Assembly (NCBI RefSeq): GCF_006438965.1
Contig: NZ_RCZM01000001.1
Location: 249,097-313,096, forward strand
Direction: 5' to 3'
Source of the DNA: Pedococcus bigeumensis
Lineage (GTDB): Bacteria > Actinomycetota > Actinomycetes > Actinomycetales > Dermatophilaceae
DNA: 64,000 nucleotides
In this document: positions 1 to 64,000 of the stretch, in pieces
Layout of the letters: every line of letters begins with the position of its first letter
Numbering within the stretch: position 1 is the first letter of the stretch
The notes under the pieces: model-generated
Database searches by the model: none
What the model saw: the letters and a program-made list of their open reading frames with translations, nothing else
What the model was told of the DNA's origin: nothing
Made by a program: the position numbers and the translations under genes

Positions 1-3000
1 AGCACGGCGTCACGCGTCGGGCCGGGCGCCGGCGCCGGCCCGGGGGTCGACATCCGGCTCGACCCGAGCTACCAGCAACCCGAGTTCCAGGGCTGGGGGA
101 CCGCCCTGACCTGGTTCGCCAACGTCACCGGCGGCTGGCCGCAGGCCAAGAAGGCCGAGCTGGCCGACGCGCTGTTCGGCGAGGACGGCCTGCAGTTCAC
201 CATCGCGCGGTACAACATCGGCGGTGGCGACAGCCCTGAGACACCCGCCTACATGCGGCCCGGCGCGGCCATACCGGGGTTCTGGAATCGGCCCGCCTCG
301 GTGGGTCCCGTGCCGGGCTCGACCCCCGACACCCCGCGCGACACCCGCGGCTGGTGGGACCCGGCGAACCCGGCGGACTGGAACTGGGATGCCGACGCCA
401 ACCAGCGCTGGTGGCTCAAGGCTGCCAAGGCGCGCGGGGCGACCACTTTTGAGGCGTTCAGCAACTCCGCGCCGTACTTCATGACCGAGAGCGGCTACGC
501 CTCCGGCAACGTGGACGGCAACAAGGACAACCTCCGGGCCGACCAGTACGACGAGTTCGCCGCCTACCTGGCCACGGTCGTCGACCACGTCGAGAAGGCC
601 GACGGCATCAACTTCGACACCGTGTCGCCGGTCAACGAGCCGAACACCAACTACTGGCATGCAAAGGGCGGCCAGGAGGGCAGCCACTGGGACCCGGCGA
701 GCCAGGGGAAGATGGCCGTCGCGACCCGCGCGGCCCTCGACGCCGTGGGCTCCGACGCGGTCGTTGCCTCGCCGGACGAGACCAACCCCGGCACGTTCGT
801 CAAGGACTGGGCCGGGTGGAACGCCGCCGCCCGAGAGGCCGTCGGTCGGCTCAACGTGCACACCTACGGCACGGACGGCCGACTCGCGCCGCGTGACCTG
901 TCCAAGCTCAGCGGCAAAGACCTGTGGATGTCGGAGGTCGACCTCGGCCCCGGCGGCATCCCGCAGAACTTCGAGGACATGCGTCCCGGCCTCGCCCTTG
1001 CCGAGCACATCAACGAGGACGTCGCCCAGCTCGAACCCCGCGCCTGGGTGACCTGGCAGTCGGTGGAGAACTACCGCAACATGCTCCCCAGCGCGGAGAA
1101 CCAGAACTGGGGCCTGATCCAGGTCGACTTCCTCACCGACACACCCGGTGCCGAGCCGATCCGCAAGAACAAGAAGTACTGGACCATGGCGCAGTACTCG
1201 CGCTTCATCAAGCCCGGCGACCACGTGATCCACACCGACAACGCCGACACCGTTGCCGCGATCCGTCCCGGCGACTCCAGCGCCACGGTCGTGTACACCA
1301 ACGACTCCGACCAGGCCGTGCCGGTGCGCGTCGACCTGGGCGGGTTCGCCCAGGCACGAAACGGGATGGCGCAGACCGTCTCCACCACGGCCGCCCACAA
1401 CCTCGCCAAGGGCCGCCCGGCGCAGGTCCGCGACGGCGTCCTCACCGCGATGGTCGAACCGGGCTCGGTCACGACCTTCTCCCTCGATGGCGTCTCCGGG
1501 GTCGACCCGGCGGCAGCCCTGCACGCCTCCACGGCCGACAGCCTCGTCGTCAACCAGAACAGCGGCAAGGCCCTCGCCCTCGCGGCCGACGGCACCTCCC
1601 TCGTCCAGCGGACGCCCAGCTCTACCGACCCCGCCCAGCGCTGGCGGATCAGCAAGGCCACCGACGGCTGGACGAACCGCGAGCAGTACACCCTGGTCAA
1701 CACGGCCACCGGCAAGGAGCTGACCACCACCTCCTCCGGTGCCCTGCGCGCCATACCGTCCGCGGCCTCGCCCGGTGACCGCTGGACCCTCTCGGTCACC
1801 CCGGACGGCCGCACCACCCTCCTGAGCGGCACGACGGAGTCCGTCCTCGACGTCGGTGGCCAGTCCACGGCCGACGGTGCGTCGGTGGGGCTCTGGACCC
1901 CGACAGCGGGCACCAACCAGCAGTGGTTCGTCCGCGGGGCCGACGTCACCCGCGTCGCTGCAGACCCGGTGCTCACCTCGCCGGGCACGGCGCCGGTGCT
2001 TCCGGACTCCGTGGCCGTGACGTACGGGGACGGGCGGACCGAGTCGCGCGCCGTCACGTGGGCGCCGGTGCCCAAGGCTGCCTACTCGAACTCCGGACGG
2101 TTCAGCGTCACCGGTGTGGTGGCGGGGCTCACCGAACGCGCCACGGCAACGGTGTTCGTCTCGGCGGTGACCGGCACGTCGGTGCCCCCGGTCAAGACCG
2201 CCGTGGGCGTCCTGCCCACACTGCCGGCCACGGTGACCGGAAGGCTCGCCATCGGTGGCACGCTGCCGCTCGACGTGGTGTGGGACGCGGTGTCGGCCTC
2301 GTCGGTCGCGGCGCCGGGGAAGTTCTCGGTCCGCGGGGTGCTGCCCGCCACGGGTGACACGACGACCGTGCTCGTCCAGGTCAACCCGCCGGCGCCGGTG
2401 AACCTCGCGCTCAACACGAGCGGTGCCGCCTTCCCGAAGGCAACAGCGACGTTCACCGGTCAGTACGACAGCACCGCGGCCGTCCTCGACGGGGTGGTCT
2501 CCTCCCGGCGCTGGACGAACTGGGACCCGAACACCTGGCGCCCCGCCGACACGCTGACGGTGGACCTCGGATCCGCCAGGACGGTCTCCTCGGTGCGGCT
2601 CGACTTCTTCGACGACCAGGGCGGCACGCGTCCGCCGGCCACCGCTGACCTGCAGCGACAGGACCCGGCGACCAGCGAGTGGGTCTCACTGACCGGCGGG
2701 CCCACGGCCGTCGCGGACGGCCAGGTGGTGCTCCAGAGGGCGTATGCCGGACAGCTCCAGCGGGTGCGGGTCGTCATGACCGCCCGTCCCGGGACCTGCA
2801 TCGCCGTCGCGGAGTTCTCGGTCTTCGGGCCGGGGGCCTCGACGGTCCCGTCCCGGGGCACCGATGCCACCCTGGATTCGCTCTCGGTGGGCGGGAAGCC
2901 TGTCGCGGGCTTCGAACCGGCCACGCTGGCGTACGCGGTGGACGTCGCGGGTGACGAGGTTCCGTTGGTCTCCGCCGTGGCCAGCGACCCCTTCGCTACG

Positions 3001-3102
3001 GTGACAGTGACCGCCCCGAAGACTCTCCCCGGCGATGCCCTCGTGGTCGTCACCGCGGAGGACACCTCTGCGACCTCCACCTACCGTGTCGCCCTCAGCT
3101 GA
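1..3102 (+). CDS. GH30-type secreted glycoside hydrolase, multi-modular (5' end outside window)
   Basis: The reading frame is open from base 1, so the N-terminus and any signal peptide lie upstream; 1033 residues are visible. The first ~410 residues look like a GH30 (beta-1,6-galactanase-like) barrel: FQGWGTALTWFANVTGGWP near residue 29, the acid/base glutamate in VNEPN (E213) and a candidate nucleophile in LWMSEVDLG (E312). Next come a ricin-type beta-trefoil (~510-648), two group-4 bacterial Ig-like repeats (~650-718, ~722-796), an F5/8-type C discoidin carbohydrate-binding domain (~800-945) and a cadherin-like beta-sandwich (~953-1033). It probably degrades plant or microbial polysaccharide outside the cell. 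The substrate is inferred from the family only. The next gene is a ROK regulator, a common pairing for sugar-responsive hydrolases. A long open frame on the opposite strand is a codon-bias shadow. Confidence 0.85.
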   Translation, partial: STASRVGPGAGAGPGVDIRLDPSYQQPEFQGWGTALTWFANVTGGWPQAKKAELADALFGEDGLQFTIARYNIGGGDSPETPAYMRPGAAIPGFWNRPASVGPVPGSTPDTPRDTRGWWDPANPADWNWDADANQRWWLKAAKARGATTFEAFSNSAPYFMTESGYASGNVDGNKDNLRADQYDEFAAYLATVVDHVEKADGINFDTVSPVNEPNTNYWHAKGGQEGSHWDPASQGKMAVATRAALDAVGSDAVVASPDETNPGTFVKDWAGWNAAAREAVGRLNVHTYGTDGRLAPRDLSKLSGKDLWMSEVDLGPGGIPQNFEDMRPGLALAEHINEDVAQLEPRAWVTWQSVENYRNMLPSAENQNWGLIQVDFLTDTPGAEPIRKNKKYWTMAQYSRFIKPGDHVIHTDNADTVAAIRPGDSSATVVYTNDSDQAVPVRVDLGGFAQARNGMAQTVSTTAAHNLAKGRPAQVRDGVLTAMVEPGSVTTFSLDGVSGVDPAAALHASTADSLVVNQNSGKALALAADGTSLVQRTPSSTDPAQRWRISKATDGWTNREQYTLVNTATGKELTTTSSGALRAIPSAASPGDRWTLSVTPDGRTTLLSGTTESVLDVGGQSTADGASVGLWTPTAGTNQQWFVRGADVTRVAADPVLTSPGTAPVLPDSVAVTYGDGRTESRAVTWAPVPKAAYSNSGRFSVTGVVAGLTERATATVFVSAVTGTSVPPVKTAVGVLPTLPATVTGRLAIGGTLPLDVVWDAVSASSVAAPGKFSVRGVLPATGDTTTVLVQVNPPAPVNLALNTSGAAFPKATATFTGQYDSTAAVLDGVVSSRRWTNWDPNTWRPADTLTVDLGSARTVSSVRLDFFDDQGGTRPPATADLQRQDPATSEWVSLTGGPTAVADGQVVLQRAYAGQLQRVRVVMTARPGTCIAVAEFSVFGPGASTVPSRGTDATLDSLSVGGKPVAGFEPATLAYAVDVAGDEVPLVSAVASDPFATVTVTAPKTLPGDALVVVTAEDTSATSTYRVALS

Positions 3103-3145
3103 AGTCCTGAGGTGACCGGGCCGACACGGGACTGACAGGAGACCG

Positions 3146-4339
3146 ATGGCGCCTCGCACGGCAGCCGACATCCGGCGCAGCAACCTCTTCCAGGTGCTGC
3201 GCCGGGTGTTCGCCGCGGCGCCCACCAGCCGCCACGAGATCGTGGCCGAGAGTGGGCTGTCGATGGCCACGGTCGCGAGCATCGCCACCGAGCTGCTCGC
3301 GGCCGGGGTGCTGCTCGAGGTCGCGCCCGCGACCCGGAGCAAGGGGCGGCCGCTGACGCGTCTGGCCCTCGACCCCGCATACGGCAGCTTCGTGGGTGTG
3401 GACGTCGCCGAGACCTACCTGCACGTCGCCAGGTACGACGCGTCGCTCACCGAGGTCGCCTCGACCCGCCGCGAGGTCGACGGCGAGGTTCGCACGCCCG
3501 AGGACCTCGAGCGGCACCTCACCGACCTGCTCGCCCAGGTCACCGCCGACCGGTCGACCGTCCGGGCGGTCGGCATCTCGGTGCCCGGCCTGGTCGATGA
3601 CGAGAGCGGGGTGTCGGTCTACGCCCCGAACTGGGACTGGCGCGGCGTACCACTGCGCGCCAGGTTGTCGGGGCGCTGGCAGCTCCCGGTCCACCTCGAC
3701 AACCCGCTCAAGGCCCTCATGGTGAGCGAGCTGTGGCACGATCCCGATGCGGCTGAGGCCAACTGGGCCGTGGTCAACCTCGGCACCGGTGTCGGTGCCG
3801 CGATCGCCGTCGCAGGTGAGCTCTACCGCGGGGCGTCCAACAGCGCTGGCGAGTGGGGCCACACGACCGTGGCAGTGGGGGGTCGCGAATGTCGTTGCGG
3901 CGGAACAGGGTGCGTAGAGGCCTACATCGGGGCCCCCGGACTCGTCGCCTTCATCGAACAGGTCGCTCCCGGCCACCCGTGGACCACCCTCGGCGAGACG
4001 GCAGCGGTGCAGGCGCTCGCGGAGGCACTCGCCGCTGGCGACGACGTGGCGCGGCAGGTGGTGGCCGCCGCCGGCGCCTACCTCGGTGCCGGGCTTGCCA
4101 ACCTGGTCAACACCGTCAACCCCGAGCGCATCGTGCTGGCCGGCTGGGTCAGTGACCTGCTCGGCGACGCCCTCCTCGAGGCAGCTCGACCCGGTGTCGA
4201 GCACCAGGCGTTGGCCCGTCCGTTGCAGTCGGTGACGATGAGCCGGCTCACCCGGCCCGGGAACGCTGTCGCGTTCGGTGCGGCCACCTTCGCCCTGGAG
4301 GCGTCCCTGTCGCAGGCGCACACCGAGGGCTCGCGCTAG
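3146..4339 (+). CDS. ROK-family transcriptional regulator (NagC/XylR type)
   Basis: The 397-residue protein has an N-terminal winged helix (about residues 10-75; SRHEIVAESGLSMATVASI is the helix-turn-helix) followed by a ROK sugar-kinase fold. The ATP-phosphate loop VNLGTGVGAA and the zinc signature CRCGGTGCVEAY are present. Where active ROK kinases carry ENDAN, with the catalytic Asp after Asn, this protein has LDNPLKA. It is therefore probably a sugar-sensing repressor without kinase activity. ATG 3146 follows AGGAGA by about 6 nt. It lies 43 bp after the GH30 gene in the same direction, so control of that gene by a liberated sugar is a reasonable inference. Confidence 0.85.
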   Translation: MAPRTAADIRRSNLFQVLRRVFAAAPTSRHEIVAESGLSMATVASIATELLAAGVLLEVAPATRSKGRPLTRLALDPAYGSFVGVDVAETYLHVARYDASLTEVASTRREVDGEVRTPEDLERHLTDLLAQVTADRSTVRAVGISVPGLVDDESGVSVYAPNWDWRGVPLRARLSGRWQLPVHLDNPLKALMVSELWHDPDAAEANWAVVNLGTGVGAAIAVAGELYRGASNSAGEWGHTTVAVGGRECRCGGTGCVEAYIGAPGLVAFIEQVAPGHPWTTLGETAAVQALAEALAAGDDVARQVVAAAGAYLGAGLANLVNTVNPERIVLAGWVSDLLGDALLEAARPGVEHQALARPLQSVTMSRLTRPGNAVAFGAATFALEASLSQAHTEGSR

Positions 4340-4414
4340 GGGACTCGCGGGGATGCCGGACGGTCCCGCCGCGCGAGCAGCCGCGGAGGCGTCCCAGGCC
4401 TGACCCGACGCGCG

Positions 4415-5239
4415 TCAGCGGTCGAGCGGGTCCGCCGGCAGCAGCTGCTGGCGGCGGTGGTCCTCGCGGGCGAGTCGTTCGGCGTCCCGGCGCCGGCGGT
4501 CCGCGATGACTGCGGCGAGGATGTACTCGGCATGGACGCCGGCCGGCGGTGGCGGCGAGACGTGCGGCAGGACCGAGCGCAGCAGGCTCTGACCGAGCTC
4601 GTGGCGTGAGGCGGGCGTGAGCCCCGCCGCGCGACCGAGGAACTGCCGGACGGCGATCGCCAGACCAGGGGGGAGGGCGGCCAGGTCTGCCCCGGCCGCC
4701 CACGGGGCAAGAGCTGGGGGCATGACGGGTGCAGGCAGCAGCCGCATCGAGGCGCGCTGCGACACGACGTAGGTGCCGGCCGCCATGTCACCGAGGCGCT
4801 TGGCCCTCGGGCTGATGAGCGAGGAGACCAGCGCGCCGGCTCCCGCCAGCAGATAGATCTCGGGCCACCCGACGAGCGCTCGCGTCAGCGCGTGCCGGGC
4901 CGTGATCGGACCGCCGTCGTCGCGTACCACCCGCAGACCCAGGGCCAGCTTGCCCAGGGTCCGACCGCGGGTGACCGTCTCGAACACCGTCGGCACTCCG
5001 ACGGTGACCCCGACGACCATCAGGATCACGATCGTCTGGCCGACCGCGTCGGAGGTGCCCGAGAACACCGCGCCCACGGCGATCCCGCCTGCGATCAGGA
5101 GCGCCCCGGCAACGAGCAGGTCGATGATGCCGGACGCAGCACGCGACGGGACGCCGGCGATGGGCAGCTCGACGGCGACCCCTTCGCCGGTGACCATGTC
5201 GTCCCCGGCATAGCTGCGATAACCGGCCCCCGTGCTCAT
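4415..5239 (-). CDS. RDD-family membrane protein
   Basis: This 274-residue protein carries an RDD domain: PSRAASGIIDLLV at residue ~31 holds the Arg and Asp of the first helix, followed by two further hydrophobic segments (about 43-60, 68-88) and the RTLGKLALGLRVV motif. The C-terminal ~100 residues are soluble and Arg-rich (DRRRRDAERLAREDHRR). RDD proteins are polytopic membrane proteins of unclear function; some have been linked to ion transport. It diverges from the SpoIIM gene with 22 bp between start codons. The -10 TATGCT lies 6 nt before its ATG, so the transcript is probably leaderless. In mycobacteria (Rv3694c-Rv3695, from memory) the same two families sit next to the same MoxR cluster. 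Confidence 0.85.
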   Translation of the reverse strand: MSTGAGYRSYAGDDMVTGEGVAVELPIAGVPSRAASGIIDLLVAGALLIAGGIAVGAVFSGTSDAVGQTIVILMVVGVTVGVPTVFETVTRGRTLGKLALGLRVVRDDGGPITARHALTRALVGWPEIYLLAGAGALVSSLISPRAKRLGDMAAGTYVVSQRASMRLLPAPVMPPALAPWAAGADLAALPPGLAIAVRQFLGRAAGLTPASRHELGQSLLRSVLPHVSPPPPAGVHAEYILAAVIADRRRRDAERLAREDHRRQQLLPADPLDR

Positions 5240-5245
5240 GGCCGA

Positions 5246-5255
5246 AGCATAGAGT
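5246..5255. promoter_or_regulatory. Divergent leaderless promoter pair sharing one TA step
   Basis: The decamer AGCATAGAGT reads TAGAGT rightwards (5250-5255, 6 nt before GTG 5262) and TATGCT leftwards (5251-5246, 6 nt before ATG 5239). Both -10 hexamers use the same TA at 5250-5251, so the RDD and SpoIIM genes should compete for one melting site. The short spacing leaves no room for Shine-Dalgarno sites. Confidence 0.65.
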
Positions 5256-5261
5256 GGCGCG

Positions 5262-6257
5262 GTGGACCTGGATGCGTATGTCGCAGCACGCAGCTGGTAC
5301 TGGGGGCGTCTGGACGAGCTGGCCGGCCGACGTCGCCTGTCCGGTGCCGAGGGCGACGAGCTGCTCGACCTCTACCAGCGGGTCTCCACTGACCTGTCCG
5401 TCGTCCGCTCCGCCACGCCGGACCCGTCGGTGGTGGCCTACCTCTCGATGCTGCTGACCCGCGCACGGGTGAGCATGGTCGGCACCCGGACCAGCACGTG
5501 GTCGGACATCCTGGGCTTCTTCACCCGCACCTTCCCCGCGGCGTTGTACCGCACCCGGTGGTGGTGGGTGACGACCGCGCTCGGCAGCCTCCTGGTGATC
5601 GTCCTCGTCGCGGCCTGGACCCTGCGGCACCCCGAGGTCTACACGAGCCAGCTGACACCGGCCGAGATCCAGGCCTACGTCGGGACCGACTTCGAGCACT
5701 ACTACAGCGAGTTCCCGCACCACGAGTTCGCGACCCTCGTGTGGGTCAACAACGCCTGGGTGGCAGCCCAGTGCATCGCCTTCGGGGTCCTGGGTCTGCC
5801 CGTCCTCTACGTGCTGTTCCAGAACGTGCAGGGCGTCGGCGTCGTGGCCGCCCTGATGATTGCCAACGACCGGACCAGCCTCTTCTTCGGCCTGATTCTG
5901 CCGCACGGACTGCTCGAGCTCACGGCGGTCTTCGTCGCCGCCGCCGTCGGTCTGCGGCTGTTCTGGTCCTGGCTCGAGCCAGGACCGCGCACCAGGCTGC
6001 AGGCGTTCGCCGCCGAGGGACGCACGGCGGTCGCGATCGCGATCGGCCTCGTCTTCGTGCTGCTCGTGAGCGGGGCGATCGAAGGGTTCGTCACCCCCTC
6101 GGCTCTGCCCACCTGGGCACGGATCGGGATCGGGGTCGTCGCGGAGTCGGTCTTCCTCGCCTACGTCTTCGTGATCGGGCGGAAGGCCCACCACGCCGGA
6201 GTGACCGGCGACCTCGATGCGCGTGACGTCGGCGACCAGCCACTGGTCGCTGCCTGA
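5262..6257 (+). CDS. SpoIIM-family (DUF95) membrane protein
   Basis: The 331-residue protein has a soluble N-terminal part (~1-100) then five or six hydrophobic segments (about 105-125, 160-190, 200-235, 255-275, 285-305). The signature VNNAWVAAQCIAFGVLGLP followed by ILPHGLLELTAVF is typical of the SpoIIM/DUF95 family. In Bacillus SpoIIM belongs to the engulfment machinery, but the family is widespread in non-sporulating actinobacteria beside MoxR clusters, so this gene is no evidence of sporulation. It converges on the DUF58 gene: the two stops form TGAGTCA at 6255-6261 with one base between them. The transcript is probably leaderless (TAGAGT, 6 nt before GTG). Confidence 0.85.
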   Translation: MDLDAYVAARSWYWGRLDELAGRRRLSGAEGDELLDLYQRVSTDLSVVRSATPDPSVVAYLSMLLTRARVSMVGTRTSTWSDILGFFTRTFPAALYRTRWWWVTTALGSLLVIVLVAAWTLRHPEVYTSQLTPAEIQAYVGTDFEHYYSEFPHHEFATLVWVNNAWVAAQCIAFGVLGLPVLYVLFQNVQGVGVVAALMIANDRTSLFFGLILPHGLLELTAVFVAAAVGLRLFWSWLEPGPRTRLQAFAAEGRTAVAIAIGLVFVLLVSGAIEGFVTPSALPTWARIGIGVVAESVFLAYVFVIGRKAHHAGVTGDLDARDVGDQPLVAA

Positions 6258-6258
6258 G

Positions 6259-7551
6259 TCAGAGCAGTCCCTGCCGCTTGAGCATGAGGTAGTGGTCCGC
6301 CAGCCGGACGGGTAGCACCTCCGGTGGCTCGTCGAGCACGTCCACCCCGAGGCTCGCCAGCGCGGCGGCAGTGCGTCGCCGCAGGGAGATCGTCCGCTCG
6401 GCTGCCGCGGCGTCATACACGTCGGCGACGGTGTCGCGGGCACTGCGCATCCGGGCGACCGCCGGATCGGCCACCGACGCGACCACGACGCGGTGGTGCG
6501 CGCTGAGCGCCGGCAGCACGGGGAGCAGGCCCTGCTCGATGGCGGAGGACTCCAGCGGGGTGAGCAGCACGACCAGGGCTCGCTGGGTGCCCAGCCGGCT
6601 GATCTCGGTGGCCAGCAGTCCCCAGTCGGCTTCGAGCAGCCGGGACTCGATCGGTGCGAGGGCGCTGATGGTGTCGTGGAGCAGCTTGGCGCGGTCGGTT
6701 CCGCCGACCCTGGCCAGCACCAACCGGTCTCCGGCGAGCACTTGCACACGGTCGCGCGCGTGCCCGGCCAGGGCGGTGAGCAGGAGGGCTGCATCCATGG
6801 CCGCGTCAAGCCGCGGCGCGTCGTCCACGCGACCGGCCGAGGTCCGCGAGGTGTCGACGACGATGACGATCCGCCGGTGCTGCTCGGGTTGCCAGGTGCG
6901 GACGACCAGGTGCTGGCGCCGGGCCGTGGCGCGCCAGTCGATGCTCCGGACGTCGTCGCCGTCGACGTACTCGCGCAGGCTGTCGAACTCGGTGCCCTGC
7001 CCGCGGGTGCGCAGCGCGGCCCGGCCGTCCAGCTGCCGCAGCACGGCGAGCCGGCTCGGCAGGTGCTTGCGCGCCGGGAACGGGTGGAGCGTCCGCAACC
7101 GCCCAGGCACCTCGAACGAGCGTTGTCTCGCAGCGAGACCGAGCGGCCCCGTGGAGCGGACGGTGACCCGGTGCGCGGCGCGGTCGCCGCGGCGGGTGGG
7201 CGTCAGCGTGGTCGTCACCCGGGTGCGCTCCCCGGCCGCGACGGCGAGGGTATGCCGGGTTGTTGCGGCCCCGGCCGACGGTGGCCACGCGTCGCGGATC
7301 GCCCCGCGCAGCCGACGCCCTCCGGTGTTGGTGACCAGGATCGAGGTCGAGGTCTGCTCGCCCAGGCGGACCTGTGGCGGTTCTTCGCGCACGAGGGTGA
7401 GCGAGCGGGGTGAGCAGGCGAGGAGGACGTCGAGGCCGACGAGCATCAGGATGACGACCCACCACCACCGGACCGTGCTGCCGTGCGGCCACAGGACAAC
7501 CGGCACCAGCCCGAGCAGGGCCAGCGCGACGGCGCGGTAGGTCAGGGTCAT
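6259..7551 (-). CDS. DUF58 (VWA-like) protein of the MoxR operon
   Basis: Start ATG 7551 overlaps the MoxR stop (TGATG), giving 430 residues. An N-terminal hydrophobic hairpin (~8-45) is followed by a beta-rich region and the DUF58 core LREYVDGDDVRSIDWRATAR near residue 235. A VWA-like domain follows, with the MIDAS-type DTSRT (IVVDTSRTSAG). DUF58 proteins are thought to act with MoxR AAA+ ATPases as chaperones or metal-insertion factors for envelope proteins. That function is family-level inference. Confidence 0.88.
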   Translation of the reverse strand: MTLTYRAVALALLGLVPVVLWPHGSTVRWWWVVILMLVGLDVLLACSPRSLTLVREEPPQVRLGEQTSTSILVTNTGGRRLRGAIRDAWPPSAGAATTRHTLAVAAGERTRVTTTLTPTRRGDRAAHRVTVRSTGPLGLAARQRSFEVPGRLRTLHPFPARKHLPSRLAVLRQLDGRAALRTRGQGTEFDSLREYVDGDDVRSIDWRATARRQHLVVRTWQPEQHRRIVIVVDTSRTSAGRVDDAPRLDAAMDAALLLTALAGHARDRVQVLAGDRLVLARVGGTDRAKLLHDTISALAPIESRLLEADWGLLATEISRLGTQRALVVLLTPLESSAIEQGLLPVLPALSAHHRVVVASVADPAVARMRSARDTVADVYDAAAAERTISLRRRTAAALASLGVDVLDEPPEVLPVRLADHYLMLKRQGLL

Positions 7552-8651
7552 CAGCGGGGGACCGGCACCGCTCCGAGCGCGCTCTCGAGGACGGCCGTGA
7601 CGCTGACGCCCTCGAGCTCGGCCTCCGGCCGCAGCGACAGCCGGTGGGCCAGGGTCGCGTGGGCGAGCGCCTTGACGTCGTCGGGCGTGACGAAGCCACG
7701 GCCGTTGATCCAGGCCCACGCCCGCGACGTCGCCATCAGCGCCGTGGCGCCACGGGGGCTGACCCCCAGGGCGAGCGACGGGGAGCTCCGGGTCGCCCTC
7801 GCGATGTCGACGATGTAGGCGGTGACCTCGTCAGAGATCTCGACGGTGCGGACGGCTTCGGCGCCGGCGGCCAGGTCTGCAGCCGAGGCAACGGGACGCA
7901 GTCCCGCGGCGTGCAGGTCGCGCGGGTCGAAGCCGGTCGCATGCCTGCGCAACACCGCGATCTCGTCGTCCCTGGGCGGGATCGGCAGGGTGACCTTGAG
8001 CAGGAACCGGTCGAGCTGCGCCTCCGGCAGGGGATAGGTGCCTTCGTACTCGACGGGGTTCTGGGTGGCGGCGACCATGAACGGCTGGGGCAGGGGGTGC
8101 GCACGGCCGTCGACGCTGACCTGACGCTCTTCCATGGCTTCAAGCAGGGCTGACTGGGTCTTTGGTGGGGTGCGGTTGATCTCGTCAGCGAGCAGGAGGT
8201 TGGTGAAGACCGGACCCTGGCGGAAGGTGAAGTCGCTGCTCGACGCGTCGTAGACCAGCGAGCCGGTGAGGTCGCCCGGCATCAGGTCCGGCGTGAACTG
8301 GACCCGCTTGGTCTCCACGTCGAGGGCGGCCGCGAGGCTGCGGACGAGCAGCGTCTTGGCGACGCCCGGCACGCCTTCGAGCAGGATGTGGCCGCGTGCC
8401 AGGAGGGCAACGAGCAGCCCGGCCACGGCGGCATCCTGGCCGACGACGGCCTTGGCGACCTCGGCGCGGACGGCCAGGAGCGCGGCGCGCGCGTCGGGGG
8501 CTGCAGCAGTGGGACGCCCCGGCGTGCCGGACTGGTCGCTGAGGTCCCAGCCGTCGGCGGGCTGCTGGGCCGGACCAACCCCACGGTCGGGCTGATCGTC
8601 CGGGTGGGGCTGGGCAGGCTGGTGCTGGGTGGGGTGGGGCTGGTCGGTCAT
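7551..8651 (-). CDS. MoxR-family AAA+ ATPase
   Basis: The 366-residue protein starts at ATG 8651, overlapping the DUF4350 stop by 4 bp (ATGA). A Pro/Gln/His-rich N-terminal ~45 residues precedes the AAA+ core. Walker A is GVPGVAKT (~residue 83), Walker B is LLADEINR, sensor 1 lies around VAATQNPVEYEGTYPLPEA, and the lid domain contains GVSPRGATALM. MoxR ATPases are proposed chaperones that mature partner proteins, with a DUF58/VWA protein as adaptor. The chain of 4-bp overlaps suggests one translationally coupled operon, 11693 down to 6259. Confidence 0.93.
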   Translation of the reverse strand: MTDQPHPTQHQPAQPHPDDQPDRGVGPAQQPADGWDLSDQSGTPGRPTAAAPDARAALLAVRAEVAKAVVGQDAAVAGLLVALLARGHILLEGVPGVAKTLLVRSLAAALDVETKRVQFTPDLMPGDLTGSLVYDASSSDFTFRQGPVFTNLLLADEINRTPPKTQSALLEAMEERQVSVDGRAHPLPQPFMVAATQNPVEYEGTYPLPEAQLDRFLLKVTLPIPPRDDEIAVLRRHATGFDPRDLHAAGLRPVASAADLAAGAEAVRTVEISDEVTAYIVDIARATRSSPSLALGVSPRGATALMATSRAWAWINGRGFVTPDDVKALAHATLAHRLSLRPEAELEGVSVTAVLESALGAVPVPR

Positions 8652-9886
8652 GTGCGGCGGACCCTCTCCTCGAGATCGGTCAGTGCGGTGGCAAGGGTGT
8701 GCAGTTCGGCATCGGTGGTGGGAGGTGGCCCGGCGAGCAGCGCCGCGACCTGTGCCGGCGGCATACCGGAGGCGGCAGCCGCAGCAGCCTGGACGGCCTC
8801 CGCGGCCTGGGGTGGCAGGGCGAGGCGTCGGGCCAGCCGCTCGGTGCTGCCGAGGCGCAGGATCGCCGCTGCGCGGCCGCGGTCGCGGGCCTGTCGGTAG
8901 ATCCGGCCGCGGCTCTCGGTGGTCTCGACCGCGCGCACGACGACTGGCAGCGGCTCGGTGACCAGCGCGCCCATCCGCCGCCCCCGGACGAAGGCGAGGA
9001 CCAGGATGGCGGTGGCGACCACGGCCGCCCCTGGAGCGAGCCACACGGGCCAGGCGCCGTCGGTCGGCGCACCGTCGAAGTTGGCCAGGTCGCCGATTCC
9101 CGGCTGGTACCAGAGCAGTCGGGGGGAGCGACCCAGTGCGCGGATGGCGAGGCCCGCGTGCGACTCCTCGTCGACCCACCGGTTGGTGAAGCCGCCCGAG
9201 ACTCCCAGCGCCACCACCTCGGGGTGGTCCGCAGCCGCGGGAACCGTCGCCATCGCCGCGCCGAAGCCGAAGGCGTTCGGCCCCGAGCCCGACTCGCGCT
9301 GGGTGTCACCGCTCGGGTCGGGCAGCGCGAAGCAGAGCGTCGCTGCCGTCCCGCTGCCGCGCTTGAGGGGAATCAGCCGCACGTCGACCAGGGCCGCGGT
9401 GTCATCGGCTCTGGTCACCGTGGACGTGCACCGCGCCGTGACCTTCACCATCGTGCCGAGCTCTCCCGACGTCAGCGGCAGGTCGAGGGCAGCAAGCTGG
9501 GTGGCCGACGGCGAGAGCAGCACGAGGCGATCGGCTCCCGCGGACACCTCACCCATGAGCTGAGCGCTGTCGTGACCGACGTAGGCCGAGTTGGCCATCA
9601 CGACCGTGGTGCCCGATCCGGGATCGGCCTCGGCGAGCGCGTCGACCGAACGCACGACCTGGACGTCGACGCCGTGGGCGCGCAGCACCTGGACGACGGC
9701 CTTGCCCCCGGTGGGGCCGGTGTCGTCGGGGTCGAGGACCTGGTCGGGAGCCGTCGTGGCCAGCGCCATGGTGACGAGGGCGCCGATGCCCACCGTCACC
9801 GCGAGCGCCCACACGCCGCGCCGCCGGATCCGCGTCGCACGGCTGCCCCGGGCATCGATGTCGGCAGCCCTCGTCGCGGTCGTCAC
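8648..9886 (-). CDS. DUF4350-domain membrane protein
   Basis: Start GTG 9886 overlaps the preceding stop (GTGA); 412 residues. A transmembrane helix (~26-48) is followed by a large extracytoplasmic domain. Its beginning, GGKAVVQVLRAHGVDVQVV, is the DUF4350 signature (glutamine-amidotransferase-like fold). A second helix near residue 275 (WPVWLAPGAAVVATAILVL) is followed by an Arg- and Ala-rich cytoplasmic tail. This topology matches the DUF4350 members found in actinobacterial MoxR clusters. The biochemical function is not known. Confidence 0.82.
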   Translation of the reverse strand: MTTATRAADIDARGSRATRIRRRGVWALAVTVGIGALVTMALATTAPDQVLDPDDTGPTGGKAVVQVLRAHGVDVQVVRSVDALAEADPGSGTTVVMANSAYVGHDSAQLMGEVSAGADRLVLLSPSATQLAALDLPLTSGELGTMVKVTARCTSTVTRADDTAALVDVRLIPLKRGSGTAATLCFALPDPSGDTQRESGSGPNAFGFGAAMATVPAAADHPEVVALGVSGGFTNRWVDEESHAGLAIRALGRSPRLLWYQPGIGDLANFDGAPTDGAWPVWLAPGAAVVATAILVLAFVRGRRMGALVTEPLPVVVRAVETTESRGRIYRQARDRGRAAAILRLGSTERLARRLALPPQAAEAVQAAAAAASGMPPAQVAALLAGPPPTTDAELHTLATALTDLEERVRRT

Positions 9887-10530
9887 CGGGCGACCACCTG
9901 TCCGAGCCGGGGCTTGGTCTGCAGCAGCTCCGCGTCGAGCTCGGTCGTCGCCGCGGCCTGCGCCCTCGTGGTGCGACGGTGCCCGTAGCGGACGTCGTCG
10001 AAGGACGACGCAGCGCTCGCCAGCGCCTCGGCATGGTCGGGGAACACCGGGCCGAGGGAGACCGCGACCTCGTGGGCGGTGCGGCCCGGCAGCTCGGTGA
10101 GCAGCGTGCGTTCCACCGCCGAGGCCGCCAGCGCGCGGTAGCTGTCCAGCAGGGCTGTGTCCCAGTCGCCGCGGTCGCTCGATGCGCGGGCGCGGCGCCG
10201 GTAGTCCGCGGCGCTGAGTCCCTCGTCGTCCACCGCGGCCACCGCTGTGGGGCGCCGTCGGGTCACTGACTCGGGCCGCACCAGCCGCAGCACGACCAGG
10301 GCGACGACTGCCACCACCACCACCACGACGAGCACCGCGACCCAGGAGGGCAACAGGCTGGGGCTGGAGCCGCCACCGAACAGGTGGCTGAGCCATTCGA
10401 CGAACCGCTGCCACCACGATGGCTCGGTGAGGTACTGGCCGTTCGCGAGCTCGTCACGGACCCACTGCTGGGCTTCGGGAGAGCTCGGGTCGAGGGGTGG
10501 GCCGTCGAACGGGGCGGTCAGGCAAGTCAT
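9883..10530 (-). CDS. DUF4129-domain membrane protein
   Basis: ATG 10530 overlaps the previous stop by 4 bp and gives 215 residues; an in-frame ATG eight codons upstream is less likely. An extracytoplasmic N-terminal stretch contains PSWWQRFVEWLSHLFGG, followed by one strong transmembrane helix (SWVAVLVVVVVVAVVALVVL, ~residues 62-81). The soluble C-terminal DUF4129 domain has ADYRRRARAS and a helical bundle around TAHEVAVSLG. DUF4129 occurs widely in MoxR-DUF58 operons and in some transglutaminase fusions. It is probably a membrane partner of the ATPase complex. Confidence 0.82.
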   Translation of the reverse strand: MTCLTAPFDGPPLDPSSPEAQQWVRDELANGQYLTEPSWWQRFVEWLSHLFGGGSSPSLLPSWVAVLVVVVVVAVVALVVLRLVRPESVTRRRPTAVAAVDDEGLSAADYRRRARASSDRGDWDTALLDSYRALAASAVERTLLTELPGRTAHEVAVSLGPVFPDHAEALASAASSFDDVRYGHRRTTRAQAAATTELDAELLQTKPRLGQVVAR

Positions 10531-11693
10531 CGACGCAGGGCTGCTCCCGGCCACTGCCGCGTCGCGTCATCCTGCGCGGCGGTGATCAGCTGCACGTCGA
10601 ACCCTTCACGCCGGATGCGCTGGTCGACATAGAGCAGGGCGTCGACACCGGCTGTGAACGGCGTCGTCAGGGCTCCGGTGATGAGGCCGGTGACTCCGGC
10701 GATCACGGACTGCCAGACGAACATGTCGGAGGGGTCACCGGTGCCGATCACGCCGAAGGTGCCGATGATCGACAGGGGCACCGTCAGGATCTGGGCGGCG
10801 ATCCCGACGATGATGCCGGTGAGGATCCGGATCCCGAGGACCCGCCAGAACTGGCTACCCGACGTCAGTCGCCACGACCTCGCGATGCCCTGACCGACGC
10901 TTGCCTTCTCCAGCACGACAGCGACGCCGACGAAGGCCAGCCGGGTCGAGAGGAACAGGGCGAGGGCGATGGCGACCAGGGCTGCGCCCAGCGTCAGCAC
11001 GACGGCGCCGGCGATGCCGGAGTCGTTCCCACCCGTCGTGGCCGCGACGAGCGCGAGGACGGGCAGGACGAGCACTGCGGCGAGCGCGAGGGTGATGGCC
11101 AGACCGGTCACGATCGTGGCGCCGACGAGGGCGGGCAGCCGACCGCGAGTGCCCTCCCAGGTCTGGCCGGCGGTGACCTTGCGGCCCATCACGGCCTGGC
11201 TGATGACGAACGCGACGAACCCGGTCAGCAGGATCGCCGACAGGGACGTCCCGAGGGACGGCACCACGGAGCCGATGGTGCCGGCCACCGGGAAGACGTC
11301 CTCGGTCGACTCGAAGTCCAGCGACTCCTGGGAGGCGATCCAGGCGCCCAGGGCCGTCGTGGGCACCAGGAAGATCAGGGTGGTGACGAAGGCCAGTCCC
11401 ATGGTGGCGGCGACATTGCCGCGGATGGCCTTGATCACGGCGCCGTAGAGGTCGCTGAGGTTCAGCGGCCGCAACGGGATCACGCCGGGACGGAACTCCA
11501 TCGCCGGGTGCGCGTAGCCCGGGGACATGGGCGCGAAGCCCTGCCCTGGCGGCGGCCCCATCGGTGGCCCGGATTGCTGGCCGGGTTGGTGTCCGGGAGG
11601 TGCAGCAGGGTATGCCGCCTGCCCACCTGCCGGGGTGGCCACCGGTTCTGCCGGCCCACTGGTCCCAGGAGCCACCCACTGCGGGTCGGTCAT
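10527..11693 (-). CDS. Polytopic membrane protein, glycerophosphodiesterase-membrane-domain-like
   Basis: The 388-residue protein starts at ATG 11693, about 10 nt after a GAGGGGG ribosome-binding site. A Pro/Gly/Gln-rich cytoplasmic N-terminus (~1-75) precedes six or seven hydrophobic helices. PLNLSDLYGAVIKAIRGN and the late motif SWRLTSGSQFWRVLGI are characteristic of the family annotated after the membrane domain of glycerophosphoryl diester phosphodiesterase. No catalytic phosphodiesterase domain is present. It is first in the MoxR operon; a TAGGGT box about 30 bp upstream (around 11725) may be its -10. Confidence 0.75.
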   Translation of the reverse strand: MTDPQWVAPGTSGPAEPVATPAGGQAAYPAAPPGHQPGQQSGPPMGPPPGQGFAPMSPGYAHPAMEFRPGVIPLRPLNLSDLYGAVIKAIRGNVAATMGLAFVTTLIFLVPTTALGAWIASQESLDFESTEDVFPVAGTIGSVVPSLGTSLSAILLTGFVAFVISQAVMGRKVTAGQTWEGTRGRLPALVGATIVTGLAITLALAAVLVLPVLALVAATTGGNDSGIAGAVVLTLGAALVAIALALFLSTRLAFVGVAVVLEKASVGQGIARSWRLTSGSQFWRVLGIRILTGIIVGIAAQILTVPLSIIGTFGVIGTGDPSDMFVWQSVIAGVTGLITGALTTPFTAGVDALLYVDQRIRREGFDVQLITAAQDDATRQWPGAALRR

Positions 11694-11856
11694 GTGCGCA
11701 CATCCCCCTCGCTGACGTGGTGGAACCCTAACAAGCCGAGGTGCCCTCTGGGCCCCGAGCCACGAGATTCGGCGCGCGTCGCGCGGTTGGTGCGCCCGCG
11801 GCATACCCGGTCACGCCGTGGCACAGGGCGGCTGGTGTGGGCTCGCGTGGACGCGG

Positions 11857-12462
11857 TCAGCGGGCGAGGGCGGACAGGAGGGGTTCGAGGTCCTTGGCCC
11901 GGGCGGACGCCGCGCCGAGGGACTCCTGGCGCGCCACGACCCTGGGCTCGTCCCGCATCAGGGCCAGGCCGCGGCGGACCAGCGTCCACGGCGGCTTGCG
12001 GTGCTCGGTCAGGTCGCGCAGTAGCCGCCAGACGAAGGTGACCAGGCGGTGGTGGTGCACGCAGTAGGCGCCGGCGAGCAGGCCGCGCGCCCGGAGGTCG
12101 GCGATGATCTCGGCGGCGAAGATGCCCTCGGCAAGGATGAGGTCGTGTGGAGCGGCGTGCACCGTCGTGGTGTCGACGGCCCGGCTGCGAGAGATGTCGT
12201 AGACAGGGGTCTTCACCTCACCGGTCTGGACCAGGGTGGCGAGCGCGGCGACGGCGGCGTCGCGGTTCCACGAGTCGGGGTGGTCCCAGTCGACGATGCC
12301 CAGCTCCTTGCTGCGCGGCATCGCCGGGTCGTCCTCGTCGCCGTAGAAGTCGTCGAGGCGGATGATCGGCCAGCCGTGTGCGGTCTGGAGCCGGGCGGCG
12401 AGCCGGGACTTCCCGGCGCCGCTGGGACCGGCAAGGACCACCACCCGGGCGGTGGTGTCCAC
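11857..12462 (-). CDS. Uridine kinase-like P-loop NTPase
   Basis: The protein (201 residues from GTG 12462; TTG 12483 is an alternative that nearly abuts the preceding stop) has Walker A GPSGAGKS, the acceptor-site motif IIRLDDFYGDEDDP, WDHPDSWN and LILAEGIFAAEI. These are features of the uridine kinase/phosphoribulokinase family. It probably phosphorylates a nucleoside such as uridine or cytidine using NTP. It is last in a run with two aldehyde dehydrogenases and deoC, fitting nucleoside salvage. The 163 bp upstream of the neighbouring membrane-protein gene hold only that gene's promoter and one octamer copy. Confidence 0.8.
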   Translation of the reverse strand: MDTTARVVVLAGPSGAGKSRLAARLQTAHGWPIIRLDDFYGDEDDPAMPRSKELGIVDWDHPDSWNRDAAVAALATLVQTGEVKTPVYDISRSRAVDTTTVHAAPHDLILAEGIFAAEIIADLRARGLLAGAYCVHHHRLVTFVWRLLRDLTEHRKPPWTLVRRGLALMRDEPRVVARQESLGAASARAKDLEPLLSALAR

Positions 12463-12487
12463 GTCCGGTGACGGTGCGGTCAAGGGG

Positions 12488-13405
12488 TCAGCGGCCCTTG
12501 GGGTGCCAGACCGTCTTGGTCTCGAGGAAGGGGGTGATCCGCGACAGGTCAGGGGTGCGCGACCAGTCGGGCTCGACGGCGTCGGCGCCCTCACCGGCCG
12601 GACGGACCACGCGCTTGAGGTTCTCGGCGGCAGCGAGCTCGAGGTCGCCCCACTTGAGTCCCTCGGCGTCGGCCGCACCGGTCAGGTCGATCGCGTTGAC
12701 GTCGCGGTGCGAGGCGAGCCACGGCGCGACCTCGGCAGTGCGACCGGTGATCAGGTTGATCACCCCGCCGGGGACGTCGGAGGTGGCCAGCGCCTCGGAG
12801 AGCGTGATGGCCGGCAGCGGGCGCAGCTCACTCGTCAGGACGACGGCGGTGTTGCCGGAGCAGATCACCGGAGCGAGGACCGAGACGAGGCCGAGCAGCG
12901 AACTCCGTTGCGGCGCAAGGACAGCCACGACACCGGTCGGCTCGGGTGCCGAGATGTCGAAGTAGGGTCCGGCGACGGGGTTGAGCCCACCGAGGATCTG
13001 CGCGAGCTTGTCGGTCCACCCGGCATACCAGACCCAGCGGTCGATGGCCTGGGAGACGATGGTCTCGGCACGACGCTCGGCCACGCCCTCACTGGCGCGC
13101 ACCTCGTCGACGAACTGGGACCGACGTCCCTCCATCACCTCGGCAACGCGATAGAGCACCTGACCACGGTTGTATGCCGTGGCGCCGGCCCAGCCCGCGA
13201 ACGCGCCACGGGCGGCGACCACGGCGTCCCGGGCGTCCTTGCGTGAGCCCTGGGCGGCGTTGGCCAGGAACCTGCCGCGGCCGTCGACGACCTCGTAGGA
13301 ACGGCCCGACTCGGAGCGGGGGAACTTGCCGCCGATGTAGAGCTTGTAGGTCTTGCGCACATCGACGCGCGTGCCTGTGCCTGCGGACTGCGCCGTGGGG
13401 CTCAC
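12488..13405 (-). CDS. Half-length aldehyde dehydrogenase homologue lacking the catalytic cysteine
   Basis: GTG 13405 overlaps the stop of the full-length enzyme (GTGA) and gives 305 residues, against about 480 for the family. It aligns with the N-terminal, NAD-binding part of ALDH: KLYIGGKFPRSESG at the start, GVVAVLAPQRSSLLGLVSVL in place of the usual PWNFP region, CSGNTAVVL, and DVPGGVINLITGR. The ELGGK motif has become ELAAAEN, and the whole catalytic-Cys and oligomerisation part is absent. The frame is intact and coupled to its neighbour, so I read it as a maintained non-catalytic partner, not a decaying gene. Its role is unknown. Confidence 0.82.
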   Translation of the reverse strand: MSPTAQSAGTGTRVDVRKTYKLYIGGKFPRSESGRSYEVVDGRGRFLANAAQGSRKDARDAVVAARGAFAGWAGATAYNRGQVLYRVAEVMEGRRSQFVDEVRASEGVAERRAETIVSQAIDRWVWYAGWTDKLAQILGGLNPVAGPYFDISAPEPTGVVAVLAPQRSSLLGLVSVLAPVICSGNTAVVLTSELRPLPAITLSEALATSDVPGGVINLITGRTAEVAPWLASHRDVNAIDLTGAADAEGLKWGDLELAAAENLKRVVRPAGEGADAVEPDWSRTPDLSRITPFLETKTVWHPKGR

Positions 13406-14850
13406 TTGCTGTCTCCCGTCGTGACGTAGGCGGAGAGGCCGTGGCGGCCACCCTCCCGGCCGTAGCCGGACTCCTTGTAGCCACCGAAGGGGCTGGTCGG
13501 GTCGAACTTGTTGAACGTGTTGGCCCAGACGACGCCGGCGCGGAGCTGGTCGGCCATCCAGAGGATGCGCGAGCCCTTCTCGGTCCAGATGCCGGCGGAC
13601 AGGCCGTAGGGGGTGTTGTTGGCCTTGGCGACGGCCTCGTGCGGCGTGCGGAAGGTCAGCACCGACAGGACCGGTCCGAAGATCTCCTCCTGGGCGATCC
13701 GGTGGCCCTGGCTGACGCCGGTGAACACCGTCGGCCGGAACCAGAAGCCCTTGCTGGGCAGCTCGCAGCCGTTGTCCCAGCGCTCGGCGCCCTCGGCCTC
13801 GCCGGCCGCGGTCAGCTCGACGATCCGCTGGAGCTGGGCCTTGGAGTTGATCGCGCCGACGTCGGTGTTCTTGTCGAGCGGGTCGCCCACGCGCAGCGTC
13901 TCGAGGCGGCGCTTGAGCCGCTTCTCGACGTCGGCCGCGATGTTCTCCTGCACGAGCAGGCGCGACCCGGCGCAGCAGACGTGGCCCTGGTTGAAGAAGA
14001 TGCCGTTGACGATGCCCTCGACGGCCTGGTCGAGCGGTGCGTCGTCGAAGACGATGTTGGCCGCCTTGCCGCCGAGCTCGAGGGTGGCCTTCTTGCGGGT
14101 GCCGGCGATCGAGCGAGCGATCATCTTGCCGACGCCCGTGGAGCCGGTGAACGCGAGCTTGTCGATGTCGGGGTGGTCGACGATGGCCTGGCCGGTCGCA
14201 CCAGCGCCGGTGATGATGTTGACGACACCCGGGGGCAGGTCGGCCTGCTGGACCACCTCGGCGAAGAGCAGCGCGGTGAGCGGGGTGGTCTCGGCCGGCT
14301 TGAGGACCACGGTGTTGCCGGTGGCGAGCGCCGGGGCGATTTTCCACGCGAGCATGAGGATCGGGAAGTTCCACGGGATGACCTGGCCCACGACTCCGTG
14401 CGGGCGGGGGTTGGTGCCCAGGCCGGCGTAGTCGAGCTTGTCGGCCCAGCCTGCGTGGTAGAAGAAGTGCGCCGCGGCCAGGGGCACGTCGACGTCGCGG
14501 CTCTCCTTGATCGGCTTGCCGTTGTCGAGGCTCTCCAGCACGGCGAACTCGCGGGCGCGCTCCTGGAGGATGCGGGCAATGCGGAAGAGGTACTTGCCGC
14601 GGTCGGCGCCGGACATCCGGCCCCAGACGCCGTTGTAGGCCCGGCGAGCGGCAGCCACGGCGCGGTCGACGTCCGCGTCGCTCGCTGAGGTGATCTCCGC
14701 GAGGACCTCCTCGGTGGCGGGGCTGATCGACTTGAAGGCCGAGCCGCCCTGCGACTCGGTGAACTCACCGTTGATGAACAACCCGTAGGAGGGCTTGATG
14801 TCGACGACCGCGCGGGACTCCGGTGCCGGTGCGTACTCGAACTTGGCCAT
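13402..14850 (-). CDS. Aldehyde dehydrogenase, full length
   Basis: The 482-residue NAD(P)-dependent aldehyde dehydrogenase has the oxyanion-hole Asn in PWNFP (N161), the general base Glu in LELGGK (E258), and the nucleophilic Cys in GHVCCAGS (C292). It also has the C-terminal EEIFGPV and SPFGGYKESG motifs. ATG 14850 follows a GAGGAA ribosome-binding site by about 9 nt. It lies downstream of deoC, whose products are glyceraldehyde-3-phosphate and acetaldehyde. Oxidation of acetaldehyde, or of a deoxyribose-derived aldehyde, is therefore a plausible role, but the substrate is not evident from sequence. Confidence 0.92.
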   Translation of the reverse strand: MAKFEYAPAPESRAVVDIKPSYGLFINGEFTESQGGSAFKSISPATEEVLAEITSASDADVDRAVAAARRAYNGVWGRMSGADRGKYLFRIARILQERAREFAVLESLDNGKPIKESRDVDVPLAAAHFFYHAGWADKLDYAGLGTNPRPHGVVGQVIPWNFPILMLAWKIAPALATGNTVVLKPAETTPLTALLFAEVVQQADLPPGVVNIITGAGATGQAIVDHPDIDKLAFTGSTGVGKMIARSIAGTRKKATLELGGKAANIVFDDAPLDQAVEGIVNGIFFNQGHVCCAGSRLLVQENIAADVEKRLKRRLETLRVGDPLDKNTDVGAINSKAQLQRIVELTAAGEAEGAERWDNGCELPSKGFWFRPTVFTGVSQGHRIAQEEIFGPVLSVLTFRTPHEAVAKANNTPYGLSAGIWTEKGSRILWMADQLRAGVVWANTFNKFDPTSPFGGYKESGYGREGGRHGLSAYVTTGDSK

Positions 14851-14943
14851 GGCTTCAGGTTCCTCAGGATCCGTCGGGTGCGGTGGGCTGATGGGGGGTG
14901 CGGACGGTGCGGACGGCGTGGACGGTCATGGGGGCTCGCCTGC

Positions 14944-15960
14944 TCAGTAGAGGCTGGGCGAGTCGTCGGTGACGTAGTCAGCGCCGGAGTAGGCACCGAT
15001 CGCCATCCGCTGGCGTTGCAGGATGAGGTCGTTGAGCAGGCTCGAGGCGCCGAAGCGGAACCAGTGCGGGTCGAGCCAGTCGTCGCCGGCGATCTCGCTG
15101 ACGGTCACGAGGAACTTGAGGGCGTCCTTGCTGGTGCGGATGCCACCGGCCGGCTTGACCCCGACCATCTCGCCGGTGAGGTCGCGCCAGTCGCGGACGG
15201 CCTCGAGCATGACCAGCGTGACGGGCAGCGTCGCGGCGGGGGACACCTTGCCCGTGGAGGTCTTGATGAAGTCACCGCCGGCCAGCATCGACAGCCAGGC
15301 CGCGCGTCGGACGTTGTCGTAGGTGACGAGCTCGCCGGTCTCCATGATCACCTTGAGCCGCGCTCGCGAACCGTCCTTGCGGACGCACGCCTCGGCGACC
15401 TCGGCGATCTCGCGGAACACCGTGAGGTAGTCACCGGACAGGAAGGCCCCGCGGTCGATGACCATGTCGATCTCGTCGGCCCCGGCACTGACGGCGTCGC
15501 GAGTGTCGGCCAGCTTGACCGGCATCAGCGCTCGACCGCTGGGGAACGCGGTGGCCACGGAGGCGACCTTGACGCCGCTCTGGCCGAGCGCGTCCTTGGC
15601 AGTGGCGACCATGTCTCCGTAGACGCAGACGGCTGCGGGGCGCGGGGTGTCGGGGAGGGTGGGGTCGGGGTGGATGGCCTTGGCGCACAGACCGCGGACC
15701 TTGCCCGCGGTATCGGCACCCTCGAGGGTCGTCAGGTCGATCATCGAGATCGCCAGGTCGATGCCCCAGGCCTTGGCGGTGGTCTTGATCGACCGGGTGC
15801 CGAGGCCCGCCGCTCGGGCCTCGCAGCCGACCTGGTCGACTCCGGGCAGTGCGTGCAACCAGCTCGTGAGGGCCGCGTTGCTGAGCCGGGAGACGCCGAG
15901 GAGATCGCGGGCCCTGGCCGTCGCGTCGACGGAAGGGACCGCAGCTGTGGGGGTGCTCAC
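14944..15960 (-). CDS. deoC: Deoxyribose-phosphate aldolase
   Basis: This 338-residue class I aldolase cleaves 2-deoxyribose-5-phosphate to glyceraldehyde-3-phosphate and acetaldehyde. The Schiff-base lysine lies in GGDFIKTSTGK (K233), the proton-relay lysine in VGVKPAGGIR (K269), and the acidic residue in ADEIDMV. It belongs to the longer, eukaryote-like DERA subfamily. It leads a gene run with two aldehyde dehydrogenases and a uridine kinase-like protein; purine nucleoside phosphorylase and a phosphomutase lie 3-5 kb away. GTG 15960 has TAGGAT 6 nt upstream, so the transcript is probably leaderless. Confidence 0.93.
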   Translation of the reverse strand: MSTPTAAVPSVDATARARDLLGVSRLSNAALTSWLHALPGVDQVGCEARAAGLGTRSIKTTAKAWGIDLAISMIDLTTLEGADTAGKVRGLCAKAIHPDPTLPDTPRPAAVCVYGDMVATAKDALGQSGVKVASVATAFPSGRALMPVKLADTRDAVSAGADEIDMVIDRGAFLSGDYLTVFREIAEVAEACVRKDGSRARLKVIMETGELVTYDNVRRAAWLSMLAGGDFIKTSTGKVSPAATLPVTLVMLEAVRDWRDLTGEMVGVKPAGGIRTSKDALKFLVTVSEIAGDDWLDPHWFRFGASSLLNDLILQRQRMAIGAYSGADYVTDDSPSLY

Positions 15961-15966
15961 CGAGCA

Positions 15967-15972
15967 ATCCTA
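15967..15972 (-). promoter_or_regulatory. -10 box of deoC (leaderless)
   Basis: TAGGAT on the minus strand is separated by 6 nt from GTG 15960. No ribosome-binding site fits. Confidence 0.6.
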
Positions 15973-16008
15973 GCCGTGTCCCACCCACTGGTCAGACCCC
16001 GTGGCCCC

Positions 16009-17250
16009 TCAGTCTGCGGGGCCTGATCCGAGGGTGACGGTCGCGGTGTGGGCCGTGCCGGACGCATCGGTCCAGGTGACCGAGACCCGGTCGCCCGCGT
16101 CATGGGTAGCCAGGGCTGCGGTGAGGTCGGCTGAGCTGCCGATCGCCTTGCCACCCACCCCGGTGATGGTCGAGCCGGCCGTGATGCCTGCCTTCTGCGC
16201 GGCGGACCCGCTGACCACTCCGTCGACCGCAGCGCCTGTCGACCCGCTGCTGGAGGCGCCGAGGCCGCTGTCCTGCTGGCCGAAGCCGTTCGCGGAGGCC
16301 GACGCGGTCTGGATGCCGAGGAACGCGGGGACGCCCTGGTGGATCGTCGCGTTGTCGACTCCTGACGTGATCTGGTCGGCCACCGCCAGGGCCGTGTCGA
16401 TGGGGATGGCGTAACCGGCCACGGTCTGCCCGCTGCGTCCGCTGGTCTGCGCTGCGGTGTCGATCCCGACGACCTGGCCCTGCGCGTCGTGGAGGGGGCC
16501 GCCGGAGTCGCCGGCCTCGATGGCTGCGTTCGTCATGATGAGTCCGGTGAGGTCCTCGCTGTCGGTCCCCGTGCCGTCACTGGCGGTGATGTCCTGGTTG
16601 AGGGCGGTCACCTGACCCGTGGCCGCGGACGTCCCGTCCTCGTTGCCGGCGTTGCCGACCCCCGTGATCGCGTCACCTACCTGCAGGGAGGTGGACTCAC
16701 CGACGTCCACCGTTGCGAGCCCGGTCGCGCCCGAGAGCTGCAGGACCGCCACGTCGTTCGTCGGGCTCGTGCCCACCACCTTCGCGGAGTAGCTGCGACC
16801 GGTCGACAGGACGGTGACCTCGATGCTGGTTGCGCCGTCGACCACGTGGTTGTTGGTCAGCACCTCGCCCGCGGACGTGAGCACCATCCCGGTCCCGGCC
16901 GCCTCGCCCTGGTCGTACCCCACCGTCGTGACGATGTCGACCACGCCCACGAGCTGACTCGCAGTGGCCTCCGTGGTCGTCCCGGTCGTGGTCGTCCCAT
17001 CCGTGGTTGCCGGGGCCGTCCCGGACGCTCCGGTGTCCCCGGAGCCGGGAACCGCACCCCAAGTGCGCCCGCCCCGCGTCCCGTAGCCGTCGGCATACGG
17101 GTTGGTCACACTGCTGATGCTCGTGCCCGCGGCCGAGCCGGCTGCGCTGGCGTTGCTCGCGAGTTGCGCGCCGCCGATGGCGATCGCTGCGGCGGAGGCG
17201 ATGCCGGCTGCGCCGAGGAGGAGGGGGAGGGGGCGTCTGCTCAGCTTCAT
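16009..17250 (-). CDS. Secreted HtrA/DegP-type serine protease with PDZ domain
   Basis: Start ATG 17250 follows GAAGGTGAG and gives 413 residues. A signal peptide or anchor (MKLSRRPLPLLLG, hydrophobic to ~30) is followed by a Gly/Thr/Ser-rich linker (~40-97). The trypsin-like domain has its triad at H135 (LTNNHVV), D166 (NDVAVLQL) and S249 (AGDSGGPL). A C-terminal PDZ domain covers about 320-410 (AQKAGITAGSTITGVGG). HtrA proteases handle misfolded envelope proteins. The gene diverges from the DUF222-HNH gene; the 228-bp intergenic region contains a consensus DnaA box. Confidence 0.92.
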   Translation of the reverse strand: MKLSRRPLPLLLGAAGIASAAAIAIGGAQLASNASAAGSAAGTSISSVTNPYADGYGTRGGRTWGAVPGSGDTGASGTAPATTDGTTTTGTTTEATASQLVGVVDIVTTVGYDQGEAAGTGMVLTSAGEVLTNNHVVDGATSIEVTVLSTGRSYSAKVVGTSPTNDVAVLQLSGATGLATVDVGESTSLQVGDAITGVGNAGNEDGTSAATGQVTALNQDITASDGTGTDSEDLTGLIMTNAAIEAGDSGGPLHDAQGQVVGIDTAAQTSGRSGQTVAGYAIPIDTALAVADQITSGVDNATIHQGVPAFLGIQTASASANGFGQQDSGLGASSSGSTGAAVDGVVSGSAAQKAGITAGSTITGVGGKAIGSSADLTAALATHDAGDRVSVTWTDASGTAHTATVTLGSGPAD

Positions 17251-17383
17251 GGTGCTCACCTTCGAGGTGCTGTGGGTCGTGGTCTCAGGACCTACGACAC
17301 GCCCCCGAGGTGGTGCCGCGCTGTGCCGCACCTTTGGGTTTCCTGTGACCGGGTGTGGGTAGCTGGACGGCTCGTCCGTTGGT

Positions 17384-17392
17384 TGTGGACAA
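17384..17392 (-). promoter_or_regulatory. Consensus DnaA box
   Basis: TGTGGACAA is the exact complement of the DnaA box TTGTCCACA. It sits inside the inverted repeat GTTGTGGACAAC, between the divergent protease and HNH genes. A single box may bind DnaA for regulation; it is not an origin. Confidence 0.45.
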
Positions 17393-17466
17393 CTGACGCC
17401 GTATCTGCGCGAAATCTGTTGCAGCCCAGTGGATTTCGACATGATTGGGTTGTCAGACCCTGTTGC

Positions 17467-17472
17467 TAGGTT
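17467..17472 (+). promoter_or_regulatory. -10 box of the DUF222-HNH gene (leaderless)
   Basis: TAGGTT lies 6 nt before ATG 17479. There is no purine-rich ribosome-binding site. Confidence 0.6.
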
Positions 17473-17478
17473 TGTTTC

Positions 17479-18852
17479 ATGGATGGGGGCATGTCGTTCG
17501 AGCAGCGCAGCGCGGCGGTGGAGCAGGCGTGCCGTGCCCTGGCCGGAGTCGATGGCGACCTGTGGGCCGCCAGCGGCGCGGAGCTGGGCCGGTTCGCGTC
17601 CCAGCTCGACGAGCTGGGAACGCGCGTCGACGCGGCGCGGGTGGACCTGCTTCGCGAAGCGGTGGACCGCGCGGAAGCCGGGTCGGGCCGCTCAGGCGCG
17701 CACGCATGGCTCCTCGACCACTCGCCGTCGCTGCGTGCCGGCGGCTCGGCACGCGTCGTGCGGCTGGCCGAGACCGCCCACGACGAGCGGTATGCGGCGC
17801 TGGTCGCGGCCGTTCGCCAGGCGCGGGTGCCGCTGGTCACGGCGGCGGTGGTGGTCGAGGAGTTCGAGCGGCTCGGTCCTCGACTCGCGGAGGGCGCGGA
17901 GGGTCCGGTGCTGGACGGGCTCATCGACGTGGCGTCGTGGGGTCGGCCAAAGGACGTGCGCGGCCTTCGGGACCGGCTGGTCGCCAAGTACGGGGCGGCG
18001 GGTGAGTTCCAGGGGGAGCATGACCGGCTGTGCGAGCGGCGGTCCTTGTCACAGGCGTTCTCCGACGGCTTCGGTCTGTTCGAGTACACGATGGTCGTCG
18101 ATGCCGAGGCCAGGGCGACGATCGAGGCTGCCGTGCAAGGACTCTCGGCGCCTCGACCGGCAGACGAGGAGCCGGACCGTCGGGCGTCGGGGCAGCGGCG
18201 GATGGACGCGCTGCTGGAGGTGGTGCGCCGCGGGGTGGGGTCCGCCGACGGGGTGGCGACCACGCCGAAGGCTGAGCTGTTCGTGACCGTGTCGCTGCAG
18301 GACCTGGTGGCCCGGTCGAACGCCGCGACGGTGTTCGGGTCGGGTGAGGCGGGCACCCTCATCGGCCCGGAGACGGCCCGGCGGATCGCCTGCGACGCCG
18401 GGATCGTGCCCGTGGTGCTGGGCAAGGACGGCCAGGTCCTCGACCTGGGCCGACGGTTCCGGCTCTTCACCTCCGCCCAGCTCCGCGCCCTGTGGCTGCG
18501 CGACGGCGGGTGCACGTTCCCGAACTGCACCGTGCCGGCGTCCTGGTGCGACGGGCACCACCTGAGGCATTGGGTCGACGGCGGCGCCACCGATCTTGGC
18601 AATGCTGCGCTGCTGTGCGGGCGGCACCACACGATCGTGCACCGCAAGGGCTACTACGGGGAGCTGATCGACGGTCACGTCAGGTGGCTGCTCGTTCCTG
18701 GCTCCTATGACCGATGGCTCGCCGACCGACAGGCGGCATCGGCGGGCCGTGCGGCGGTGGTGGGAGAGCGGCCAGCGGTCAGGACCTACGACGTGTGGGG
18801 CGAGCTCGAGATCGCCTCTGGTTCGCAGCCATCGCCACCGTGGCGACCATGA
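17479..18852 (+). CDS. DUF222 / HNH endonuclease-domain protein (13E12 family)
   Basis: This 457-residue protein has an N-terminal helical DUF222 region (~20-300) and a C-terminal HNH nuclease domain. The HNH core has CTFPNC, then WCDGHHLRHW, LGNAALLCGRHH and TIVHR, so both zinc-binding cysteine pairs and the catalytic histidines are present. The family is typically present in many copies per actinobacterial genome and is related to the 13E12 repeat proteins of mycobacteria. Mobility has been proposed, but no inverted repeats or target duplication are evident here. Function is unknown. Confidence 0.88.
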   Translation: MDGGMSFEQRSAAVEQACRALAGVDGDLWAASGAELGRFASQLDELGTRVDAARVDLLREAVDRAEAGSGRSGAHAWLLDHSPSLRAGGSARVVRLAETAHDERYAALVAAVRQARVPLVTAAVVVEEFERLGPRLAEGAEGPVLDGLIDVASWGRPKDVRGLRDRLVAKYGAAGEFQGEHDRLCERRSLSQAFSDGFGLFEYTMVVDAEARATIEAAVQGLSAPRPADEEPDRRASGQRRMDALLEVVRRGVGSADGVATTPKAELFVTVSLQDLVARSNAATVFGSGEAGTLIGPETARRIACDAGIVPVVLGKDGQVLDLGRRFRLFTSAQLRALWLRDGGCTFPNCTVPASWCDGHHLRHWVDGGATDLGNAALLCGRHHTIVHRKGYYGELIDGHVRWLLVPGSYDRWLADRQAASAGRAAVVGERPAVRTYDVWGELEIASGSQPSPPWRP

Positions 18853-18945
18853 CCCAGCCCCACAGCCCGCCACACCCGACGGGCCTGCTGGCACGCCCTG
18901 GGGCGCCCATCGAGTTCGCGGAATGTGTGCCGTCGAGTCAACCGC

Positions 18946-20652
18946 TCAGAGCTGGGTGAGGGCCTCCATGGCGGTGCGGATCGCGGTAAGCCTCTCTGCG
19001 GCGATCTTGCGTGCTGTCTTCAGGTCGGAGGACACCGGCTCGATGACTTCGAGGTAGACCTTGAGCTTGGGCTCGGTGCCGGAGGGCCGCACGATGATCC
19101 GCGAGTCGTCGTCGAGGTAGTAGCGCAGTCCGTCGGTGGGCGGCAGGGTGTCGCTGCCCTTGGCCAGGTCGTCGGCCCGCGAGACCGCAATCCCCGCAAC
19201 GTCTGTCGGCGGGGTGTCGCGCAACCGCGTCATCACCGTGCCGATCAAGGAGAGGTCCGCCACCCGCACGGCGAACGAGTCGGTCGCGTGCACTCCGTGC
19301 TCCCCCGCCAGGTCGTCGAGGACATCGGTCAGCGACCGTCCCTCCGCCTTGAGGGTCGCCGTCATCTCGGCCACGACCAGGGCAGCGCTCACGCCGTCCT
19401 TGTCGCGCACGTGGGGCGGGTCGACGCAGTAGCCGAGCGCCTCCTCGTATCCGTAGCGAAGACCGTCCACCCGCGAGATCCACTTGAACCCGGTGAGCGT
19501 CTCCTCGTGTCGCACGCCGGCGGCCTTGGCCATCGCCGCGAGCAGTCGCGACGAGACGATCGAGTTGGCGAAGACCGCATCGCCGTCCACGCCGCGAGCC
19601 AGGATGTGCGACCCGAGGAGAGCCCCCACCTCGTCACCTCGAAGCATCCGCCAGCCGCCCGGACCGGGCACCGCGACAGCGCATCGGTCGGCGTCGGGGT
19701 CGTTGGCGATGACGACGTCCGGCCCGGTCTGCTCGGCCAGCTCGAGCGCGGCGTCCATCGCGCCGGGCTCCTCCGGGTTGGGGAAGTGCACCGTCGGGAA
19801 CATCGGGTCCGGCTCGGCCTGGCTCGCGACGGGGATCGGCGCGGCATACCCCGCTCGGACGAAGGCCTTGGCGACTGTCTCGGAGCCGACCCCGTGGAGC
19901 GCGGTGTGCACGACGGTGACGTCGCGCGGGGTGTCCGTCGCGACGACCGTGATGGCGTCCTCGAGGTAGGCCGTGAGCACGTCGTCACCGAGCGTCTCCC
20001 ACCCGTCGTCGGCCAACGGGACGTCCGCGACGGCGGCGACCCGCGCGATCTGGGTGGCGATGTCGGCGTCGGACGGTGACACGATCTGCGAACCGTCACC
20101 GAGGTAGACCTTGTAGCCGTTGTCCTCAGGTGGGTTGTGGCTGGCCGTCACCATCACGCCGGCGTCGGCGCCGAGGAAGCGAATTGCATACGCCAGCACC
20201 GGTGTCGGCAGCGCCGAAGGCAGGATCGCCGCGCGCCCACCGGCACCCACGACCACGGCCGCGGTGTCGCGCGCGAAGACGTCGGAGTTCTTGCGGGCGT
20301 CGAAGCCCACCACCACGAACGGCTCGGGCTTGCTCGCCTTGAGGTATGCCGTGAGGCCGGCTGCCGCCCGGATGACCACCGAGCGGTTCATCCGGTTGGG
20401 ACCGGCGCCGATGGCGCCGCGCAGACCCGCGGTGCCGAACTCGAGCATTCCGGAGAACCGGTCAGCGAGGTCGTCGATGGAGTCCTGGTCGCCCGCCTTG
20501 GCCTTGGCGAGGATGTCGCCGAGCTCCACCCGGGTCTCGTGGTCGAGGTCGTCGTCGACCCACGCCTGGGCGGCGTCGATCAGCTCCTGCGCGTGGGCGT
20601 CGGCAGCGGACGGTGAGGCGGCACTGCGGCCGTGCCGCGCGGCATACGTCAT
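18946..20652 (-). CDS. Phosphohexomutase / phosphopentomutase-like (PmmB type)
   Basis: The 568-residue alpha-D-phosphohexomutase has the phosphoserine loop TASHNPPEDNGYKVY, the Mg-binding DPDADR, the sugar-binding GYEEALGY and the phosphate-binding RPSGTEPKLKVYLE. Size and domain order match actinobacterial PmmB and the phosphopentomutases of the PGM2 family. It lies 13 bp downstream of purine nucleoside phosphorylase. Isomerising ribose- or deoxyribose-1-phosphate to the 5-phosphate for DeoC is therefore likely; the annotated mannose role is less supported. ATG 20652 follows GAGAGGA. An octamer copy overlaps the start region. Confidence 0.88.
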   Translation of the reverse strand: MTYAARHGRSAASPSAADAHAQELIDAAQAWVDDDLDHETRVELGDILAKAKAGDQDSIDDLADRFSGMLEFGTAGLRGAIGAGPNRMNRSVVIRAAAGLTAYLKASKPEPFVVVGFDARKNSDVFARDTAAVVVGAGGRAAILPSALPTPVLAYAIRFLGADAGVMVTASHNPPEDNGYKVYLGDGSQIVSPSDADIATQIARVAAVADVPLADDGWETLGDDVLTAYLEDAITVVATDTPRDVTVVHTALHGVGSETVAKAFVRAGYAAPIPVASQAEPDPMFPTVHFPNPEEPGAMDAALELAEQTGPDVVIANDPDADRCAVAVPGPGGWRMLRGDEVGALLGSHILARGVDGDAVFANSIVSSRLLAAMAKAAGVRHEETLTGFKWISRVDGLRYGYEEALGYCVDPPHVRDKDGVSAALVVAEMTATLKAEGRSLTDVLDDLAGEHGVHATDSFAVRVADLSLIGTVMTRLRDTPPTDVAGIAVSRADDLAKGSDTLPPTDGLRYYLDDDSRIIVRPSGTEPKLKVYLEVIEPVSSDLKTARKIAAERLTAIRTAMEALTQL

Positions 20653-20665
20653 GGTGGGCGTCCTC

Positions 20666-21517
20666 TCAGATGGTGGCGACGACGGCGGCGAGCAGCTTGC
20701 CGCACCGCTCTGCGGCGGCCTGGCCGGCTTCGATGACCTCCTCGTGCGAGAGCGGCTGGTCACTGATCCCGGCGGCGAGGTTGGTGACGAGCGAGATACC
20801 GAGGACCTCGAGGCCGGCCTGGCGGGCGGCGATGGCTTCGAGGGTCGTGGACATGCCGACCAGGTCACCGCCGAGCACCTTGGCCATCTGCACCTCGGCC
20901 GGGGTCTCGTAGTGCGGGCCGCGGAACTGGACGTAGACGCCCTCGTCGAGCCCGGGGTCGACGGCGCGGGCCAGGTCGCGCAGCCGCGGAGAGTAGAGAT
21001 CGGTGAGGTCGACGAAGTTGGCGCCCTCGATGGGGGAGTGTGCGGTGAGGTTGATGTGGTCGCTGATCAGGACCGGCGTGCCCGGCGTCCACGCGGGGTT
21101 GAGGCCGCCGCAGCCGTTGGTGAGCACGATGGTCCTGCAGCCGGCGGCAGCTGCGGTGCGGACCGCATGGACGACTGCGCGCACGCCCTTGCCCTCGTAG
21201 AAGTGGGTGCGGGTGCCGTAGACGAGGGCACGGCGGCCCGTGTCGGCGATCGCGACCGAGCGCATCGTGCCGCTGTGCCCGGCGACAGCGGCCTTGGCGA
21301 AGCCCGGTACGTCGGCGTTGTCGATCGTGGCGAGCGTCTCGCCGATCAGGTCACCGGTCTGGCCCCAGCCCGAGCCGAGGACGAGGGCCACGTCGTGCGT
21401 GGCGGCGCCGCTGCGCCCGGCGATGACGGCCGCTGCGGACCGGGCCACCTCGAACGGATCCGTGGCGGGGTCGGCGAGGTCGGAAGGGCCCGTAGAGGCG
21501 CTGCGCTGCTCAGTCAC
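20666..21517 (-). CDS. Purine nucleoside phosphorylase
   Basis: This 283-residue trimeric-type PNP has the N-terminal phosphate loop LVLGSGWG, HSG near residue 80, RTHFYEGKG, TNGCGGLNP (purine site), FRGPHYETPAEVQM and GMSTTLEAI. It splits (deoxy)purine nucleosides with phosphate into base and pentose-1-phosphate. The downstream mutase would convert that pentose phosphate, and DeoC would cleave deoxyribose-5-phosphate. GTG 21517 is preceded by TAGTCT at 6 nt, so the operon is probably transcribed without a leader. Confidence 0.93.
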   Translation of the reverse strand: MTEQRSASTGPSDLADPATDPFEVARSAAAVIAGRSGAATHDVALVLGSGWGQTGDLIGETLATIDNADVPGFAKAAVAGHSGTMRSVAIADTGRRALVYGTRTHFYEGKGVRAVVHAVRTAAAAGCRTIVLTNGCGGLNPAWTPGTPVLISDHINLTAHSPIEGANFVDLTDLYSPRLRDLARAVDPGLDEGVYVQFRGPHYETPAEVQMAKVLGGDLVGMSTTLEAIAARQAGLEVLGISLVTNLAAGISDQPLSHEEVIEAGQAAAERCGKLLAAVVATI

Positions 21518-21523
21518 TCCCGA

Positions 21524-21529
21524 AGACTA
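21524..21529 (-). promoter_or_regulatory. -10 box of the PNP operon (leaderless)
   Basis: TAGTCT (minus strand) lies 6 nt before GTG 21517. Confidence 0.6.
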
Positions 21530-21826
21530 TCCATGCGCGGACGCGGCGGCTCGTCGGTGGCACGGATCGCCCGCTTTGCGCTGGTTGGGGACGGTCGGCG
21601 GCCGGTTGCGGCAGGTTGCGGCCTCTCGCGTATTGCCTCTGACCTGCACTGTTGGGCCAAAAATGTCCTTTCTTGACCAAGACCATAACTATCCGGAAAG
21701 ACCGTCGTTGTGCCTCCCGAGAGTGCCGCAACAGGGCCTCGGGGCCGGGGGGTCTTGGGGAGCTGACAGGCACGCTCTGTCATGGCAACCAATCCCACTT
21801 ACCCGTGGGCGCAGGGGGTTTTTCAG
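21530..21826 (+). other. Upstream region of the LAxTG protein; locally AT-rich
   Basis: With the TTG start I favour, about 309 bases separate the two genes. Bases ~21650-21710 are much richer in A/T than the surroundings (runs AAAAATG, CATAACTAT). They contain TTGACC and TAACTAT, which could be promoter parts, though the spacing is not canonical. GGTTGCGGC occurs twice nearby (around 21602-21620). I see no open frame that looks coding. Confidence 0.35.
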
Positions 21827-22924
21827 TTGAAGAGAATGCTCAGTACAGCCGCGACGCTGATCGCAGTCGGCGGCTTGGCACTGGCTGGTGCCGGATCGGC
21901 GTCAGCCCACTCGGCCATGGTCGCCGGCACCGCACAGTGCCGACCGGATGGCACCGTCGGCGTCACGTGGACGGTCACGAACGACTACCAGCTGCCGGTG
22001 CAGGTCACCCAGGCCAGCTCCACGGGTGGCGGTTCGGTCACCGGCCTCCCGGTCACCATCGATGCCGCGTCGTCAGCGGCCACCACGCGGGCGACCGTGC
22101 GACAGGAGGGGATCTCCCCGGGCACGCCGACGGCCACCCTGGGGGTCCACGGTGCCTGGTCGGACGGGTTCACCGCCGACAGCAACGGCACGGTCACCCT
22201 GCCTCAGGCCTGCGGACCGACGACGACCAAGGTCACGCCGGTGGCGCCGACTGTTTCCCAGGCGTCGGAGTGCGACACGACCGGGTTCCTCACGGTGCCG
22301 GTCACCGAGGGCGTGGGCTACTTCTTCAACGGCGAGCCGATCGCGGCGGGCAAGCACCCGGGTCCGTTGTCGGGCACCGTCACGGCCAAGGCGCTCAAGG
22401 GTTTTGAGCTGACGGGTACGTCTTCGTGGCCGGTCTCGATCGCTGCTGCGGACACCTGCTCGACCACGGTGACGCCGGTGGCGCCGACTGTTTCCCAGGC
22501 GTCGGAGTGCGACACGACGGGGTTCCTCACGGTGCCGGTCACCGAGGGTGTTGGCTACTTCTTCAACGGCGAGCCGATCGCGGCGGGCAAGCACCCGGGT
22601 CCGTTGTCGGGCACCGTCACGGCCAAGGCGCTCAAGGGTTTTGAGCTGACCGGCACCTCTTCGTGGGACGTGCAGATCGCCGCGGTGGTGGCCTGCGAGA
22701 CCGGCGGTGGTGAGACCGGCGGCGGTGAGTCGGGTGGCGGCGTGACCGTCGAGACCACCCCGCCCGCTTCGCCGATCCCGGCCGAGGTGTCCACTCCGAC
22801 GACCAGCGAGCTGGCCTTCACCGGTGTCAGCCCGCAGACCTGGACCTACGGGGTCGGGGGCGGGCTCGCCCTCCTCCTGCTCGGTGGTGCACTGTCGGTC
22901 ACGGCTGCGCGACTGCGCCGCTGA
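21827..22924 (+). CDS. Sortase-anchored (LAxTG) surface protein with duplicated domain
   Basis: I choose TTG 21827, 8 nt after AGGGGG. It gives MKRMLSTAATLIAVGGLALAG, an ideal signal peptide, whereas ATG 21782 adds 15 residues before the basic region and lacks a ribosome-binding site. The mature protein has a ~110-residue N-terminal domain, then two almost identical ~67-residue units (GYFFNGEPIAAGKHPGPLSG in each). A Gly/Glu linker, a Pro/Thr-rich stalk, LAFTG, a transmembrane helix and a terminal RLRR follow. LAxTG is the class E sortase signal typical of high-GC actinobacteria. The function of the repeated domain is not known to me. Confidence 0.82.
   Translation: MKRMLSTAATLIAVGGLALAGAGSASAHSAMVAGTAQCRPDGTVGVTWTVTNDYQLPVQVTQASSTGGGSVTGLPVTIDAASSAATTRATVRQEGISPGTPTATLGVHGAWSDGFTADSNGTVTLPQACGPTTTKVTPVAPTVSQASECDTTGFLTVPVTEGVGYFFNGEPIAAGKHPGPLSGTVTAKALKGFELTGTSSWPVSIAAADTCSTTVTPVAPTVSQASECDTTGFLTVPVTEGVGYFFNGEPIAAGKHPGPLSGTVTAKALKGFELTGTSSWDVQIAAVVACETGGGETGGGESGGGVTVETTPPASPIPAEVSTPTTSELAFTGVSPQTWTYGVGGGLALLLLGGALSVTAARLRR
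22232..22669 (+). repeat. Two near-identical in-frame tandem units, period 237 bp
   Basis: Bases 22232-22432 and 22469-22669 are copies differing at only a handful of mostly synonymous positions. The ~36-bp linkers differ more. Such conservation at silent sites indicates recent duplication or continuing gene conversion. Confidence 0.85.
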
Positions 22925-22944
22925 CCCACAGACCACTGCCCCAA

Positions 22945-22986
22945 TGACAGAGGGCGCTACGTCGGCTGACGTGGCGCCCTCTGTCA
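22945..22986. terminator. Bidirectional hairpin terminator, GGCT loop
   Basis: A 13-bp perfect outer stem (TGACAGAGGGCGC with its complement) continues through one T/G mismatch into five more pairs closing a GGCT loop. It lies between convergent genes and has no T tract, as is usual in high-GC actinobacteria. Confidence 0.8.
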
Positions 22987-23034
22987 GGGCCATGCGGATT
23001 CTCAGGACTGGCTCCGGTGCTCGCCGCTGGGGGA

Positions 23035-24123
23035 TCAGGTCCTCGCCGACACCGCCAGGGCGGCTTCGCCGGTGGGACGCACGGTCACCCGGGTGCCCGG
23101 AGGATAGTTGGACACGGCGCTGCTCGGCACCTGGACGATGGCCTGCCCGCCGGCCGCGAGCCCGACGATGACCCGGCCGTGCGCGCCGAGGAAGCTGACG
23201 CTCGTCACTGCATCGGGTCCGTTCGGATCCGCGTGCACCACAAGGTGTTCCGGGCGCACCAACACCGTGACCGGGCCTGACGTGGCCGACCCGACGAGCA
23301 GGGGCACGGAGCCACCGAGCACCGTCGCTGATTTTGCGTCGGCGTCGCCCGGGAGGCGGTTCGTCACCCCCACGAAGTCGGCGACGAAGTCGTTGACGGG
23401 TCGCGAGTAGAGCTCCTCGGGAGCCGCGATCTGCTCGAGCCGGCCGCTGCGCATCACGCCCACCCGGTCGGCGACGGCCAGCGCCTCCTCCTGGTCATGC
23501 GTGACGAACAGCGTGGTCGTGCCGACCTCGAGCTGGATCCGCCGGATCTCGTCGCGCAACTGGACCCGGACCTTGGCGTCCAGGGCCGAGAGCGGTTCGT
23601 CGAGCAGGAGTACCTGAGGTTCGATGGCCAGGGCGCGGGCGAGGGCGACGCGCTGCTGCTGCCCACCAGACATCTGGTGGGCGAACCGGTCCGCCTGGGT
23701 CGACAGGCCCACGAGGTCGAGCATCTCGGCTGCCCGGGCGCGCCGCTGCTGGCTGGACTGTCGCCGCAGCTGCAGCCCGAACTCGACGTTCTGCCGGGCC
23801 GTCATGTGCGGGAAGAGGCTGTAGGCCTGGAACACCATCCCGAGGTCACGCTTGTTGGTCGGCACCCGGGTCAGGTCCAAGCCGCCGACCTCGATGCGGC
23901 CGGAGTCGGGGTCCTCCAGCCCGGCGAGGCAGCGCAGCGCGGTCGTCTTGCCGCAGCCCGAGGGGCCGAGCAGCGCCACGAGCTCGCCCGGCGCGAGCCG
24001 CAGGTTGAGGTCGTCGAGCGCCTGCACCGGGCCGTAGCTGCGGTGCAGCCCGGTGAGCTCGACGGCCACCCCACGGGTGGCGTCGGTGGCGGCCTTGTCG
24101 TATGCCGTGGGCGCGGCGGTCAT
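23035..24123 (-). CDS. ABC transporter ATP-binding protein (Fe3+/polyamine/phosphonate-type importer)
   Basis: The 362-residue ATPase has Walker A GPSGCGKT, Q-loop FQAYSLFPHM, signature MSGGQQQRVALARAL, Walker B VLLLDEPLSALD and the switch His in FVTHDQEEAL. A C-terminal TOBE regulatory domain follows (~280-360, VRPEHLVV). It energises the two permeases encoded upstream; ATG 24123 overlaps the permease stop (ATGA). The CysA/PotA-like architecture is shared by iron, polyamine, thiamine and aminoethylphosphonate importers, so the substrate is undecided. Confidence 0.93.
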   Translation of the reverse strand: MTAAPTAYDKAATDATRGVAVELTGLHRSYGPVQALDDLNLRLAPGELVALLGPSGCGKTTALRCLAGLEDPDSGRIEVGGLDLTRVPTNKRDLGMVFQAYSLFPHMTARQNVEFGLQLRRQSSQQRRARAAEMLDLVGLSTQADRFAHQMSGGQQQRVALARALAIEPQVLLLDEPLSALDAKVRVQLRDEIRRIQLEVGTTTLFVTHDQEEALAVADRVGVMRSGRLEQIAAPEELYSRPVNDFVADFVGVTNRLPGDADAKSATVLGGSVPLLVGSATSGPVTVLVRPEHLVVHADPNGPDAVTSVSFLGAHGRVIVGLAAGGQAIVQVPSSAVSNYPPGTRVTVRPTGEAALAVSART

Positions 24124-24968
24124 GTGAGCTCCTTGCGGTTGCGCCGCAGTCGGGCGAGCGGCGAGGTGGCGCTGCGGGCGCCGCCGACGAAGGACATCGC
24201 GAACAGGATCACGAACGCGAAGACGAGGGAGGCGAGCCCGACCGCGATGGAGATCTGCGCGTCCGACTTGCCGATGAGGTACATCGCGACCTGGAGGTTG
24301 GTGCGGCTGAACAGGCTCGCGATGGTGAACTCACCGAGGGTCAGGGCGACCGCGAGGAAGGACGCCGACAGCACGGCGGTGCGCAGGTTGGGCAGGATCA
24401 CCTTGAGCATCACCGTGGTCCAGCTGGCGCCGAGCGAGCGTGCGGCCTCACTGAGCGTGCGGACGTCGATGGCCCGCAGGCCCGCGTCGAGGGAGCGGTA
24501 GGCGTAGGGGAGGACGAGCACGACGTAGGCGAACGACAGCCAGATCGCGTTGCCGCCCAGGAAGTAGGTGACCCAGGCGTAGACCGGGGTGAGCCCGACG
24601 ACGAGCACGATCGCGGGGACGGTGAGCGGGAGCAGGCAGATGAACTCGACGGTCCGGCCCAGCCCGGGCAGCCGCAGCCGGACCCAGGTCATCGTCGGCA
24701 CCAGCAGCACGAGCATGACCACGACGGTGAGGACCGCAAGGCCCACGGAGGCAAGGAACCCGGCGCGCAGGTCGGGGTAGCGGGTCGAGATCACCCCGAA
24801 GTCGGCCAACGCCGACCACGTCGCGGCGGTGCGGTGACCCGCGGAGTCGCGGGTGGTGAACTCGAGCATGCTGAACAGCGGCAGCCCGAAGAAGACCAGG
24901 GTGAGGGTGACCACGACCCAGCGGAAGAGGTCCTGGCGTCGCCGCATCGACGCCCGCTGGCCGCTCAC
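24120..24968 (-). CDS. ABC transporter permease
   Basis: GTG 24968 overlaps the upstream stop (GTGA) and gives 282 residues with about six membrane helices. The EAA loop is DVRTLSEAARSLGASW, with the conserved Gly contacting the ATPase. It pairs with the next permease to form the channel of the importer. Confidence 0.9.
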   Translation of the reverse strand: MSGQRASMRRRQDLFRWVVVTLTLVFFGLPLFSMLEFTTRDSAGHRTAATWSALADFGVISTRYPDLRAGFLASVGLAVLTVVVMLVLLVPTMTWVRLRLPGLGRTVEFICLLPLTVPAIVLVVGLTPVYAWVTYFLGGNAIWLSFAYVVLVLPYAYRSLDAGLRAIDVRTLSEAARSLGASWTTVMLKVILPNLRTAVLSASFLAVALTLGEFTIASLFSRTNLQVAMYLIGKSDAQISIAVGLASLVFAFVILFAMSFVGGARSATSPLARLRRNRKELT

Positions 24969-25834
24969 CGGACCAGCCACTTCGAGGCGCGCCGGTCCAG
25001 CACGGCATACGCGGTCATCACGATGGCGACGACCACGACCATGGCCAGTGCCATCGCCTTGCCGACACCCTCCTGGCCGAGCACCACCTCGGAGGTGAAC
25101 GTGCCGCCGATCTGCAGGGGCAGCAACGGTGCGCCCTGGGAGACCAGGGCCGCGGCAGTGGCGTAGGCCGAGAAGGCGTTGGTGAACAACAGCAGCAGCG
25201 CACCGATGAACGACGGCAACAGGATCGGGCCGGCGACCTTGCGCCAGTAGAGCGCCGTGCTGCCACCGAGCGTCTCGGTGGCCTCACGCCACTGCGGCCG
25301 CAGCCCTTCGACTGCCGGGAGGAAGACGATGAGCATCAACGGGACCTGGAAGTAGAGGTAGACCAGCATCAGGCCCTTGTCCCACTCGTACAGCCACAAC
25401 CCGCCGCCACCGACTCCCAGCAGCCGGGTGAGGAACCCCTGCGCCGAGAAGGTGGCAAGGAACGCGAAGGCCAGGATGACGCCACCGAACTGGGCCAACA
25501 CCCCGCAGAGCGAGGTGACGAACCGCTTGAGCACGCCGTTCGGGCGAGCCGTCGAGACGGCATACGCCAGGATCGCGCCGAGCACCGCGCCGACCACCGC
25601 CGTCACGACGGACAGGACCACGGAGTGCCACAGAGCCGAGGTGACGGCCGGTTCGCCGAGCGCACGGATGTTGCCCAACGTCGGGCGGCCGCCGCTGACG
25701 AAGGCGCCGATGACGACGACCAGCGCCGGGATGAGGAGGAAGACGGTGACGTAGGCGAAGAACGGGACGACACCCAGCAGGGCGCCCGATGGCCGCAAGC
25801 CACCGAGCGCCCTGCTGCGACGGGCGTCAGCCAA
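24965..25834 (-). CDS. ABC transporter permease
   Basis: This 289-residue membrane protein has six helices and an EAA loop WREATETLGGSTALYWRKV. It starts at TTG 25834, overlapping the substrate-binding-protein gene by 8 bp; no better in-frame start is apparent. It is the partner of the following permease. Confidence 0.88.
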   Translation of the reverse strand: MADARRSRALGGLRPSGALLGVVPFFAYVTVFLLIPALVVVIGAFVSGGRPTLGNIRALGEPAVTSALWHSVVLSVVTAVVGAVLGAILAYAVSTARPNGVLKRFVTSLCGVLAQFGGVILAFAFLATFSAQGFLTRLLGVGGGGLWLYEWDKGLMLVYLYFQVPLMLIVFLPAVEGLRPQWREATETLGGSTALYWRKVAGPILLPSFIGALLLLFTNAFSAYATAAALVSQGAPLLPLQIGGTFTSEVVLGQEGVGKAMALAMVVVVAIVMTAYAVLDRRASKWLVR

Positions 25835-26963
25835 CGGCGTTGGCCCATTCCTTGGTGAGGTAGGCCTTGGCGGTGTCCGAGTCGGCCGCGGTGGGCACGA
25901 CGGGGGTCCCGGTCACGGCGGGCAGCGCCGCCGCTGCCGTGGCGTCCAGGGTGCCGGCCGTCTTCATGTCGTCGAAGCGGACCGGACGGGCGCCACCCTT
26001 GAGCCAGAGGTTCTGGCCGTCGTCGGAGTAGAGGAACTCCTGCCAGAGCCGCGCGGCGGCCGGGTGCGGGGCGTCCTTGCTGACCGCCTGGACGTAGTAG
26101 CCGGCGACGACCGCGTTGTCCGGGACGAAGACCTTCCACGTCGGGACCTTGGCGGTCTGGGCGGCGTTGAGGTAGTCCCAGTCGATGACGACCGGAGTCT
26201 GACCCGAGGCGATCGTGGCGGGGGTCGGGTCGACCGGGATGAAGTTGCCGGCCTTCTTGAGCTGCTTGAAGAAGTCGACGCCCTTGGTGACGTCGCCCGC
26301 GCTGCCACCACTGGCGAGCGAGGCCATCTGGACACCCGCGAAGGCGGCGCCGGCTTTCGTCGGGTCACCGTTGAGGGCGACCTTGCCCTTGAAGGCCGGC
26401 TTGAGCAGGTCGGCGAACGCTGTCGGGGCCGGGACCTTCGAGGAGTCGTAGCCCACCGACATGTAGCCGCCGTAGTCGTTGATCCAGGTCCCGTTCGCGT
26501 CCTTGAAGTCCGTCGGGACGGAGGCGAACGTGGCGACCTTGTAGGGCGCGAACATGGCGGTGTTCGCGGACGCGACCGCGGCACCGAGGTCGAAGACGTC
26601 GGGAGCGCTCGCCTGGCCCTTGAGACGGGTGGCGGCAGAGATCTCGTCGGCGCTGCTGGCATCGGGCTGGGCACTGGTGACCTTGATGCCGTACTTGGTG
26701 GTGAAGGCGGTGATCATGGCGCCGTAGTTGGCCCAGTCCGGGGGCAGTGCGATGACGTTGAGCGTGCCCTCCTTCTTGGCGGCGGCAACCAAGGCGTCCA
26801 TGCCGCCCAGGTCTGCGGCCGAGGTGGCCGTCTTGGCCTTGCTGGCTGCGTCGCCCGAGCTCGCGGAGTCGGTCTTGGCCGGGGGAGAGCATGCGGCGAC
26901 GGCGAGGGAGGTGGCTGCAGCGACCACGGCGACGAAGGCCGTGTGTCGGGGACGAACTGTCAT
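25827..26963 (-). CDS. ABC transporter substrate-binding lipoprotein
   Basis: ATG 26963 is preferred over ATG 26972 because AGGATGG sits 5 nt upstream; 378 residues. The signal peptide ends in lipobox SLAVAAC (lipidated C25). The mature part resembles class-II solute-binding proteins of the iron/spermidine/putrescine type (ALPPDWANYGAMITAF, VVIDWDYLN, AHPAA-like late helix). Binding-protein, two permeases and ATPase are encoded in one overlapping operon. A TAGGGT box at 27020-27025 may be the promoter. No riboswitch-like element is visible in the leader. Confidence 0.88.
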   Translation of the reverse strand: MTVRPRHTAFVAVVAAATSLAVAACSPPAKTDSASSGDAASKAKTATSAADLGGMDALVAAAKKEGTLNVIALPPDWANYGAMITAFTTKYGIKVTSAQPDASSADEISAATRLKGQASAPDVFDLGAAVASANTAMFAPYKVATFASVPTDFKDANGTWINDYGGYMSVGYDSSKVPAPTAFADLLKPAFKGKVALNGDPTKAGAAFAGVQMASLASGGSAGDVTKGVDFFKQLKKAGNFIPVDPTPATIASGQTPVVIDWDYLNAAQTAKVPTWKVFVPDNAVVAGYYVQAVSKDAPHPAAARLWQEFLYSDDGQNLWLKGGARPVRFDDMKTAGTLDATAAAALPAVTGTPVVPTAADSDTAKAYLTKEWANAVG

Positions 26964-27121
26964 GTGTTCCATCCTGACTGTGGTGCCCGTCCTGCGGGCG
27001 GCGGTGGTGCCGTCGCGGAACCCTAATGTTTGTTCTTGGACCATAGGCCCCACGGAGCGTGGCGGGAAGGCAAAGAACACGTGGCGAAGAGGCGCCGTCT
27101 GCGGGGTGGTTGGATGGGCGC

Positions 27122-28528
27122 GTGAATGCGCCACAGTCCTCAGTAGTCATCCTCGGGGGCGGCCCCGGGGGCTATGAGGCCGCGCTCGTGGCCGCCCACC
27201 TCGGTGCCACCGTGACCGTCGTCGACCGGGACGGCGTGGGCGGGGCCGCGGTGCTGACCGACTGCGTGCCGTCCAAGACGCTCATCTCGACGGCCGACTT
27301 CATGAGCCAGTTCGAGACGGCCTCGGACCTCGGGGTGCACCTGGAGGACCACGAGGGCGACGAGGTCTCGGACTCGGTGGCCGAGCTCACCGCTGTGAAC
27401 CGCCGCATCCTCGCGCTCGCCGCCGCGCAGTCCCGCGACATCGGCTCGCGCCTGGCAGCCGACGGGGTCACCGTGCTGGCCGGGTCCGGGCGGATGGTGG
27501 CGCCCGGTCAGATCGAGGCGACCCTCGCCGATGGGACGACCCAGACGCTGTCCGCCGACGTGGTGCTGATCGCGACCGGTGCGACTCCGCGCGTGGTGCC
27601 GACCGCTCAGCCCGACGGCGAGCGCATCCTCACCTGGCAGCAGATCTACACCCTCGACGAGCTCCCCGAGCACCTGGTCGTGGTCGGCTCGGGTGTGACC
27701 GGTGCCGAGCTGGCGCAGGCCTACCTCGGGCTCGGCTCACGGGTCACCCTCGTGTCGTCGCGGGATCGGGTCCTTCCCGGGGAGGATGCGGACGCCGCCG
27801 CGGTCATCGAGGACGTGTTCCGCAAGCGGGGCATGGACGTCCTCGGGCGCTCGCGGATGGCGTCGGTGTCGCGCACCGAGGCGGGCGTCGTCGTGCGGCT
27901 CGAGGACGGCCGCGAGGTCGAGGGCAGCCACGCGCTGCTCGCGGTCGGGTCGATCCCGCAGACGTCCGGCATCGGGCTCGAGGACGTCGGGGTCACGGTG
28001 AGCGAGTCCGGACACGTGGTCGTCGACAAGGTCTCGCGCACCTCCGTGCGAGGTGTGTATGCCGCGGGCGACTGCACCGGGGTGTTGCCGCTTGCGTCGG
28101 TGGCCGCCATGCAGGGGCGGATCGCCATGGCGCACGCCCTGGGTGACGCGGTGGCCCCGCTCAACCTGCGGGCCGTCTCGGCCAACATCTTCACCGACCC
28201 CGAGATCGCGACGGTCGGGTTCTCCCAGAAGGACCTCGACGAGGGCAAGGTCGACGCCACGTCGATCATGCTGCCGCTCGCCACCAACCCGCGCGCCAAG
28301 ATGCAGGGCATCACGGACGGCTTCGTCAAGCTGTTCGCGCGCAAGGGCGGCGGCACGGTCGTGGGTGGCGTGGTCGTCGCTCCGCGGGCATCCGAGCTGA
28401 TCTACCCGGTGACCCTGGCGGTCCAGCACGGGCTGACCGTCGACCAGCTGGCCGGGACCTTCACGGTCTACCCGTCGCTGTCCGGCTCGGTGGCCGAAGC
28501 CGCTCGCCAGCTGCACCAACGCGACTGA
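27122..28528 (+). CDS. lpdA: NAD(P)H-quinone dehydrogenase of the LpdA family (flavoprotein disulfide reductase fold)
   Basis: GTG 27122 gives 468 residues. The FAD motif is VVILGGGPGGYEAAL, the NAD(P) motif VVVGSGVTGAELAQAY, and the second FAD motif GVYAAGDCTG. The redox-active CxxxxC of dihydrolipoyl dehydrogenase is incomplete: C48 remains (TDCVPSK) but residue 43 is Ala. M. tuberculosis LpdA (Rv3303c) lacks the same chemistry and acts as a quinone reductase; this is most likely its orthologue, not a lipoamide dehydrogenase. The C-terminal dimerisation domain is intact. It diverges from the ABC importer operon. Confidence 0.88.
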   Translation: MNAPQSSVVILGGGPGGYEAALVAAHLGATVTVVDRDGVGGAAVLTDCVPSKTLISTADFMSQFETASDLGVHLEDHEGDEVSDSVAELTAVNRRILALAAAQSRDIGSRLAADGVTVLAGSGRMVAPGQIEATLADGTTQTLSADVVLIATGATPRVVPTAQPDGERILTWQQIYTLDELPEHLVVVGSGVTGAELAQAYLGLGSRVTLVSSRDRVLPGEDADAAAVIEDVFRKRGMDVLGRSRMASVSRTEAGVVVRLEDGREVEGSHALLAVGSIPQTSGIGLEDVGVTVSESGHVVVDKVSRTSVRGVYAAGDCTGVLPLASVAAMQGRIAMAHALGDAVAPLNLRAVSANIFTDPEIATVGFSQKDLDEGKVDATSIMLPLATNPRAKMQGITDGFVKLFARKGGGTVVGGVVVAPRASELIYPVTLAVQHGLTVDQLAGTFTVYPSLSGSVAEAARQLHQRD

Positions 28529-28550
28529 CCGCTGCCCGCCGCCAGCTCGC

Positions 28551-28618
28551 ACTTCTGGCCACCGATGCTGGATGCGGGACCAGATCCCGGTCATCGTGCG
28601 ACACCGGTGGCCAGAAGT
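28551..28618. terminator. Long inverted repeat after lpdA, possible terminator or cruciform
   Basis: ACTTCTGGCCACCG at 28551-28564 is matched exactly by its complement at 28605-28618. The 40-bp interior contains a smaller hairpin (GGGA-CCAGA-TCCC). There is no T run. It lies in the 201-bp gap before the MT0933-like gene. Confidence 0.55.
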
Positions 28619-28729
28619 CGGAGGTCGTTGGTCGGCAATTCCCACTCGTTCGTGGGTAATGTCCACGATGAGCGTGCCAGTGCACGCACACCGACGTTCC
28701 GACACTGAACTTCCAACGAAAGGCATGAC

Positions 28730-29269
28730 ATGGCTGGCGGTTGGCTGGACAAGATCAAGGACCTCGCCAAGGGGAACCCGACGCAGGCGGACTCTGCCAT
28801 CGACAAGGTCGAGGACCTCGTCGACAAGCAGACCGGTGGCAAGTACGCCGACCAGGTCGACAAGGGCGGCGACGCCCTGCGTGACCAGCTGGGCCTGCCG
28901 GAGGAGACGCCGGCGCCTGAGCCGGCACCTGCACCCGTCCCCGAGCCGGCACCTGCACCCGTCCCCGAGCCGGCGCCTGAGCCCGTCCCCGAGCCAGCAC
29001 CTGCGCCCGAGCCGACGCCCGCTCCCAATCCGTCGCCGTCCACCGATGACCCGCAGCAGCCAGCCTCGGGAGACGGCCCGCTCACGCCGGGCGAGCCCCA
29101 GCAGCCGGGGCAGCCAGGTGGCCCGCTCGACCCCTCGCAGGTTCCCGACAGCGGACCGGCCCAGGTCCCCGGCGACGAGCCCGGGACCGGCAACATCCCC
29201 GAGCCGGGTCCCGAGGCCGGCGGGACCGACGAGGGCACCAAGGAGCTCCCGCCGTTCGGGCAGAGCTGA
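28730..29269 (+). CDS. MT0933-like (Rv0909-type) antitoxin-domain protein with proline-rich tail
   Basis: The first ~65 of 179 residues match the short MT0933-like antitoxin family: GWLDKIKDLAKGN at the start, then TGGKYADQVDKGGDALRD. The other two thirds is a Pro/Glu/Ala-rich disordered tail built on 24-bp repeats (PEPAPAPV units, residues ~64-96). It ends in acidic Gly/Pro-rich sequence. GAAAGG lies 8 nt before ATG. No toxin-like reading frame is adjacent, so a toxin-antitoxin role is doubtful for this copy. Family members are often stand-alone in actinobacteria. Confidence 0.75.
   Translation: MAGGWLDKIKDLAKGNPTQADSAIDKVEDLVDKQTGGKYADQVDKGGDALRDQLGLPEETPAPEPAPAPVPEPAPAPVPEPAPEPVPEPAPAPEPTPAPNPSPSTDDPQQPASGDGPLTPGEPQQPGQPGGPLDPSQVPDSGPAQVPGDEPGTGNIPEPGPEAGGTDEGTKELPPFGQS
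28918..29013 (+). repeat. Four 24-bp tandem repeats coding PEPAPAPV-type units
   Basis: GAGCCGGCACCTGCACCCGT plus CCCC occurs twice exactly and twice with changes. It encodes the start of the proline-rich tail, a likely site of length variation. Confidence 0.75.
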
Positions 29270-29290
29270 ACGAAGACCGGCATACGAGAA

Positions 29291-29324
29291 GCGGCGCCGT
29301 CTCCCGGCTGGGAGGCGGCGCCGC
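29291..29324. terminator. Bidirectional hairpin terminator, GGCT loop
   Basis: A 15-bp stem with one G-T pair (GCGGCGCCGTCTCCC with GGGAGGCGGCGCCGC) closes a GGCT loop. It lies between the convergent MT0933-like and accA3 genes. Loop and layout match the terminator at 22945. An octamer copy lies at 29278-29285, just upstream. Confidence 0.85.
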
Positions 29325-29341
29325 AGTCGTGCGTGGTGGAA

Positions 29342-31135
29342 TCAGTCCTTGATCTCGGCGATGACCGCACCGTTGGTCACGGTCTGGCCGACCTCCGCCA
29401 GCAGCCCGGTGATGGTGCCGGCCTTGTGGGCGTTGATGGGCTGCTCCATCTTCATCGCCTCGAGGACGACGACGAGCTCGCCGGCGGCGACCTGCTGACC
29501 CTCCTCGACGGCGATCTTCACGATGGTGCCCTGCATTGGGGCGGTGAGCGAGTCGCCCGAGGCCGCAGCGCCGGTCTTGGAACCACCGGAGCGGCGGGGG
29601 GCCTTCTTCTTCGCAGCGCCGGAGCCGCCGCCCAGCGACAGCCCGCCGGGCAGGACGACCTCGAGCCGCTTGCCGCCGACCTCGACGACCACGCTCTGGC
29701 GTTCACCGGACTCCTCCGGAGCCTCGGCAACGACGCCCGAGTAGGCCTCGATCTGGTTGTCGAACTCGGTCTCGATCCAGCGGGTGTGCACGGTGAACGG
29801 CTGGTCACCCTCAGGCGCGAAGGCGGGGTCGGAGACGATGACGCGGTGGAACGGCAGCACCGTTGGCATGCCGTCGACGGTGAACTCGGCCAGCGCCCGA
29901 CGGGAGCGCTCCAGCGCCTGCCGCCGGTCGTGACCGGTCACGATGAGCTTGGCCAGCATCGAGTCGAAGGCGCCGCCGATGACGTCGCCGGCGACCACTC
30001 CGGAGTCGAGCCGGACACCCGGTCCCGACGGCGGCTCGAAGACGGCCACGACGCCGGGGGCGGGCAGGAAGCCACGGCCGGCGTCCTCGCCGTTGATCCG
30101 GAACTCGAACGAGTGCCCCGTCGGTGCGGGGTCGTCGTACCCGAGCTCCTCGCCGTTGGCGATGCGGAACTGTTCACGTACCAGGTCGACGCCGGTGACC
30201 TCCTCGGTAACCGGGTGCTCGACCTGGAGGCGGGTGTTGACCTCGAGGAAGGAGATGGTGCCGTCCTGGCCGACGAGGAACTCACACGTCCCGGCGCCGG
30301 TGTAGCCGGCCTCGGTCAGGATCGCCTTGGAGGCCCGGCGCAGCTCGGCGTTCTGCTCGTCGGACAGGAACGGCGCGGGCGCCTCCTCGACGAGCTTCTG
30401 GTGACGGCGCTGCAGCGAGCAGTCGCGGGTGGAGACGACGACGACGTTGCCGTGGGTGTCGGCCAGGCACTGCGTCTCGACGTGGCGCGGCTTGTCGAGG
30501 TAGCGCTCGACGAAGCACTCGCCGCGACCGAACGCGGCGACTGCCTCGCGGGTGGCCGAGTCGAACAGCTCGGGGATCTCCTCGATGGTGCGCGCGACCT
30601 TGAGGCCGCGGCCGCCGCCGCCGAAGGCCGCCTTGATGGCGACCGGGAGCCCGTGCTCCTTGGCGAACGCGACGATCTCGTCCGCCGTTTCCACCGGGTC
30701 GGCGGTGCCGGGCACCAGCGGGGCGTTGGCCTTGGCGGCGATGTGTCGTGCCTTGACCTTGTCGCCGAGGGAGTCGATGGCGGCAGGGGAGGGGCCGATC
30801 CAGGTCAGCCCGGCGTCCATCACGGCCTGGGCGAAGGAGGCGTTCTCGGCGAGGAAGCCGTATCCCGGGTGGACCGCGTCGGCACCCGACTTGCGGGCCA
30901 CGGCGAGCAGCTTCTCCTGCACGAGGTAGGAGTCGCCGGGGGTAGCGCCGCCCAGGGCGTAGGCCTCGTCGGCGACCTTGACGTGAAGGGCGTCACGGTC
31001 CGGATCGGCATAGACCGCAACGGAACCGATGCCACTGTCTGCGCACGCCCGCGCGATCCGCACGGCGATCTCGCCACGGTTGGCAATGAGGACCTTGGAG
31101 ATCGGCTTCGTCGTCGACTCGGAGTTGGGCGCCAT
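29342..31135 (-). CDS. accA3: Acyl-CoA carboxylase alpha subunit (biotin carboxylase + BCCP)
   Basis: The 597-residue protein fuses biotin carboxylase (ATP-grasp; [14 protein letters not shown], the Gly-rich loop [29 protein letters not shown]) to a linker and a biotin carboxyl carrier domain. The biotinylated lysine is in EAMKMEQ (K562). It carboxylates biotin for the beta subunits, candidates being the products at 48424 and 41226, in the synthesis of malonyl- and methylmalonyl-CoA. The symbol follows the mycobacterial AccA3. ATG 31135 has TAGGCT 7 nt upstream, so the transcript is probably leaderless. Confidence 0.92.
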
Positions 31136-31142
31136 GCGCGGG

Positions 31143-31148
31143 AGCCTA
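31143..31148 (-). promoter_or_regulatory. -10 box of accA3 (leaderless)
   Basis: TAGGCT on the minus strand ends 7 nt before ATG 31135. Confidence 0.6.
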
Positions 31149-31267
31149 GCTCGTTTCCGCGACGGCACTGCCACCCACCGGGTGTGGCCTGGCCAACACT
31201 CCCGCCGCCCACGTTGTTCCCACTCGTCCGTCAGGTGACCCTCGGAGAAAAAGTTGCACACGCGGCA

Positions 31268-31273
31268 TACAGT
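31268..31273 (+). promoter_or_regulatory. -10 box of the aldo/keto reductase gene, overlapping an octamer copy
   Basis: TACAGT lies 6 nt before ATG 31280. The octamer CGGCATAC (31263-31270) runs into it, so a protein bound to the octamer would cover the promoter. Confidence 0.55.
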
Positions 31274-31279
31274 CGAAGC

Positions 31280-32131
31280 ATGAACTCTGCATCGACCAGC
31301 ACGGTCCCGAACCTCGCCCTGTCCACCGGCGCCGACTCCATCGCCATCCCGCAGCTCGGGTTCGGCGTGTGGCAGGTGCCGGACGCCGAGGTCGACGCTG
31401 CCATCGCCACCGCGCTCGAGACGGGCTACCGCAGCATCGACACCGCCCGCCTCTACGGCAACGAGGAGGGCGTCGGCCGCGCCCTCAGGGCGACCGACCT
31501 CTCCCGCGACGAGCTGTTCGTCACCACCAAGGTGTGGAACGACGACCACGGCTTCGACTCGACGCTGGCCGCCTTCGACGCTTCCATTGGCCGCCTGGGC
31601 ATCGACGTCCTCGACCTCTTCCTGATCCACTGGCCCACGCCGGAGCGGGACAACTACGTCGACACGTGGAAGGCGCTGCTCAAGCTCCGCGAGGACGGCC
31701 GGGTCCGCGCCGTTGGCGTCTGCAACTTCGAGATCGACCACCTGTTGCGCCTCCAGGACGAGACCGGCGAGCTCCCCGCCATCAACCAGGTGGAGCTGCA
31801 CCCCTACCTCCAGCAGGCGGCGCTGCGCGAGTTCCACGCCGCCAACGGGATCCTGACCGAGGCCTGGAGCCCGCTCGCGTCCGGCGGCTCGGTCCTCGAA
31901 GACGACGTCATCCGCGGCATCGCCGACAAGCACGGCGTCACCCCTGCACAGGCGATCCTGCGCTGGCACACCCAGGTCGGCAACGTGGTGATCCCCAAGT
32001 CGGTCACCCCCAGCCGGATCGCCGAGAACTTCGACATCTTCGGCTTCGAGCTCGACAGCGACGACCTCGCCGCCTTCGAGCCGCTCGACCGGTCGGAGCG
32101 CACCGGCCCCGACCCGGTCGAGTTCAACTGA
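31280..32131 (+). CDS. Aldo/keto reductase
   Basis: This 283-residue NADPH-dependent reductase has a complete catalytic tetrad: D54 and Y59 ([11 protein letters not shown]), K84 (VTTKVWN) and H117 (FLIHWP). The cofactor-binding end [13 protein letters not shown] is present. It belongs to the AKR5-like 2,5-diketo-gluconate reductase group common in actinobacteria. The physiological carbonyl substrate cannot be read from sequence. It probably has a leaderless transcript. Confidence 0.92.
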
Positions 32132-32218
32132 CCGACCAGCACCGCCGGTATGCCGCGGGGTCGCCGCACCGAGGCGGCCTCGCTGTCGTGCCTGCCCTCC
32201 TCGTCGTGCCGGGAAGCG

Positions 32219-34276
32219 TCAGGTGAGGATCCCACCGACCTTCGACCAGGTCTGCTTGCCCGGCCTGCCGTCATAGACCCACAGGGCGTTGTCGAGGCTG
32301 CGTCCGGTGATCAGCCAGCTGCCGTCGGGACGCTGGGCCACGGCTGGTGCCCCAGTGAGGTCACCGCCCAGCGCCTGGCCGCTCGACCCCGTGACGAGGA
32401 CGGGGATCTGGCCGTTGCGGGTGACGAGGAGTGGCGCCGTTCCGGCTCCGACCGCGGGCGCGGACCACGTGTGTCGCTGCATCTTCTGCCACGCGCGGAC
32501 GACACCGGTTGAGTCCAGGACGATGTCGTGGACGTACCCATCCCTGCCGCGGGCGGTTGCCGTCACCCGGCCCGTGGCCCGGTCAGCGCGCAACGAGGCG
32601 GCCGACGTGATGATCCCACCGGCACTTCGCCAGCTGCCCCAGGTCCCGTTGACGAGCCGGCGGTGCATCAGGGCGTCGCCGGGGCCGCGTGCCACGACGT
32701 CGACCGTACCGACGCTCGTCGCGGCCGCTGTGGGGGCGCTGGTCAGCGTGCCGCCGACATCGCGCCAGGGCTGCCAGCCTGCACCGGTGGACCAGGTGTG
32801 CATCAGGTGACCGTTCGAGCCGCGGGCGACCAGGTCGATCCGGTTGCCGTCCCACGTCGTCGCGCTCGGCGCGGACGCCACGACTCCGGGGATGGTGGTG
32901 AACGGCGTCCACGGCCCGCCCGGGACCGACTGCCGTGAGTAGTGGATGTGCCCCGCGGTGCCGCGCACGAAGACCGTCACCGCCGTGCCCTGCACGACGG
33001 CCGAGACCCCACTGGGCGACACGTCCAGACCCGGCGAGTAGGGCTGTGGGGTGGTCGTGGGGCTGACCCGCAGCACCCGGTCGTTGCTGCCGTTGGAGGT
33101 CGTGACGTAGATGGCGCCGCCGGGTCCGGTCTGCACCGTGCGGATCCGTCCGTAGCTGTCGTCGAGTGCGGCGAGCTGCGCCTGGGCACGTACCCGGCCG
33201 TCCTCGGTCAACATCAGGATGCGGACGCCGGCGTTCTTGAGCTCGGCTACCGCGAGGGCGCCCTCCCACAGGCCCCACCCGCTACCGGTGAGGAAGCTCG
33301 CGCCGCTCGTGGCGACCGTCGGGTCGCCGCTGGACCAGCGGGCCGGGATCGCGCTGGGGAACTTGGTCAGGTCCGTCATGGGGACCGACTCGTCGTAGCC
33401 GGGCACGGGGTCCCAGCCGTAGTTGGCACCGGCGGAGAGGACGTTGACCTCGTCGTCGCGGGTGGAGCCGTGCTCGACGTTCCACATCTGTGACGTCCCG
33501 GGCCGCAGCGCGAGTCCCTGGACGTTCCGGTGCCCGTAGGTCCAGACGTAGGCCGCCCGGCCGCCCCGCGAGAAGAACGGGTTGTCGGAGGGGGCCGTGC
33601 CGTCGGTGTTGAGGCGCAGCGTCTTGCCCCCGAGCGAGTCGAGGTTCTGCGGGTTGGTGCCGACCGCCGCGTCGCCGGTGCCCACGTGCAGGTGCCCGGT
33701 CGTGTCGAAGCGCAGGCGGCAGCCGCCGTGGCGGCCGGTGCTGATGGGCAGACCACTGATGACAGGGTTGCCGACGCGAGTGGCCGACGTCGCACCGCTC
33801 GCCAGCGACCAGCGGATCACGCGGATGTCGATCGGACTGGTCCCCGTACCGCGGTAGGCCTGGCAGGTGTAGTACTGCCGGTTCGTGGCGAACGCAGGGT
33901 CGACGACGATCCCCATGAGCCCGGACTCGCTGCCGACGAACAGGTCCTGCTGGGCAGTGGTGACGGTGCGGATGGTCCCGTCCGGCAGGCGGGCCAGCGT
34001 CCGCCCCGCCCGCTCGGTGACCAGCATCGTGCCGTCGGGCGTGAAGGTCAGGTCCCAGGGGATGGCGAGCCCGGTCATCAGGGTCGAGACCTGGACCGCG
34101 GGCGGGCCGCCGGGCTTGGCTGCGGCCGACGCGACCGAGGGCGCGGCACCTGATGGAGCGGCCGAGGGTGCGGCACCGGATGGCGACGCGGACCAGGCTC
34201 CCGCCCCGGCAAGCAGGGCGCCCAGGGCGACGGAGACGGTCGTGCGGGCGGCAGCGGTCCGGCGAAACCTCGACAT
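32219..34276 (-). CDS. Secreted PQQ-type aldose sugar dehydrogenase with C-terminal propeller
   Basis: The 685-residue protein has a signal peptide (RRTAAARTTVSVALGALLAGA) and an Ala/Pro/Ser linker. A soluble glucose/sorbosone dehydrogenase propeller follows (~60-410: MTGLAIPWDLTFTPDG, GHRNVQGLAL, GANYGWDPVPGYDES). The C-terminal ~260 residues are a second, sialidase/PLL-lectin-like propeller with repeated DLVARG/DVVARG blades. PQQ synthesis genes are not in the window. The enzyme may oxidise extracellular sugars while the second propeller binds glycans; both are family inference. A leaderless start is likely: TACCCT 6 nt before ATG. Confidence 0.85.
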   Translation of the reverse strand: MSRFRRTAAARTTVSVALGALLAGAGAWSASPSGAAPSAAPSGAAPSVASAAAKPGGPPAVQVSTLMTGLAIPWDLTFTPDGTMLVTERAGRTLARLPDGTIRTVTTAQQDLFVGSESGLMGIVVDPAFATNRQYYTCQAYRGTGTSPIDIRVIRWSLASGATSATRVGNPVISGLPISTGRHGGCRLRFDTTGHLHVGTGDAAVGTNPQNLDSLGGKTLRLNTDGTAPSDNPFFSRGGRAAYVWTYGHRNVQGLALRPGTSQMWNVEHGSTRDDEVNVLSAGANYGWDPVPGYDESVPMTDLTKFPSAIPARWSSGDPTVATSGASFLTGSGWGLWEGALAVAELKNAGVRILMLTEDGRVRAQAQLAALDDSYGRIRTVQTGPGGAIYVTTSNGSNDRVLRVSPTTTPQPYSPGLDVSPSGVSAVVQGTAVTVFVRGTAGHIHYSRQSVPGGPWTPFTTIPGVVASAPSATTWDGNRIDLVARGSNGHLMHTWSTGAGWQPWRDVGGTLTSAPTAAATSVGTVDVVARGPGDALMHRRLVNGTWGSWRSAGGIITSAASLRADRATGRVTATARGRDGYVHDIVLDSTGVVRAWQKMQRHTWSAPAVGAGTAPLLVTRNGQIPVLVTGSSGQALGGDLTGAPAVAQRPDGSWLITGRSLDNALWVYDGRPGKQTWSKVGGILT

Positions 34277-34282
34277 GTTCCG

Positions 34283-34288
34283 AGGGTA
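34283..34288 (-). promoter_or_regulatory. -10 box of the PQQ sugar dehydrogenase gene (leaderless)
   Basis: TACCCT (minus strand) ends 6 nt before ATG 34276. Confidence 0.55.
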
Positions 34289-34349
34289 CGGTCGGTGAGC
34301 CCAGACCGCCCGGGCGAGGAGCCGGTCAGGTGGCCGTCGTGGGGGCCTC

Positions 34350-34355
34350 TAGGGT
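34350..34355 (+). promoter_or_regulatory. -10 box of the tryptophan dioxygenase gene (leaderless)
   Basis: TAGGGT ends 7 nt before ATG 34363. Confidence 0.6.
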
Positions 34356-34362
34356 GGGCGCC

Positions 34363-35217
34363 ATGAGCGGTGACGACGCGCGATCAGTGCGGGAGATCGA
34401 AGAAGGCGTGCAGCGGGACTTCTCCGCGGCGATGTCCTACGGGGACTACCTGGGCCTTGAGCAGCTGCTGTCGGCGCAGCACCCACGCAGCGAACCGGCC
34501 CAGCACGACGAGCTGCTCTTCATCATCCAGCACCAGACGTCCGAGCTGTGGCTCAAGCTGATGCTGCACGAGCTGCGCTCGGCTCGGGCCCTGCTGACCA
34601 CCGACGAGCTCGCACCCGCCCTCAAGCGGCTGGCGCGGGTCAAGCGGATCCAGGAGGTCCTCACCGACCAGTGGTCGGTGCTGGCCACCCTGACGCCCAG
34701 CGAGTACGCCGAGATCAGGCCGTTCCTCGCGACCAGCTCGGGGTTCCAGTCCTGGCAGTACCGCGCCGTCGAGTTCCTGCTCGGCAACAAGAACGCCGAC
34801 ATGGTCAAGGTCTTCGACCACGACGAGGAAGCGCGCACCCTCCTCGCCGGCCTGCTCGTCGAGCCGAGCCTCTATGACGAGTTCCTGCGTTACCTCGCAC
34901 GCCGTGGGTATGCCGTACCCGCCGAGCTGCTCGACCGCGACTTCACCCAGCCCTACCGCGAGAACGACGAGCTGGTCGACACCTTCGCCTCGGTCTACGC
35001 GCAGCCGAGCGAGCACTGGGGCGTCTACGAGACCTGTGAGGAGCTCGTCGACCTCGAGGACAACTTCCAGCAGTGGCGGTTCCGGCACCTGCAGGTGGTC
35101 ACCCGCACCATCGGCCACAAGAAGGGGACCGGCGGCTCCTCCGGCGTCGACTTCCTGCGCCGCGCCCTCGACCTGACCTTCTTCCCCGAGCTCTACTCGG
35201 TGCGCGCTCGCGTCTGA
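34363..35217 (+). CDS. Tryptophan 2,3-dioxygenase
   Basis: This 284-residue haem enzyme opens the indole ring of L-tryptophan to N-formylkynurenine. Signature features are DELLFIIQHQTSELW (distal H57), RFRHLQVV with the proximal haem ligand H242, and GHKKGTGGSSGVDFL at the substrate loop. Length is usual for bacterial TDO. Formamidase and kynureninase genes are not in the window, so the rest of the kynurenine route must be elsewhere. It diverges from the sugar dehydrogenase and converges on the G6PD-like gene. Confidence 0.94.
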   Translation: MSGDDARSVREIEEGVQRDFSAAMSYGDYLGLEQLLSAQHPRSEPAQHDELLFIIQHQTSELWLKLMLHELRSARALLTTDELAPALKRLARVKRIQEVLTDQWSVLATLTPSEYAEIRPFLATSSGFQSWQYRAVEFLLGNKNADMVKVFDHDEEARTLLAGLLVEPSLYDEFLRYLARRGYAVPAELLDRDFTQPYRENDELVDTFASVYAQPSEHWGVYETCEELVDLEDNFQQWRFRHLQVVTRTIGHKKGTGGSSGVDFLRRALDLTFFPELYSVRARV

Positions 35218-35273
35218 CCCCGCTGGCTAGCCGCGCGGCTGTCGCCCGCCCTGGCGCGCCATGCGCTGTCCGC

Positions 35274-36653
35274 CTACTGCGCGAGCCAGCCCTCGGGACC
35301 GCTGGACCCAGCGGCATACGTCTCCAGCGGCACCTTGTCGTCGGCCCATGCCTTGATGACGGGCGCCATCACCCGCCAGCACTCCTCGGCCGCGTCACCG
35401 CGGACGGTGAGCAGTTGGCTGCCGTCGAGGATCTGGGCCAGCACCTCGCCGTAGGGCTGCATGCGCGGGGCGGCGAGGGTGGCGGTCAGCGTCTTCTGCT
35501 CCAGGTCGACCGGGTCGCCCTCGGCGTTCATCGTCAGCGTGAGTGACACCGCGCCGGGCTTGAGGTCGATGGTCAGCATGTCCCCGTCGGAGCCGCCGAC
35601 GAAGCCGGTGGGCAGGTGCGGGACGTCGCGGAAGTGGGCCACGATCTGCTTGCGCGGCACGCCCAGTGCCTTGCCGCTGCGCAGGATGAACGGCACTCCG
35701 GCCCACCGGGTGTTGGCCACCTCGAGGGTGACCTGGGCGAGCGTCTCGGTGGACCGCTTCGGGTCGACTCCGTCCTCCTTGGCGTAGTCCGGCACCTGCT
35801 TGCGGCCCAGCGTCCCGGCCGTGTAGCGAGCCCGCCGCGACGAGCGCTTGGGCGATCCGCCCCAGACCTTGGTGGCGCGCAGCACCTGCGCCTTCTGGTC
35901 CTGCAGCTCGCGGGCGTCGAGGGCGGCGATCGACTCCATCGCGAACAGGGCGAGCACCTGGAGCAGGTGGCTCTGCAGCATGTCCTTGAGCGCGCCGGCA
36001 CCGTCGTAGTAGCCCGCCCGCCCCTCGAGCGCGAGGTCCTCGTCGTAGACGATCTCGACGCGCTCGATGTGCTCGGCACTCCAGATCGGGGCGAGCATCC
36101 GGTTGGCGAAACGCAGCCCCACCAGGTTGAAAACCGTTGCCACGCCCAGGAAGTGGTCGATCCGGAAGATGTCCTCTTCAGGCACCACCTTGTGCAGGAG
36201 CTTGTTGAACTGCACCGCGGACGCGTGGTCGGTGCCGAACGGCTTCTCCAGCGCGAGCCGAGTGACCTCGGGCAGGTCGACGTGCTGCAGCAGGTCGCAG
36301 ACCTTCATGGTCACCTGAGGGGGCAGCGCGAAGAAGATGACCAGTGGGCCGTCGCCGCAGCCATCGACCAGCTCGCGCAGCGCGGCCTCGTCGAGCAGGT
36401 CCGTCTTGACGTATGCCGTGTGCTTGGTGATCGCGCTGGTCACCCTCGTGGGCGGCTTGGCCTCGGAGAAGGAATCCTTGACGCGGGCCTTCCACTGCGC
36501 CGGCGTGAAGTCGACGCGGTCGGCGCCGACCACGCGGACCCGGCGGTCGGGCTCCACCGCGAGCAGGCTGGCCAGCCCGGGCAGAAGCAACCGGTGGGTC
36601 AGGTCACCCCCGGCGCCGAGGATGAGCAGGGTCGTCTCCGGATCAGTCGCCAT
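35274..36653 (-). CDS. Divergent glucose-6-phosphate dehydrogenase-family protein
   Basis: The 459-residue protein has the two-domain G6PD layout, EKPFGTDHASA, and RIDHFLG with the catalytic His (H167). The invariant Lys of the DHYLGKE signature is replaced by Val (V171), and the nucleotide motif is LGAGGDLTHR where G6PD has GxxGDLxxRK. It may use another substrate, or be a weak or inactive paralogue. The start could also be ATG 36665, four codons upstream; neither candidate has a clear ribosome-binding site. It diverges from the PfkB kinase with 73 bp between, which contain one octamer copy. Confidence 0.82.
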   Translation of the reverse strand: MATDPETTLLILGAGGDLTHRLLLPGLASLLAVEPDRRVRVVGADRVDFTPAQWKARVKDSFSEAKPPTRVTSAITKHTAYVKTDLLDEAALRELVDGCGDGPLVIFFALPPQVTMKVCDLLQHVDLPEVTRLALEKPFGTDHASAVQFNKLLHKVVPEEDIFRIDHFLGVATVFNLVGLRFANRMLAPIWSAEHIERVEIVYDEDLALEGRAGYYDGAGALKDMLQSHLLQVLALFAMESIAALDARELQDQKAQVLRATKVWGGSPKRSSRRARYTAGTLGRKQVPDYAKEDGVDPKRSTETLAQVTLEVANTRWAGVPFILRSGKALGVPRKQIVAHFRDVPHLPTGFVGGSDGDMLTIDLKPGAVSLTLTMNAEGDPVDLEQKTLTATLAAPRMQPYGEVLAQILDGSQLLTVRGDAAEECWRVMAPVIKAWADDKVPLETYAAGSSGPEGWLAQ

Positions 36654-36726
36654 GTCGTGCAGCATTCCACGGCCACGCAGGACGCGCGGGGGCACCGTCC
36701 CCGAGTGCGCGGCATACTCCTGCTCC

Positions 36727-37686
36727 ATGACGTCCCACGAGGGTGAGCCGGCTCGGGTGCAGGCACCGCGGGTCATCCACACGGCGCAGGCCCTGGTCGA
36801 CGAGGTGGTCGTCGTCGACGCGCTGCCGGTGCGTGGCGGCAACGCCGTGGCGCAGACCTACGCGCGGTATGCCGGGGGAGCCGTCAACATCCTCGTGGCC
36901 GCCGCGCGGTCGGGAGCGCAGGCGGTGCTGGCCGGAGCAGTGGGTACCGGCGCCAACGGCGACCTGGTCCGGTCGGCGCTCGCGGCCGAGGGCGTGACGG
37001 TGAGCAGCCCACCCGTGGCCGACAGTGACACCGGGATCTGCTTCGTGATGGTGGAGCCGAGCGCCGAACGCACCTTCGTGACCACTCAGGGCGCGGAGCG
37101 ACGGATCAGCATCGAGTCCCTGCAGACCTCGCTGCCGGTAGCCGGGGACCTCGTCTGCGTGAGCGGTTTCTCCCTGGTCGGCCTGACCAGTGACCCGCTC
37201 CTTGAGTGGCTCGACGGCCTCGCAGCGGGGGTCGTGGTGGTGCTGGACCCGGGTGCCGCGTTCGCCGACCTGTCCGAGGACCTGCGTGAGCGGGTGCTCA
37301 CCCGCACCACGGTGTGGACCAGCAACGCCGAGGAGGCCGAACAGCTCACCGGGCGCGCCGACCCGGCTGCTTCGGTGGAAGCGGTGGCCGATCGCCTCCC
37401 TCAGGGTGCCGTCGCCATCGTCCGCGACGGGCCGAAGGGGTGCCGACTGCGCGAAGGTGGGCAGACGGCATACCTGCCGGGATATCCGCAGGAGGCGGTC
37501 GACACCAACGGGGCCGGGGACACCCACACCGGCGTGCTCGTTGCCTGCCGGGCGGCTGGCTCGGACTGGGAGACGGCCGCACGACGCGCCAACGCGGCCG
37601 GGGCGATCAAGGTGACGCGGCGTGGTCCGGCGACGGCGCCCACTGCGGCGGAGATCGACGGCTTCCTCGCGCAGCAGGACGCGTAG
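36727..37686 (+). CDS. PfkB-family carbohydrate/nucleoside kinase
   Basis: The 319-residue ribokinase-like enzyme has the N-terminal GG motif (YAGGAVNILVAAARSG) and the catalytic DTNGAGDTHTG near residue 258, with the Asp base. Ribose, a nucleoside or another sugar could be the substrate. It diverges from the G6PD-like gene, so the two may share a sugar-phosphate pathway. The upstream TACTCC 6 nt before ATG is a poor -10, so I do not count it as leaderless. Confidence 0.88.
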   Translation: MTSHEGEPARVQAPRVIHTAQALVDEVVVVDALPVRGGNAVAQTYARYAGGAVNILVAAARSGAQAVLAGAVGTGANGDLVRSALAAEGVTVSSPPVADSDTGICFVMVEPSAERTFVTTQGAERRISIESLQTSLPVAGDLVCVSGFSLVGLTSDPLLEWLDGLAAGVVVVLDPGAAFADLSEDLRERVLTRTTVWTSNAEEAEQLTGRADPAASVEAVADRLPQGAVAIVRDGPKGCRLREGGQTAYLPGYPQEAVDTNGAGDTHTGVLVACRAAGSDWETAARRANAAGAIKVTRRGPATAPTAAEIDGFLAQQDA

Positions 37687-37737
37687 CGCGGGACGGTCAG
37701 GCCGGACGCCCAGTGCCAGGCGCTCACGGCCGGGCGC

Positions 37738-38442
37738 TCACTGCCAGGCGCGGGCTACCGCGGAGGCGGCAAGGACGGTGGCCGCTGCACACACGAGGAC
37801 GAACGACGCGTTCCAGACGAGGCGCGGGACATGCGTCAGCGCGGCGAGGACTCCCGGGTCGCTGCTGCGGTCGCGGGTGCGCAGTACGGCGCCGAGGTGA
37901 CGCCAGGCCCCCACCAGCAGGACGATTCCCGCTCCCACGAGCACCTGCGCCTGGACCGCGTCATCGCGCCACCACCACAGGGCCCCGGTGGCACCGAGCG
38001 CAACCAGCATCACCACCGCAGTGAGCAGAGAGCGCACCCGGACGAGCGCGACGAGCAGGATGACGATCACGACGCTCAGGACCGGAGCGCCCCACCCGCG
38101 GCCAGCGGCCCAGACCAGGGCGGCACCCACGACGGCGGGTGCCGGGTAGCCGGCCCAGGTCGTGAGCACCCTGCCCGGGCCGCGCGGGGGCCCCACGGTG
38201 ACCGCGTGTCCTGACATGTCGCCGCGGAGCACGAAGCCGGTGAACCGCCGACCGACGGCCAGCCCCACCAGGGCGTGGCCGAGCTCGTGGACGAGAGTCA
38301 CGGCCAGCCGCATGACCTGCCAGATGGCCGGCACGGCCACCACGAGAAGGGCCGCGACGAAGGCGACGGTCACGGCCGGGGCGGTCAGGGCGACGTCACC
38401 GGTCGCCGGTTCGAGTCGCGTGCTCAGCAGGTCCCAGTCCAC
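37738..38442 (-). CDS. M50-type membrane metalloprotease-like protein
   Basis: The 234-residue protein has about six hydrophobic segments, and the zinc-binding HELGHA lies at the end of the first (VHELGHALVGLAVG, ~residue 51). These are features of the actinobacterial M50B-like family. A third zinc ligand of the site-2 protease type is not obvious, so activity is uncertain. TAGGTT lies 7 nt before GTG 38442, suggesting a leaderless transcript. Confidence 0.78.
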   Translation of the reverse strand: MDWDLLSTRLEPATGDVALTAPAVTVAFVAALLVVAVPAIWQVMRLAVTLVHELGHALVGLAVGRRFTGFVLRGDMSGHAVTVGPPRGPGRVLTTWAGYPAPAVVGAALVWAAGRGWGAPVLSVVIVILLVALVRVRSLLTAVVMLVALGATGALWWWRDDAVQAQVLVGAGIVLLVGAWRHLGAVLRTRDRSSDPGVLAALTHVPRLVWNASFVLVCAAATVLAASAVARAWQ

Positions 38443-38449
38443 GGCGGCG

Positions 38450-38455
38450 AACCTA
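38450..38455 (-). promoter_or_regulatory. -10 box of the M50-type gene (leaderless)
   Basis: TAGGTT (minus strand) ends 7 nt before GTG 38442. Confidence 0.6.
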
Positions 38456-38502
38456 GCCGACCGCGCTGTGCCGACCGGGGGTGCCCTCGGTCGATGCTCG
38501 CC

Positions 38503-39501
38503 TCAGGCCCTGTCCACGCGGAAGCGCGTCACGAGGTCGTCGTAGAGGGCGTCGAGGCGTTCGTCGCCGACCCGACGGGCGGGGTCGGCGTCGTGCCAGT
38601 CGACGATCTCCTGCGCTCCCTGGCGGAAGGGAACGCGAGCGGTCCAGCCGGGCACGAGCGTGCGGATCTTGGTGTTGTCGAACACCATCGAGTGCGTCTT
38701 GTCGCCGAGCAGGCTGTCGCCGAACTCCTCGTCCACGGCGGCGATGGCGTCGGAGGGGACGTGCACGAGGTGTGGCTCGACCCCGGCCGCCTCGGCGATG
38801 TCGGTGTAGATCCGGTTCCACGCCGGGGCCTCGTCGCCGGTGATGTGGAAGGCCTCGCCGATGGCCTCCCGGCGACCCAGCAGCCCGACGAACGCCCGCG
38901 CGAAGTCGGTGTGGTGCGTGATCGTCCACAGTGACGTGCCGTCACCGTGAACCACGACGGGCTTGCCCTGCCGCATCCGCTCGATGACGGTCCAGTGACC
39001 CTCGAAGGGCGGCAGCGTGTGGTCGTAGGTGTGCGAGGGACGCACGATGGTCATCGGCAGGTTGTCGTCGCGGTAGCCGCGCACCAGGAGGTCCTCGCAC
39101 GCGATCTTGTTGCGGGAGTAAGCCCAGAACGGATTCCGCAGGGGAGTCGACTCGGTGACAGGCAGACGGGACGGTGGTGTCTGGTAGGCCGACGCGGAGC
39201 TGATGAAGACGTACTGTCCGGTCCGGTCGGCGAACTCGTCGAGCTGCTGCTGCACCTGGTCCGGGATGAAGCTCAGGAAGTCGACGACCACGTCGAAGTC
39301 ACGTCCACCCACCGCTGCCCGCACGGCCGCGGCGTCACGCACGTCCGCCTGGAGGGACTCGGCCTCGGGGTGTGGGGGATGGGTGGTGCTCGTGCCCCGG
39401 TTGAGGATCGTGACGCGGTGGCCCTGCGCGACGGACTCGGCGACGCAGGCCGAGCTGATCACGCCGGTGCCACCGATGAACAGGACGCTGGAGCTGGTCA
39501 T
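38503..39501 (-). CDS. NAD-dependent epimerase/dehydratase (extended SDR)
   Basis: This 332-residue protein has the nucleotide motif FIGGTGVISSACV, an active-site YSRNK with upstream SSASAY, and DFLSFIPDQ. It resembles atypical extended SDRs related to chloroplast stem-loop-binding proteins. The substrate is probably a nucleotide sugar but is not determinable. TAGGCT precedes ATG by 7 nt. It precedes the MerR gene by 39 bp with the opposite order of transcription start, so operon membership is unlikely. Confidence 0.85.
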   Translation of the reverse strand: MTSSSVLFIGGTGVISSACVAESVAQGHRVTILNRGTSTTHPPHPEAESLQADVRDAAAVRAAVGGRDFDVVVDFLSFIPDQVQQQLDEFADRTGQYVFISSASAYQTPPSRLPVTESTPLRNPFWAYSRNKIACEDLLVRGYRDDNLPMTIVRPSHTYDHTLPPFEGHWTVIERMRQGKPVVVHGDGTSLWTITHHTDFARAFVGLLGRREAIGEAFHITGDEAPAWNRIYTDIAEAAGVEPHLVHVPSDAIAAVDEEFGDSLLGDKTHSMVFDNTKIRTLVPGWTARVPFRQGAQEIVDWHDADPARRVGDERLDALYDDLVTRFRVDRA

Positions 39502-39508
39502 GTGCCCG

Positions 39509-39514
39509 AGCCTA
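39509..39514 (-). promoter_or_regulatory. -10 box of the epimerase gene (leaderless)
   Basis: TAGGCT (minus strand) ends 7 nt before ATG 39501. Confidence 0.6.
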
Positions 39515-39540
39515 GGGCCGGGAGTGCGCGAGGTGCGGCC

Positions 39541-39942
39541 TCAGGCGAGGCGGTCGAGGTCGGCGCGGCAACGGCGCTCGAACTCGCCAAGCTCGGTGAT
39601 CGCGTCCTCGAGGTCACGCCGACGCTGTTCGAGGTCGGTCCGCCGCTCGTCGATCTGGTCCAGGACGTATTCGAGCTGGCTGGCCTTGCCTCGCGGCCGG
39701 TCGTAGAGGTCGATGATCGTGCGGATCTCCTCCAGCGGGAAGCCGAGTCGCTTGCCCCTCAGGATCAGGGCCAGCCGGGTGCGGTCGCGACGGTGGTAGA
39801 CCCGCACGGTGCCGCGCCGCTCCGGGGTGATCAGGCCGAGGTCCTCGTAGTGCCGCACGGTCCGGTGGGTCACCTCGAACTCGTCCGCGATCTCCCGGAT
39901 CGTCCACGTCTGGTCGACCTCGGTGGCGGCTGCGGCTGGCAT
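39541..39942 (-). CDS. MerR-family regulator, probable acyl-CoA/branched-chain catabolism regulator
   Basis: The 133-residue protein has a winged helix (TIREIADEFEVTHRTVRHYEDLG, residues ~14-36, shown here as TIREIADEF then VTHRTVRHYE), the wing RVYHRRDRTRL, and a long C-terminal coiled coil for dimerisation. No metal-binding cysteines are present at the C-terminus. It diverges from an acyl-CoA dehydrogenase/carboxylase operon. The intergenic ACGT-rich element sits between its own -35 and -10. LiuR-type MerR regulators of branched-chain acyl-CoA catabolism have the same context; that assignment is inference. Confidence 0.82.
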   Translation of the reverse strand: MPAAAATEVDQTWTIREIADEFEVTHRTVRHYEDLGLITPERRGTVRVYHRRDRTRLALILRGKRLGFPLEEIRTIIDLYDRPRGKASQLEYVLDQIDERRTDLEQRRRDLEDAITELGEFERRCRADLDRLA

Positions 39943-39949
39943 ACCCGTG

Positions 39950-39979
39950 AGTATTGCTTTACGTTTACGTCAACGTCAA
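39950..39979. promoter_or_regulatory. MerR-type promoter/operator with three ACGT repeats
   Basis: On the minus strand, TTGACG (39979-39974) and AATACT (39955-39950) are separated by 18 bp, and 7 nt separate the -10 from ATG 39942. The spacer and -35 contain ACGT at 39961, 39967 and 39973, exactly 6 bp apart (TTTACGTTTACGTCAACG). An operator placed inside an over-long spacer is the hallmark of MerR control, and the site also lies 69 bp before the acyl-CoA dehydrogenase gene. Confidence 0.65.
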
Positions 39980-40047
39980 GCAACCACGACAACCAGGTAT
40001 GCCGCGTGGCCGGGTGACCCCTAGGCGCGCACCACGAAGGAGTAGCG

Positions 40048-41229
40048 ATGTTCGAGCTGAGCAAGGAGCACGAGGACTTCCGGAAGGTCGTCCGGGAGTT
40101 CGCCGAGGCAGAGGTCGAGCCGCACATCGCCAAGTGGGACAAGGACCACCACTTCCCGAGCGTCCTGGTGCCGAAGATGGGCGAGCTCGGCCTGTTCGGC
40201 CTCGTCGTGCCCGAGGAGTTCGGCGGCATGGGCGATGACGGCGACTTCACGTCGCTGTGCGTGGCCATCGAGGAGCTGGGCCGGGTCGACCAGTCGATCG
40301 GCATCACGCTGTCGGCCGGTGTCGGCCTGGGTATCAACCCGATCCTCACCTACGGCAGCCAGGAGCAGAAGGAGCGCTTCCTGCCCGACCTCGTGGCCGG
40401 TCGTGCGCTCGCGGGCTTCGGCCTGACCGAGCCCGACGCCGGGTCCGACGCCGGTGCCACCCGCACCAAGGCCGTTCGCGAGGGCGACGAGTGGGTCGTC
40501 AACGGCTCGAAGGCGTTCATCACCAACTCCGGCACCGACATCACCTCGGTCGTCACGGTGACCGCCCGCACCGGCACCAAGGACGACGGCTCGGCCCAGC
40601 TCAGCGCGATCATGATCCCCTCCGGCACGCCGGGGTTCACCGTCGAGCCGGCCTACGACAAGCTCGGCTGGCACGCGTCTGACACCCACGGCCTGACCTT
40701 CGAGGACTGCCGCGTCCCCGCCGACAACCTGCTCGGCAACGAGGGCGAGGGCTTCAAGCAGTTCCTCAAGACCCTCGACGACGGCCGGATCGCCATCTCT
40801 GCGCTGGCCATCGGCATGAGCCAACGGATGCTCGAGGAGACCACGGAGTACGCCAAGACCCGCAAGGCGTTCGGCAAGCCGATCGGCGTCAACCAGGGCA
40901 TCTCGTTCCAGATCGCCGACCTCGCCGTCATGGTCGAGGCGTCCCGCCAGCTCACCTACAAGGCCGCCTGGCTCAAGGACGAGCTCGAGGCCGGACGCCG
41001 CTCCGTCAAGGAGGTCAAGCAGGCCGCCGCGATCTGCAAGCTCTACTCGACCGAGGCTGCCGTCACGGCCACCCGCATCGCCACCCAGGTCTTCGGGGGT
41101 AACGGCTTCATGGAGGAGTACCCCGTCGCGCGCTTCTACCGCGACGCCAAGATCCTCGAGATCGGCGAGGGCACCTCCGAGGTGCAGCGCATGGTCATCG
41201 CCCGCCACCTCGGCCTGCCCACCGCGTGA
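40048..41229 (+). CDS. Acyl-CoA dehydrogenase
   Basis: This 393-residue flavoprotein oxidises an acyl-CoA to the enoyl-CoA. It carries the FAD-binding FGLTEPDAGSDAG, the substrate segment WVVNGSKAFITN, RKAFGKPI and VFGGNGFMEEYPVARFYRDA. The catalytic Glu is probably in EIGEGTSEVQR. GAAGGAG is 6 nt before ATG. It overlaps the carboxylase beta gene (GTGA). That pairing suggests a branched-chain substrate such as isovaleryl- or isobutyryl-CoA, but specificity is not proven. Confidence 0.93.
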   Translation: MFELSKEHEDFRKVVREFAEAEVEPHIAKWDKDHHFPSVLVPKMGELGLFGLVVPEEFGGMGDDGDFTSLCVAIEELGRVDQSIGITLSAGVGLGINPILTYGSQEQKERFLPDLVAGRALAGFGLTEPDAGSDAGATRTKAVREGDEWVVNGSKAFITNSGTDITSVVTVTARTGTKDDGSAQLSAIMIPSGTPGFTVEPAYDKLGWHASDTHGLTFEDCRVPADNLLGNEGEGFKQFLKTLDDGRIAISALAIGMSQRMLEETTEYAKTRKAFGKPIGVNQGISFQIADLAVMVEASRQLTYKAAWLKDELEAGRRSVKEVKQAAAICKLYSTEAAVTATRIATQVFGGNGFMEEYPVARFYRDAKILEIGEGTSEVQRMVIARHLGLPTA

Positions 41230-42887
41230 GCGCCGGAGTGCGAGAGGGTATGCCGGTGACCTCCACCACCTCGTCCGACGCCGCCGGGTCCACCCCCACC
41301 GGATCGGGTGCTCCTGAGGCGCCCTTCGCCGTGGGCGGCGACTCGGGCTCCGACCCCAAGGTGACCGACGTCCGGGAGCGGCTCGCCGCGGCATACCAGG
41401 CCTCTGCGGTGGCGCCGGAGAAGGCGCAGGCCAAGCTGGACTCGCAGGGCAAGCTGTATGTCCGCGACCGGATCGCGATGCTGTTCGACGAGGGCAGCTT
41501 CGTCGAGGACGCGCGCTACGCCAACGCGACGGCCAAGGGTCTGCCGGCCGACGGCGTCGTCACCGGTCGAGGCACCGTCGACGGTCGTCCGGCGATCGTC
41601 ATCGCCAACGACCCGACGGTGAAGGCAGGCTCGTGGGGCGCGCGCACCGTCGAGAAGATCGTGCGGGCCACCGAGATGGCGCTGCGCGAGGAGCTGCCCG
41701 TCTTCTGGTTCGTCGACTCGGCGGGTGCCCGGATCACCGACCAGGTCGAGATGTTCCCGGGGCGCCGTGGCGCCGGGCGCATCTTCCACAACCAGGTCGC
41801 GCTGTCCGGCAAGGTGCCGCAGATCTGCTGCCTGTTCGGGCCGAGTGCTGCCGGTGGCGCCTACATCCCGTCCTTCACTGACCTGATCATCATGGTCGAG
41901 GGCAACGCGTCCATGTACCTCGGCAGTCCGCGCATGGCGGAAATGGTTGTGGGAGAAAAGGTTTCGCTCGAAGACATGGGTGGTGCGCGGATGCACTGCA
42001 CCGTCTCAGGGGTGGGTGACCTGCTCGTCGGCGACGACACCGAGGCCATCGAGATGGCGCGGTTGTACTTCTCCTACCTACCGGCCAACTGGCGCTCGGA
42101 CCTGCCGTCCTACGCGCCCGAGGAGCCGTCGGCGCCGCTGACCCGGCATACCGTGCCCGAGCGCGAGAGCCAGCCGTTCGACATCCACGAGGTCATCGAC
42201 GGACTGGTCGACGACGAGTCGTTCTTCGAGATCAAGCCGCTGTTCGCCCCCGAGCTGGTCATCGGGTTCGGCCGGATGTCGGGCGAGACGGTCGGCATCG
42301 TCGCCAACAACTCGATGGTCAAGGGCGGCGTGCTCTTCACCGACAGCGCTGACAAGGCCGCCCGGTTCATCTGGCTGTGTGACGCCTACTCGATCCCGCT
42401 GATCTACCTCGCCGACGTTCCCGGCTTCATGATCGGGTCCGAGGTCGAGCGCGGCGGGATCATCCGGCACGGAGCCAAGATGGTCCACGCCGTGTCGTCC
42501 GCAACCGTGCCGCAGTTCTGCATCATCGTCCGCAAGGCCTACGGTGCGGGGCTCTATGCCATGGGCGGTCCCGGCTTCGGCCCGGACGCCACGATCGCGC
42601 TGCCCACCGCCCGGATCGCAGTGATGGGTCCGGAGGCGGCGGTCAACGCTGTCTACGCCAACAAGATCGCGGCGATCGAGGACCCGGCCGAGCGCGAGCA
42701 GTTCGTGCAGGACATGCGGCGCGAGTACGAGGAGGACGTCGACCTCGAGCGCCTGGCTGCCGACCTCGTCCTCGACCAGATCATCGAGGCCGACGCGCTG
42801 CGTGCCGAGCTGTTGCTGCGGCTGCGCTACGCCAAGGCCCGCGAGCGCCACTTCGCCACCAAGCGTCGCGACATCCCCCCGGTCTGA
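41226..42887 (+). CDS. Acyl-CoA carboxylase beta subunit (carboxyltransferase)
   Basis: The 553-residue protein starts at GTG 41226, overlapping the dehydrogenase stop; ATG 41250, inside an octamer copy, is the alternative. Carboxyltransferase halves are evident: VDSAGARI and FGPSAAGGAYIPSFTD for the acyl-CoA half, DVPGFMIGSEVE and RKAYGAGLYAMGG for the carboxybiotin half. It transfers carboxyl from a biotinylated alpha subunit to an acyl-CoA. The only alpha gene in the window is accA3. A 3-methylcrotonyl-CoA carboxylase-like role would fit the MerR and dehydrogenase context. A short AT-rich patch at 41939-41978 has unusual codons. Confidence 0.92.
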   Translation: MSAGVREGMPVTSTTSSDAAGSTPTGSGAPEAPFAVGGDSGSDPKVTDVRERLAAAYQASAVAPEKAQAKLDSQGKLYVRDRIAMLFDEGSFVEDARYANATAKGLPADGVVTGRGTVDGRPAIVIANDPTVKAGSWGARTVEKIVRATEMALREELPVFWFVDSAGARITDQVEMFPGRRGAGRIFHNQVALSGKVPQICCLFGPSAAGGAYIPSFTDLIIMVEGNASMYLGSPRMAEMVVGEKVSLEDMGGARMHCTVSGVGDLLVGDDTEAIEMARLYFSYLPANWRSDLPSYAPEEPSAPLTRHTVPERESQPFDIHEVIDGLVDDESFFEIKPLFAPELVIGFGRMSGETVGIVANNSMVKGGVLFTDSADKAARFIWLCDAYSIPLIYLADVPGFMIGSEVERGGIIRHGAKMVHAVSSATVPQFCIIVRKAYGAGLYAMGGPGFGPDATIALPTARIAVMGPEAAVNAVYANKIAAIEDPAEREQFVQDMRREYEEDVDLERLAADLVLDQIIEADALRAELLLRLRYAKARERHFATKRRDIPPV

Positions 42888-42944
42888 GCCAGCTCCGGAG
42901 GTCCGACGGGCAGTAGCCGCCGACCGGTGGCCCGCTGAGCACGG

Positions 42945-42970
42945 GCAGAGGCGTGTTGGGCACGCTCTGC
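42945..42970. terminator. Hairpin terminator between convergent genes
   Basis: GCAGAG-G-CGTG pairs with CACGCTCTGC (ten pairs, one bulged G) around a TTGGG loop. It separates the carboxylase beta and maf genes and has no T tract. Confidence 0.7.
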
Positions 42971-42989
42971 ACGTCAGTACGCCCGACGG

Positions 42990-43655
42990 CTAGCTGTCGC
43001 GGCGGCCCTGGGCGCCCTGGTGGGCCGACGTGCGCAGCTCGTGCCACTGCAAGCCCACCTCCATGAGCAGCTCACGCAGCAGCGGGAGCGAGATGCCGAC
43101 CACGTTGCTCGGATCGCCCTCGATACCAATCACATAGGGGGCGCCGAGCCCGTCGAGGGTGAAGGCACCGGCCACGCGCAACGGCTCGCCGGTCTCGACG
43201 TAGGCCTCGATCTCGTCGTCGGTCAGCTTGGCGAAGTGCACCGTTGTTGATGCGGTCGCGCCGAGAGTCGCGCCGGTGCCGCCCTGGGCCTCGTCCCGCG
43301 TGTCGACGACCCAGTGGCCGGTGTGCAGGACGCCCGAGCGGCCACGCATCTGGCGCCACCGTGAGATCGCCTCGGCCGGGGACGAGGGCTTGCCGTGGAT
43401 CTCGCCGTCGAGGTCGAGGACCGAGTCGCAGCCCACGATGATCGCGTCGTCGATCTGGTCTGCGACGTCCTCGGCCTTGGCCCGGGCGAGTACGAGGGCG
43501 ACGTCCTCGGCGACCAGCTCGCCGTAGGTCTCCAGCGCCGCGGCGGTGACAGCCGTCTCGTCCACGTTGCTGACGACCACGCTGGGCTCCAGCCCGGCGG
43601 CGGCGAGCAGACGACGACGGGCGGGGGAGGCGGAGGCGAGTACGAGGGACGTCAC
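42990..43655 (-). CDS. maf: Maf-family nucleotide pyrophosphatase
   Basis: This 221-residue protein starts with LVLASASPARRRLL, the Maf signature, and has GCDSVLDLDG and YVIGIEGDPSNVVGISL. Maf proteins hydrolyse non-canonical or excess nucleoside triphosphates to monophosphates, and overexpression arrests division in Bacillus. In mycobacteria maf also lies beside accD5/accE5. TAACCT is 6 nt before GTG 43655. Confidence 0.92.
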   Translation of the reverse strand: MTSLVLASASPARRRLLAAAGLEPSVVVSNVDETAVTAAALETYGELVAEDVALVLARAKAEDVADQIDDAIIVGCDSVLDLDGEIHGKPSSPAEAISRWRQMRGRSGVLHTGHWVVDTRDEAQGGTGATLGATASTTVHFAKLTDDEIEAYVETGEPLRVAGAFTLDGLGAPYVIGIEGDPSNVVGISLPLLRELLMEVGLQWHELRTSAHQGAQGRRDS

Positions 43656-43661
43656 GAGGCG

Positions 43662-43667
43662 AGGTTA
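43662..43667 (-). promoter_or_regulatory. -10 box of maf (leaderless)
   Basis: TAACCT (minus strand) ends 6 nt before GTG 43655. Confidence 0.6.
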
Positions 43668-43719
43668 CCCACCCGCGGCAACCACGCGGCATACCCGGAC
43701 GTGGTCGGGCTGGACGGGC

Positions 43720-45615
43720 TCAGCCGAGCTGGTCGTCGACGAAGCACCAGCGCCAGGACTCACCGGGCTCGAAGCTGCGCATCACCGGGTGGTCGGTCTC
43801 GTGGAAGTGGGCCGTGGCGTGCTTCTGGGGCGAGGAGTCGCAGCAGCCTACGTGCCCGCAGTCCAGGCAGAGCCGCAGGTGCACCCAGGTCGTGCCGTCG
43901 CGCAGGCACTCCTGGCAACCGTGTGGACTGGTGGGGGCGACGAAGCGGTCGTGGTGGTCCGCGAGGTGCTGGCACTCGTCCTCAGACCGCTCCGGCGGCA
44001 GCAGCGGGTCCTCGCGCAGCTCGTCGGTGCGCTCCTCGATCCGGTCGAGCATCGACTCCTCGATGTCGAGCTGGGCGAAGACGTGGCCGAGCACCTCTTG
44101 GTCGACGGTGCCCGCGTCCCGGATCCGGAGCAGCTCGGCCCGTTCGGCCTCCAGCATGATGAGACGGACGCGGCGGTAGGTCGCGCTCGGCGTCTCTGCC
44201 GCGTCGACCCGTCCTTGACCCAGCCGTTCCCAGACGATGTTGGTGCGGTTCTCGGCGCGTCCGCGCAGCGTCTCGATGAGGTCGGCGTCGACGTCGTCGT
44301 GCTCCTCGAGTGCTTTGAGGCCGGCCGCGACCGACGACTGGAGGATGGTCGCCTCCTGGAGGGCGTCCTCGCGGGGGTCCGGCCCGCGCACGCCGAGCGT
44401 CTTCGCGAGCCAAGGGAGCGAAAGCCCTTGCAGGAGAAGCGTCGCCACCGTCACGGCCATGGCGGCCAGCACCAGGGTGGAGCGCTCGGGCGTGCCGGCC
44501 GGCAGGGCGAAGGCGGCGGCGAGCGTGACCACGCCGCGCATCCCTGCCCACGAGATGATTGCGGCGGCCTTCGGGTGGAACTTGCCCTCGCCCTCCATGA
44601 ACTTGTGCTGCACCCACTTGAACGGGAAAACCCAGATCGGCCGGATGATGATGACGGTCGCCAGGACGGCCAGGCAGGTCGCCACGATGGTGCCCCAGCC
44701 CGGGCCGGTGTTGTTCGCGTCGGAGACCAGGCGCCGCATCTGCAGGCCGAGCATGAGGAAGACGACGTTCTCGAGGATGAACTGGATCGTGGTCCAGTTG
44801 ATCCGCTCACTGACCCGCGACGACGCGTTCTGCACGATGGGTGACTTGTGACCGAGGAGCAGTCCTGCGACGACGACGGCGAGCACGCCTGAGCCATGGA
44901 ACCGCTCGGCCGGCAGATAGGCGAGGTAGGGGACGATGAACGAGATCGAGGTGTCGATGGCCGACTCGGTCACCTTGCGCCGCACGTACGCGATCACGAC
45001 CCCGACCAGCACCCCGAAACCCACGCCCAGCACGACGGCGCGCGTGAAGTCCAACACCACCGAACCCATCGTGACGTCCGAGGCGTGCTCGCCGGCCACC
45101 GCGGCGGCCAGGGGAAAGGCCGCGATGGCGGTGCGCAGCGACACCAGGGCGGTGGCGTCGTTGACCAGGGACTCGCCCTCCAGGATCGTGACGATCCGCC
45201 GCGGCAGGCCGATCCGCCGCGCCACGGCGGTGGCCGCGACGGCATCCGGTGGCGCGACGATCGCCCCGAGGGCGAAGGCCACCGCGAACGGCACCCCCAG
45301 AAGCCAGTAGGTGACCAGCCCGACGCCCGCGGCGGTGAACAGCACCAGTCCCACGGAGAGCCCGAGGATCGGTGCCCAGTTGGCGCGGAAGTCCACGAGC
45401 GACGTACGGATCGCCGCGGCATACAACAAGGGCGGGAGGAGTCCGACGAGGACGACTTCCGAGCTCAGCTCTGGCTCGGGGATGAACGGCACGTAACTGA
45501 CCGCCACCCCCACGACGAGTAGGACCAGGGGCGCGGCGACCCGCAACCGCCGGGCGAAACCCGCGACGAGGATGACGGTCCCGATGATGGCGACGATCGC
45601 GCCGGCTGTTCCCAC
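43720..45615 (-). CDS. Na+/H+ antiporter (CPA1/NhaP type) fused to a UBP-type zinc finger
   Basis: The first ~415 of 631 residues form a CPA1 antiporter with about 12 helices. The ion-binding ESLVND (LEGESLVNDATAL) and GMRGVVTLA motifs are present. A ~130-residue helical cytoplasmic linker follows (~420-545). The last ~75 residues are a ZnF-UBP: CQECLRDG, then LCLDCGHVGCCDSS, KHATAHFHETDHPV and WCFVDD. Such fingers bind ubiquitin C-termini in eukaryotes; the bacterial ligand is unknown. It exports Na+ against H+ and the finger may sense a peptide terminus or other cytosolic signal. No frameshift is seen. Confidence 0.9.
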   Translation of the reverse strand: MGTAGAIVAIIGTVILVAGFARRLRVAAPLVLLVVGVAVSYVPFIPEPELSSEVVLVGLLPPLLYAAAIRTSLVDFRANWAPILGLSVGLVLFTAAGVGLVTYWLLGVPFAVAFALGAIVAPPDAVAATAVARRIGLPRRIVTILEGESLVNDATALVSLRTAIAAFPLAAAVAGEHASDVTMGSVVLDFTRAVVLGVGFGVLVGVVIAYVRRKVTESAIDTSISFIVPYLAYLPAERFHGSGVLAVVVAGLLLGHKSPIVQNASSRVSERINWTTIQFILENVVFLMLGLQMRRLVSDANNTGPGWGTIVATCLAVLATVIIIRPIWVFPFKWVQHKFMEGEGKFHPKAAAIISWAGMRGVVTLAAAFALPAGTPERSTLVLAAMAVTVATLLLQGLSLPWLAKTLGVRGPDPREDALQEATILQSSVAAGLKALEEHDDVDADLIETLRGRAENRTNIVWERLGQGRVDAAETPSATYRRVRLIMLEAERAELLRIRDAGTVDQEVLGHVFAQLDIEESMLDRIEERTDELREDPLLPPERSEDECQHLADHHDRFVAPTSPHGCQECLRDGTTWVHLRLCLDCGHVGCCDSSPQKHATAHFHETDHPVMRSFEPGESWRWCFVDDQLG

Positions 45616-45643
45616 GCACCCATCCTTGCAGGCGCGCGGTCGG

Positions 45644-47383
45644 TCAGGTCAGCTCGCCCAGCACCGCCGCCCGCAGGGTGTCGAGGCCGACGCCGCCGAT
45701 GTCGAGTGCCCGCCGGTGGAAGTCCTTGAGCGAGAACGAGTCTCCCTCGCGCTCCTGTACCTGGTCACGCAGCTGCATCCAGAGCCGTTCACCGATCTTG
45801 TAGGACGGTGCCTGACCCGGCCAGCCGAGGTAGCGGTCGAGCTCGAACCGCAGCCACGCCTCACCCTGGTTCGCGTGGTCGGTGAGGTACTGCCAGGCCT
45901 TGTCGTAGGTCCACTCCCCGCCCCCGACCTCGGCCGGGGCGTCGAACCGGCCGTGCACCCCGATGTCGATGACGACGCGGGCGGCACGCAGCGACTGGCT
46001 GTCGAGCAGCCCCATCTTGTTGCCCGGGTCGTCCATGTAGCCGAGCTCGTCCATCAGCCGCTCGGCATACAGGGCCCAGCCCTCGCCGTGACCCGAGGTC
46101 CAGGCGAACATCCGGCGCCACTTGTTGAGCAGCTCGGAGCGGAACACCGTCTGGGCGACCTGGAGGTGATGCCCCGGCACGCCCTCGTGGTAGACGGTGG
46201 TGAGCTCCTTCCAGGTGCCGAACTCGGTGACGCCCTTGGGCACCGACCACCACATGCGGCCGGGACGGGAGAAGTCCTCGGACGGGCCGGTGTAGTAGAT
46301 GCCACCCGTCTGGGTCGGCGCGATCAGGCACTCGATGGTGCGCACCGGGTCTGGGATGTCGAAGTGCGTGCCGGCCAGGTTGGCGATGGCCTCGTCGGCG
46401 CGCTTCTGCATCCACGCCTTGAGCTCGTCGGTGCCGTGCAGCTGGTATGCCGGGTCGGCGTCGAGCGCGGCGATGGCCTCCTTGACCGTGCTGCCGGGCT
46501 TGATCTGCTCGGCGACCTGCTCCATCTCCGCGGTGATCCGCTCGACCTCCTGCTGGCCCCAGGCGTAGGTCTCGGCCAGGTCGACCGTGGCGCCCAGGAA
46601 GGAGCGCGACACCAGGGCGTAGCGCTCCTCGCCGCAGGCATCGGCCACGGGTGCATCGTCGAGCAGGTGGTCCTTCAGCCAGCGACCGAGCTGGGAGTAG
46701 GCGGCCGAGGCGCCCTCCGCAGCCGTCGCGAGCGCGTCCTTGGTCGACTCGGCCAGCTCGCCGGCTCCCGTGTCGTCACTGAGCCGGGCGCCTTCGACCA
46801 GGTGGGCGAAGTAGCCGTCGTCGGCCACGAGGTCGGCGCACTGCCGGATGCAGGCCTCGACCTGGCGCCGCGGCGCGATGTGGCCCTTGGCCGACGCGCT
46901 CAGGAGGCTCTCCTTCCACCCGGCGAGGGCGTCAGGCACGCGGGTGAGGCGCCGGCTGATCGCGCCCCAGTCCTCGTCGGTGGCGGTCGGCATCAGGTCG
47001 AAGCAGCCTCGGACCTCCTGCAACGGAGAGGCGATGACGTTGAGGGCCATCTCGTCGAGCCCGGCCCGGTAGGTCTCGTCGGCGAGGCCGAGCCGTTCCC
47101 GCATGGCGGCGAGGGTCACCCGGTCGATGTCGTCGACGGGGGTAGCCCCGTCGAGCAGCGCCAGCGTCTCAGCGCGCAGCTCCGCGTGGGCCTCGTGGCC
47201 GGCCGGGGAGAAGTCGTCCAGCTCCTCGTCGTGGCCGGCGATCCCGAGGTAGGTCGCGGTGATCGGGCTGAGGGCCACGAACTTCGCCAGGTAGTCGTCG
47301 GCGATCCGGTCGATGTCGGTGGCGGGGCGGGCCGCGGCAGTCGTCGTCGCGGAGGTCGTCTCAGGTGTCGTCTCAGTGCTCAC
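45644..47383 (-). CDS. DUF885 family protein, putative metallopeptidase-like
   Basis: Start GTG 47383 gives 579 residues; TACCTT lies 7 nt upstream. DUF885 features are TTVYHEGVPGHHLQV, a histidine-rich HExxH-like motif, then HGEGWALYAERLMDELG supplying a possible third ligand, and the C-terminal GQAPSYKIGERLW. No signal peptide is present. Peptidase activity is often assumed for the family but is not assured. It diverges from the MOSC gene; the 85-bp gap holds both -10 boxes. Confidence 0.85.
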   Translation of the reverse strand: MSTETTPETTSATTTAAARPATDIDRIADDYLAKFVALSPITATYLGIAGHDEELDDFSPAGHEAHAELRAETLALLDGATPVDDIDRVTLAAMRERLGLADETYRAGLDEMALNVIASPLQEVRGCFDLMPTATDEDWGAISRRLTRVPDALAGWKESLLSASAKGHIAPRRQVEACIRQCADLVADDGYFAHLVEGARLSDDTGAGELAESTKDALATAAEGASAAYSQLGRWLKDHLLDDAPVADACGEERYALVSRSFLGATVDLAETYAWGQQEVERITAEMEQVAEQIKPGSTVKEAIAALDADPAYQLHGTDELKAWMQKRADEAIANLAGTHFDIPDPVRTIECLIAPTQTGGIYYTGPSEDFSRPGRMWWSVPKGVTEFGTWKELTTVYHEGVPGHHLQVAQTVFRSELLNKWRRMFAWTSGHGEGWALYAERLMDELGYMDDPGNKMGLLDSQSLRAARVVIDIGVHGRFDAPAEVGGGEWTYDKAWQYLTDHANQGEAWLRFELDRYLGWPGQAPSYKIGERLWMQLRDQVQEREGDSFSLKDFHRRALDIGGVGLDTLRAAVLGELT

Positions 47384-47390
47384 GCGAGCG

Positions 47391-47396
47391 AAGGTA
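47391..47396 (-). promoter_or_regulatory. -10 box of the DUF885 gene (leaderless)
   Basis: TACCTT (minus strand) ends 7 nt before GTG 47383. Confidence 0.5.
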
Positions 47397-47456
47397 CCCC
47401 AGCGTCCTGACGCCGGCACCGCAATAAGCACCGCGATAAGTCGTTGCCGGCGTCCC

Positions 47457-47462
47457 TAGGCT
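47457..47462 (+). promoter_or_regulatory. -10 box of the MOSC gene (leaderless)
   Basis: TAGGCT ends 6 nt before ATG 47469. Confidence 0.6.
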
Positions 47463-47468
47463 GGTCCC

Positions 47469-48155
47469 ATGGCTGCACACCTCCTGTCGCTCAACGTCGG
47501 GCGTGCCGAACCCAGCACGGCGAAGAACGTCGGCGTCACCGGCATCGGGAAACGCCCGGTCGAGGCAGCCCACCTGCGGGCCCCCGGCCCCAAGCACGGC
47601 GGGCTGGGCAGCGGCGTCGAGGGTGACTTCCTCGGCGACACCAGGCACCACGGCGGCGACTACCAGGCGGTCTACGCGTTTGCGCGTGAGGAGCTCGACT
47701 GGTGGGCCGCGCAGCTCGGCCGCGAGCTCCCGCACGGCATGTTCGGGGAGAACCTCACGACCACCGGCCTCGACGTGGATGGTGCTCTCGTGGGCGAACG
47801 CTGGGCGGTCGGCGACGAGGTCCTTCTCGAGGTCTGCGGACCGCGGATCCCGTGCGCGACGTTCTCGGCCCGGATGGGTGAGCGGGGCTGGGTGAAGAGG
47901 TTCAGCGAAGTGGGACGCACCGGCGCCTACCTGTCGGTCGTGACGGGCGGGACGGTGCGGGCAGGGGATGCCATCGAGGTCGTGCACCGGCCGGACCACG
48001 ACATCACCGTGCCGGACACGTTCCGGGCGTTCATGGGTGACCTCGAGATCGCCGAACGGGTGCTGGCCGCCGGCTGCCTCGTCGAGGTGGAGGCTGCCGA
48101 GCTGCGCGAGACCGTTGCCCGTCGCCGCGCCACCACCGCCGAGCTCGACGCCTGA
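47469..48155 (+). CDS. MOSC-domain protein
   Basis: The 228-residue protein is of the YiiM-like MOSC type. It has GVEGDFLGDTRHHGGDYQAVYA, here split as GVEGDFLGD and RHHGGDYQAVYA, then HGMFGENLTTTG and the conserved cysteine in CGPRIPCATF. MOSC proteins bind molybdenum cofactor sulfur and some reduce N-hydroxylated compounds. The C-terminal ~50 residues are helical. The gene converges on accE with 3 bp between. Confidence 0.9.
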   Translation: MAAHLLSLNVGRAEPSTAKNVGVTGIGKRPVEAAHLRAPGPKHGGLGSGVEGDFLGDTRHHGGDYQAVYAFAREELDWWAAQLGRELPHGMFGENLTTTGLDVDGALVGERWAVGDEVLLEVCGPRIPCATFSARMGERGWVKRFSEVGRTGAYLSVVTGGTVRAGDAIEVVHRPDHDITVPDTFRAFMGDLEIAERVLAAGCLVEVEAAELRETVARRRATTAELDA

Positions 48156-48158
48156 GGG

Positions 48159-48383
48159 TCAGCCCCGCCAGGCGGACGCGCGCCAGGCGCCTCGTCCCGG
48201 CGCGAGCGGGCGGCGCACCGCACGCTCCCTGGAGGCCCACTGCGAGGTATGCCGCGGGGCCGGCGCAGACTCGCCGCCGGACGCCGCGGACAGCACCGCC
48301 AGCAGGGCCGCGACCTCCTCGGGGGTCGCGTCGCCGCGGACCAGCCGCAGCGGCGGCCGGTCGGGAGCCTCGTCTTCGGCCAT
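48159..48383 (-). CDS. accE5: Acyl-CoA carboxylase epsilon subunit
   Basis: The 74-residue protein has the layout of AccE: LRLVRGDATPEEVAALLAVL near the N-terminus, then a Ser/Gly/Ala linker, SQWASRERAVR and the terminal GAWRASAWRG. Epsilon subunits bind between AccA and AccD and stimulate activity. It lies 40 bp downstream of accD5, the standard actinobacterial order. An octamer copy sits inside the gene. Confidence 0.88.
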   Translation of the reverse strand: MAEDEAPDRPPLRLVRGDATPEEVAALLAVLSAASGGESAPAPRHTSQWASRERAVRRPLAPGRGAWRASAWRG

Positions 48384-48423
48384 CAGAGTGCCGGGCCCCG
48401 TGAGCTCTGAGCCTGCGAGGAGG

Positions 48424-50088
48424 TCATAGGGGAATGTTTCCGTGCTTCTTGGGCGGCAGGGTCTCGCGCTTGGAGCGCAGTGCCCGCAGCGCCTTGGTCA
48501 CGTTCATCCGGGTGTTGGACGGCGTGATGACGGTGTCGATGTAGCCGCGCTCGGCCGCGATGTAGGGGTTGGCGAGGGTGTCCTCGTACTCGGCGATGAA
48601 CCGGGCGCGGGTCTCGTCGACGTTCTCACCGGCTTCGGCCGCGGCTGCGAGCTGCTTGCGGTAGAGGATGTTGACCGCGCCCTGGGCACCCATCACCGCG
48701 ATCTGGGCGGTCGGCCACGCGAGGTTGATGTCGGCGCCGAGGTGCTTGGACCCCATCACGTCGTAGGCACCGCCGTACGCCTTGCGGGTGATCACGGTGA
48801 CGAGCGGGACGGTCGCCTCGGCATACGCGTAGATGAGCTTGGCGCCGCGGCGGATGATGCCGTCCCACTCCTGGTCGGTGCCGGGCAGGAATCCGGGGAC
48901 GTCGACGAAGGTCAGCACCGGCACGTTGAACGAGTCGCAGGTCCGCACGAACCGGGCAGCCTTCTCGGAGGCGTCGATGTCCAGCGTGCCGGCGAACTGC
49001 ATCGGCTGGTTGGCGACCACGCCCACCGAGCGCCCCTCGATCCGCCCGTAACCGACGATGAGGTTGGGCGCGAACAGCGGCTGCACCTCGAGGAACTCAC
49101 CGTCGTCGAGCACGTGCTCGACGACGACCTTCATGTCGTAGGGCTGGTTGGCGCTGTCCGGGATCAGGGTGTCGAGCTCGCGGTCCTCGTCGGTGACCTC
49201 CAGCGACGGCAGCTCGGCAGACTCGTCGGCGAACGACGGCGGCTCCTCGAGGTTGTTCGAGGGCAGGTAGGACAGCAGCGCCTTGACGTACTCGATGGCG
49301 TCTTCCTCGTCCGAGCCCATGTAGTGCGCGACGCCCGACTTGGTGTTGTGCGTCCGGGCTCCGCCGAGGTCCTCCATCGACACGTCCTCTCCGGTCACCG
49401 TCTTGATGACCTCGGGACCGGTGATGAACATGTGGGAGGTCTGGTCGACCATCACCGTGAAGTCGGTGACAGCAGGGGAGTAGACAGCCCCACCTGCGCA
49501 CGGCCCCATGATCAGCGAGATCTGGGGGATCACACCCGAGGCGTGCACGTTGCGGCGGAAGATCTCGCCGTAGAGCCCGAGCGAGACGACCCCTTCCTGG
49601 ATCCGGGCGCCACCGGAGTCGTTGAGCCCCACCACGGGACAGCCGACCTTCATCGCGAAGTCCATGACCTTGCAGATCTTCTCGCCGAAGACCTCGCCCA
49701 GCGAGCCGCCGAAGACGGTGAAGTCCTGCGCGAAGACCGCGACGGTGCGCCCGTCGACGGTGCCGTAGCCGGTGACCACCCCGTCACCGTACGGACGGTT
49801 GGCCTCCTGGCCGAAGGCGACCGAGCGGTGCCGGGCGTACTTGTCCATCTCGATGAACGAGCCCTCGTCGAGCAGCATCTCGAGGCGCTCGCGGGCGGTC
49901 TTCTTGCCCCGAGCGTGCTGCTTCTCGATGGCGCGCTCAGACCCGGCGTGGGCCACCTCGGCGACGCGGCGCTTGAGGTCGGCCAGCTTGCCGGCAGTGG
50001 AGTGGATGTCGATGCCCGAGTCGGGGTCGGGGACGTCGGTGCCGCCAACCGACAGCGGATCAGCGACGGAATCGGTGGTCTGCGCCAT
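48424..50088 (-). CDS. accD5: Acyl-CoA (propionyl/acetyl-CoA) carboxylase beta subunit
   Basis: This 554-residue carboxyltransferase has [46 protein letters not shown] and [19 protein letters not shown]. The pair of oxyanion-stabilising Gly-rich turns is intact. Sequence and position beside epsilon, birA and maf match mycobacterial AccD5, which carboxylates propionyl-CoA preferentially. ATG 50088 has TAGGCT 7 nt upstream; that -10 overlaps the -10 of birA on the other strand. Confidence 0.93.
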
Positions 50089-50095
50089 GTCGGCG

Positions 50096-50105
50096 AGCCT
50101 AGCCT
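50096..50105. promoter_or_regulatory. Divergent leaderless promoter pair (accD5 / birA) sharing one TA step
   Basis: AGCCTAGCCT reads TAGCCT rightwards (50100-50105, 7 nt before ATG 50113) and TAGGCT leftwards (50101-50096, 7 nt before ATG 50088). Start codons are 24 bp apart. Carboxylase and its biotin ligase are thus tied to one melting site. Confidence 0.65.
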
Positions 50106-50112
50106 TGCCTCC

Positions 50113-50895
50113 ATGCGCGAATCGCTCGACCGTGAGGCATTGCACGAGGCGTTGGTCACGCCGGGTCAGCCGTGGACAGGAGTCGACGTCCACCCGGCAC
50201 TCGGCTCCACGAACCTCGAGGCGGCGCGCCTCGCGCAGCCGTGGCGGGTGGTGGTGACCGACCACCAGCAGGCCGGACGGGGTCGGCTGGGCCGAGCCTG
50301 GGACACCCCGGCCAACACCTCGGTCACGCTGTCCGTGCTGCTGCCTGCCCCCGACCAGGGTCGCGGCTGGCTGCCGCTGGCCACCGGTCTGGCGGTTCGC
50401 GACGCCCTCGCCGAGGTCGCCGACGTGGACAGCGGGCTCAAGTGGCCGAACGACGTGCTCCTGCCGTCGGACGGCGAGCGCAAGGTCTGCGGCATCCTCT
50501 GCGAGCTGCAGCCGGCGGGGATCGTGGTCGGGCTGGGCATCAACGTCGACCAGGACCGCGACGAGCTCCCGGTCGACACCGCCACCTCGCTGCGGCTGGC
50601 CGGTGCCCCCGACGTGAGCCGGGAGCGCCTCGTCGTGGCCGTCCTCACGCACCTGGCCCGCTGGCACGGTGACCTCAGCGGGGCGGGACCGGCGCGCGCA
50701 GGCCTCCACGCGGCATACCGGAAGGCGTGCCTGACGATCGGGCGCGACGTCGAGCTCCACGTGGCCGGCGGCGACGTGCGCCGCGCCCGGGCGGTCGGCA
50801 TCGACGACGAGGGCCGACTGGTGGTCAGCAGTGCGGGCAGCGAGTATGCCGTGGCCGCCGGCGACGTGGTCCACGTGCGGTCCGCCACTGGCTAG
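50113..50895 (+). CDS. birA: Biotin-[acetyl-CoA-carboxylase] ligase
   Basis: The 260-residue BirA attaches biotin to the carrier lysine of AccA3. It has [17 protein letters not shown] with the biotinyl-AMP loop, [17 protein letters not shown] and GLGINVDQ, plus a C-terminal SH3-like domain. No N-terminal DNA-binding domain is present, so unlike E. coli BirA it cannot act as the biotin repressor. The gene is divergent from accD5. Its TAG stop forms part of the next promoter. Confidence 0.93.
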
Positions 50896-50898
50896 GGT
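50893..50898 (+). promoter_or_regulatory. -10 box of the adenylate cyclase gene, formed by the birA stop codon
   Basis: TAGGGT begins with the birA TAG stop (50893-50895) and ends 6 nt before GTG 50905. Confidence 0.55.
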
Positions 50899-50904
50899 TG
50901 GAAC

Positions 50905-52062
50905 GTGAGCGAGGTTGGCCGGCACCGGGTGGTGCGCCCGGAGGACTTCGCGGCGCTACGCCCCGACGACCTCGAGGCCAGGCTGCTGGGCAAGCCGGCC
51001 ACCATGGCCCGACGGGACGTCTCCCGCGGCGCCGAGGTGTCGCTGCTGTCGGCCCGGAAGTTCTGGCACGCGCTGGGTTTCCCGAACGTCGAGGACGACG
51101 ACGCGATGTTCACCGAGGCCGACCAGATGGCCCTGATGGCGGTGGCGCGCCTTGTCCGCGAGCAGGAGCTCGACGAGACGACGGCGCTGGCGATGACCCG
51201 CGCGTTCGCCCGGACGACCGACCGGCTGGCCGTCTGGCAGACCCAGCTGATGGCCGAAGCGATGGCCGACCCCGAACAGGAGGCCGCGCTGGACGAGGCC
51301 GATGCGCGGGCCGTCCCCAACCTGGCCTCCGCCCAAGCTGCCGCGCGCAAGCTCACCGACATGGCCGACGAGCTCGAGCCGCTGCTGATCTACGCCTGGC
51401 GGCGCCACCTCACCGCCGCGATCTCGCGCATGCTCGCGGACGCCGACCCGCAGCAGTCGTCGCAGGGCGTGCGCCGGGTCGTGGGGTTCGCGGACCTGGT
51501 CAACTTCACGTCGCTGGTGCGCCGGATGACCGAGCGGCAACTGGCCGTGATGGTGCAGCGGTTCGAGGCGCTGGCGACCGACATCGTCACGGCGCACGGT
51601 GGACGGGTCATCAAGACCGTCGGCGACGAGATCCTGTTCGTCACCATCGACGCGGCGCCGGCGGCAGCGGTGGCGCTCGACCTGGTCGAGACGATGGCCG
51701 AGGACGACCTGCTGCCCGACGTGCGCGTCGGTATGGCAGTCGGACCCGTCCTGTCGCGGCTGGGTGACGTCTTCGGCACCACCGTCAACCGGGCCAGCCG
51801 GCTGACCAGCGTGGCCCCCGCCGGGGGCGTGCTCGTCGACGACGCGCTCGCCTCGGCACTCGCGGCCCTGTCCGGCTTCGAGACCACAGCCCTGCGCCGC
51901 CGCACCCTGCGCGGCATCGGGCCGGTCACCCCCAGCGAGCTGCGGCGCACCACCGGCGGTCGCAAGACATCAGCACAGGCGATCAGCACCAGAGCCGGTG
52001 CCATCCCTGCTGGCTCGACACCAGCTGGCTCGACGCCAGCTCCCCGAAAGGCCTCCTCATGA
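50905..52062 (+). CDS. Class III adenylate cyclase with Rv1264-type pH-sensing N-terminus
   Basis: This 385-residue cyclase converts ATP to cAMP. The N-terminal ~180 residues are helical, resembling the autoinhibitory pH-sensing domain of M. tuberculosis Rv1264. The catalytic domain (~188-320) has both metal aspartates (D197 in [10 protein letters not shown]241 in VGDEILF), adenine-specifying K237, D288, and transition-state N295 and R299 in TTVNRASRL, so it should be active. A short tail has AGSTP repeats. It overlaps the enoyl-CoA hydratase start (ATGA). Cytosolic, with no predicted membrane span. Confidence 0.88.
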
Positions 52063-52850
52063 CCGCAGACCTGGTCCGCATCGAGCGCCACGGCGAGGGC
52101 GGCCACGTGGCCGAGCTCGTGCTCGACCGCCCGGAAGCCATGAACGCCGTCTCCACGGCGATGGCCCAGGCCCTGTCCAGGGCAACCACGGAGCTCGCCC
52201 AGGACCCCACCGTCCGTGCGGTCGTGGTCTCGTCGACGCACCCCAGGGCCTTCTGCGTCGGCGCCGACCTCAAGGAGCGCAACTCCTTCACCGACGACGA
52301 CCTGCGCGCCCAGCGCCCGGTGGCGCAGGCGGCATATCGAGGGGTCCTGGACCTTCCCGTGCCTGCAATCGCGGCCGTGGACGGCTTCGCGCTGGGTGGT
52401 GGCTTCGAGATCGCCCTCTCCTGCGACGTGGTCGTGTGCGGCGAGGACGCGGTCGTGGGCCTGCCCGAGGTGAGCGTCGGCGTCATCCCCGGTGGCGGCG
52501 GCACCCAGCTGCTGACCCGCCGCGTGGGCTGGTCGCGGGCTGCGCAGATGATCTTCACCGCCCAGCGGTATGCCGCCGCGGACGCGTGCCGGTTGGGCGC
52601 GGTCGACGAGGTGGTCGAGGCCGGCACCGCCCGCGCGCGGGCCCTGGAGCTGGCGGCCACCATCGCCTCCCACTCACCCGTCGGCATGCGCAACGCCAAG
52701 GCCGCCATGCGGCAGGGTTTCGACACCGATCTGGACGCCGGACTGCGCATCGAGGACCGGATGTGGGCGGCCACGGCCTTCTCCGGGGACCGCGCGGAGG
52801 GGGTCGCGGCGTTCAACGAGAAACGCCGTCCTGACTGGCCTGGTCGCTGA
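52059..52850 (+). CDS. Enoyl-CoA hydratase/isomerase
   Basis: The 263-residue crotonase-fold protein has the oxyanion-hole segment AFCVGADLKER, then AAVDGFALGGGFEIALSCD and VGLPEVSVGVIPGGGGTQLL. Catalytic glutamates are at the FEIALS-downstream loop and LPEVS, as in hydratases. It probably hydrates 2-enoyl-CoA in beta-oxidation or branched-chain breakdown. The ATGA overlap couples it to the adenylate cyclase, an unusual partner. Confidence 0.9.
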   Translation: MTADLVRIERHGEGGHVAELVLDRPEAMNAVSTAMAQALSRATTELAQDPTVRAVVVSSTHPRAFCVGADLKERNSFTDDDLRAQRPVAQAAYRGVLDLPVPAIAAVDGFALGGGFEIALSCDVVVCGEDAVVGLPEVSVGVIPGGGGTQLLTRRVGWSRAAQMIFTAQRYAAADACRLGAVDEVVEAGTARARALELAATIASHSPVGMRNAKAAMRQGFDTDLDAGLRIEDRMWAATAFSGDRAEGVAAFNEKRRPDWPGR

Positions 52851-52867
52851 GAGGGGTCCGTACTACA

Positions 52868-52873
52868 TAGCAT
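52868..52873 (+). promoter_or_regulatory. -10 box of the response regulator gene (leaderless)
   Basis: TAGCAT ends 6 nt before ATG 52880. Confidence 0.55.
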
Positions 52874-52879
52874 CACCCC

Positions 52880-53557
52880 ATGACCCGTGTGCTCCTCGCT
52901 GAGGACGACCCCGCCATCTCCGAGCCCCTGGCTCGCGCCCTGCGCCGTGAGGGGTACGACGTCGACGTCCGCGCAGACGGACGTGCGGCCCTGGAAGCCT
53001 CCGCCGAGAACCCCGATCTGGTCGTCCTCGACCTCGGCCTGCCCTACGTCGACGGGCTCGAGGTGTGCCGTCGGATCCGCGCCGAGGGCCGCACCGTCCC
53101 CGTGCTCATCCTGACCGCGCGAGCCGACGAGGTGGACACCGTGGTGGGCCTCGACGCCGGGGCCGACGACTACGTCACCAAGCCGTTCCGGCTCGCCGAG
53201 CTGCTGGCCCGGGTGCGTGCACTGCTGCGCCGCAACCCCACCGACGCCCCGTCCGCGCACGAGCTCGTCCGGATCGACCCCGAGGGCCGGCGCGCCTGGT
53301 TCAAGGAAGAGGAGCTCCAGCTCACCGCCAAGGAGTTCGACCTCCTGCGCGTGCTGGTCCGCGAGCAGGGCAAGGTCGTCTCGCGCGAGCAGCTGATGCG
53401 CGAGATCTGGGAGACCGCCTGGTTCGGGTCGACCAAGACGCTCGACATGCACATCTCCGTCCTGCGCCGGAAGCTCGGCGACGACGCCGCACAGCCGCGC
53501 TACATCGCCACCGTCCGTGGAGTCGGGTTCCGGTTCGAGCGCGGCGACGAGATCTGA
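52880..53557 (+). CDS. OmpR/PhoB-family response regulator
   Basis: The 225-residue regulator has a receiver domain with acidic pocket LLAEDDPAI, phosphoacceptor D51 (VVLDLGLP), LTARADE and the switch lysine in DDYVTKPF. A C-terminal winged helix follows (LTAKEFDLLRVLV, STKTLDMHISVLRRKLG, YIATVRGVGFRF). It is paired with the histidine kinase 10 bp downstream. Targets cannot be assigned from sequence. Confidence 0.93.
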   Translation: MTRVLLAEDDPAISEPLARALRREGYDVDVRADGRAALEASAENPDLVVLDLGLPYVDGLEVCRRIRAEGRTVPVLILTARADEVDTVVGLDAGADDYVTKPFRLAELLARVRALLRRNPTDAPSAHELVRIDPEGRRAWFKEEELQLTAKEFDLLRVLVREQGKVVSREQLMREIWETAWFGSTKTLDMHISVLRRKLGDDAAQPRYIATVRGVGFRFERGDEI

Positions 53558-53566
53558 CCGCTGACC

Positions 53567-54589
53567 ATGCGGCAGCAGCTGATCCGCTCCACCGTGCTCG
53601 CGGTCGCCCTGGCGATCCTGATCACGATGACCCCGGTGGCCGTCGCCATCTGGAACGCCACGGTCAACGGCAAGGGCACCGTCGCGGGCTGGCTCGAGAA
53701 CGGTACGCCGGCCTCGACCTCGATCCGACTGGTGCTCATCGTCATCGGGCTGGGTGTGCTGGCCCTTGGCGTCGGGGTGCTGGTGGCGATCCGTCAGGCC
53801 CACAGCCTGTCCCGCCCGATGACCCTGCTCGCCGAGCGCGCCGAACGGCTCGGTGCCGGTGAGTCCCGGATCCAGCCGATCGACTCGGGCATCGCCGAGC
53901 TGGACCAGGTGTCGCAGGTGCTCTCGCGCAGCGCGCAGCGGCTGACCAAGTCGCTCGCGTCCGAGCGGGACTTCGCCGCGGACGCCTCGCACCAGCTGCG
54001 GACGCCGTTGACCGCCCTGCTGATGCGGCTCGAGGAGATCGCCGCCACGGACGACCTCGAGGTCGTGCAGGAGGAGGCGAACATCGCGATCGACCAGGTG
54101 GAACGCCTGACCCGGGTGGTCGACGACCTGATGTCGCGCACCCGTCGAGGTGGCGACGAGTCCAAGGCCACCGTCTCGCTCGACTCGGTCATCGCCGCCC
54201 TGCAACGGGAGTGGCAGCCGGCGTTCGAGCAGGCCCGCCGCAGCGTGCGGGTGCACGGTGAGCGTGGGCTCGTGGTCCAGGCCAAGCCGGTCGACCTGTC
54301 GCAGGTCCTCTCGACGCTCCTGGAGAACGCTCTAGCGCACGGGCGGGGCACGGTCGACGTCCACGCCCGGCGCAGCGGCCCGTCCGTCGTCGTCGAGGTG
54401 AGCGACCAGGGCGAGGGAGTCCCGGCCTCGATCGCCCCGCACATCTTCGAGCGTTCGGTGACGACGACCGGCACCGGCCTCGGGCTCGCGCTGGCGCGCG
54501 ACCTGGCCGAGTCCAACGGCGGCCGGCTCGAGCTCATCCAGGCGCAGCCGGCGATCTTCGCGCTGTTCCTCAGCGAGTCGGACGCCTGA
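53567..54589 (+). CDS. Sensor histidine kinase
   Basis: The 340-residue kinase has a helix at ~10-30, a short extracytoplasmic loop, a helix at ~55-78, a HAMP linker and DHp with H142 in DASHQLRTPLTALL. The ATPase domain has the N-box ENALAHG, G1 DQGEGVP and G2 GTGLGLALARDL. The extracytoplasmic loop is only about 25 residues, so it probably senses through the membrane or its partner. No strong ribosome-binding site precedes ATG 53567; translation may be coupled to the regulator. Confidence 0.92.
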   Translation: MRQQLIRSTVLAVALAILITMTPVAVAIWNATVNGKGTVAGWLENGTPASTSIRLVLIVIGLGVLALGVGVLVAIRQAHSLSRPMTLLAERAERLGAGESRIQPIDSGIAELDQVSQVLSRSAQRLTKSLASERDFAADASHQLRTPLTALLMRLEEIAATDDLEVVQEEANIAIDQVERLTRVVDDLMSRTRRGGDESKATVSLDSVIAALQREWQPAFEQARRSVRVHGERGLVVQAKPVDLSQVLSTLLENALAHGRGTVDVHARRSGPSVVVEVSDQGEGVPASIAPHIFERSVTTTGTGLGLALARDLAESNGGRLELIQAQPAIFALFLSESDA

Positions 54590-54623
54590 GCCAGCCCGAG
54601 CGCCCCGGTCCGAGCCCTGAGCC

Positions 54624-54649
54624 TCAGCCCTGGGTCTCAGCCCTGGGTC
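54624..54649. repeat. 13-bp tandem duplication spanning the gtrA stop codon
   Basis: TCAGCCCTGGGTC occurs twice head to tail. The second copy supplies the stop codon and last codons of the GtrA-like protein. It looks like a slippage event that may have moved the C-terminus. Confidence 0.6.
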
Positions 54650-55143
54650 TCGGCCAGCGGTGAGGTGTCGCGCAGCGGCTCCTCGCTGAACACGAACCGG
54701 CGGTAGGCCCAGAACCGGAAGAGCGTGCCCAGCGCGATGCCGACCAGCTTGGCGACGTTCTCGGCTGCCAGGCTCTCCTGCCCGAGGAAGTGGTGGGAGA
54801 CGCCGACGCAGGCCGCCTGGATGAGCAGCGCCACGCCGTTGGTGCCGGCGAAGAGCAGCGCCTCGTGGTGGACCGGCCGGTTGCGACGGTGCCGGAAGGT
54901 CCACATCCGGTTGCCGATCCAGGCCACGCAGGTCGCGACCGCAGCCGAGATGATGGTCGCGATGACGGCCCTCGACAGCGGCCCGTTGCCGTAGCCGGAC
55001 AGCGCCGTGCGGCGCAGGATGTTGAACAGCCCGAGGTCAACGACAAAGGCTGCCGCGCCGACGATTCCGAACTTGATCATCTCGCGGTAGAGGACGTCGA
55101 TCGTGCTGCGCAGGCGCGCGACGAGGGAGTTGCTGGTGGACAC
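54637..55143 (-). CDS. GtrA-family membrane protein
   Basis: The 168-residue protein has four helices of the GtrA/DPMS_2 family (FGIVGAAAFVVDLGLFN; AWIGNRMWTFRHRR is the signature after helix 2; LGTLFRFWAYRRFVF at the end). GtrA proteins are thought to flip or support transfer of lipid-linked sugars. The mycobacterial counterpart beside purK (Rv3277) belongs to this family, from memory. It diverges from purK with 61 bp between. TAGGCT is 6 nt before GTG 55143. Confidence 0.88.
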   Translation of the reverse strand: MSTSNSLVARLRSTIDVLYREMIKFGIVGAAAFVVDLGLFNILRRTALSGYGNGPLSRAVIATIISAAVATCVAWIGNRMWTFRHRRNRPVHHEALLFAGTNGVALLIQAACVGVSHHFLGQESLAAENVAKLVGIALGTLFRFWAYRRFVFSEEPLRDTSPLAETQG

Positions 55144-55149
55144 CAGTGG

Positions 55150-55155
55150 AGCCTA
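55150..55155 (-). promoter_or_regulatory. -10 box of gtrA-like gene (leaderless)
   Basis: TAGGCT (minus strand) ends 6 nt before GTG 55143. Confidence 0.6.
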
Positions 55156-55192
55156 TCTGCGGATCCCCGCAGCCCGGTCACGACCGTACAGA

Positions 55193-55198
55193 TATCCT
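55193..55198 (+). promoter_or_regulatory. -10 box of purK (leaderless)
   Basis: TATCCT ends 6 nt before GTG 55205. Confidence 0.6.
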
Positions 55199-55204
55199 CG
55201 CCGC

Positions 55205-56413
55205 GTGACGTCACCGCAGCGCGCCCCCGGAGGTTTCCCGGTCGTCGGCATCATCGGCGGGGGGCAGCTGGCGCGGATGTGCGCCGCTCCTGCGGCCGAG
55301 CTGGCGATCACCCTCAGCGTGCTCGCCGAGGCGCCGGATGCGGCTGCCGCACAGGTCATCCCGTCCGCGCCCGTCGGTGACCATGACGACGTCGCTGCGG
55401 TCCTCGCCTTCGCCCGCCAGTGCGACGTCGTCACCTTCGACCATGAACACGTCCCTGCGAACGTGCTGGATGCCCTTGTCGCAACAGGCGTCCCGCTGCA
55501 CCCAACTCCGGAGGCGCTGCGGTTCGCTCAAGACAAGCTGGCCATGCGTGAGCGGCTCACGGAGATCGGCGTCGCGTGTCCCGCGTGGGCGCGAGCCCGG
55601 ACACCCGCAGATGTCGACGCGTTCGCTGCGCAGGTCGGCTGGCCGATCGTTGCGAAGACACCGCGAGGTGGCTACGACGGCAAGGGCGTGCGCGTGATCG
55701 ACTCGGCGGCGGAGGTGGACGACTGGCTGGCCCTGGTCGCGGAACAGGAGGGAACGGAGGGCCTGCTCTCCGACGGGATCCTGGTGGAGGAGAAGGTGGA
55801 CTTCGTCCGCGAGCTCGCCGTCCTCATCGCGCGCAGTCCTTCCAACCAGGCCGCAGCGTGGCCGGTCGTCGAGACCGTCCAGACCGACAGCATCTGCACC
55901 GAGGTGCTCGCGCCCGCCCCCGACCTCGACCCGAGCCTCGCAGCAGTGGCCACCGAGGCGGGGCTGCGGATCGCCGAGAAACTGGGCGTGACAGGGGTTT
56001 TCGCCGTCGAGATGTTCGAGGTGAGGGATGTGCAGACCGGCGCCCCGGCATACGTCGTCAACGAGCTGGCCATGCGCCCGCACAACAGCGGGCACTGGTC
56101 GATGGACGGAGCGGTGACCGGACAGTTCGAGCAGCACCTGCGCGCGGTGCTCGACCTGCCCCTCGGCGCGCCCACCCCGCGCGAGCCGTTCACGGTGATG
56201 GCCAACGTCCTCGGGCGCGACTACCCGGAGCTCTACCCGGCCTACCGCCACATCATGGCGAGGGACCCGGAGCTGAAGGTGCACCTCTATGGCAAGGGCG
56301 TCCGCCCGGGCCGCAAGATCGGCCACGTCAACGTCTCCGGCGCCGACCTGGCGCAGCTGCGTGAGCGCGCCAGCCACGCGGCCGACTACCTCGCAGGAGT
56401 GATCACCGAATGA
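55205..56413 (+). CDS. purK: N5-carboxyaminoimidazole ribonucleotide synthase
   Basis: This 402-residue ATP-grasp enzyme carboxylates aminoimidazole ribonucleotide with bicarbonate and ATP in de novo purine synthesis. It has [39 protein letters not shown], and [13 protein letters not shown]. It overlaps purE by 4 bp (ATGA), and both enzymes act in sequence. No purine riboswitch or PurR-like site is visible, consistent with a leaderless transcript. Confidence 0.95.
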
Positions 56414-56964
56414 GCGCCACGACACCCACCACGCCCCCTGGAACCGAGACGGCGACGCCGTTGGTCGGGCTGGTCATGGGCAGCGACAGCGACTGGCCGG
56501 TGATGGCGCTGGCAGCCCAGGCGCTCGAGGAGTTCGGCATCGCGTACGAGGCCGACGTCGTCTCGGCACACCGGATGCCCGAGGAGATGATCGCCTACGG
56601 GCAGAACGCCGCTGGGCGTGGACTGCGGGTCGTCATCGCGGGAGCGGGCGGTGCCGCACACCTGCCCGGCATGCTCGCGTCGGTGACGCCGTTGCCGGTC
56701 ATCGGGGTGCCGGTGCCGCTGAAGTACCTCGACGGCATGGACTCGTTGCTCTCGATCGTGCAGATGCCTGCCGGTGTGCCGGTCGCCACCGTGTCGATCG
56801 GTGGGGCGCGCAACGCGGGCCTGCTCGCCGCGCGCATCCTGGCCGCCGGCGACGGGGAGTATGCCGCGGGGCTGCGGGAGCGGATGAGCGCCTTCCAGGC
56901 GGACCTGCGCGACCAGGCCCACGCCAAGGGCGCGGCCCTGCGCGAGCGCCGCGCCGGGTCCTAG
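56410..56964 (+). CDS. purE: N5-carboxyaminoimidazole ribonucleotide mutase
   Basis: The 184-residue class I PurE moves the carboxyl group of N5-CAIR to C4. It has [23 protein letters not shown] with the catalytic His, and [11 protein letters not shown]. The N-terminal ~18 residues are a Thr/Pro-rich extension. The stop codon TAG overlaps the stop of the convergent CoA-binding gene in a CTAG palindrome. Confidence 0.95.
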
Positions 56965-57416
56965 CGGGCCATCCCGGCCGAGCGGACGCCACGCCACTCG
57001 ATCCGGGGGCAGGTGTCCATCACGACGTCCAGGCCCACCGCGCGGGCCCGGTCGGCAGCGGCCTCGTCCACGACGCCCAGCTGCATCCAGACGGCGTCGA
57101 TCATGAGGCGGTCCTTGTTGGCGATGGCCTCGTCGACGACGGCTCCGACGTGCTCGGAGTTGATGAAGCAGTCGACCACCTTGATGTCGGTGCCGTCGGG
57201 GATGTCGGACAGCGACGGGTAGCCCTGCTCGCCGTGAACCACCTCCGCGGTGGGGTGCACGGGGATGAGTCCCTTGCCGAGCTCGACCTTCAGCCAGCGG
57301 GAGACACCGAACGCCTCACGGTCCTGGTTGTTCGAGAGGCCGACGACCACCCAGATGCCGGGGTCGATGAGGAGCTCGCGGATGAGCTCGGGGTCGTTCT
57401 GGTGGCGAAACGTCAT
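56961..57416 (-). CDS. CoA-binding (Rossmann) protein
   Basis: This 151-residue single-domain CoA_binding protein of the YccU type has [21 protein letters not shown], here [10 protein letters not shown] then [10 protein letters not shown]. It continues with [20 protein letters not shown] and DAVWMQLGV, then CPRIEW. The family binds CoA derivatives and is related to succinyl-CoA synthetase alpha; its function is unknown. ATG 57416 has GATGCT 6 nt upstream, a weak match to a leaderless -10. Confidence 0.88.
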
Positions 57417-57458
57417 TGACTCAGCATCACACTTTGGGAGCGGGTTGGGGAGAGGCAG

Positions 57459-57464
57459 TAACGT
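57459..57464 (+). promoter_or_regulatory. -10 box of the LLM oxidoreductase gene (leaderless)
   Basis: TAACGT ends 7 nt before ATG 57472. Confidence 0.5.
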
Positions 57465-57471
57465 CGGCCGC

Positions 57472-58533
57472 ATGAAGTTCGGACTCTTCGTGCCACAGGG
57501 CTGGCGCATGGACCTTGTCGGGATCGACCCCACCCAGCACTGGGGCGTGATGGCAGGGCTGGCACGACGGGCGGACGCCAACGAGGACTGGTCCTCGATC
57601 TGGGTCTTCGACCACTTCCACACCGTGCCGATCCCCAGCGAGGAGGCGACGCACGAGGCGTGGACGCTGATGGCCGCCTTCGCCGCCGTCACGGGCAGGG
57701 TGCGGCTCGGCCAGATGTGCACCTGCATGGCCTACCGCAACCCGGCCTATCTCGCGAAGGTCGCCGCCACGGTCGACATCATCTCCGAGGGCCGGCTCGA
57801 GATGGGCATCGGCGCCGGGTGGTACGAGCACGAGTGGCGCGCCTACGGCTACGGCTTCCCGCGGGCCGGCGAACGGATCAGGGCCCTCGACGAGGGCGTC
57901 CAGATCTTCCGGCAGATGTGGACGACCGGGACGGCGACATTCGACGGGAAGCACTTCCAGGTCGACGGGGCGCGCTGCTACCCGCAGCCGCTGCAAGGCA
58001 CGTCGGTCCCCGGGTCCAAGCACAACGGCATCCCGATGTGGATCGCCGGCGGTGGTGAGAAGAAGACCCTGCGCATCGCCGCGCAGTACGCCGACTACAC
58101 GAACTTCGACCCGACGCCCGAGGTGTTCGCGGCCAAGAGCGAGATCCTCAAGGGCCACTGCGACGACGTGGGCCGAGACTTCGGCGAGATCGTGCGCAGC
58201 AGCAACCTCAACGTCTTCATCGGCAGCACCGAGCAGGAGGTCGAGGACCGCTTCGACAGCCTCCGTGCCCGGCTCCTGTCGGTCGGCTCACCCGAGGCGC
58301 GCGTGGAGCAGCTCTTCGCCGACTACCGCCAGCAGGCGACGGTCGGCACCCCGGAGCAGATCGTCGAGAAGCTGCAGGCGCTCGAGAAGCTCGGGATGAC
58401 CTACGCGATCCTCAACTTCCCCGAGAGCGCCTACGACACCACGGGCATCGCGATGTTCGAGCGCGACGTGATGCCGGAGCTGCTCGACCGGGAGCAGCAC
58501 GGCCACCTCTGGCACCTCCCACGCCGCCGCTGA
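57472..58533 (+). CDS. LLM-class (F420-dependent-like) oxidoreductase
   Basis: The 353-residue TIM-barrel enzyme of the luciferase-like monooxygenase superfamily has MKFGLFVPQGWRMDLVG, IWVFDHFHTVP, LEMGIGAGWYEHEW and GIPMWIAGGGEKKTLR. The WVFDHF and GAGWYEHE motifs match the actinobacterial TIGR03560-like F420-dependent group. F420 use is inferred because FMN homologues exist. The substrate is unknown. It stands alone between a CoA-binding protein and an acyl-CoA dehydrogenase. Confidence 0.88.
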   Translation: MKFGLFVPQGWRMDLVGIDPTQHWGVMAGLARRADANEDWSSIWVFDHFHTVPIPSEEATHEAWTLMAAFAAVTGRVRLGQMCTCMAYRNPAYLAKVAATVDIISEGRLEMGIGAGWYEHEWRAYGYGFPRAGERIRALDEGVQIFRQMWTTGTATFDGKHFQVDGARCYPQPLQGTSVPGSKHNGIPMWIAGGGEKKTLRIAAQYADYTNFDPTPEVFAAKSEILKGHCDDVGRDFGEIVRSSNLNVFIGSTEQEVEDRFDSLRARLLSVGSPEARVEQLFADYRQQATVGTPEQIVEKLQALEKLGMTYAILNFPESAYDTTGIAMFERDVMPELLDREQHGHLWHLPRRR

Positions 58534-58618
58534 CAGTCCGCTGGGCTCTCTGCGCCGCTGCCCACGTGGGTGTCGGGTGACACACGACGCAGCTGGGACG
58601 CCGCGGCATACCAGCGGG

Positions 58619-58624
58619 TAACCT
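58619..58624 (+). promoter_or_regulatory. -10 box of the FadE25-like gene (leaderless)
   Basis: TAACCT ends 6 nt before GTG 58631. An octamer copy lies at 58604-58611, 8 bp upstream. Confidence 0.6.
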
Positions 58625-58630
58625 GAAGCC

Positions 58631-59797
58631 GTGAGCACTGGTAACCGCGACTTCGACCTGTTCAAGATCTCCGAGGACCACGAGGCCCTCCGTGGGGCGG
58701 TGCGTGCCGTCGCCGAGGACAAGATCGCCCCGTATGCCGCGGCCGTGGACGAGGAGGCGCGCTACCCGCAGGAGGCGCACGACGCCCTGGTGGCCTCGGA
58801 CTTCTTCGCCCCGCACATCGCCGAGGAGTACGGCGGTGTGGGCGCCGACGCGCTCGCCACCTGCATCGTGATCGAGGAGGTTGCCCGGGTCGACGCGTCC
58901 GCCTCGCTCATCCCGGCGGTCAACAAGCTCGGCACGATGCCGCTGATCATCGCGGCGAACGACGACGTCCTGAAGCGCTACCTCACGCCGGTCGCCGCCG
59001 GGAAGTCGACGTTCTCCTACGGCCTGTCCGAGCGCGAGGCGGGCTCTGACACGGCCGCCATGAAGACCCGTGCCAAGCGCGACGGTGACGACTGGATCGT
59101 CAACGGGCAGAAGTCCTGGATCACCAACGCCGGCGTCTCCGACTACTACACGGTGCTCGCGGTCACCGACCCCGACGGCAAGCGCGGCAACAACGTCACG
59201 GCCTTCGTCCTGGAGAAGTCCGACGAGGGCTTCACCTTCGGTGAGAAGGAGCGCAAGCTCGGCATCAAGGGTTCCCCGACCCGCGAGCTGCACTTCGACA
59301 ACGTCCGCATCCCCGGCGACCGGATCGTCGGCGCGGAGGGCGAGGGCCTCAAGATCGCGCTCGCGACGCTCGACCACACCCGCGTCACGATCGGTGCCCA
59401 GGCCGTCGGGATCGCCCAGGGCGCACTGGACTTCGCCGTCTCCTACGTCAAGGAGCGCAAGCAGTTCGGCAAGAACATCGCCGAGTTCCAGGGCATCCAG
59501 TTCATGCTCGCCGACATGGCGATGGCAGTCGAGGCAGCTCGCCAGATGGTCTACGTCGCGGCCGCCAAGTCCGAGCGCGGCGACAAGGACCTGCCCTTCT
59601 TCGGTGCGGCCGCCAAGTGCTACGCCTCGGACGTGGCCATGCAGGTCACGACCGATGCCGTCCAGCTGCTCGGTGGCGCGGGCTACGTCCGCGACTTCCC
59701 GGTCGAGCGGATGATGCGCGACGCCAAGATCACCCAGATCTACGAGGGCACCAACCAGATCCAGCGCGTCGTGATGGCCCGGCAGATCCTGAAGTAG
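58631..59797 (+). CDS. Acyl-CoA dehydrogenase, FadE25-like
   Basis: The 388-residue flavoprotein has FSYGLSEREAGSDTAAM, WIVNGQKSWITNAG, RKQFGKNIAEFQGIQF and the catalytic Glu in IYEGTNQIQR. Position after purE/purK and before a LytR-CpsA-Psr gene corresponds to fadE25 (Rv3274c) in M. tuberculosis, from memory. It probably acts on short-chain or branched acyl-CoA in beta-oxidation. The stop lies 10 bp from the convergent LCP gene. Confidence 0.93.
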   Translation: MSTGNRDFDLFKISEDHEALRGAVRAVAEDKIAPYAAAVDEEARYPQEAHDALVASDFFAPHIAEEYGGVGADALATCIVIEEVARVDASASLIPAVNKLGTMPLIIAANDDVLKRYLTPVAAGKSTFSYGLSEREAGSDTAAMKTRAKRDGDDWIVNGQKSWITNAGVSDYYTVLAVTDPDGKRGNNVTAFVLEKSDEGFTFGEKERKLGIKGSPTRELHFDNVRIPGDRIVGAEGEGLKIALATLDHTRVTIGAQAVGIAQGALDFAVSYVKERKQFGKNIAEFQGIQFMLADMAMAVEAARQMVYVAAAKSERGDKDLPFFGAAAKCYASDVAMQVTTDAVQLLGGAGYVRDFPVERMMRDAKITQIYEGTNQIQRVVMARQILK

Positions 59798-59807
59798 CCG
59801 TCACCGC

Positions 59808-61076
59808 TTACCCGCCGGACGGTTTGCCGTCGGTGCCTTCGGGGGGCGCCTCGAGCGGAGTGTCGTTGCGCAGCAACGTGAACAGCGCCTTGGCCCGCTT
59901 GGTGTCCCACTTGACCGAGCTGCCGGCGCTGGTCTGGTAGTTCAGGCTCGAGAGGGGGACGACGAGGCTCAGGCCCTGGTCGTTGGAGACAGCCCGCATG
60001 GCGAGCAGGACGCGGCTGGCGTCACGCATCGAGGTGTCCTCGCCGACGATGAGGCCCTTGGCGGCCGCGTGCGAGAAGCCCCAGTAGCGCGTGGGCACCA
60101 GCACCGTCGAGGGGGTGAGCGCCTTCTTCATGATCGCAGCCAGGAACTGCCGCTGGCGCTCGGCTCGACCGATGTCGCCGCGGGGGTCGGAGTAGCGCGC
60201 CCGGACGTAGCCGAGCGCGTTCTTGCCGTCGAGGACCTGGCACCCCTTCTTGAGGTTGATGCCGGCCTTCTTGTCGTTCATCTTGAACGGGACGCAGATG
60301 TCGACGCCCCCGACGCTGTCGACCACCGAGGCGAACCCGGCGAAGCCGATCTCGACGTAGCCGTCGACGTGCAGGTCGGTGACCCGTTCCACCGTCTGCA
60401 CCAGCAGGTTCGGGCCGCCGAACGCGAAGGCCGCGTTGATCTTGTTGCTGCCGTGCCCCGGGATCGGCACGTAGCTGTCGCGGGGAAGGGAGATGAGCGC
60501 CGGCTTGCCCCCACCCTGGGGGACGTGCACGAGGATGATCGAGTCGGTGCGCCGGCCTGCGGCCTTGCCGGTGGCGTACTCCTTGCGCTGGGCGGCCGAG
60601 AGGCCCTCGCGGCTGTCTGACCCGACGAGCAGGTAGTTGAAGCCCTTGCTGTCGGCGGGACGCGTGCCGGCGGGGGTGGTGTCGACCTTGGTCACCGTGT
60701 TCCAGGCGTGCAGCGGGGTGAAGACCATGAAGGCCACCCAGGCCGCGACGAGCAGCAGGACCAGGCGTACCACCGGGAAGCGACGCCGGCGGCGTGGTCC
60801 GTCGTCCCGGGCGTGGTCCTCCCAGGCCGGGTCGACCGGCGGGGTCGCGGCTGCGTCACCACGACGGGAGTGCTCGGTGCGGCCGGACCCGGTGGACGCG
60901 GCTGCGGCGGGGCCTTGGTCGCGGGCCGACCGGTCCCGCCTCCGGCTGCGGACGTCGACGGTGTAGACCTCGTCGGCGGTGCCCCCTTCGGTCCCTTCGG
61001 AGCCGGTGCTGTCGCCGCGGGCGTCCCGTTGGGGGATCGCTCGCGCGTCGTCGGGGCCGGTCTGGCGTCCAGTCAT
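59808..61076 (-). CDS. LytR-CpsA-Psr (LCP) family protein
   Basis: This 422-residue protein (ATG 61076) has a long charged cytoplasmic N-terminus (~1-105, many Arg/Asp) and one membrane helix (VVRLVLLLVAAWVAFMVF). The extracytoplasmic LCP domain has FNYLLVGSDSRE, RRTDSIILVHV, ISLPRDSYVPIPG, GYVRARYSDPRGDIGRAERQ. LCP enzymes attach anionic glycopolymers such as teichoic acids or arabinogalactan to peptidoglycan. The conserved Arg and Asp residues are intact. It is divergent from a second LCP gene with 185 bp between. Confidence 0.92.
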   Translation of the reverse strand: MTGRQTGPDDARAIPQRDARGDSTGSEGTEGGTADEVYTVDVRSRRRDRSARDQGPAAAASTGSGRTEHSRRGDAAATPPVDPAWEDHARDDGPRRRRRFPVVRLVLLLVAAWVAFMVFTPLHAWNTVTKVDTTPAGTRPADSKGFNYLLVGSDSREGLSAAQRKEYATGKAAGRRTDSIILVHVPQGGGKPALISLPRDSYVPIPGHGSNKINAAFAFGGPNLLVQTVERVTDLHVDGYVEIGFAGFASVVDSVGGVDICVPFKMNDKKAGINLKKGCQVLDGKNALGYVRARYSDPRGDIGRAERQRQFLAAIMKKALTPSTVLVPTRYWGFSHAAAKGLIVGEDTSMRDASRVLLAMRAVSNDQGLSLVVPLSSLNYQTSAGSSVKWDTKRAKALFTLLRNDTPLEAPPEGTDGKPSGG

Positions 61077-61211
61077 GCGCTCCAGTGTCGTGGGCAGTCC
61101 TGTGGGCTGGCAAAACGCCGCGATGGGGGAGCGGTGGCCGGGCCGCGAGCGAGCCTCGCACAACCGGGCAAATGCCCTGAACGCCGCGGTTGGCCGTCCG
61201 ACACTCGGATA

Positions 61212-61238
61212 ATCACACGCGTCACAGGAATCACACTG
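61212..61238. promoter_or_regulatory. Three tandem 9-bp repeats, candidate MtrA box
   Basis: ATCACACGC, GTCACAGGA and ATCACACTG are contiguous, consensus RTCACASnn. From memory, MtrA of mycobacteria binds direct repeats of GTCACAgcg. The site lies 23 bp before ATG 61262, just upstream of GATACT (61248-61253), a possible -10, where an activator would overlap -35. Confidence 0.5.
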
Positions 61239-61261
61239 GTGTACCCCGATACTGGTCCATC

Positions 61262-62800
61262 ATGAGGGCCACCCACGTCGCGCCGACCGGCGCTGAGACT
61301 GGTGTGTACCTGTCCCAGCGGAGCAATGCCGCCCTGGTGGACGGGGACGCCCTCACGCCGCGGATGCGGCGCCGACGCGCCTTCACCCTCGTGCTGCTCA
61401 CCCTGTTGCTGCCCGGCAGCGCCCAGCTCGTGGCCGGCCGGCGCGGCCTCGGACGGTTCGCCCTCCGGGTCTGGTTCAGCCTCGCCGCCCTGGTCGTGCT
61501 CATGGGGCTGGTGTTCCTCCTCAGCCAGTCGCTCGCCATCGGGGTGCTCGGGCGCGGCTGGGTGCTCACGGCCCTCCAGTGGCTGCTCGGCGGCTTCGCC
61601 GTGCTGTGGGCGGTCCTCTTCGTCGATGCGTGGCGGCTCGGACGCCCGGCCACCCTGCGGCTGGCCACCCGTCGCTGGCTGACCGGCGTGACCGCGGCGC
61701 TGCTCGTCGTCACCAGCGGCGGCCTCGTGTATGCCGCGAGCTCCGTGGGTGCCGGACGCGACGCCATGAACGCCCTCTTCCAGGGGAACGAGGCGGTGGG
61801 GGCGGTCAACGGGCGCTACAACATCCTGTTGCTGGGGGCCGACTCCGGGCGCGACCGGGTGGGCACCCGCCCGGACAGCATCCAGCTGGTCAGCATCGAT
61901 GCCGAGTCCGGTAGCGCGGTGACCTTCGGCTTCTCCCGGGACACCGAGAACATCAACTTCCGACCCGGCTCCACGATGGCGCGCCTCATGCCTGAGGGCT
62001 GGAACTGTGGCGATGAGTGCCTGCTCAACGGGCTGTACACCTGGGCGGAGAACAACGCCGCGAAGTTCCCGGCAGGGACGCAGAGCCCAGGCGTGCTCGC
62101 CACCCGCGAGGCCGTCGAGGCGCTGAGCGGCCTGGACATCCAGTACTACGTGATGGTCGACCTCCAGGGCTTCAAGAAGATGGTCGATGCGGTGGGCGGT
62201 CTCGACATCAACGTCAAGTACCGCACCCCGATCGGGGGTGGCACCTCGCGGATCACCGGCTGGATCGAGACCGGGCCCCAGCACCTCGATGGCTACCACG
62301 CGCTCTGGTACGCCCGGTCCCGTCAGGGCTCCACGAACTACGAGCGGATGGCCCGGCAGCGCTGCGTGATGACCGCGATGTCCGAGCAGCTCGACCCGCA
62401 GACGGTGCTGCTGCGCTTCCAGAAGATCGCCGGCGCCACCACCGGGCTGATCAGGACCGACCTGCCGCAGTCCGAGCTCGGCCGGTTCGCCGACCTGGCG
62501 ATGAAGACGCGAACCCACAAGATCCGGGGCGTCAACTTCGTGCCGCCGCTGATCAAGCCGTGGGACTACGACGCCGACGTGATCACCTCGACGGTCCAGA
62601 GCACCATCAAGGCGTCCGAGAAGGCGGCCGAGGCGACGGCGAAGGGCCCGGCCAAGGGCGCTTCGTCAGGCACGTCCTCGGCCACGACGGCGAAGCCGAA
62701 GGCCAAGCCAGGATCCGGGACGGCAGTGCTCGACCCGGCCAAGGCTGCAGGCAACGCGGCGGAGGGCGACCTGTCCTCCGTATGCTCTGCATCCTCATGA
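61262..62800 (+). CDS. LytR-CpsA-Psr (LCP) family protein with several membrane helices
   Basis: The 512-residue protein has four hydrophobic segments (about 43-62, 70-92, 101-120, 137-157), unlike the usual single-span LCP. The LCP domain then has YNILLLGADSGRDRVGTRPDSI, here YNILLLGADSGRD and GTRPDSI, then GFSRDTENI, HLDGYHALWYARSRQGSTNYERM cut as HALWYARSRQ and NYERM. A Lys/Ala/Thr-rich tail ends the protein. It overlaps the glycosyltransferase gene (ATGA). Cell-wall glycopolymer ligation is inferred from the family. Confidence 0.9.
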   Translation: MRATHVAPTGAETGVYLSQRSNAALVDGDALTPRMRRRRAFTLVLLTLLLPGSAQLVAGRRGLGRFALRVWFSLAALVVLMGLVFLLSQSLAIGVLGRGWVLTALQWLLGGFAVLWAVLFVDAWRLGRPATLRLATRRWLTGVTAALLVVTSGGLVYAASSVGAGRDAMNALFQGNEAVGAVNGRYNILLLGADSGRDRVGTRPDSIQLVSIDAESGSAVTFGFSRDTENINFRPGSTMARLMPEGWNCGDECLLNGLYTWAENNAAKFPAGTQSPGVLATREAVEALSGLDIQYYVMVDLQGFKKMVDAVGGLDINVKYRTPIGGGTSRITGWIETGPQHLDGYHALWYARSRQGSTNYERMARQRCVMTAMSEQLDPQTVLLRFQKIAGATTGLIRTDLPQSELGRFADLAMKTRTHKIRGVNFVPPLIKPWDYDADVITSTVQSTIKASEKAAEATAKGPAKGASSGTSSATTAKPKAKPGSGTAVLDPAKAAGNAAEGDLSSVCSASS

Positions 62801-63849
62801 CCAGCACGCCACCAGAACCGCACCTCGTCCGTTCCCCCAGGGTCGGCGTCGTCATGCCCATCCTCAACGAGCAGCGCCACCTCGAGGAGGCGGTGGCCGC
62901 GGTGCTCGAGCAGGACTACCCGGGCGACGTCGAGCTGGTGCTGGCCCTCGGCCCGAGCCGCGACGACACCGACGCCATCGCCGAGCGGATCTGCGCTGGC
63001 GACCCGCGGGTCAGCTCCGTGCCCAACCCCTCCGGTCGCACCCCCGAGGGCCTCAACGCGGCCCTGGCCCGGCTGTCCACGGACACCGAGGTCGTCGTCC
63101 GGGTGGACGGGCATGGCCTCCTCGATCCCGACTACATCAGCACCGCCTGTGCCCTGCTCGAGGAGACCGGGGCGGCCAACGTCGGCGGTCTGATGGACGC
63201 TCGCGGGGTGACCAGCTTCGAACGGGCCGTCGCCGCGGCGATGACCTCGCGGCTCGGGGTCGGCGCAGCGGCCTTCCACACCGGGGGAGAGGCCGGCCCG
63301 GCCGACACGGTCTACCTCGGGGTCTTCAGCAAGCCCTGGCTCGACCGGATGGGCGGGTACGACCCCCGGTTCGTGCGCGCCCAGGACTGGGAGCTCAACC
63401 ACCGGATCCGGGAGGCCGGCGGCCTGGTCTGGTTCTCCCCGGGACTGAGGGTGACCTATCGCCCCCGTCCGACCCTGCGCGCGCTGGCCCGCCAGTACCG
63501 TGACTACGGCCGCTGGCGCCGCGCGGTGTCCCGCACCCACGCGGGCACCCTCAACCTGCGCTACCTCGCCCCGCCCGCGGCCCTCGTGGGCGTCGTCGTG
63601 GGTCTCGCGGGGGGCTTCGTCTGGTGGCCCCTGTGGCTGGGCCCCGCGGCATACCTCGCGATCACGACGGTGGGCGGCCTCACGGTGACCGACGAGGACC
63701 TTCGCCCCGCCGACCGGCTCTGGATGCCGCTCGTGCTGCCCACCATGCACCTGTGCTGGGGCTGGGGCTTCATCACCAGTCGCGTCCGCGTCGACGGCGA
63801 GACCGACTCGCGGCCGGCCGCCGAAGCCGGGTCTCAGCCCGCGGGCTGA
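62797..63849 (+). CDS. ExoA-like family 2 glycosyltransferase
   Basis: The 350-residue enzyme has the N-terminal GT-A motif VGVVMPILNEQRHLEEAV, LALGPSRDDTD, VVRVDGHGLLDPDY as the DxD-like metal site, and RAQDWELNHRIR with the acceptor-loop acidic residue. Two or three C-terminal helices (~265-340) anchor it. Succinoglycan ExoA is the closest named relative that I recognise. It is coupled to the LCP gene, suggesting one glycopolymer pathway. Its last codons overlap the convergent gene in a palindrome. Confidence 0.88.
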   Translation: MTSTPPEPHLVRSPRVGVVMPILNEQRHLEEAVAAVLEQDYPGDVELVLALGPSRDDTDAIAERICAGDPRVSSVPNPSGRTPEGLNAALARLSTDTEVVVRVDGHGLLDPDYISTACALLEETGAANVGGLMDARGVTSFERAVAAAMTSRLGVGAAAFHTGGEAGPADTVYLGVFSKPWLDRMGGYDPRFVRAQDWELNHRIREAGGLVWFSPGLRVTYRPRPTLRALARQYRDYGRWRRAVSRTHAGTLNLRYLAPPAALVGVVVGLAGGFVWWPLWLGPAAYLAITTVGGLTVTDEDLRPADRLWMPLVLPTMHLCWGWGFITSRVRVDGETDSRPAAEAGSQPAG

Positions 63850-64000
63850 GCCTGGCGGTCCAGCAGGTCCGGAGCCGCGTCGTCCGGGCTCTCGTCTCGA
63901 GAAGGGTCTCGCCGCCGCCGCCACCAGAGCACGAGGGCCAGCAGCGACCATCCGATCGACGCCACGACGCTCACGGTCCAGGCGGCGAGCTCGACCGGCC
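63834..64000 (-). CDS. C-terminal end of a membrane protein (start beyond the window)
   Basis: The 54 visible residues contain one hydrophobic segment (VSVVASIGWSLLALVLWW), then RRRRD and an acidic, Pro/Asp-rich cytoplasmic tail ending QPAG. The frame has no internal stop. The family cannot be recognised from this fragment. The stop is shared with the glycosyltransferase gene across TCAGCCCGCGGGCTGA, so the two genes overlap by 16 bp tail to tail. Confidence 0.6.
   Translation of the reverse strand, partial: PVELAAWTVSVVASIGWSLLALVLWWRRRRDPSRDESPDDAAPDLLDRQAQPAG

Follow-up and report, generated by a model that had tools for sequence, protein, structure and literature searches.

An exact octamer kept on each DNA strand at kilobase spacing in Pedococcus and its relatives: a candidate Chi-like or uptake self-signal

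We focus here on an octamer, GTATGCCG, that recurs throughout a 64,000 nt stretch of the Pedococcus bigeumensis genome (NZ_RCZM01000001.1, positions 249,097 to 313,096; hereafter the window). As shown by computation, it is an actively maintained, exact and directional site, whose benefit is counted per strand and saturates within ~1–2 kb. Its hundreds to thousands of copies per genome, spaced strand by strand, suggest an enzyme that reads one strand and recognises its own DNA. Few signals in bacterial genomes are as strong as Chi, uptake sequences and HIP1, and the reason for their persistence is debated; a quantitative rule (same strand, within ~2 kb) constrains any mechanism. In the literature covered, which leaves out most subscription journals and preprints, such a signal has not been described before, and the Actinobacteria would gain with it their first Chi or uptake word.

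The 43 exact copies given in the preliminary description, 20 on the + strand and 23 on the − strand over 2742..63654, were all reproduced. Dinucleotide shuffles of the window yield a mean of 1.0 and a maximum of 5, Markov models of orders 0–3 predict 0.9–2.2, and at order 3 no other 8-mer of the window is as strongly over-represented as GTATGCCG. The same excess holds on a larger scale, with 290 copies in 464 kb against a Markov expectation of 6.8–13.5 (orders 1–3) and 2551 in the whole 4.22 Mb genome (1264 and 1287 by strand), whereas the word written backwards occurs there only 74 times (35 and 39). The word differs from its own complement and is thus non-palindromic. It is also an exact 8-mer that has no overall one-mismatch halo: the 24 one-mismatch forms sum to 315 in the 464 kb against 314 expected, although single forms differ, a few being two- to fourfold up and others down. 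The one-base variants cited earlier turn up no more than once or twice each in the window (2, 1 and 1 against 0.6, 0.2 and 0.5 expected). Apart from the copies taken up below, those on the + strand are copies 1 (2742..2749), 2 (7250..7257), 12 (24100..24107), 21 (36411..36418), 23 (36867..36874), 32 (46445..46452), 36 (50844..50851), 37 (52568..52575), 39 (56859..56866), 41 (58732..58739) and 42 (61729..61736), and those on the − strand are copies 3 (8759..8766), 8 (17091..17098), 9 (19842..19849), 13 (25003..25010), 14 (25558..25565), 20 (35312..35319), 22 (36710..36717), 24 (37466..37473), 27 (41389..41396), 31 (46063..46070), 34 (48819..48826), 35 (50711..50718), 38 (56046..56053) and 43 (63647..63654).

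Coding copies lie mostly in Tyr-Ala or Ala-Tyr frames, as would be expected if a bias in codon pairs, dipeptides or mutation produced the word and no protein read it, and synonymous codon choice is indeed their main origin. Such bias is nevertheless a practically negligible explanation, since within-gene synonymous shuffling leaves 18.9 ± 4.3 of the 224 coding copies, while 62 intergenic copies stand against 1.2 expected; in our view it is refuted by these two results together with the near absence of the word in sister genera and other sampled families, its decay inside the genus and its spacing. Neither of the two outcomes named in the preliminary description as refuting it, a count within Markov expectation or an origin in codon-pair bias with chance-level intergenic copies, is what the data show. 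Where a Tyr-Ala site can carry the word, 62% do so, against 2.4% expected. The motif supplies a large share of the rare TAT codons (127 of 282, or 45%, in 464 kb), though not the majority overall that had been proposed for many genes. Intergenic copies, put at eight in the preliminary description, are indeed present and number nine of 43 with our own gene calls: copies 4 (11610..11617), 18 (32148..32155), 25 (39997..40004) and 33 (48247..48254) on the + strand, and copies 5 (11799..11806), 16 (29278..29285), 17 (31263..31270), 29 (43687..43694) and 40 (58604..58611) on the − strand. The flanks of intergenic copies are soft, giving GGTATGCCGCGTGG, the density of the word is highest between convergent genes, and between genes it forms inverted-repeat pairs (hairpins), with 13 opposite-strand pairs closer than 50 bp against 4.5 expected.

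Among relatives, at least 280 copies are found in 89 of 149 sampled genomes (33 of 53 genera) of the Dermatophilaceae/Intrasporangiaceae, while the maximum among 273 sampled genomes from other families of the order is 177; 53 of the 149 are without the motif, including losses inside single genera. The comparison of conservation proposed earlier was run against flanking 8-mers in four congeners, and the word is the better kept, at 61–86% of sites compared with 24–33%. Sites are retained between motif-rich congeners and have largely decayed in two others, G124 and G131, the surviving copies in G124 being randomly spaced (CV 1.06). This can be followed at individual sites. Copy 15 (28057..28064, +) is exact in G137, G098, G115, G032 and G143 and changed in G124 and G131, and copy 30 (45417..45424, −), exact in five of seven congeners, reads GTACGCCG in these same two. 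Copy 26 (41248..41255, +) is likewise exact in five of seven, copies 10 (20344..20351, +), 11 (20640..20647, −) and 19 (34908..34915, +) in four of seven, copies 6 (13021..13028, −) and 7 (13172..13179, +) in three of six aligned congeners, and copy 28 (42144..42151, −) in none of seven. DNA common to five or six of six congeners holds 26 copies in 31.6 kb, and DNA common to none to two holds nine in 20.7 kb. Shuffling, intergenic excess, conservation and genome counts together support the earlier view of a functional iterated word rather than a codon or dipeptide preference.

The spacing of the copies is strand-specific. Same-strand copies exclude each other within ~1–2 kb, only six of 286 same-strand gaps being shorter than 500 bp where 42 are expected, with a gap CV of 0.62 (expected 0.99 ± 0.06), whereas opposite-strand copies are indifferent to one another except for the hairpin excess below 50 bp. 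The 548 sites at which synonymous codons can make the word show the same rule: with no same-strand copy within 2 kb on either side, 110 of 161 reachable sites carry it, while only 9 of 93 do so when the nearest same-strand copy is closer than 500 bp. Carriers and non-carriers differ in the distance to the nearest same-strand copy (p = 2e-22) and not to the nearest opposite-strand copy (p = 0.68), and upstream and downstream same-strand neighbours act alike. Other motif-rich genomes and loci, pooled, give a CV of 0.63 and eight same-strand pairs below 250 bp against 34 expected. Among 59 control words of similar abundance, none falls below 0.64 of expectation for distances under 1 kb, compared with 23 same-strand pairs against 91 expected for the motif. 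Same-strand exclusion and opposite-strand indifference therefore indicate that the word is directional and serves each strand separately, its benefit levelling off over ~2 kb. Along 464 kb of one contig, no 40 kb segment departs far from equal numbers on the two strands (16 vs 11 at most), and across the 89 genomes the strand totals agree more closely than binomial sampling would give (chi-square 53.4, 89 df); there is therefore no sign of replication polarity.

We lean, at somewhat less than even confidence, towards a polar self-signal that resembles Chi, serves recombination and is read by a protein other than RecBCD. Chi (5'-GCTGGTGG-3'), read by RecBCD in E. coli, is an exact, non-palindromic octamer with copies on the scale of thousands that acts directionally, per strand and over kilobases, and GTATGCCG resembles it in each of these respects. 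The two differ in that E. coli Chi is strand-polar (69 vs 21 over 400 kb) and free of same-strand exclusion (CV 1.04), while GTATGCCG is balanced and shows exclusion. A Chi site of the RecBCD type does not fit, since the recC model finds nothing in the window's genome and the word has no strand skew (1264 vs 1287). In the Chi-like reading, an enzyme travelling along one strand, or taking it in, would meet the strand-specific string 5'-GTATGCCG-3' and would be altered by it, halting DNA destruction, loading a recombinase or accepting the strand as self. It would need one copy per strand every few kilobases, a close second copy gaining it little, and the two orientations would be in equal demand throughout, since DNA ends or incoming strands would arrive from either side rather than chiefly from replication forks. 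The reading protein would be a family trait that is repeatedly lost, after which the copies would drift away, mostly by synonymous change. Several things count against this. The gene families tested yielded no reader, as set out below, and E. coli Chi itself is polar and lacks the exclusion. A repair signal with a housekeeping role would hardly be expected to disappear so often within a family, and the strong enrichment, the intergenic inverted-repeat pairs and the family-limited patchiness recall uptake words more than Chi.

DUS and USS have soft flanks and are patchily lost, and the word could be a strand-selective relative of these, used in natural transformation, in which only the GTATGCCG-bearing strand is taken in or protected and each strand would need its own copy every few kilobases. 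We consider this possible but doubtful. It would suit the very strong enrichment, the restriction to one family with loss within genera, the soft flanks of intergenic copies, the higher density in DNA shared by most congeners, and the near-universal comEC (56 of 57 genomes). USS (Pasteurellaceae) and DUS (Neisseriaceae) are also family-specific, non-palindromic words occurring about once per 1–2 kb on balanced strands, inverted-repeat pairs between genes, here accompanied by peak density between convergent genes, are a USS feature (PMC7811141), and uptake sequences are reported to be evenly spaced (Karlin, cited in PMC1939737). The latter source describes Haemophilus uptake as orientation-independent and some mismatched forms as over-represented, whereas the exclusion seen here is strand-specific and mismatched forms show no overall excess. 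An orientation-blind uptake sequence of that published kind does not match the same-strand exclusion, an indirect judgement drawn from spacing. An uptake word would also be unusual in a monoderm actinobacterium, comEC is kept in motif-less genomes, its region barely separates the groups in 20 genomes, and neither the secretion ATPases, among the matches listed, nor the Tad minor pilins track the motif. Of the candidates in the preliminary description, an uptake or recombination/repair signal is the best class, in strand-specific form only.

The strand-specific, symmetric and distance-saturating spacing would also be predicted if an asymmetric methyltransferase or other modification labelled one strand per site, with strand-discriminating repair needing a mark on each strand within ~1–2 kb, an asymmetric version of the HIP1 proposal. 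HIP1 (GCGATCGC) is an octamer highly iterated in one clade, the cyanobacteria, and rare in some members, and a model in which its benefit saturates near one site per 1000 nt is already published (PMC4390886). Such marking is nonetheless improbable here: MutS (MutS_I) matches in none of 57 genomes but in 11 of 14 control genomes, and, of the three methyltransferase families covered, MmeI_Mtase and Eco57I do not follow the motif across genomes, while N6_N4_Mtase neither tracks it nor has a match in the window's genome. HIP1 is moreover palindromic and GTATGCCG is not, and with no MutS in the 57 genomes the HIP1-like word suggested earlier does not fit in a form tied to methyl-directed repair. 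Even spacing and genome-wide spread would fit a site bound by a protein that organises the nucleoid or directs segregation, KOPS-like guidance included. KOPS and architecture-imparting octamers, like GTATGCCG in being directional, are read by DNA motors and are skewed along replichores; architecture-imparting sequences are 8-bp according to a published abstract. We hold this to be very improbable, given the similar strand counts throughout the contig region, unlike segregation guides, and strand-specific exclusion, which a double-stranded architectural site does not predict; nothing was found to support the nucleoid-protein site proposed earlier.

An exact word with a benefit per single strand, exclusion over 1–2 kb, balanced strands and a place at most unhindered reachable sites makes an actinobacterial enzyme that tells self from foreign DNA a tentative candidate. 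Finding the reading protein would show how these actinobacteria recognise their own DNA in recombination or uptake, and the word could serve as a tag when strains that resist manipulation are to be transformed. The sampled family offers a natural experiment, with 89 genomes carrying the motif and 53 lacking it among 149. No tested gene family tracks the motif (recC, AdnAB-like, comEC, secretion ATPases of the T2SSE family, the three methyltransferase families and Tad minor pilins). RecC exceeds the cut-off in seven of 33 motif-rich genomes, being missing from 26, versus 14 of 24 motif-poor or intermediate ones. An AdnA/AdnB-like pair, a name inferred from PDDEXK_1, size and pairing, occurs in every one of the 20 genomes inspected, whatever their motif content, and none of its residues separate the groups beyond control genes. 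Little separates them in the comEC region of 20 genomes either; within it, of 130 ComEC columns that are invariant in motif-rich genomes, 3 differ in at least three of seven motif-poor genomes, the most of any com-region gene.

GTATGCCG is a real, strong, family-specific and actively maintained genomic signal that obeys a strand-specific spacing rule. In the window it occurs 43 times, 20 on the forward and 23 on the reverse strand, where dinucleotide shuffles give 1.0 copy and Markov models of orders 0–3 predict 0.9–2.2, and at order 3 it ranks first among the 8-mers. The over-representation put forward in the preliminary description holds on a larger scale: the 4.22-Mb genome G000, in which the window spans C1:249097-313096, carries 1264 forward and 1287 reverse copies, against 35 and 39 of the reversed word (the octamer spelled backward, our control), and a 464-kb sample, consisting of the window plus 20 stretches from the same contig in two contiguous blocks of 240 and 224 kb, contains 290 copies where orders 1–3 predict 6.8–13.5. 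One-base variants, which that description also lists, are a mixed case, since single forms differ and some are raised, the top one being GTAGGCCG (50 versus 13 at order 1 or 26 at order 2), but all 24 one-mismatch forms pooled stand at chance in the 464 kb (315 seen, 314 expected). GTATGCCG acts as an exact word. Graded recognition should leave a halo of near matches around a favoured word; all-or-none recognition at mutation–selection balance would predict none.

Codon or dipeptide preference fails to account for the octamer, as had been argued from the window. In the 464 kb, for which our own uncurated gene calls give 414 genes and 91% coding sequence, there are 224 coding copies versus 18.9 ± 4.3 under within-gene synonymous codon shuffling, and 62 intergenic copies versus 1.2 expected. 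At sites where synonymous choice can produce it, the word is frequent: it occupies 127 of 204 Tyr-Ala sites preceded by a codon NNG and followed by A, D, E, G or V (4.9 expected), 57 of 164 Ala-Tyr sites preceded by A, P, S or T, 14 of 43 Met-Pro sites preceded by C, G, R or S, 9 of 20 Arg-His-Thr sites and 1 of 12 Val-Cys-Arg sites; it accounts for 127 of 282 TAT codons. Gly-Ile sites, which can carry it only with the rare ATA codon, have it in 16 of 117 cases, and these make up 16 of the 31 ATA codons. Intergenic copies share a soft longer consensus, the 14-mer GGTATGCCGCGTGG, which is present in at least 120 viral stretches, as is its reversed control; these viral carriers show no further octamer excess (0.032/kb versus 0.029/kb). 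Some intergenic stretches of the same contig (C1) hold hairpins of long-armed inverted pairs, GGTATGCCGGGTGG..CCACCCGGCATACC, for example at L010:12934-12962 and L018:18112-18152, which lie closely 3′ of gene ends and are terminator-like in appearance.

The signal is widespread within the family. Of its 149 genomes, 89 (in 33 of 53 genera) hold at least 280 copies, seven hold 140–279 and 53 hold fewer. The ratio of octamer to reversed word is 2.3–50 (median 9.9) in the 89 rich genomes and 0.6–5.0 (median 2.1) in the 53 poor ones, a wide spread because the control word is itself common in some genomes. Strand totals across the 89 are nearer to equality than binomial sampling gives (chi-square 53.4, 89 df, lower-tail p = 0.001). 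Both states occur inside genera g26 and g35; one genome (G069) has 19 copies where its congeners have 1062 and 3681, and another (G125) has 37 where its congeners have 1251–1660. A search of the order covered 297 genomes, and in the 273 from other families the maximum was 177 copies (135 of the reversed word in the same genome, G358), with ratios to the reversed word of about 4 or below where counts are not tiny. Named homologous loci include Knoellia, Tetrasphaera, Pedococcus, Phycicoccus, Humibacillus and Ornithinimicrobium. Counts, covering 22 of 80 such loci (more of the 80 served only as background), are 10 and 15 in Knoellia, 17 in a Tetrasphaera MAG, 11 in Pedococcus and 8 in Ornithinimicrobium, and zero in the Phycicoccus sonneratiae locus, the Humibacillus locus and each of 15 other-family loci. 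The family name is presumptive: NCBI places Knoellia in Intrasporangiaceae, and GTDB calls this family Dermatophilaceae. The ORF that brought in the named loci (window 13174-14688, forward strand) is probably antisense to a conserved gene (13402-14850, reverse strand), both frames being open over most of their length, and the loci are nevertheless homologous.

Comparison with orthologous DNA of seven congeners at 79–86% identity (G072, with 1192 copies, stood outside the alignment) shows that the octamer is actively maintained, yet losable. The word stands unchanged at 20 of 33 alignable window sites in G137, 23 of 34 in G098, 14 of 23 in G032 and 18 of 21 in G143, where frame-matched flanking 8-mers are exact in 24–33%; G115 is intermediate (13 of 32, control 25%). 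Two further congeners, G124 and G131, keep the word intact at just 2 of 27 and 4 of 31 sites, where the controls stand at 23% and 16%. Of the 20 cases there that differ by a single step, 12 have C in place of T at position 4, the most frequent change, which in the main frame turns TAT into TAC. The 459 kb compared from G124 retain 87 copies, spaced at random (CV 1.06); 46 of 181 Tyr-Ala sites bear the octamer there, as against 127 of 204 for the window's genome, and the decayed form GTACGCCG is in excess (93 versus 25 expected). This decay, the excess of the decayed form and the random spacing therefore indicate that the force maintaining the octamer has lapsed in G124. Another word, GTATGCAG, is 5.5-fold over expectation in the same DNA (15 versus 2.7; L478-L497 and L181-L183, C5:1-459000), where GTATGCCG decays.

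Where the octamer is kept, its spacing depends on strand. Within the 240- and 224-kb blocks, same-strand gaps have a CV of 0.62 versus a null of 0.99 ± 0.06, only 6 of 286 are below 500 bp (42 expected), and of 288 adjacent pairs 195 are oppositely oriented (null 145 ± 8). Opposite-strand copies are independent at every distance save for an excess below 50 bp (13 versus 4.5), mostly hairpins. Control 8-mers of comparable abundance, 59 in all, go no lower than an observed-to-expected ratio of 0.64 below 1 kb, and the octamer has 23 same-strand pairs where 91 are expected. Synonymous choice could place the word at 548 sites, with Val-Cys-Arg (12 sites) left aside; it is present at 110 of the 161 that lack a same-strand copy within 2 kb on either side, and at 9 of 93 whose nearest same-strand copy is closer than 500 bp. 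Distance to the nearest copy matters on the same strand (rank test, p = 2e-22) but not on the opposite one (p = 0.68), and the opposite strand serves as a built-in control for local composition, expression and gene content. Neighbours upstream and downstream have about equal effects, with logistic coefficients of −1.38 and −1.29 compared with −0.2 for the opposite strand. In 19 stretches with 353 copies from other motif-rich genomes and the named loci, the same-strand CV is 0.63, and pairs closer than 250 bp number 8 on the same strand (34 expected) and 53 on opposite strands (33 expected); four genomes give two stretches each, and short stretches depress the observed long-range counts. The pattern suggests that one copy on each strand every few kilobases is beneficial, and that a copy brings no such benefit if the same strand has another nearby. 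An orientation-blind, duplex-binding reader would not be expected to give such spacing, but one that travels along a single strand, or takes it in, would.

GTATGCCG shares parts of Chi, uptake sequences and HIP1, and fails one tested defining feature of each. Our tentative reading, held at a little under even confidence, is that it would serve as a Chi-like polar self-signal, with a reader moving along one strand. The known Chi departs from it, however, since in 400 kb of E. coli K-12 it is strand-polar (69 versus 21) and has no same-strand exclusion (CV 1.04), whereas GTATGCCG is balanced and its same-strand copies are spaced apart. A strand-selective uptake word, the main rival, would be read during import of one strand, and we consider it somewhat less likely. 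According to parts of one account (PMC1939737), uptake sequences have an orientation-independent effect and about 10% are inverted repeats; Karlin noted their even spacing, which that author judged not very even. Some of their mismatched forms are over-represented (PMC1939737), whereas GTATGCCG has no pooled halo, and sections of another paper (PMC7811141) describe them making terminator hairpins at gene ends. HIP1, in the portions of PMC4390886 that treat it, is palindromic and linked to methyltransferases, and a published proposal has it saturating at roughly one site per 1000 nt. The literature searched, which left most subscription journals and preprints outside, holds no report of GTATGCCG, nor of an uptake or Chi word for the family.

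Motif count and genus guided the choice of 57 of the 149 family genomes in which candidate readers were surveyed: 33 carry 300 copies or more (motif-rich, the decaying G124 and G131 included) and 24 carry fewer. RecBCD cannot be the general reader, since recC passes the cut-off in just 7 of 33 motif-rich genomes versus 14 of 24 others (Fisher p = 0.006, ignoring phylogeny). PDDEXK_1 proteins occur in all 57 genomes. recC is patchy across the family, and many genomes lacking it hold a third PDDEXK_1 match of about 300 aa, some 8–20 kb from an AdnAB-like pair; among the matches listed, the two appear mutually exclusive, bar G143. The residue comparison drew on 20 genomes, of which 11 are motif-rich, 7 motif-poor and 2 intermediate, a separating column being invariant in the motif-rich and changed in at least 3 of the 7 motif-poor genomes. 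AdnAB-like proteins of altered specificity were rejected, with 2/277 and 2/338 such columns, no more than control genes. ComEC has 3/130, the highest in its region, where most neighbours have 0–1; as a tracking gene comEC was set aside, occurring regardless of the motif in 56 of 57 genomes, its sole miss being the motif-rich G034. The names AdnA/AdnB, comEA, holA and those of Tad parts outside the PF00437 and PF13400 matches are presumptive.

Among the matches listed for the 57 genomes, T2SSE secretion ATPases do not track the motif; none of the MmeI_Mtase, N6_N4_Mtase and Eco57I methyltransferases tracks it in these genomes, and MutS_I occurs in 0 of 57. The Tad minor pilins TadE/TadG looked promising as G124 is without them, yet by our own gene calls so are motif-rich G137 and G098, and they are present in the decaying G131 and the motif-less G001, which rules them out. 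The Flp/Tad pilus locus (G000 C1:382327-390693, L024; L498-L509) is syntenic across the genus with minor pilins, by the same calls, gained and lost: TadE/TadG-like genes are in the window's genome, G131 and G032 and missing from G124, G137, G098, G115 and G072, and G143 has a TadE-like gene and just a fragment at the TadG place. Of the 414 genes in the 464 kb, 142 lack a close match in the 459 kb of G124. As a gene survey this comparison has a sampling bias: it covers about 11% of the genome, and matches may lie elsewhere in G124. A Pfam scan of 20 of the 142 gave matches for 10, with no obvious reader.

Other words were considered in motif-poor genera. GGATGCCG (G026) and GTACGCCG (G040) as dialect forms were dropped after a cross-genome baseline, because other genomes in general exceed the Markov model about 2.2–2.6-fold for both words, and Microbacterium and Leifsonia have GGATGCCG just as often. 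In another motif-poor genome, a 20-kb stretch contains 23 copies of GAAGGGGG where 1.3 are expected (L122; G038 C1:1-20000). The window itself opens, at 1-3102 on the forward strand, with a large protein that has GH30-like, ricin-type lectin, Big_4 and F5/8 type C domains.
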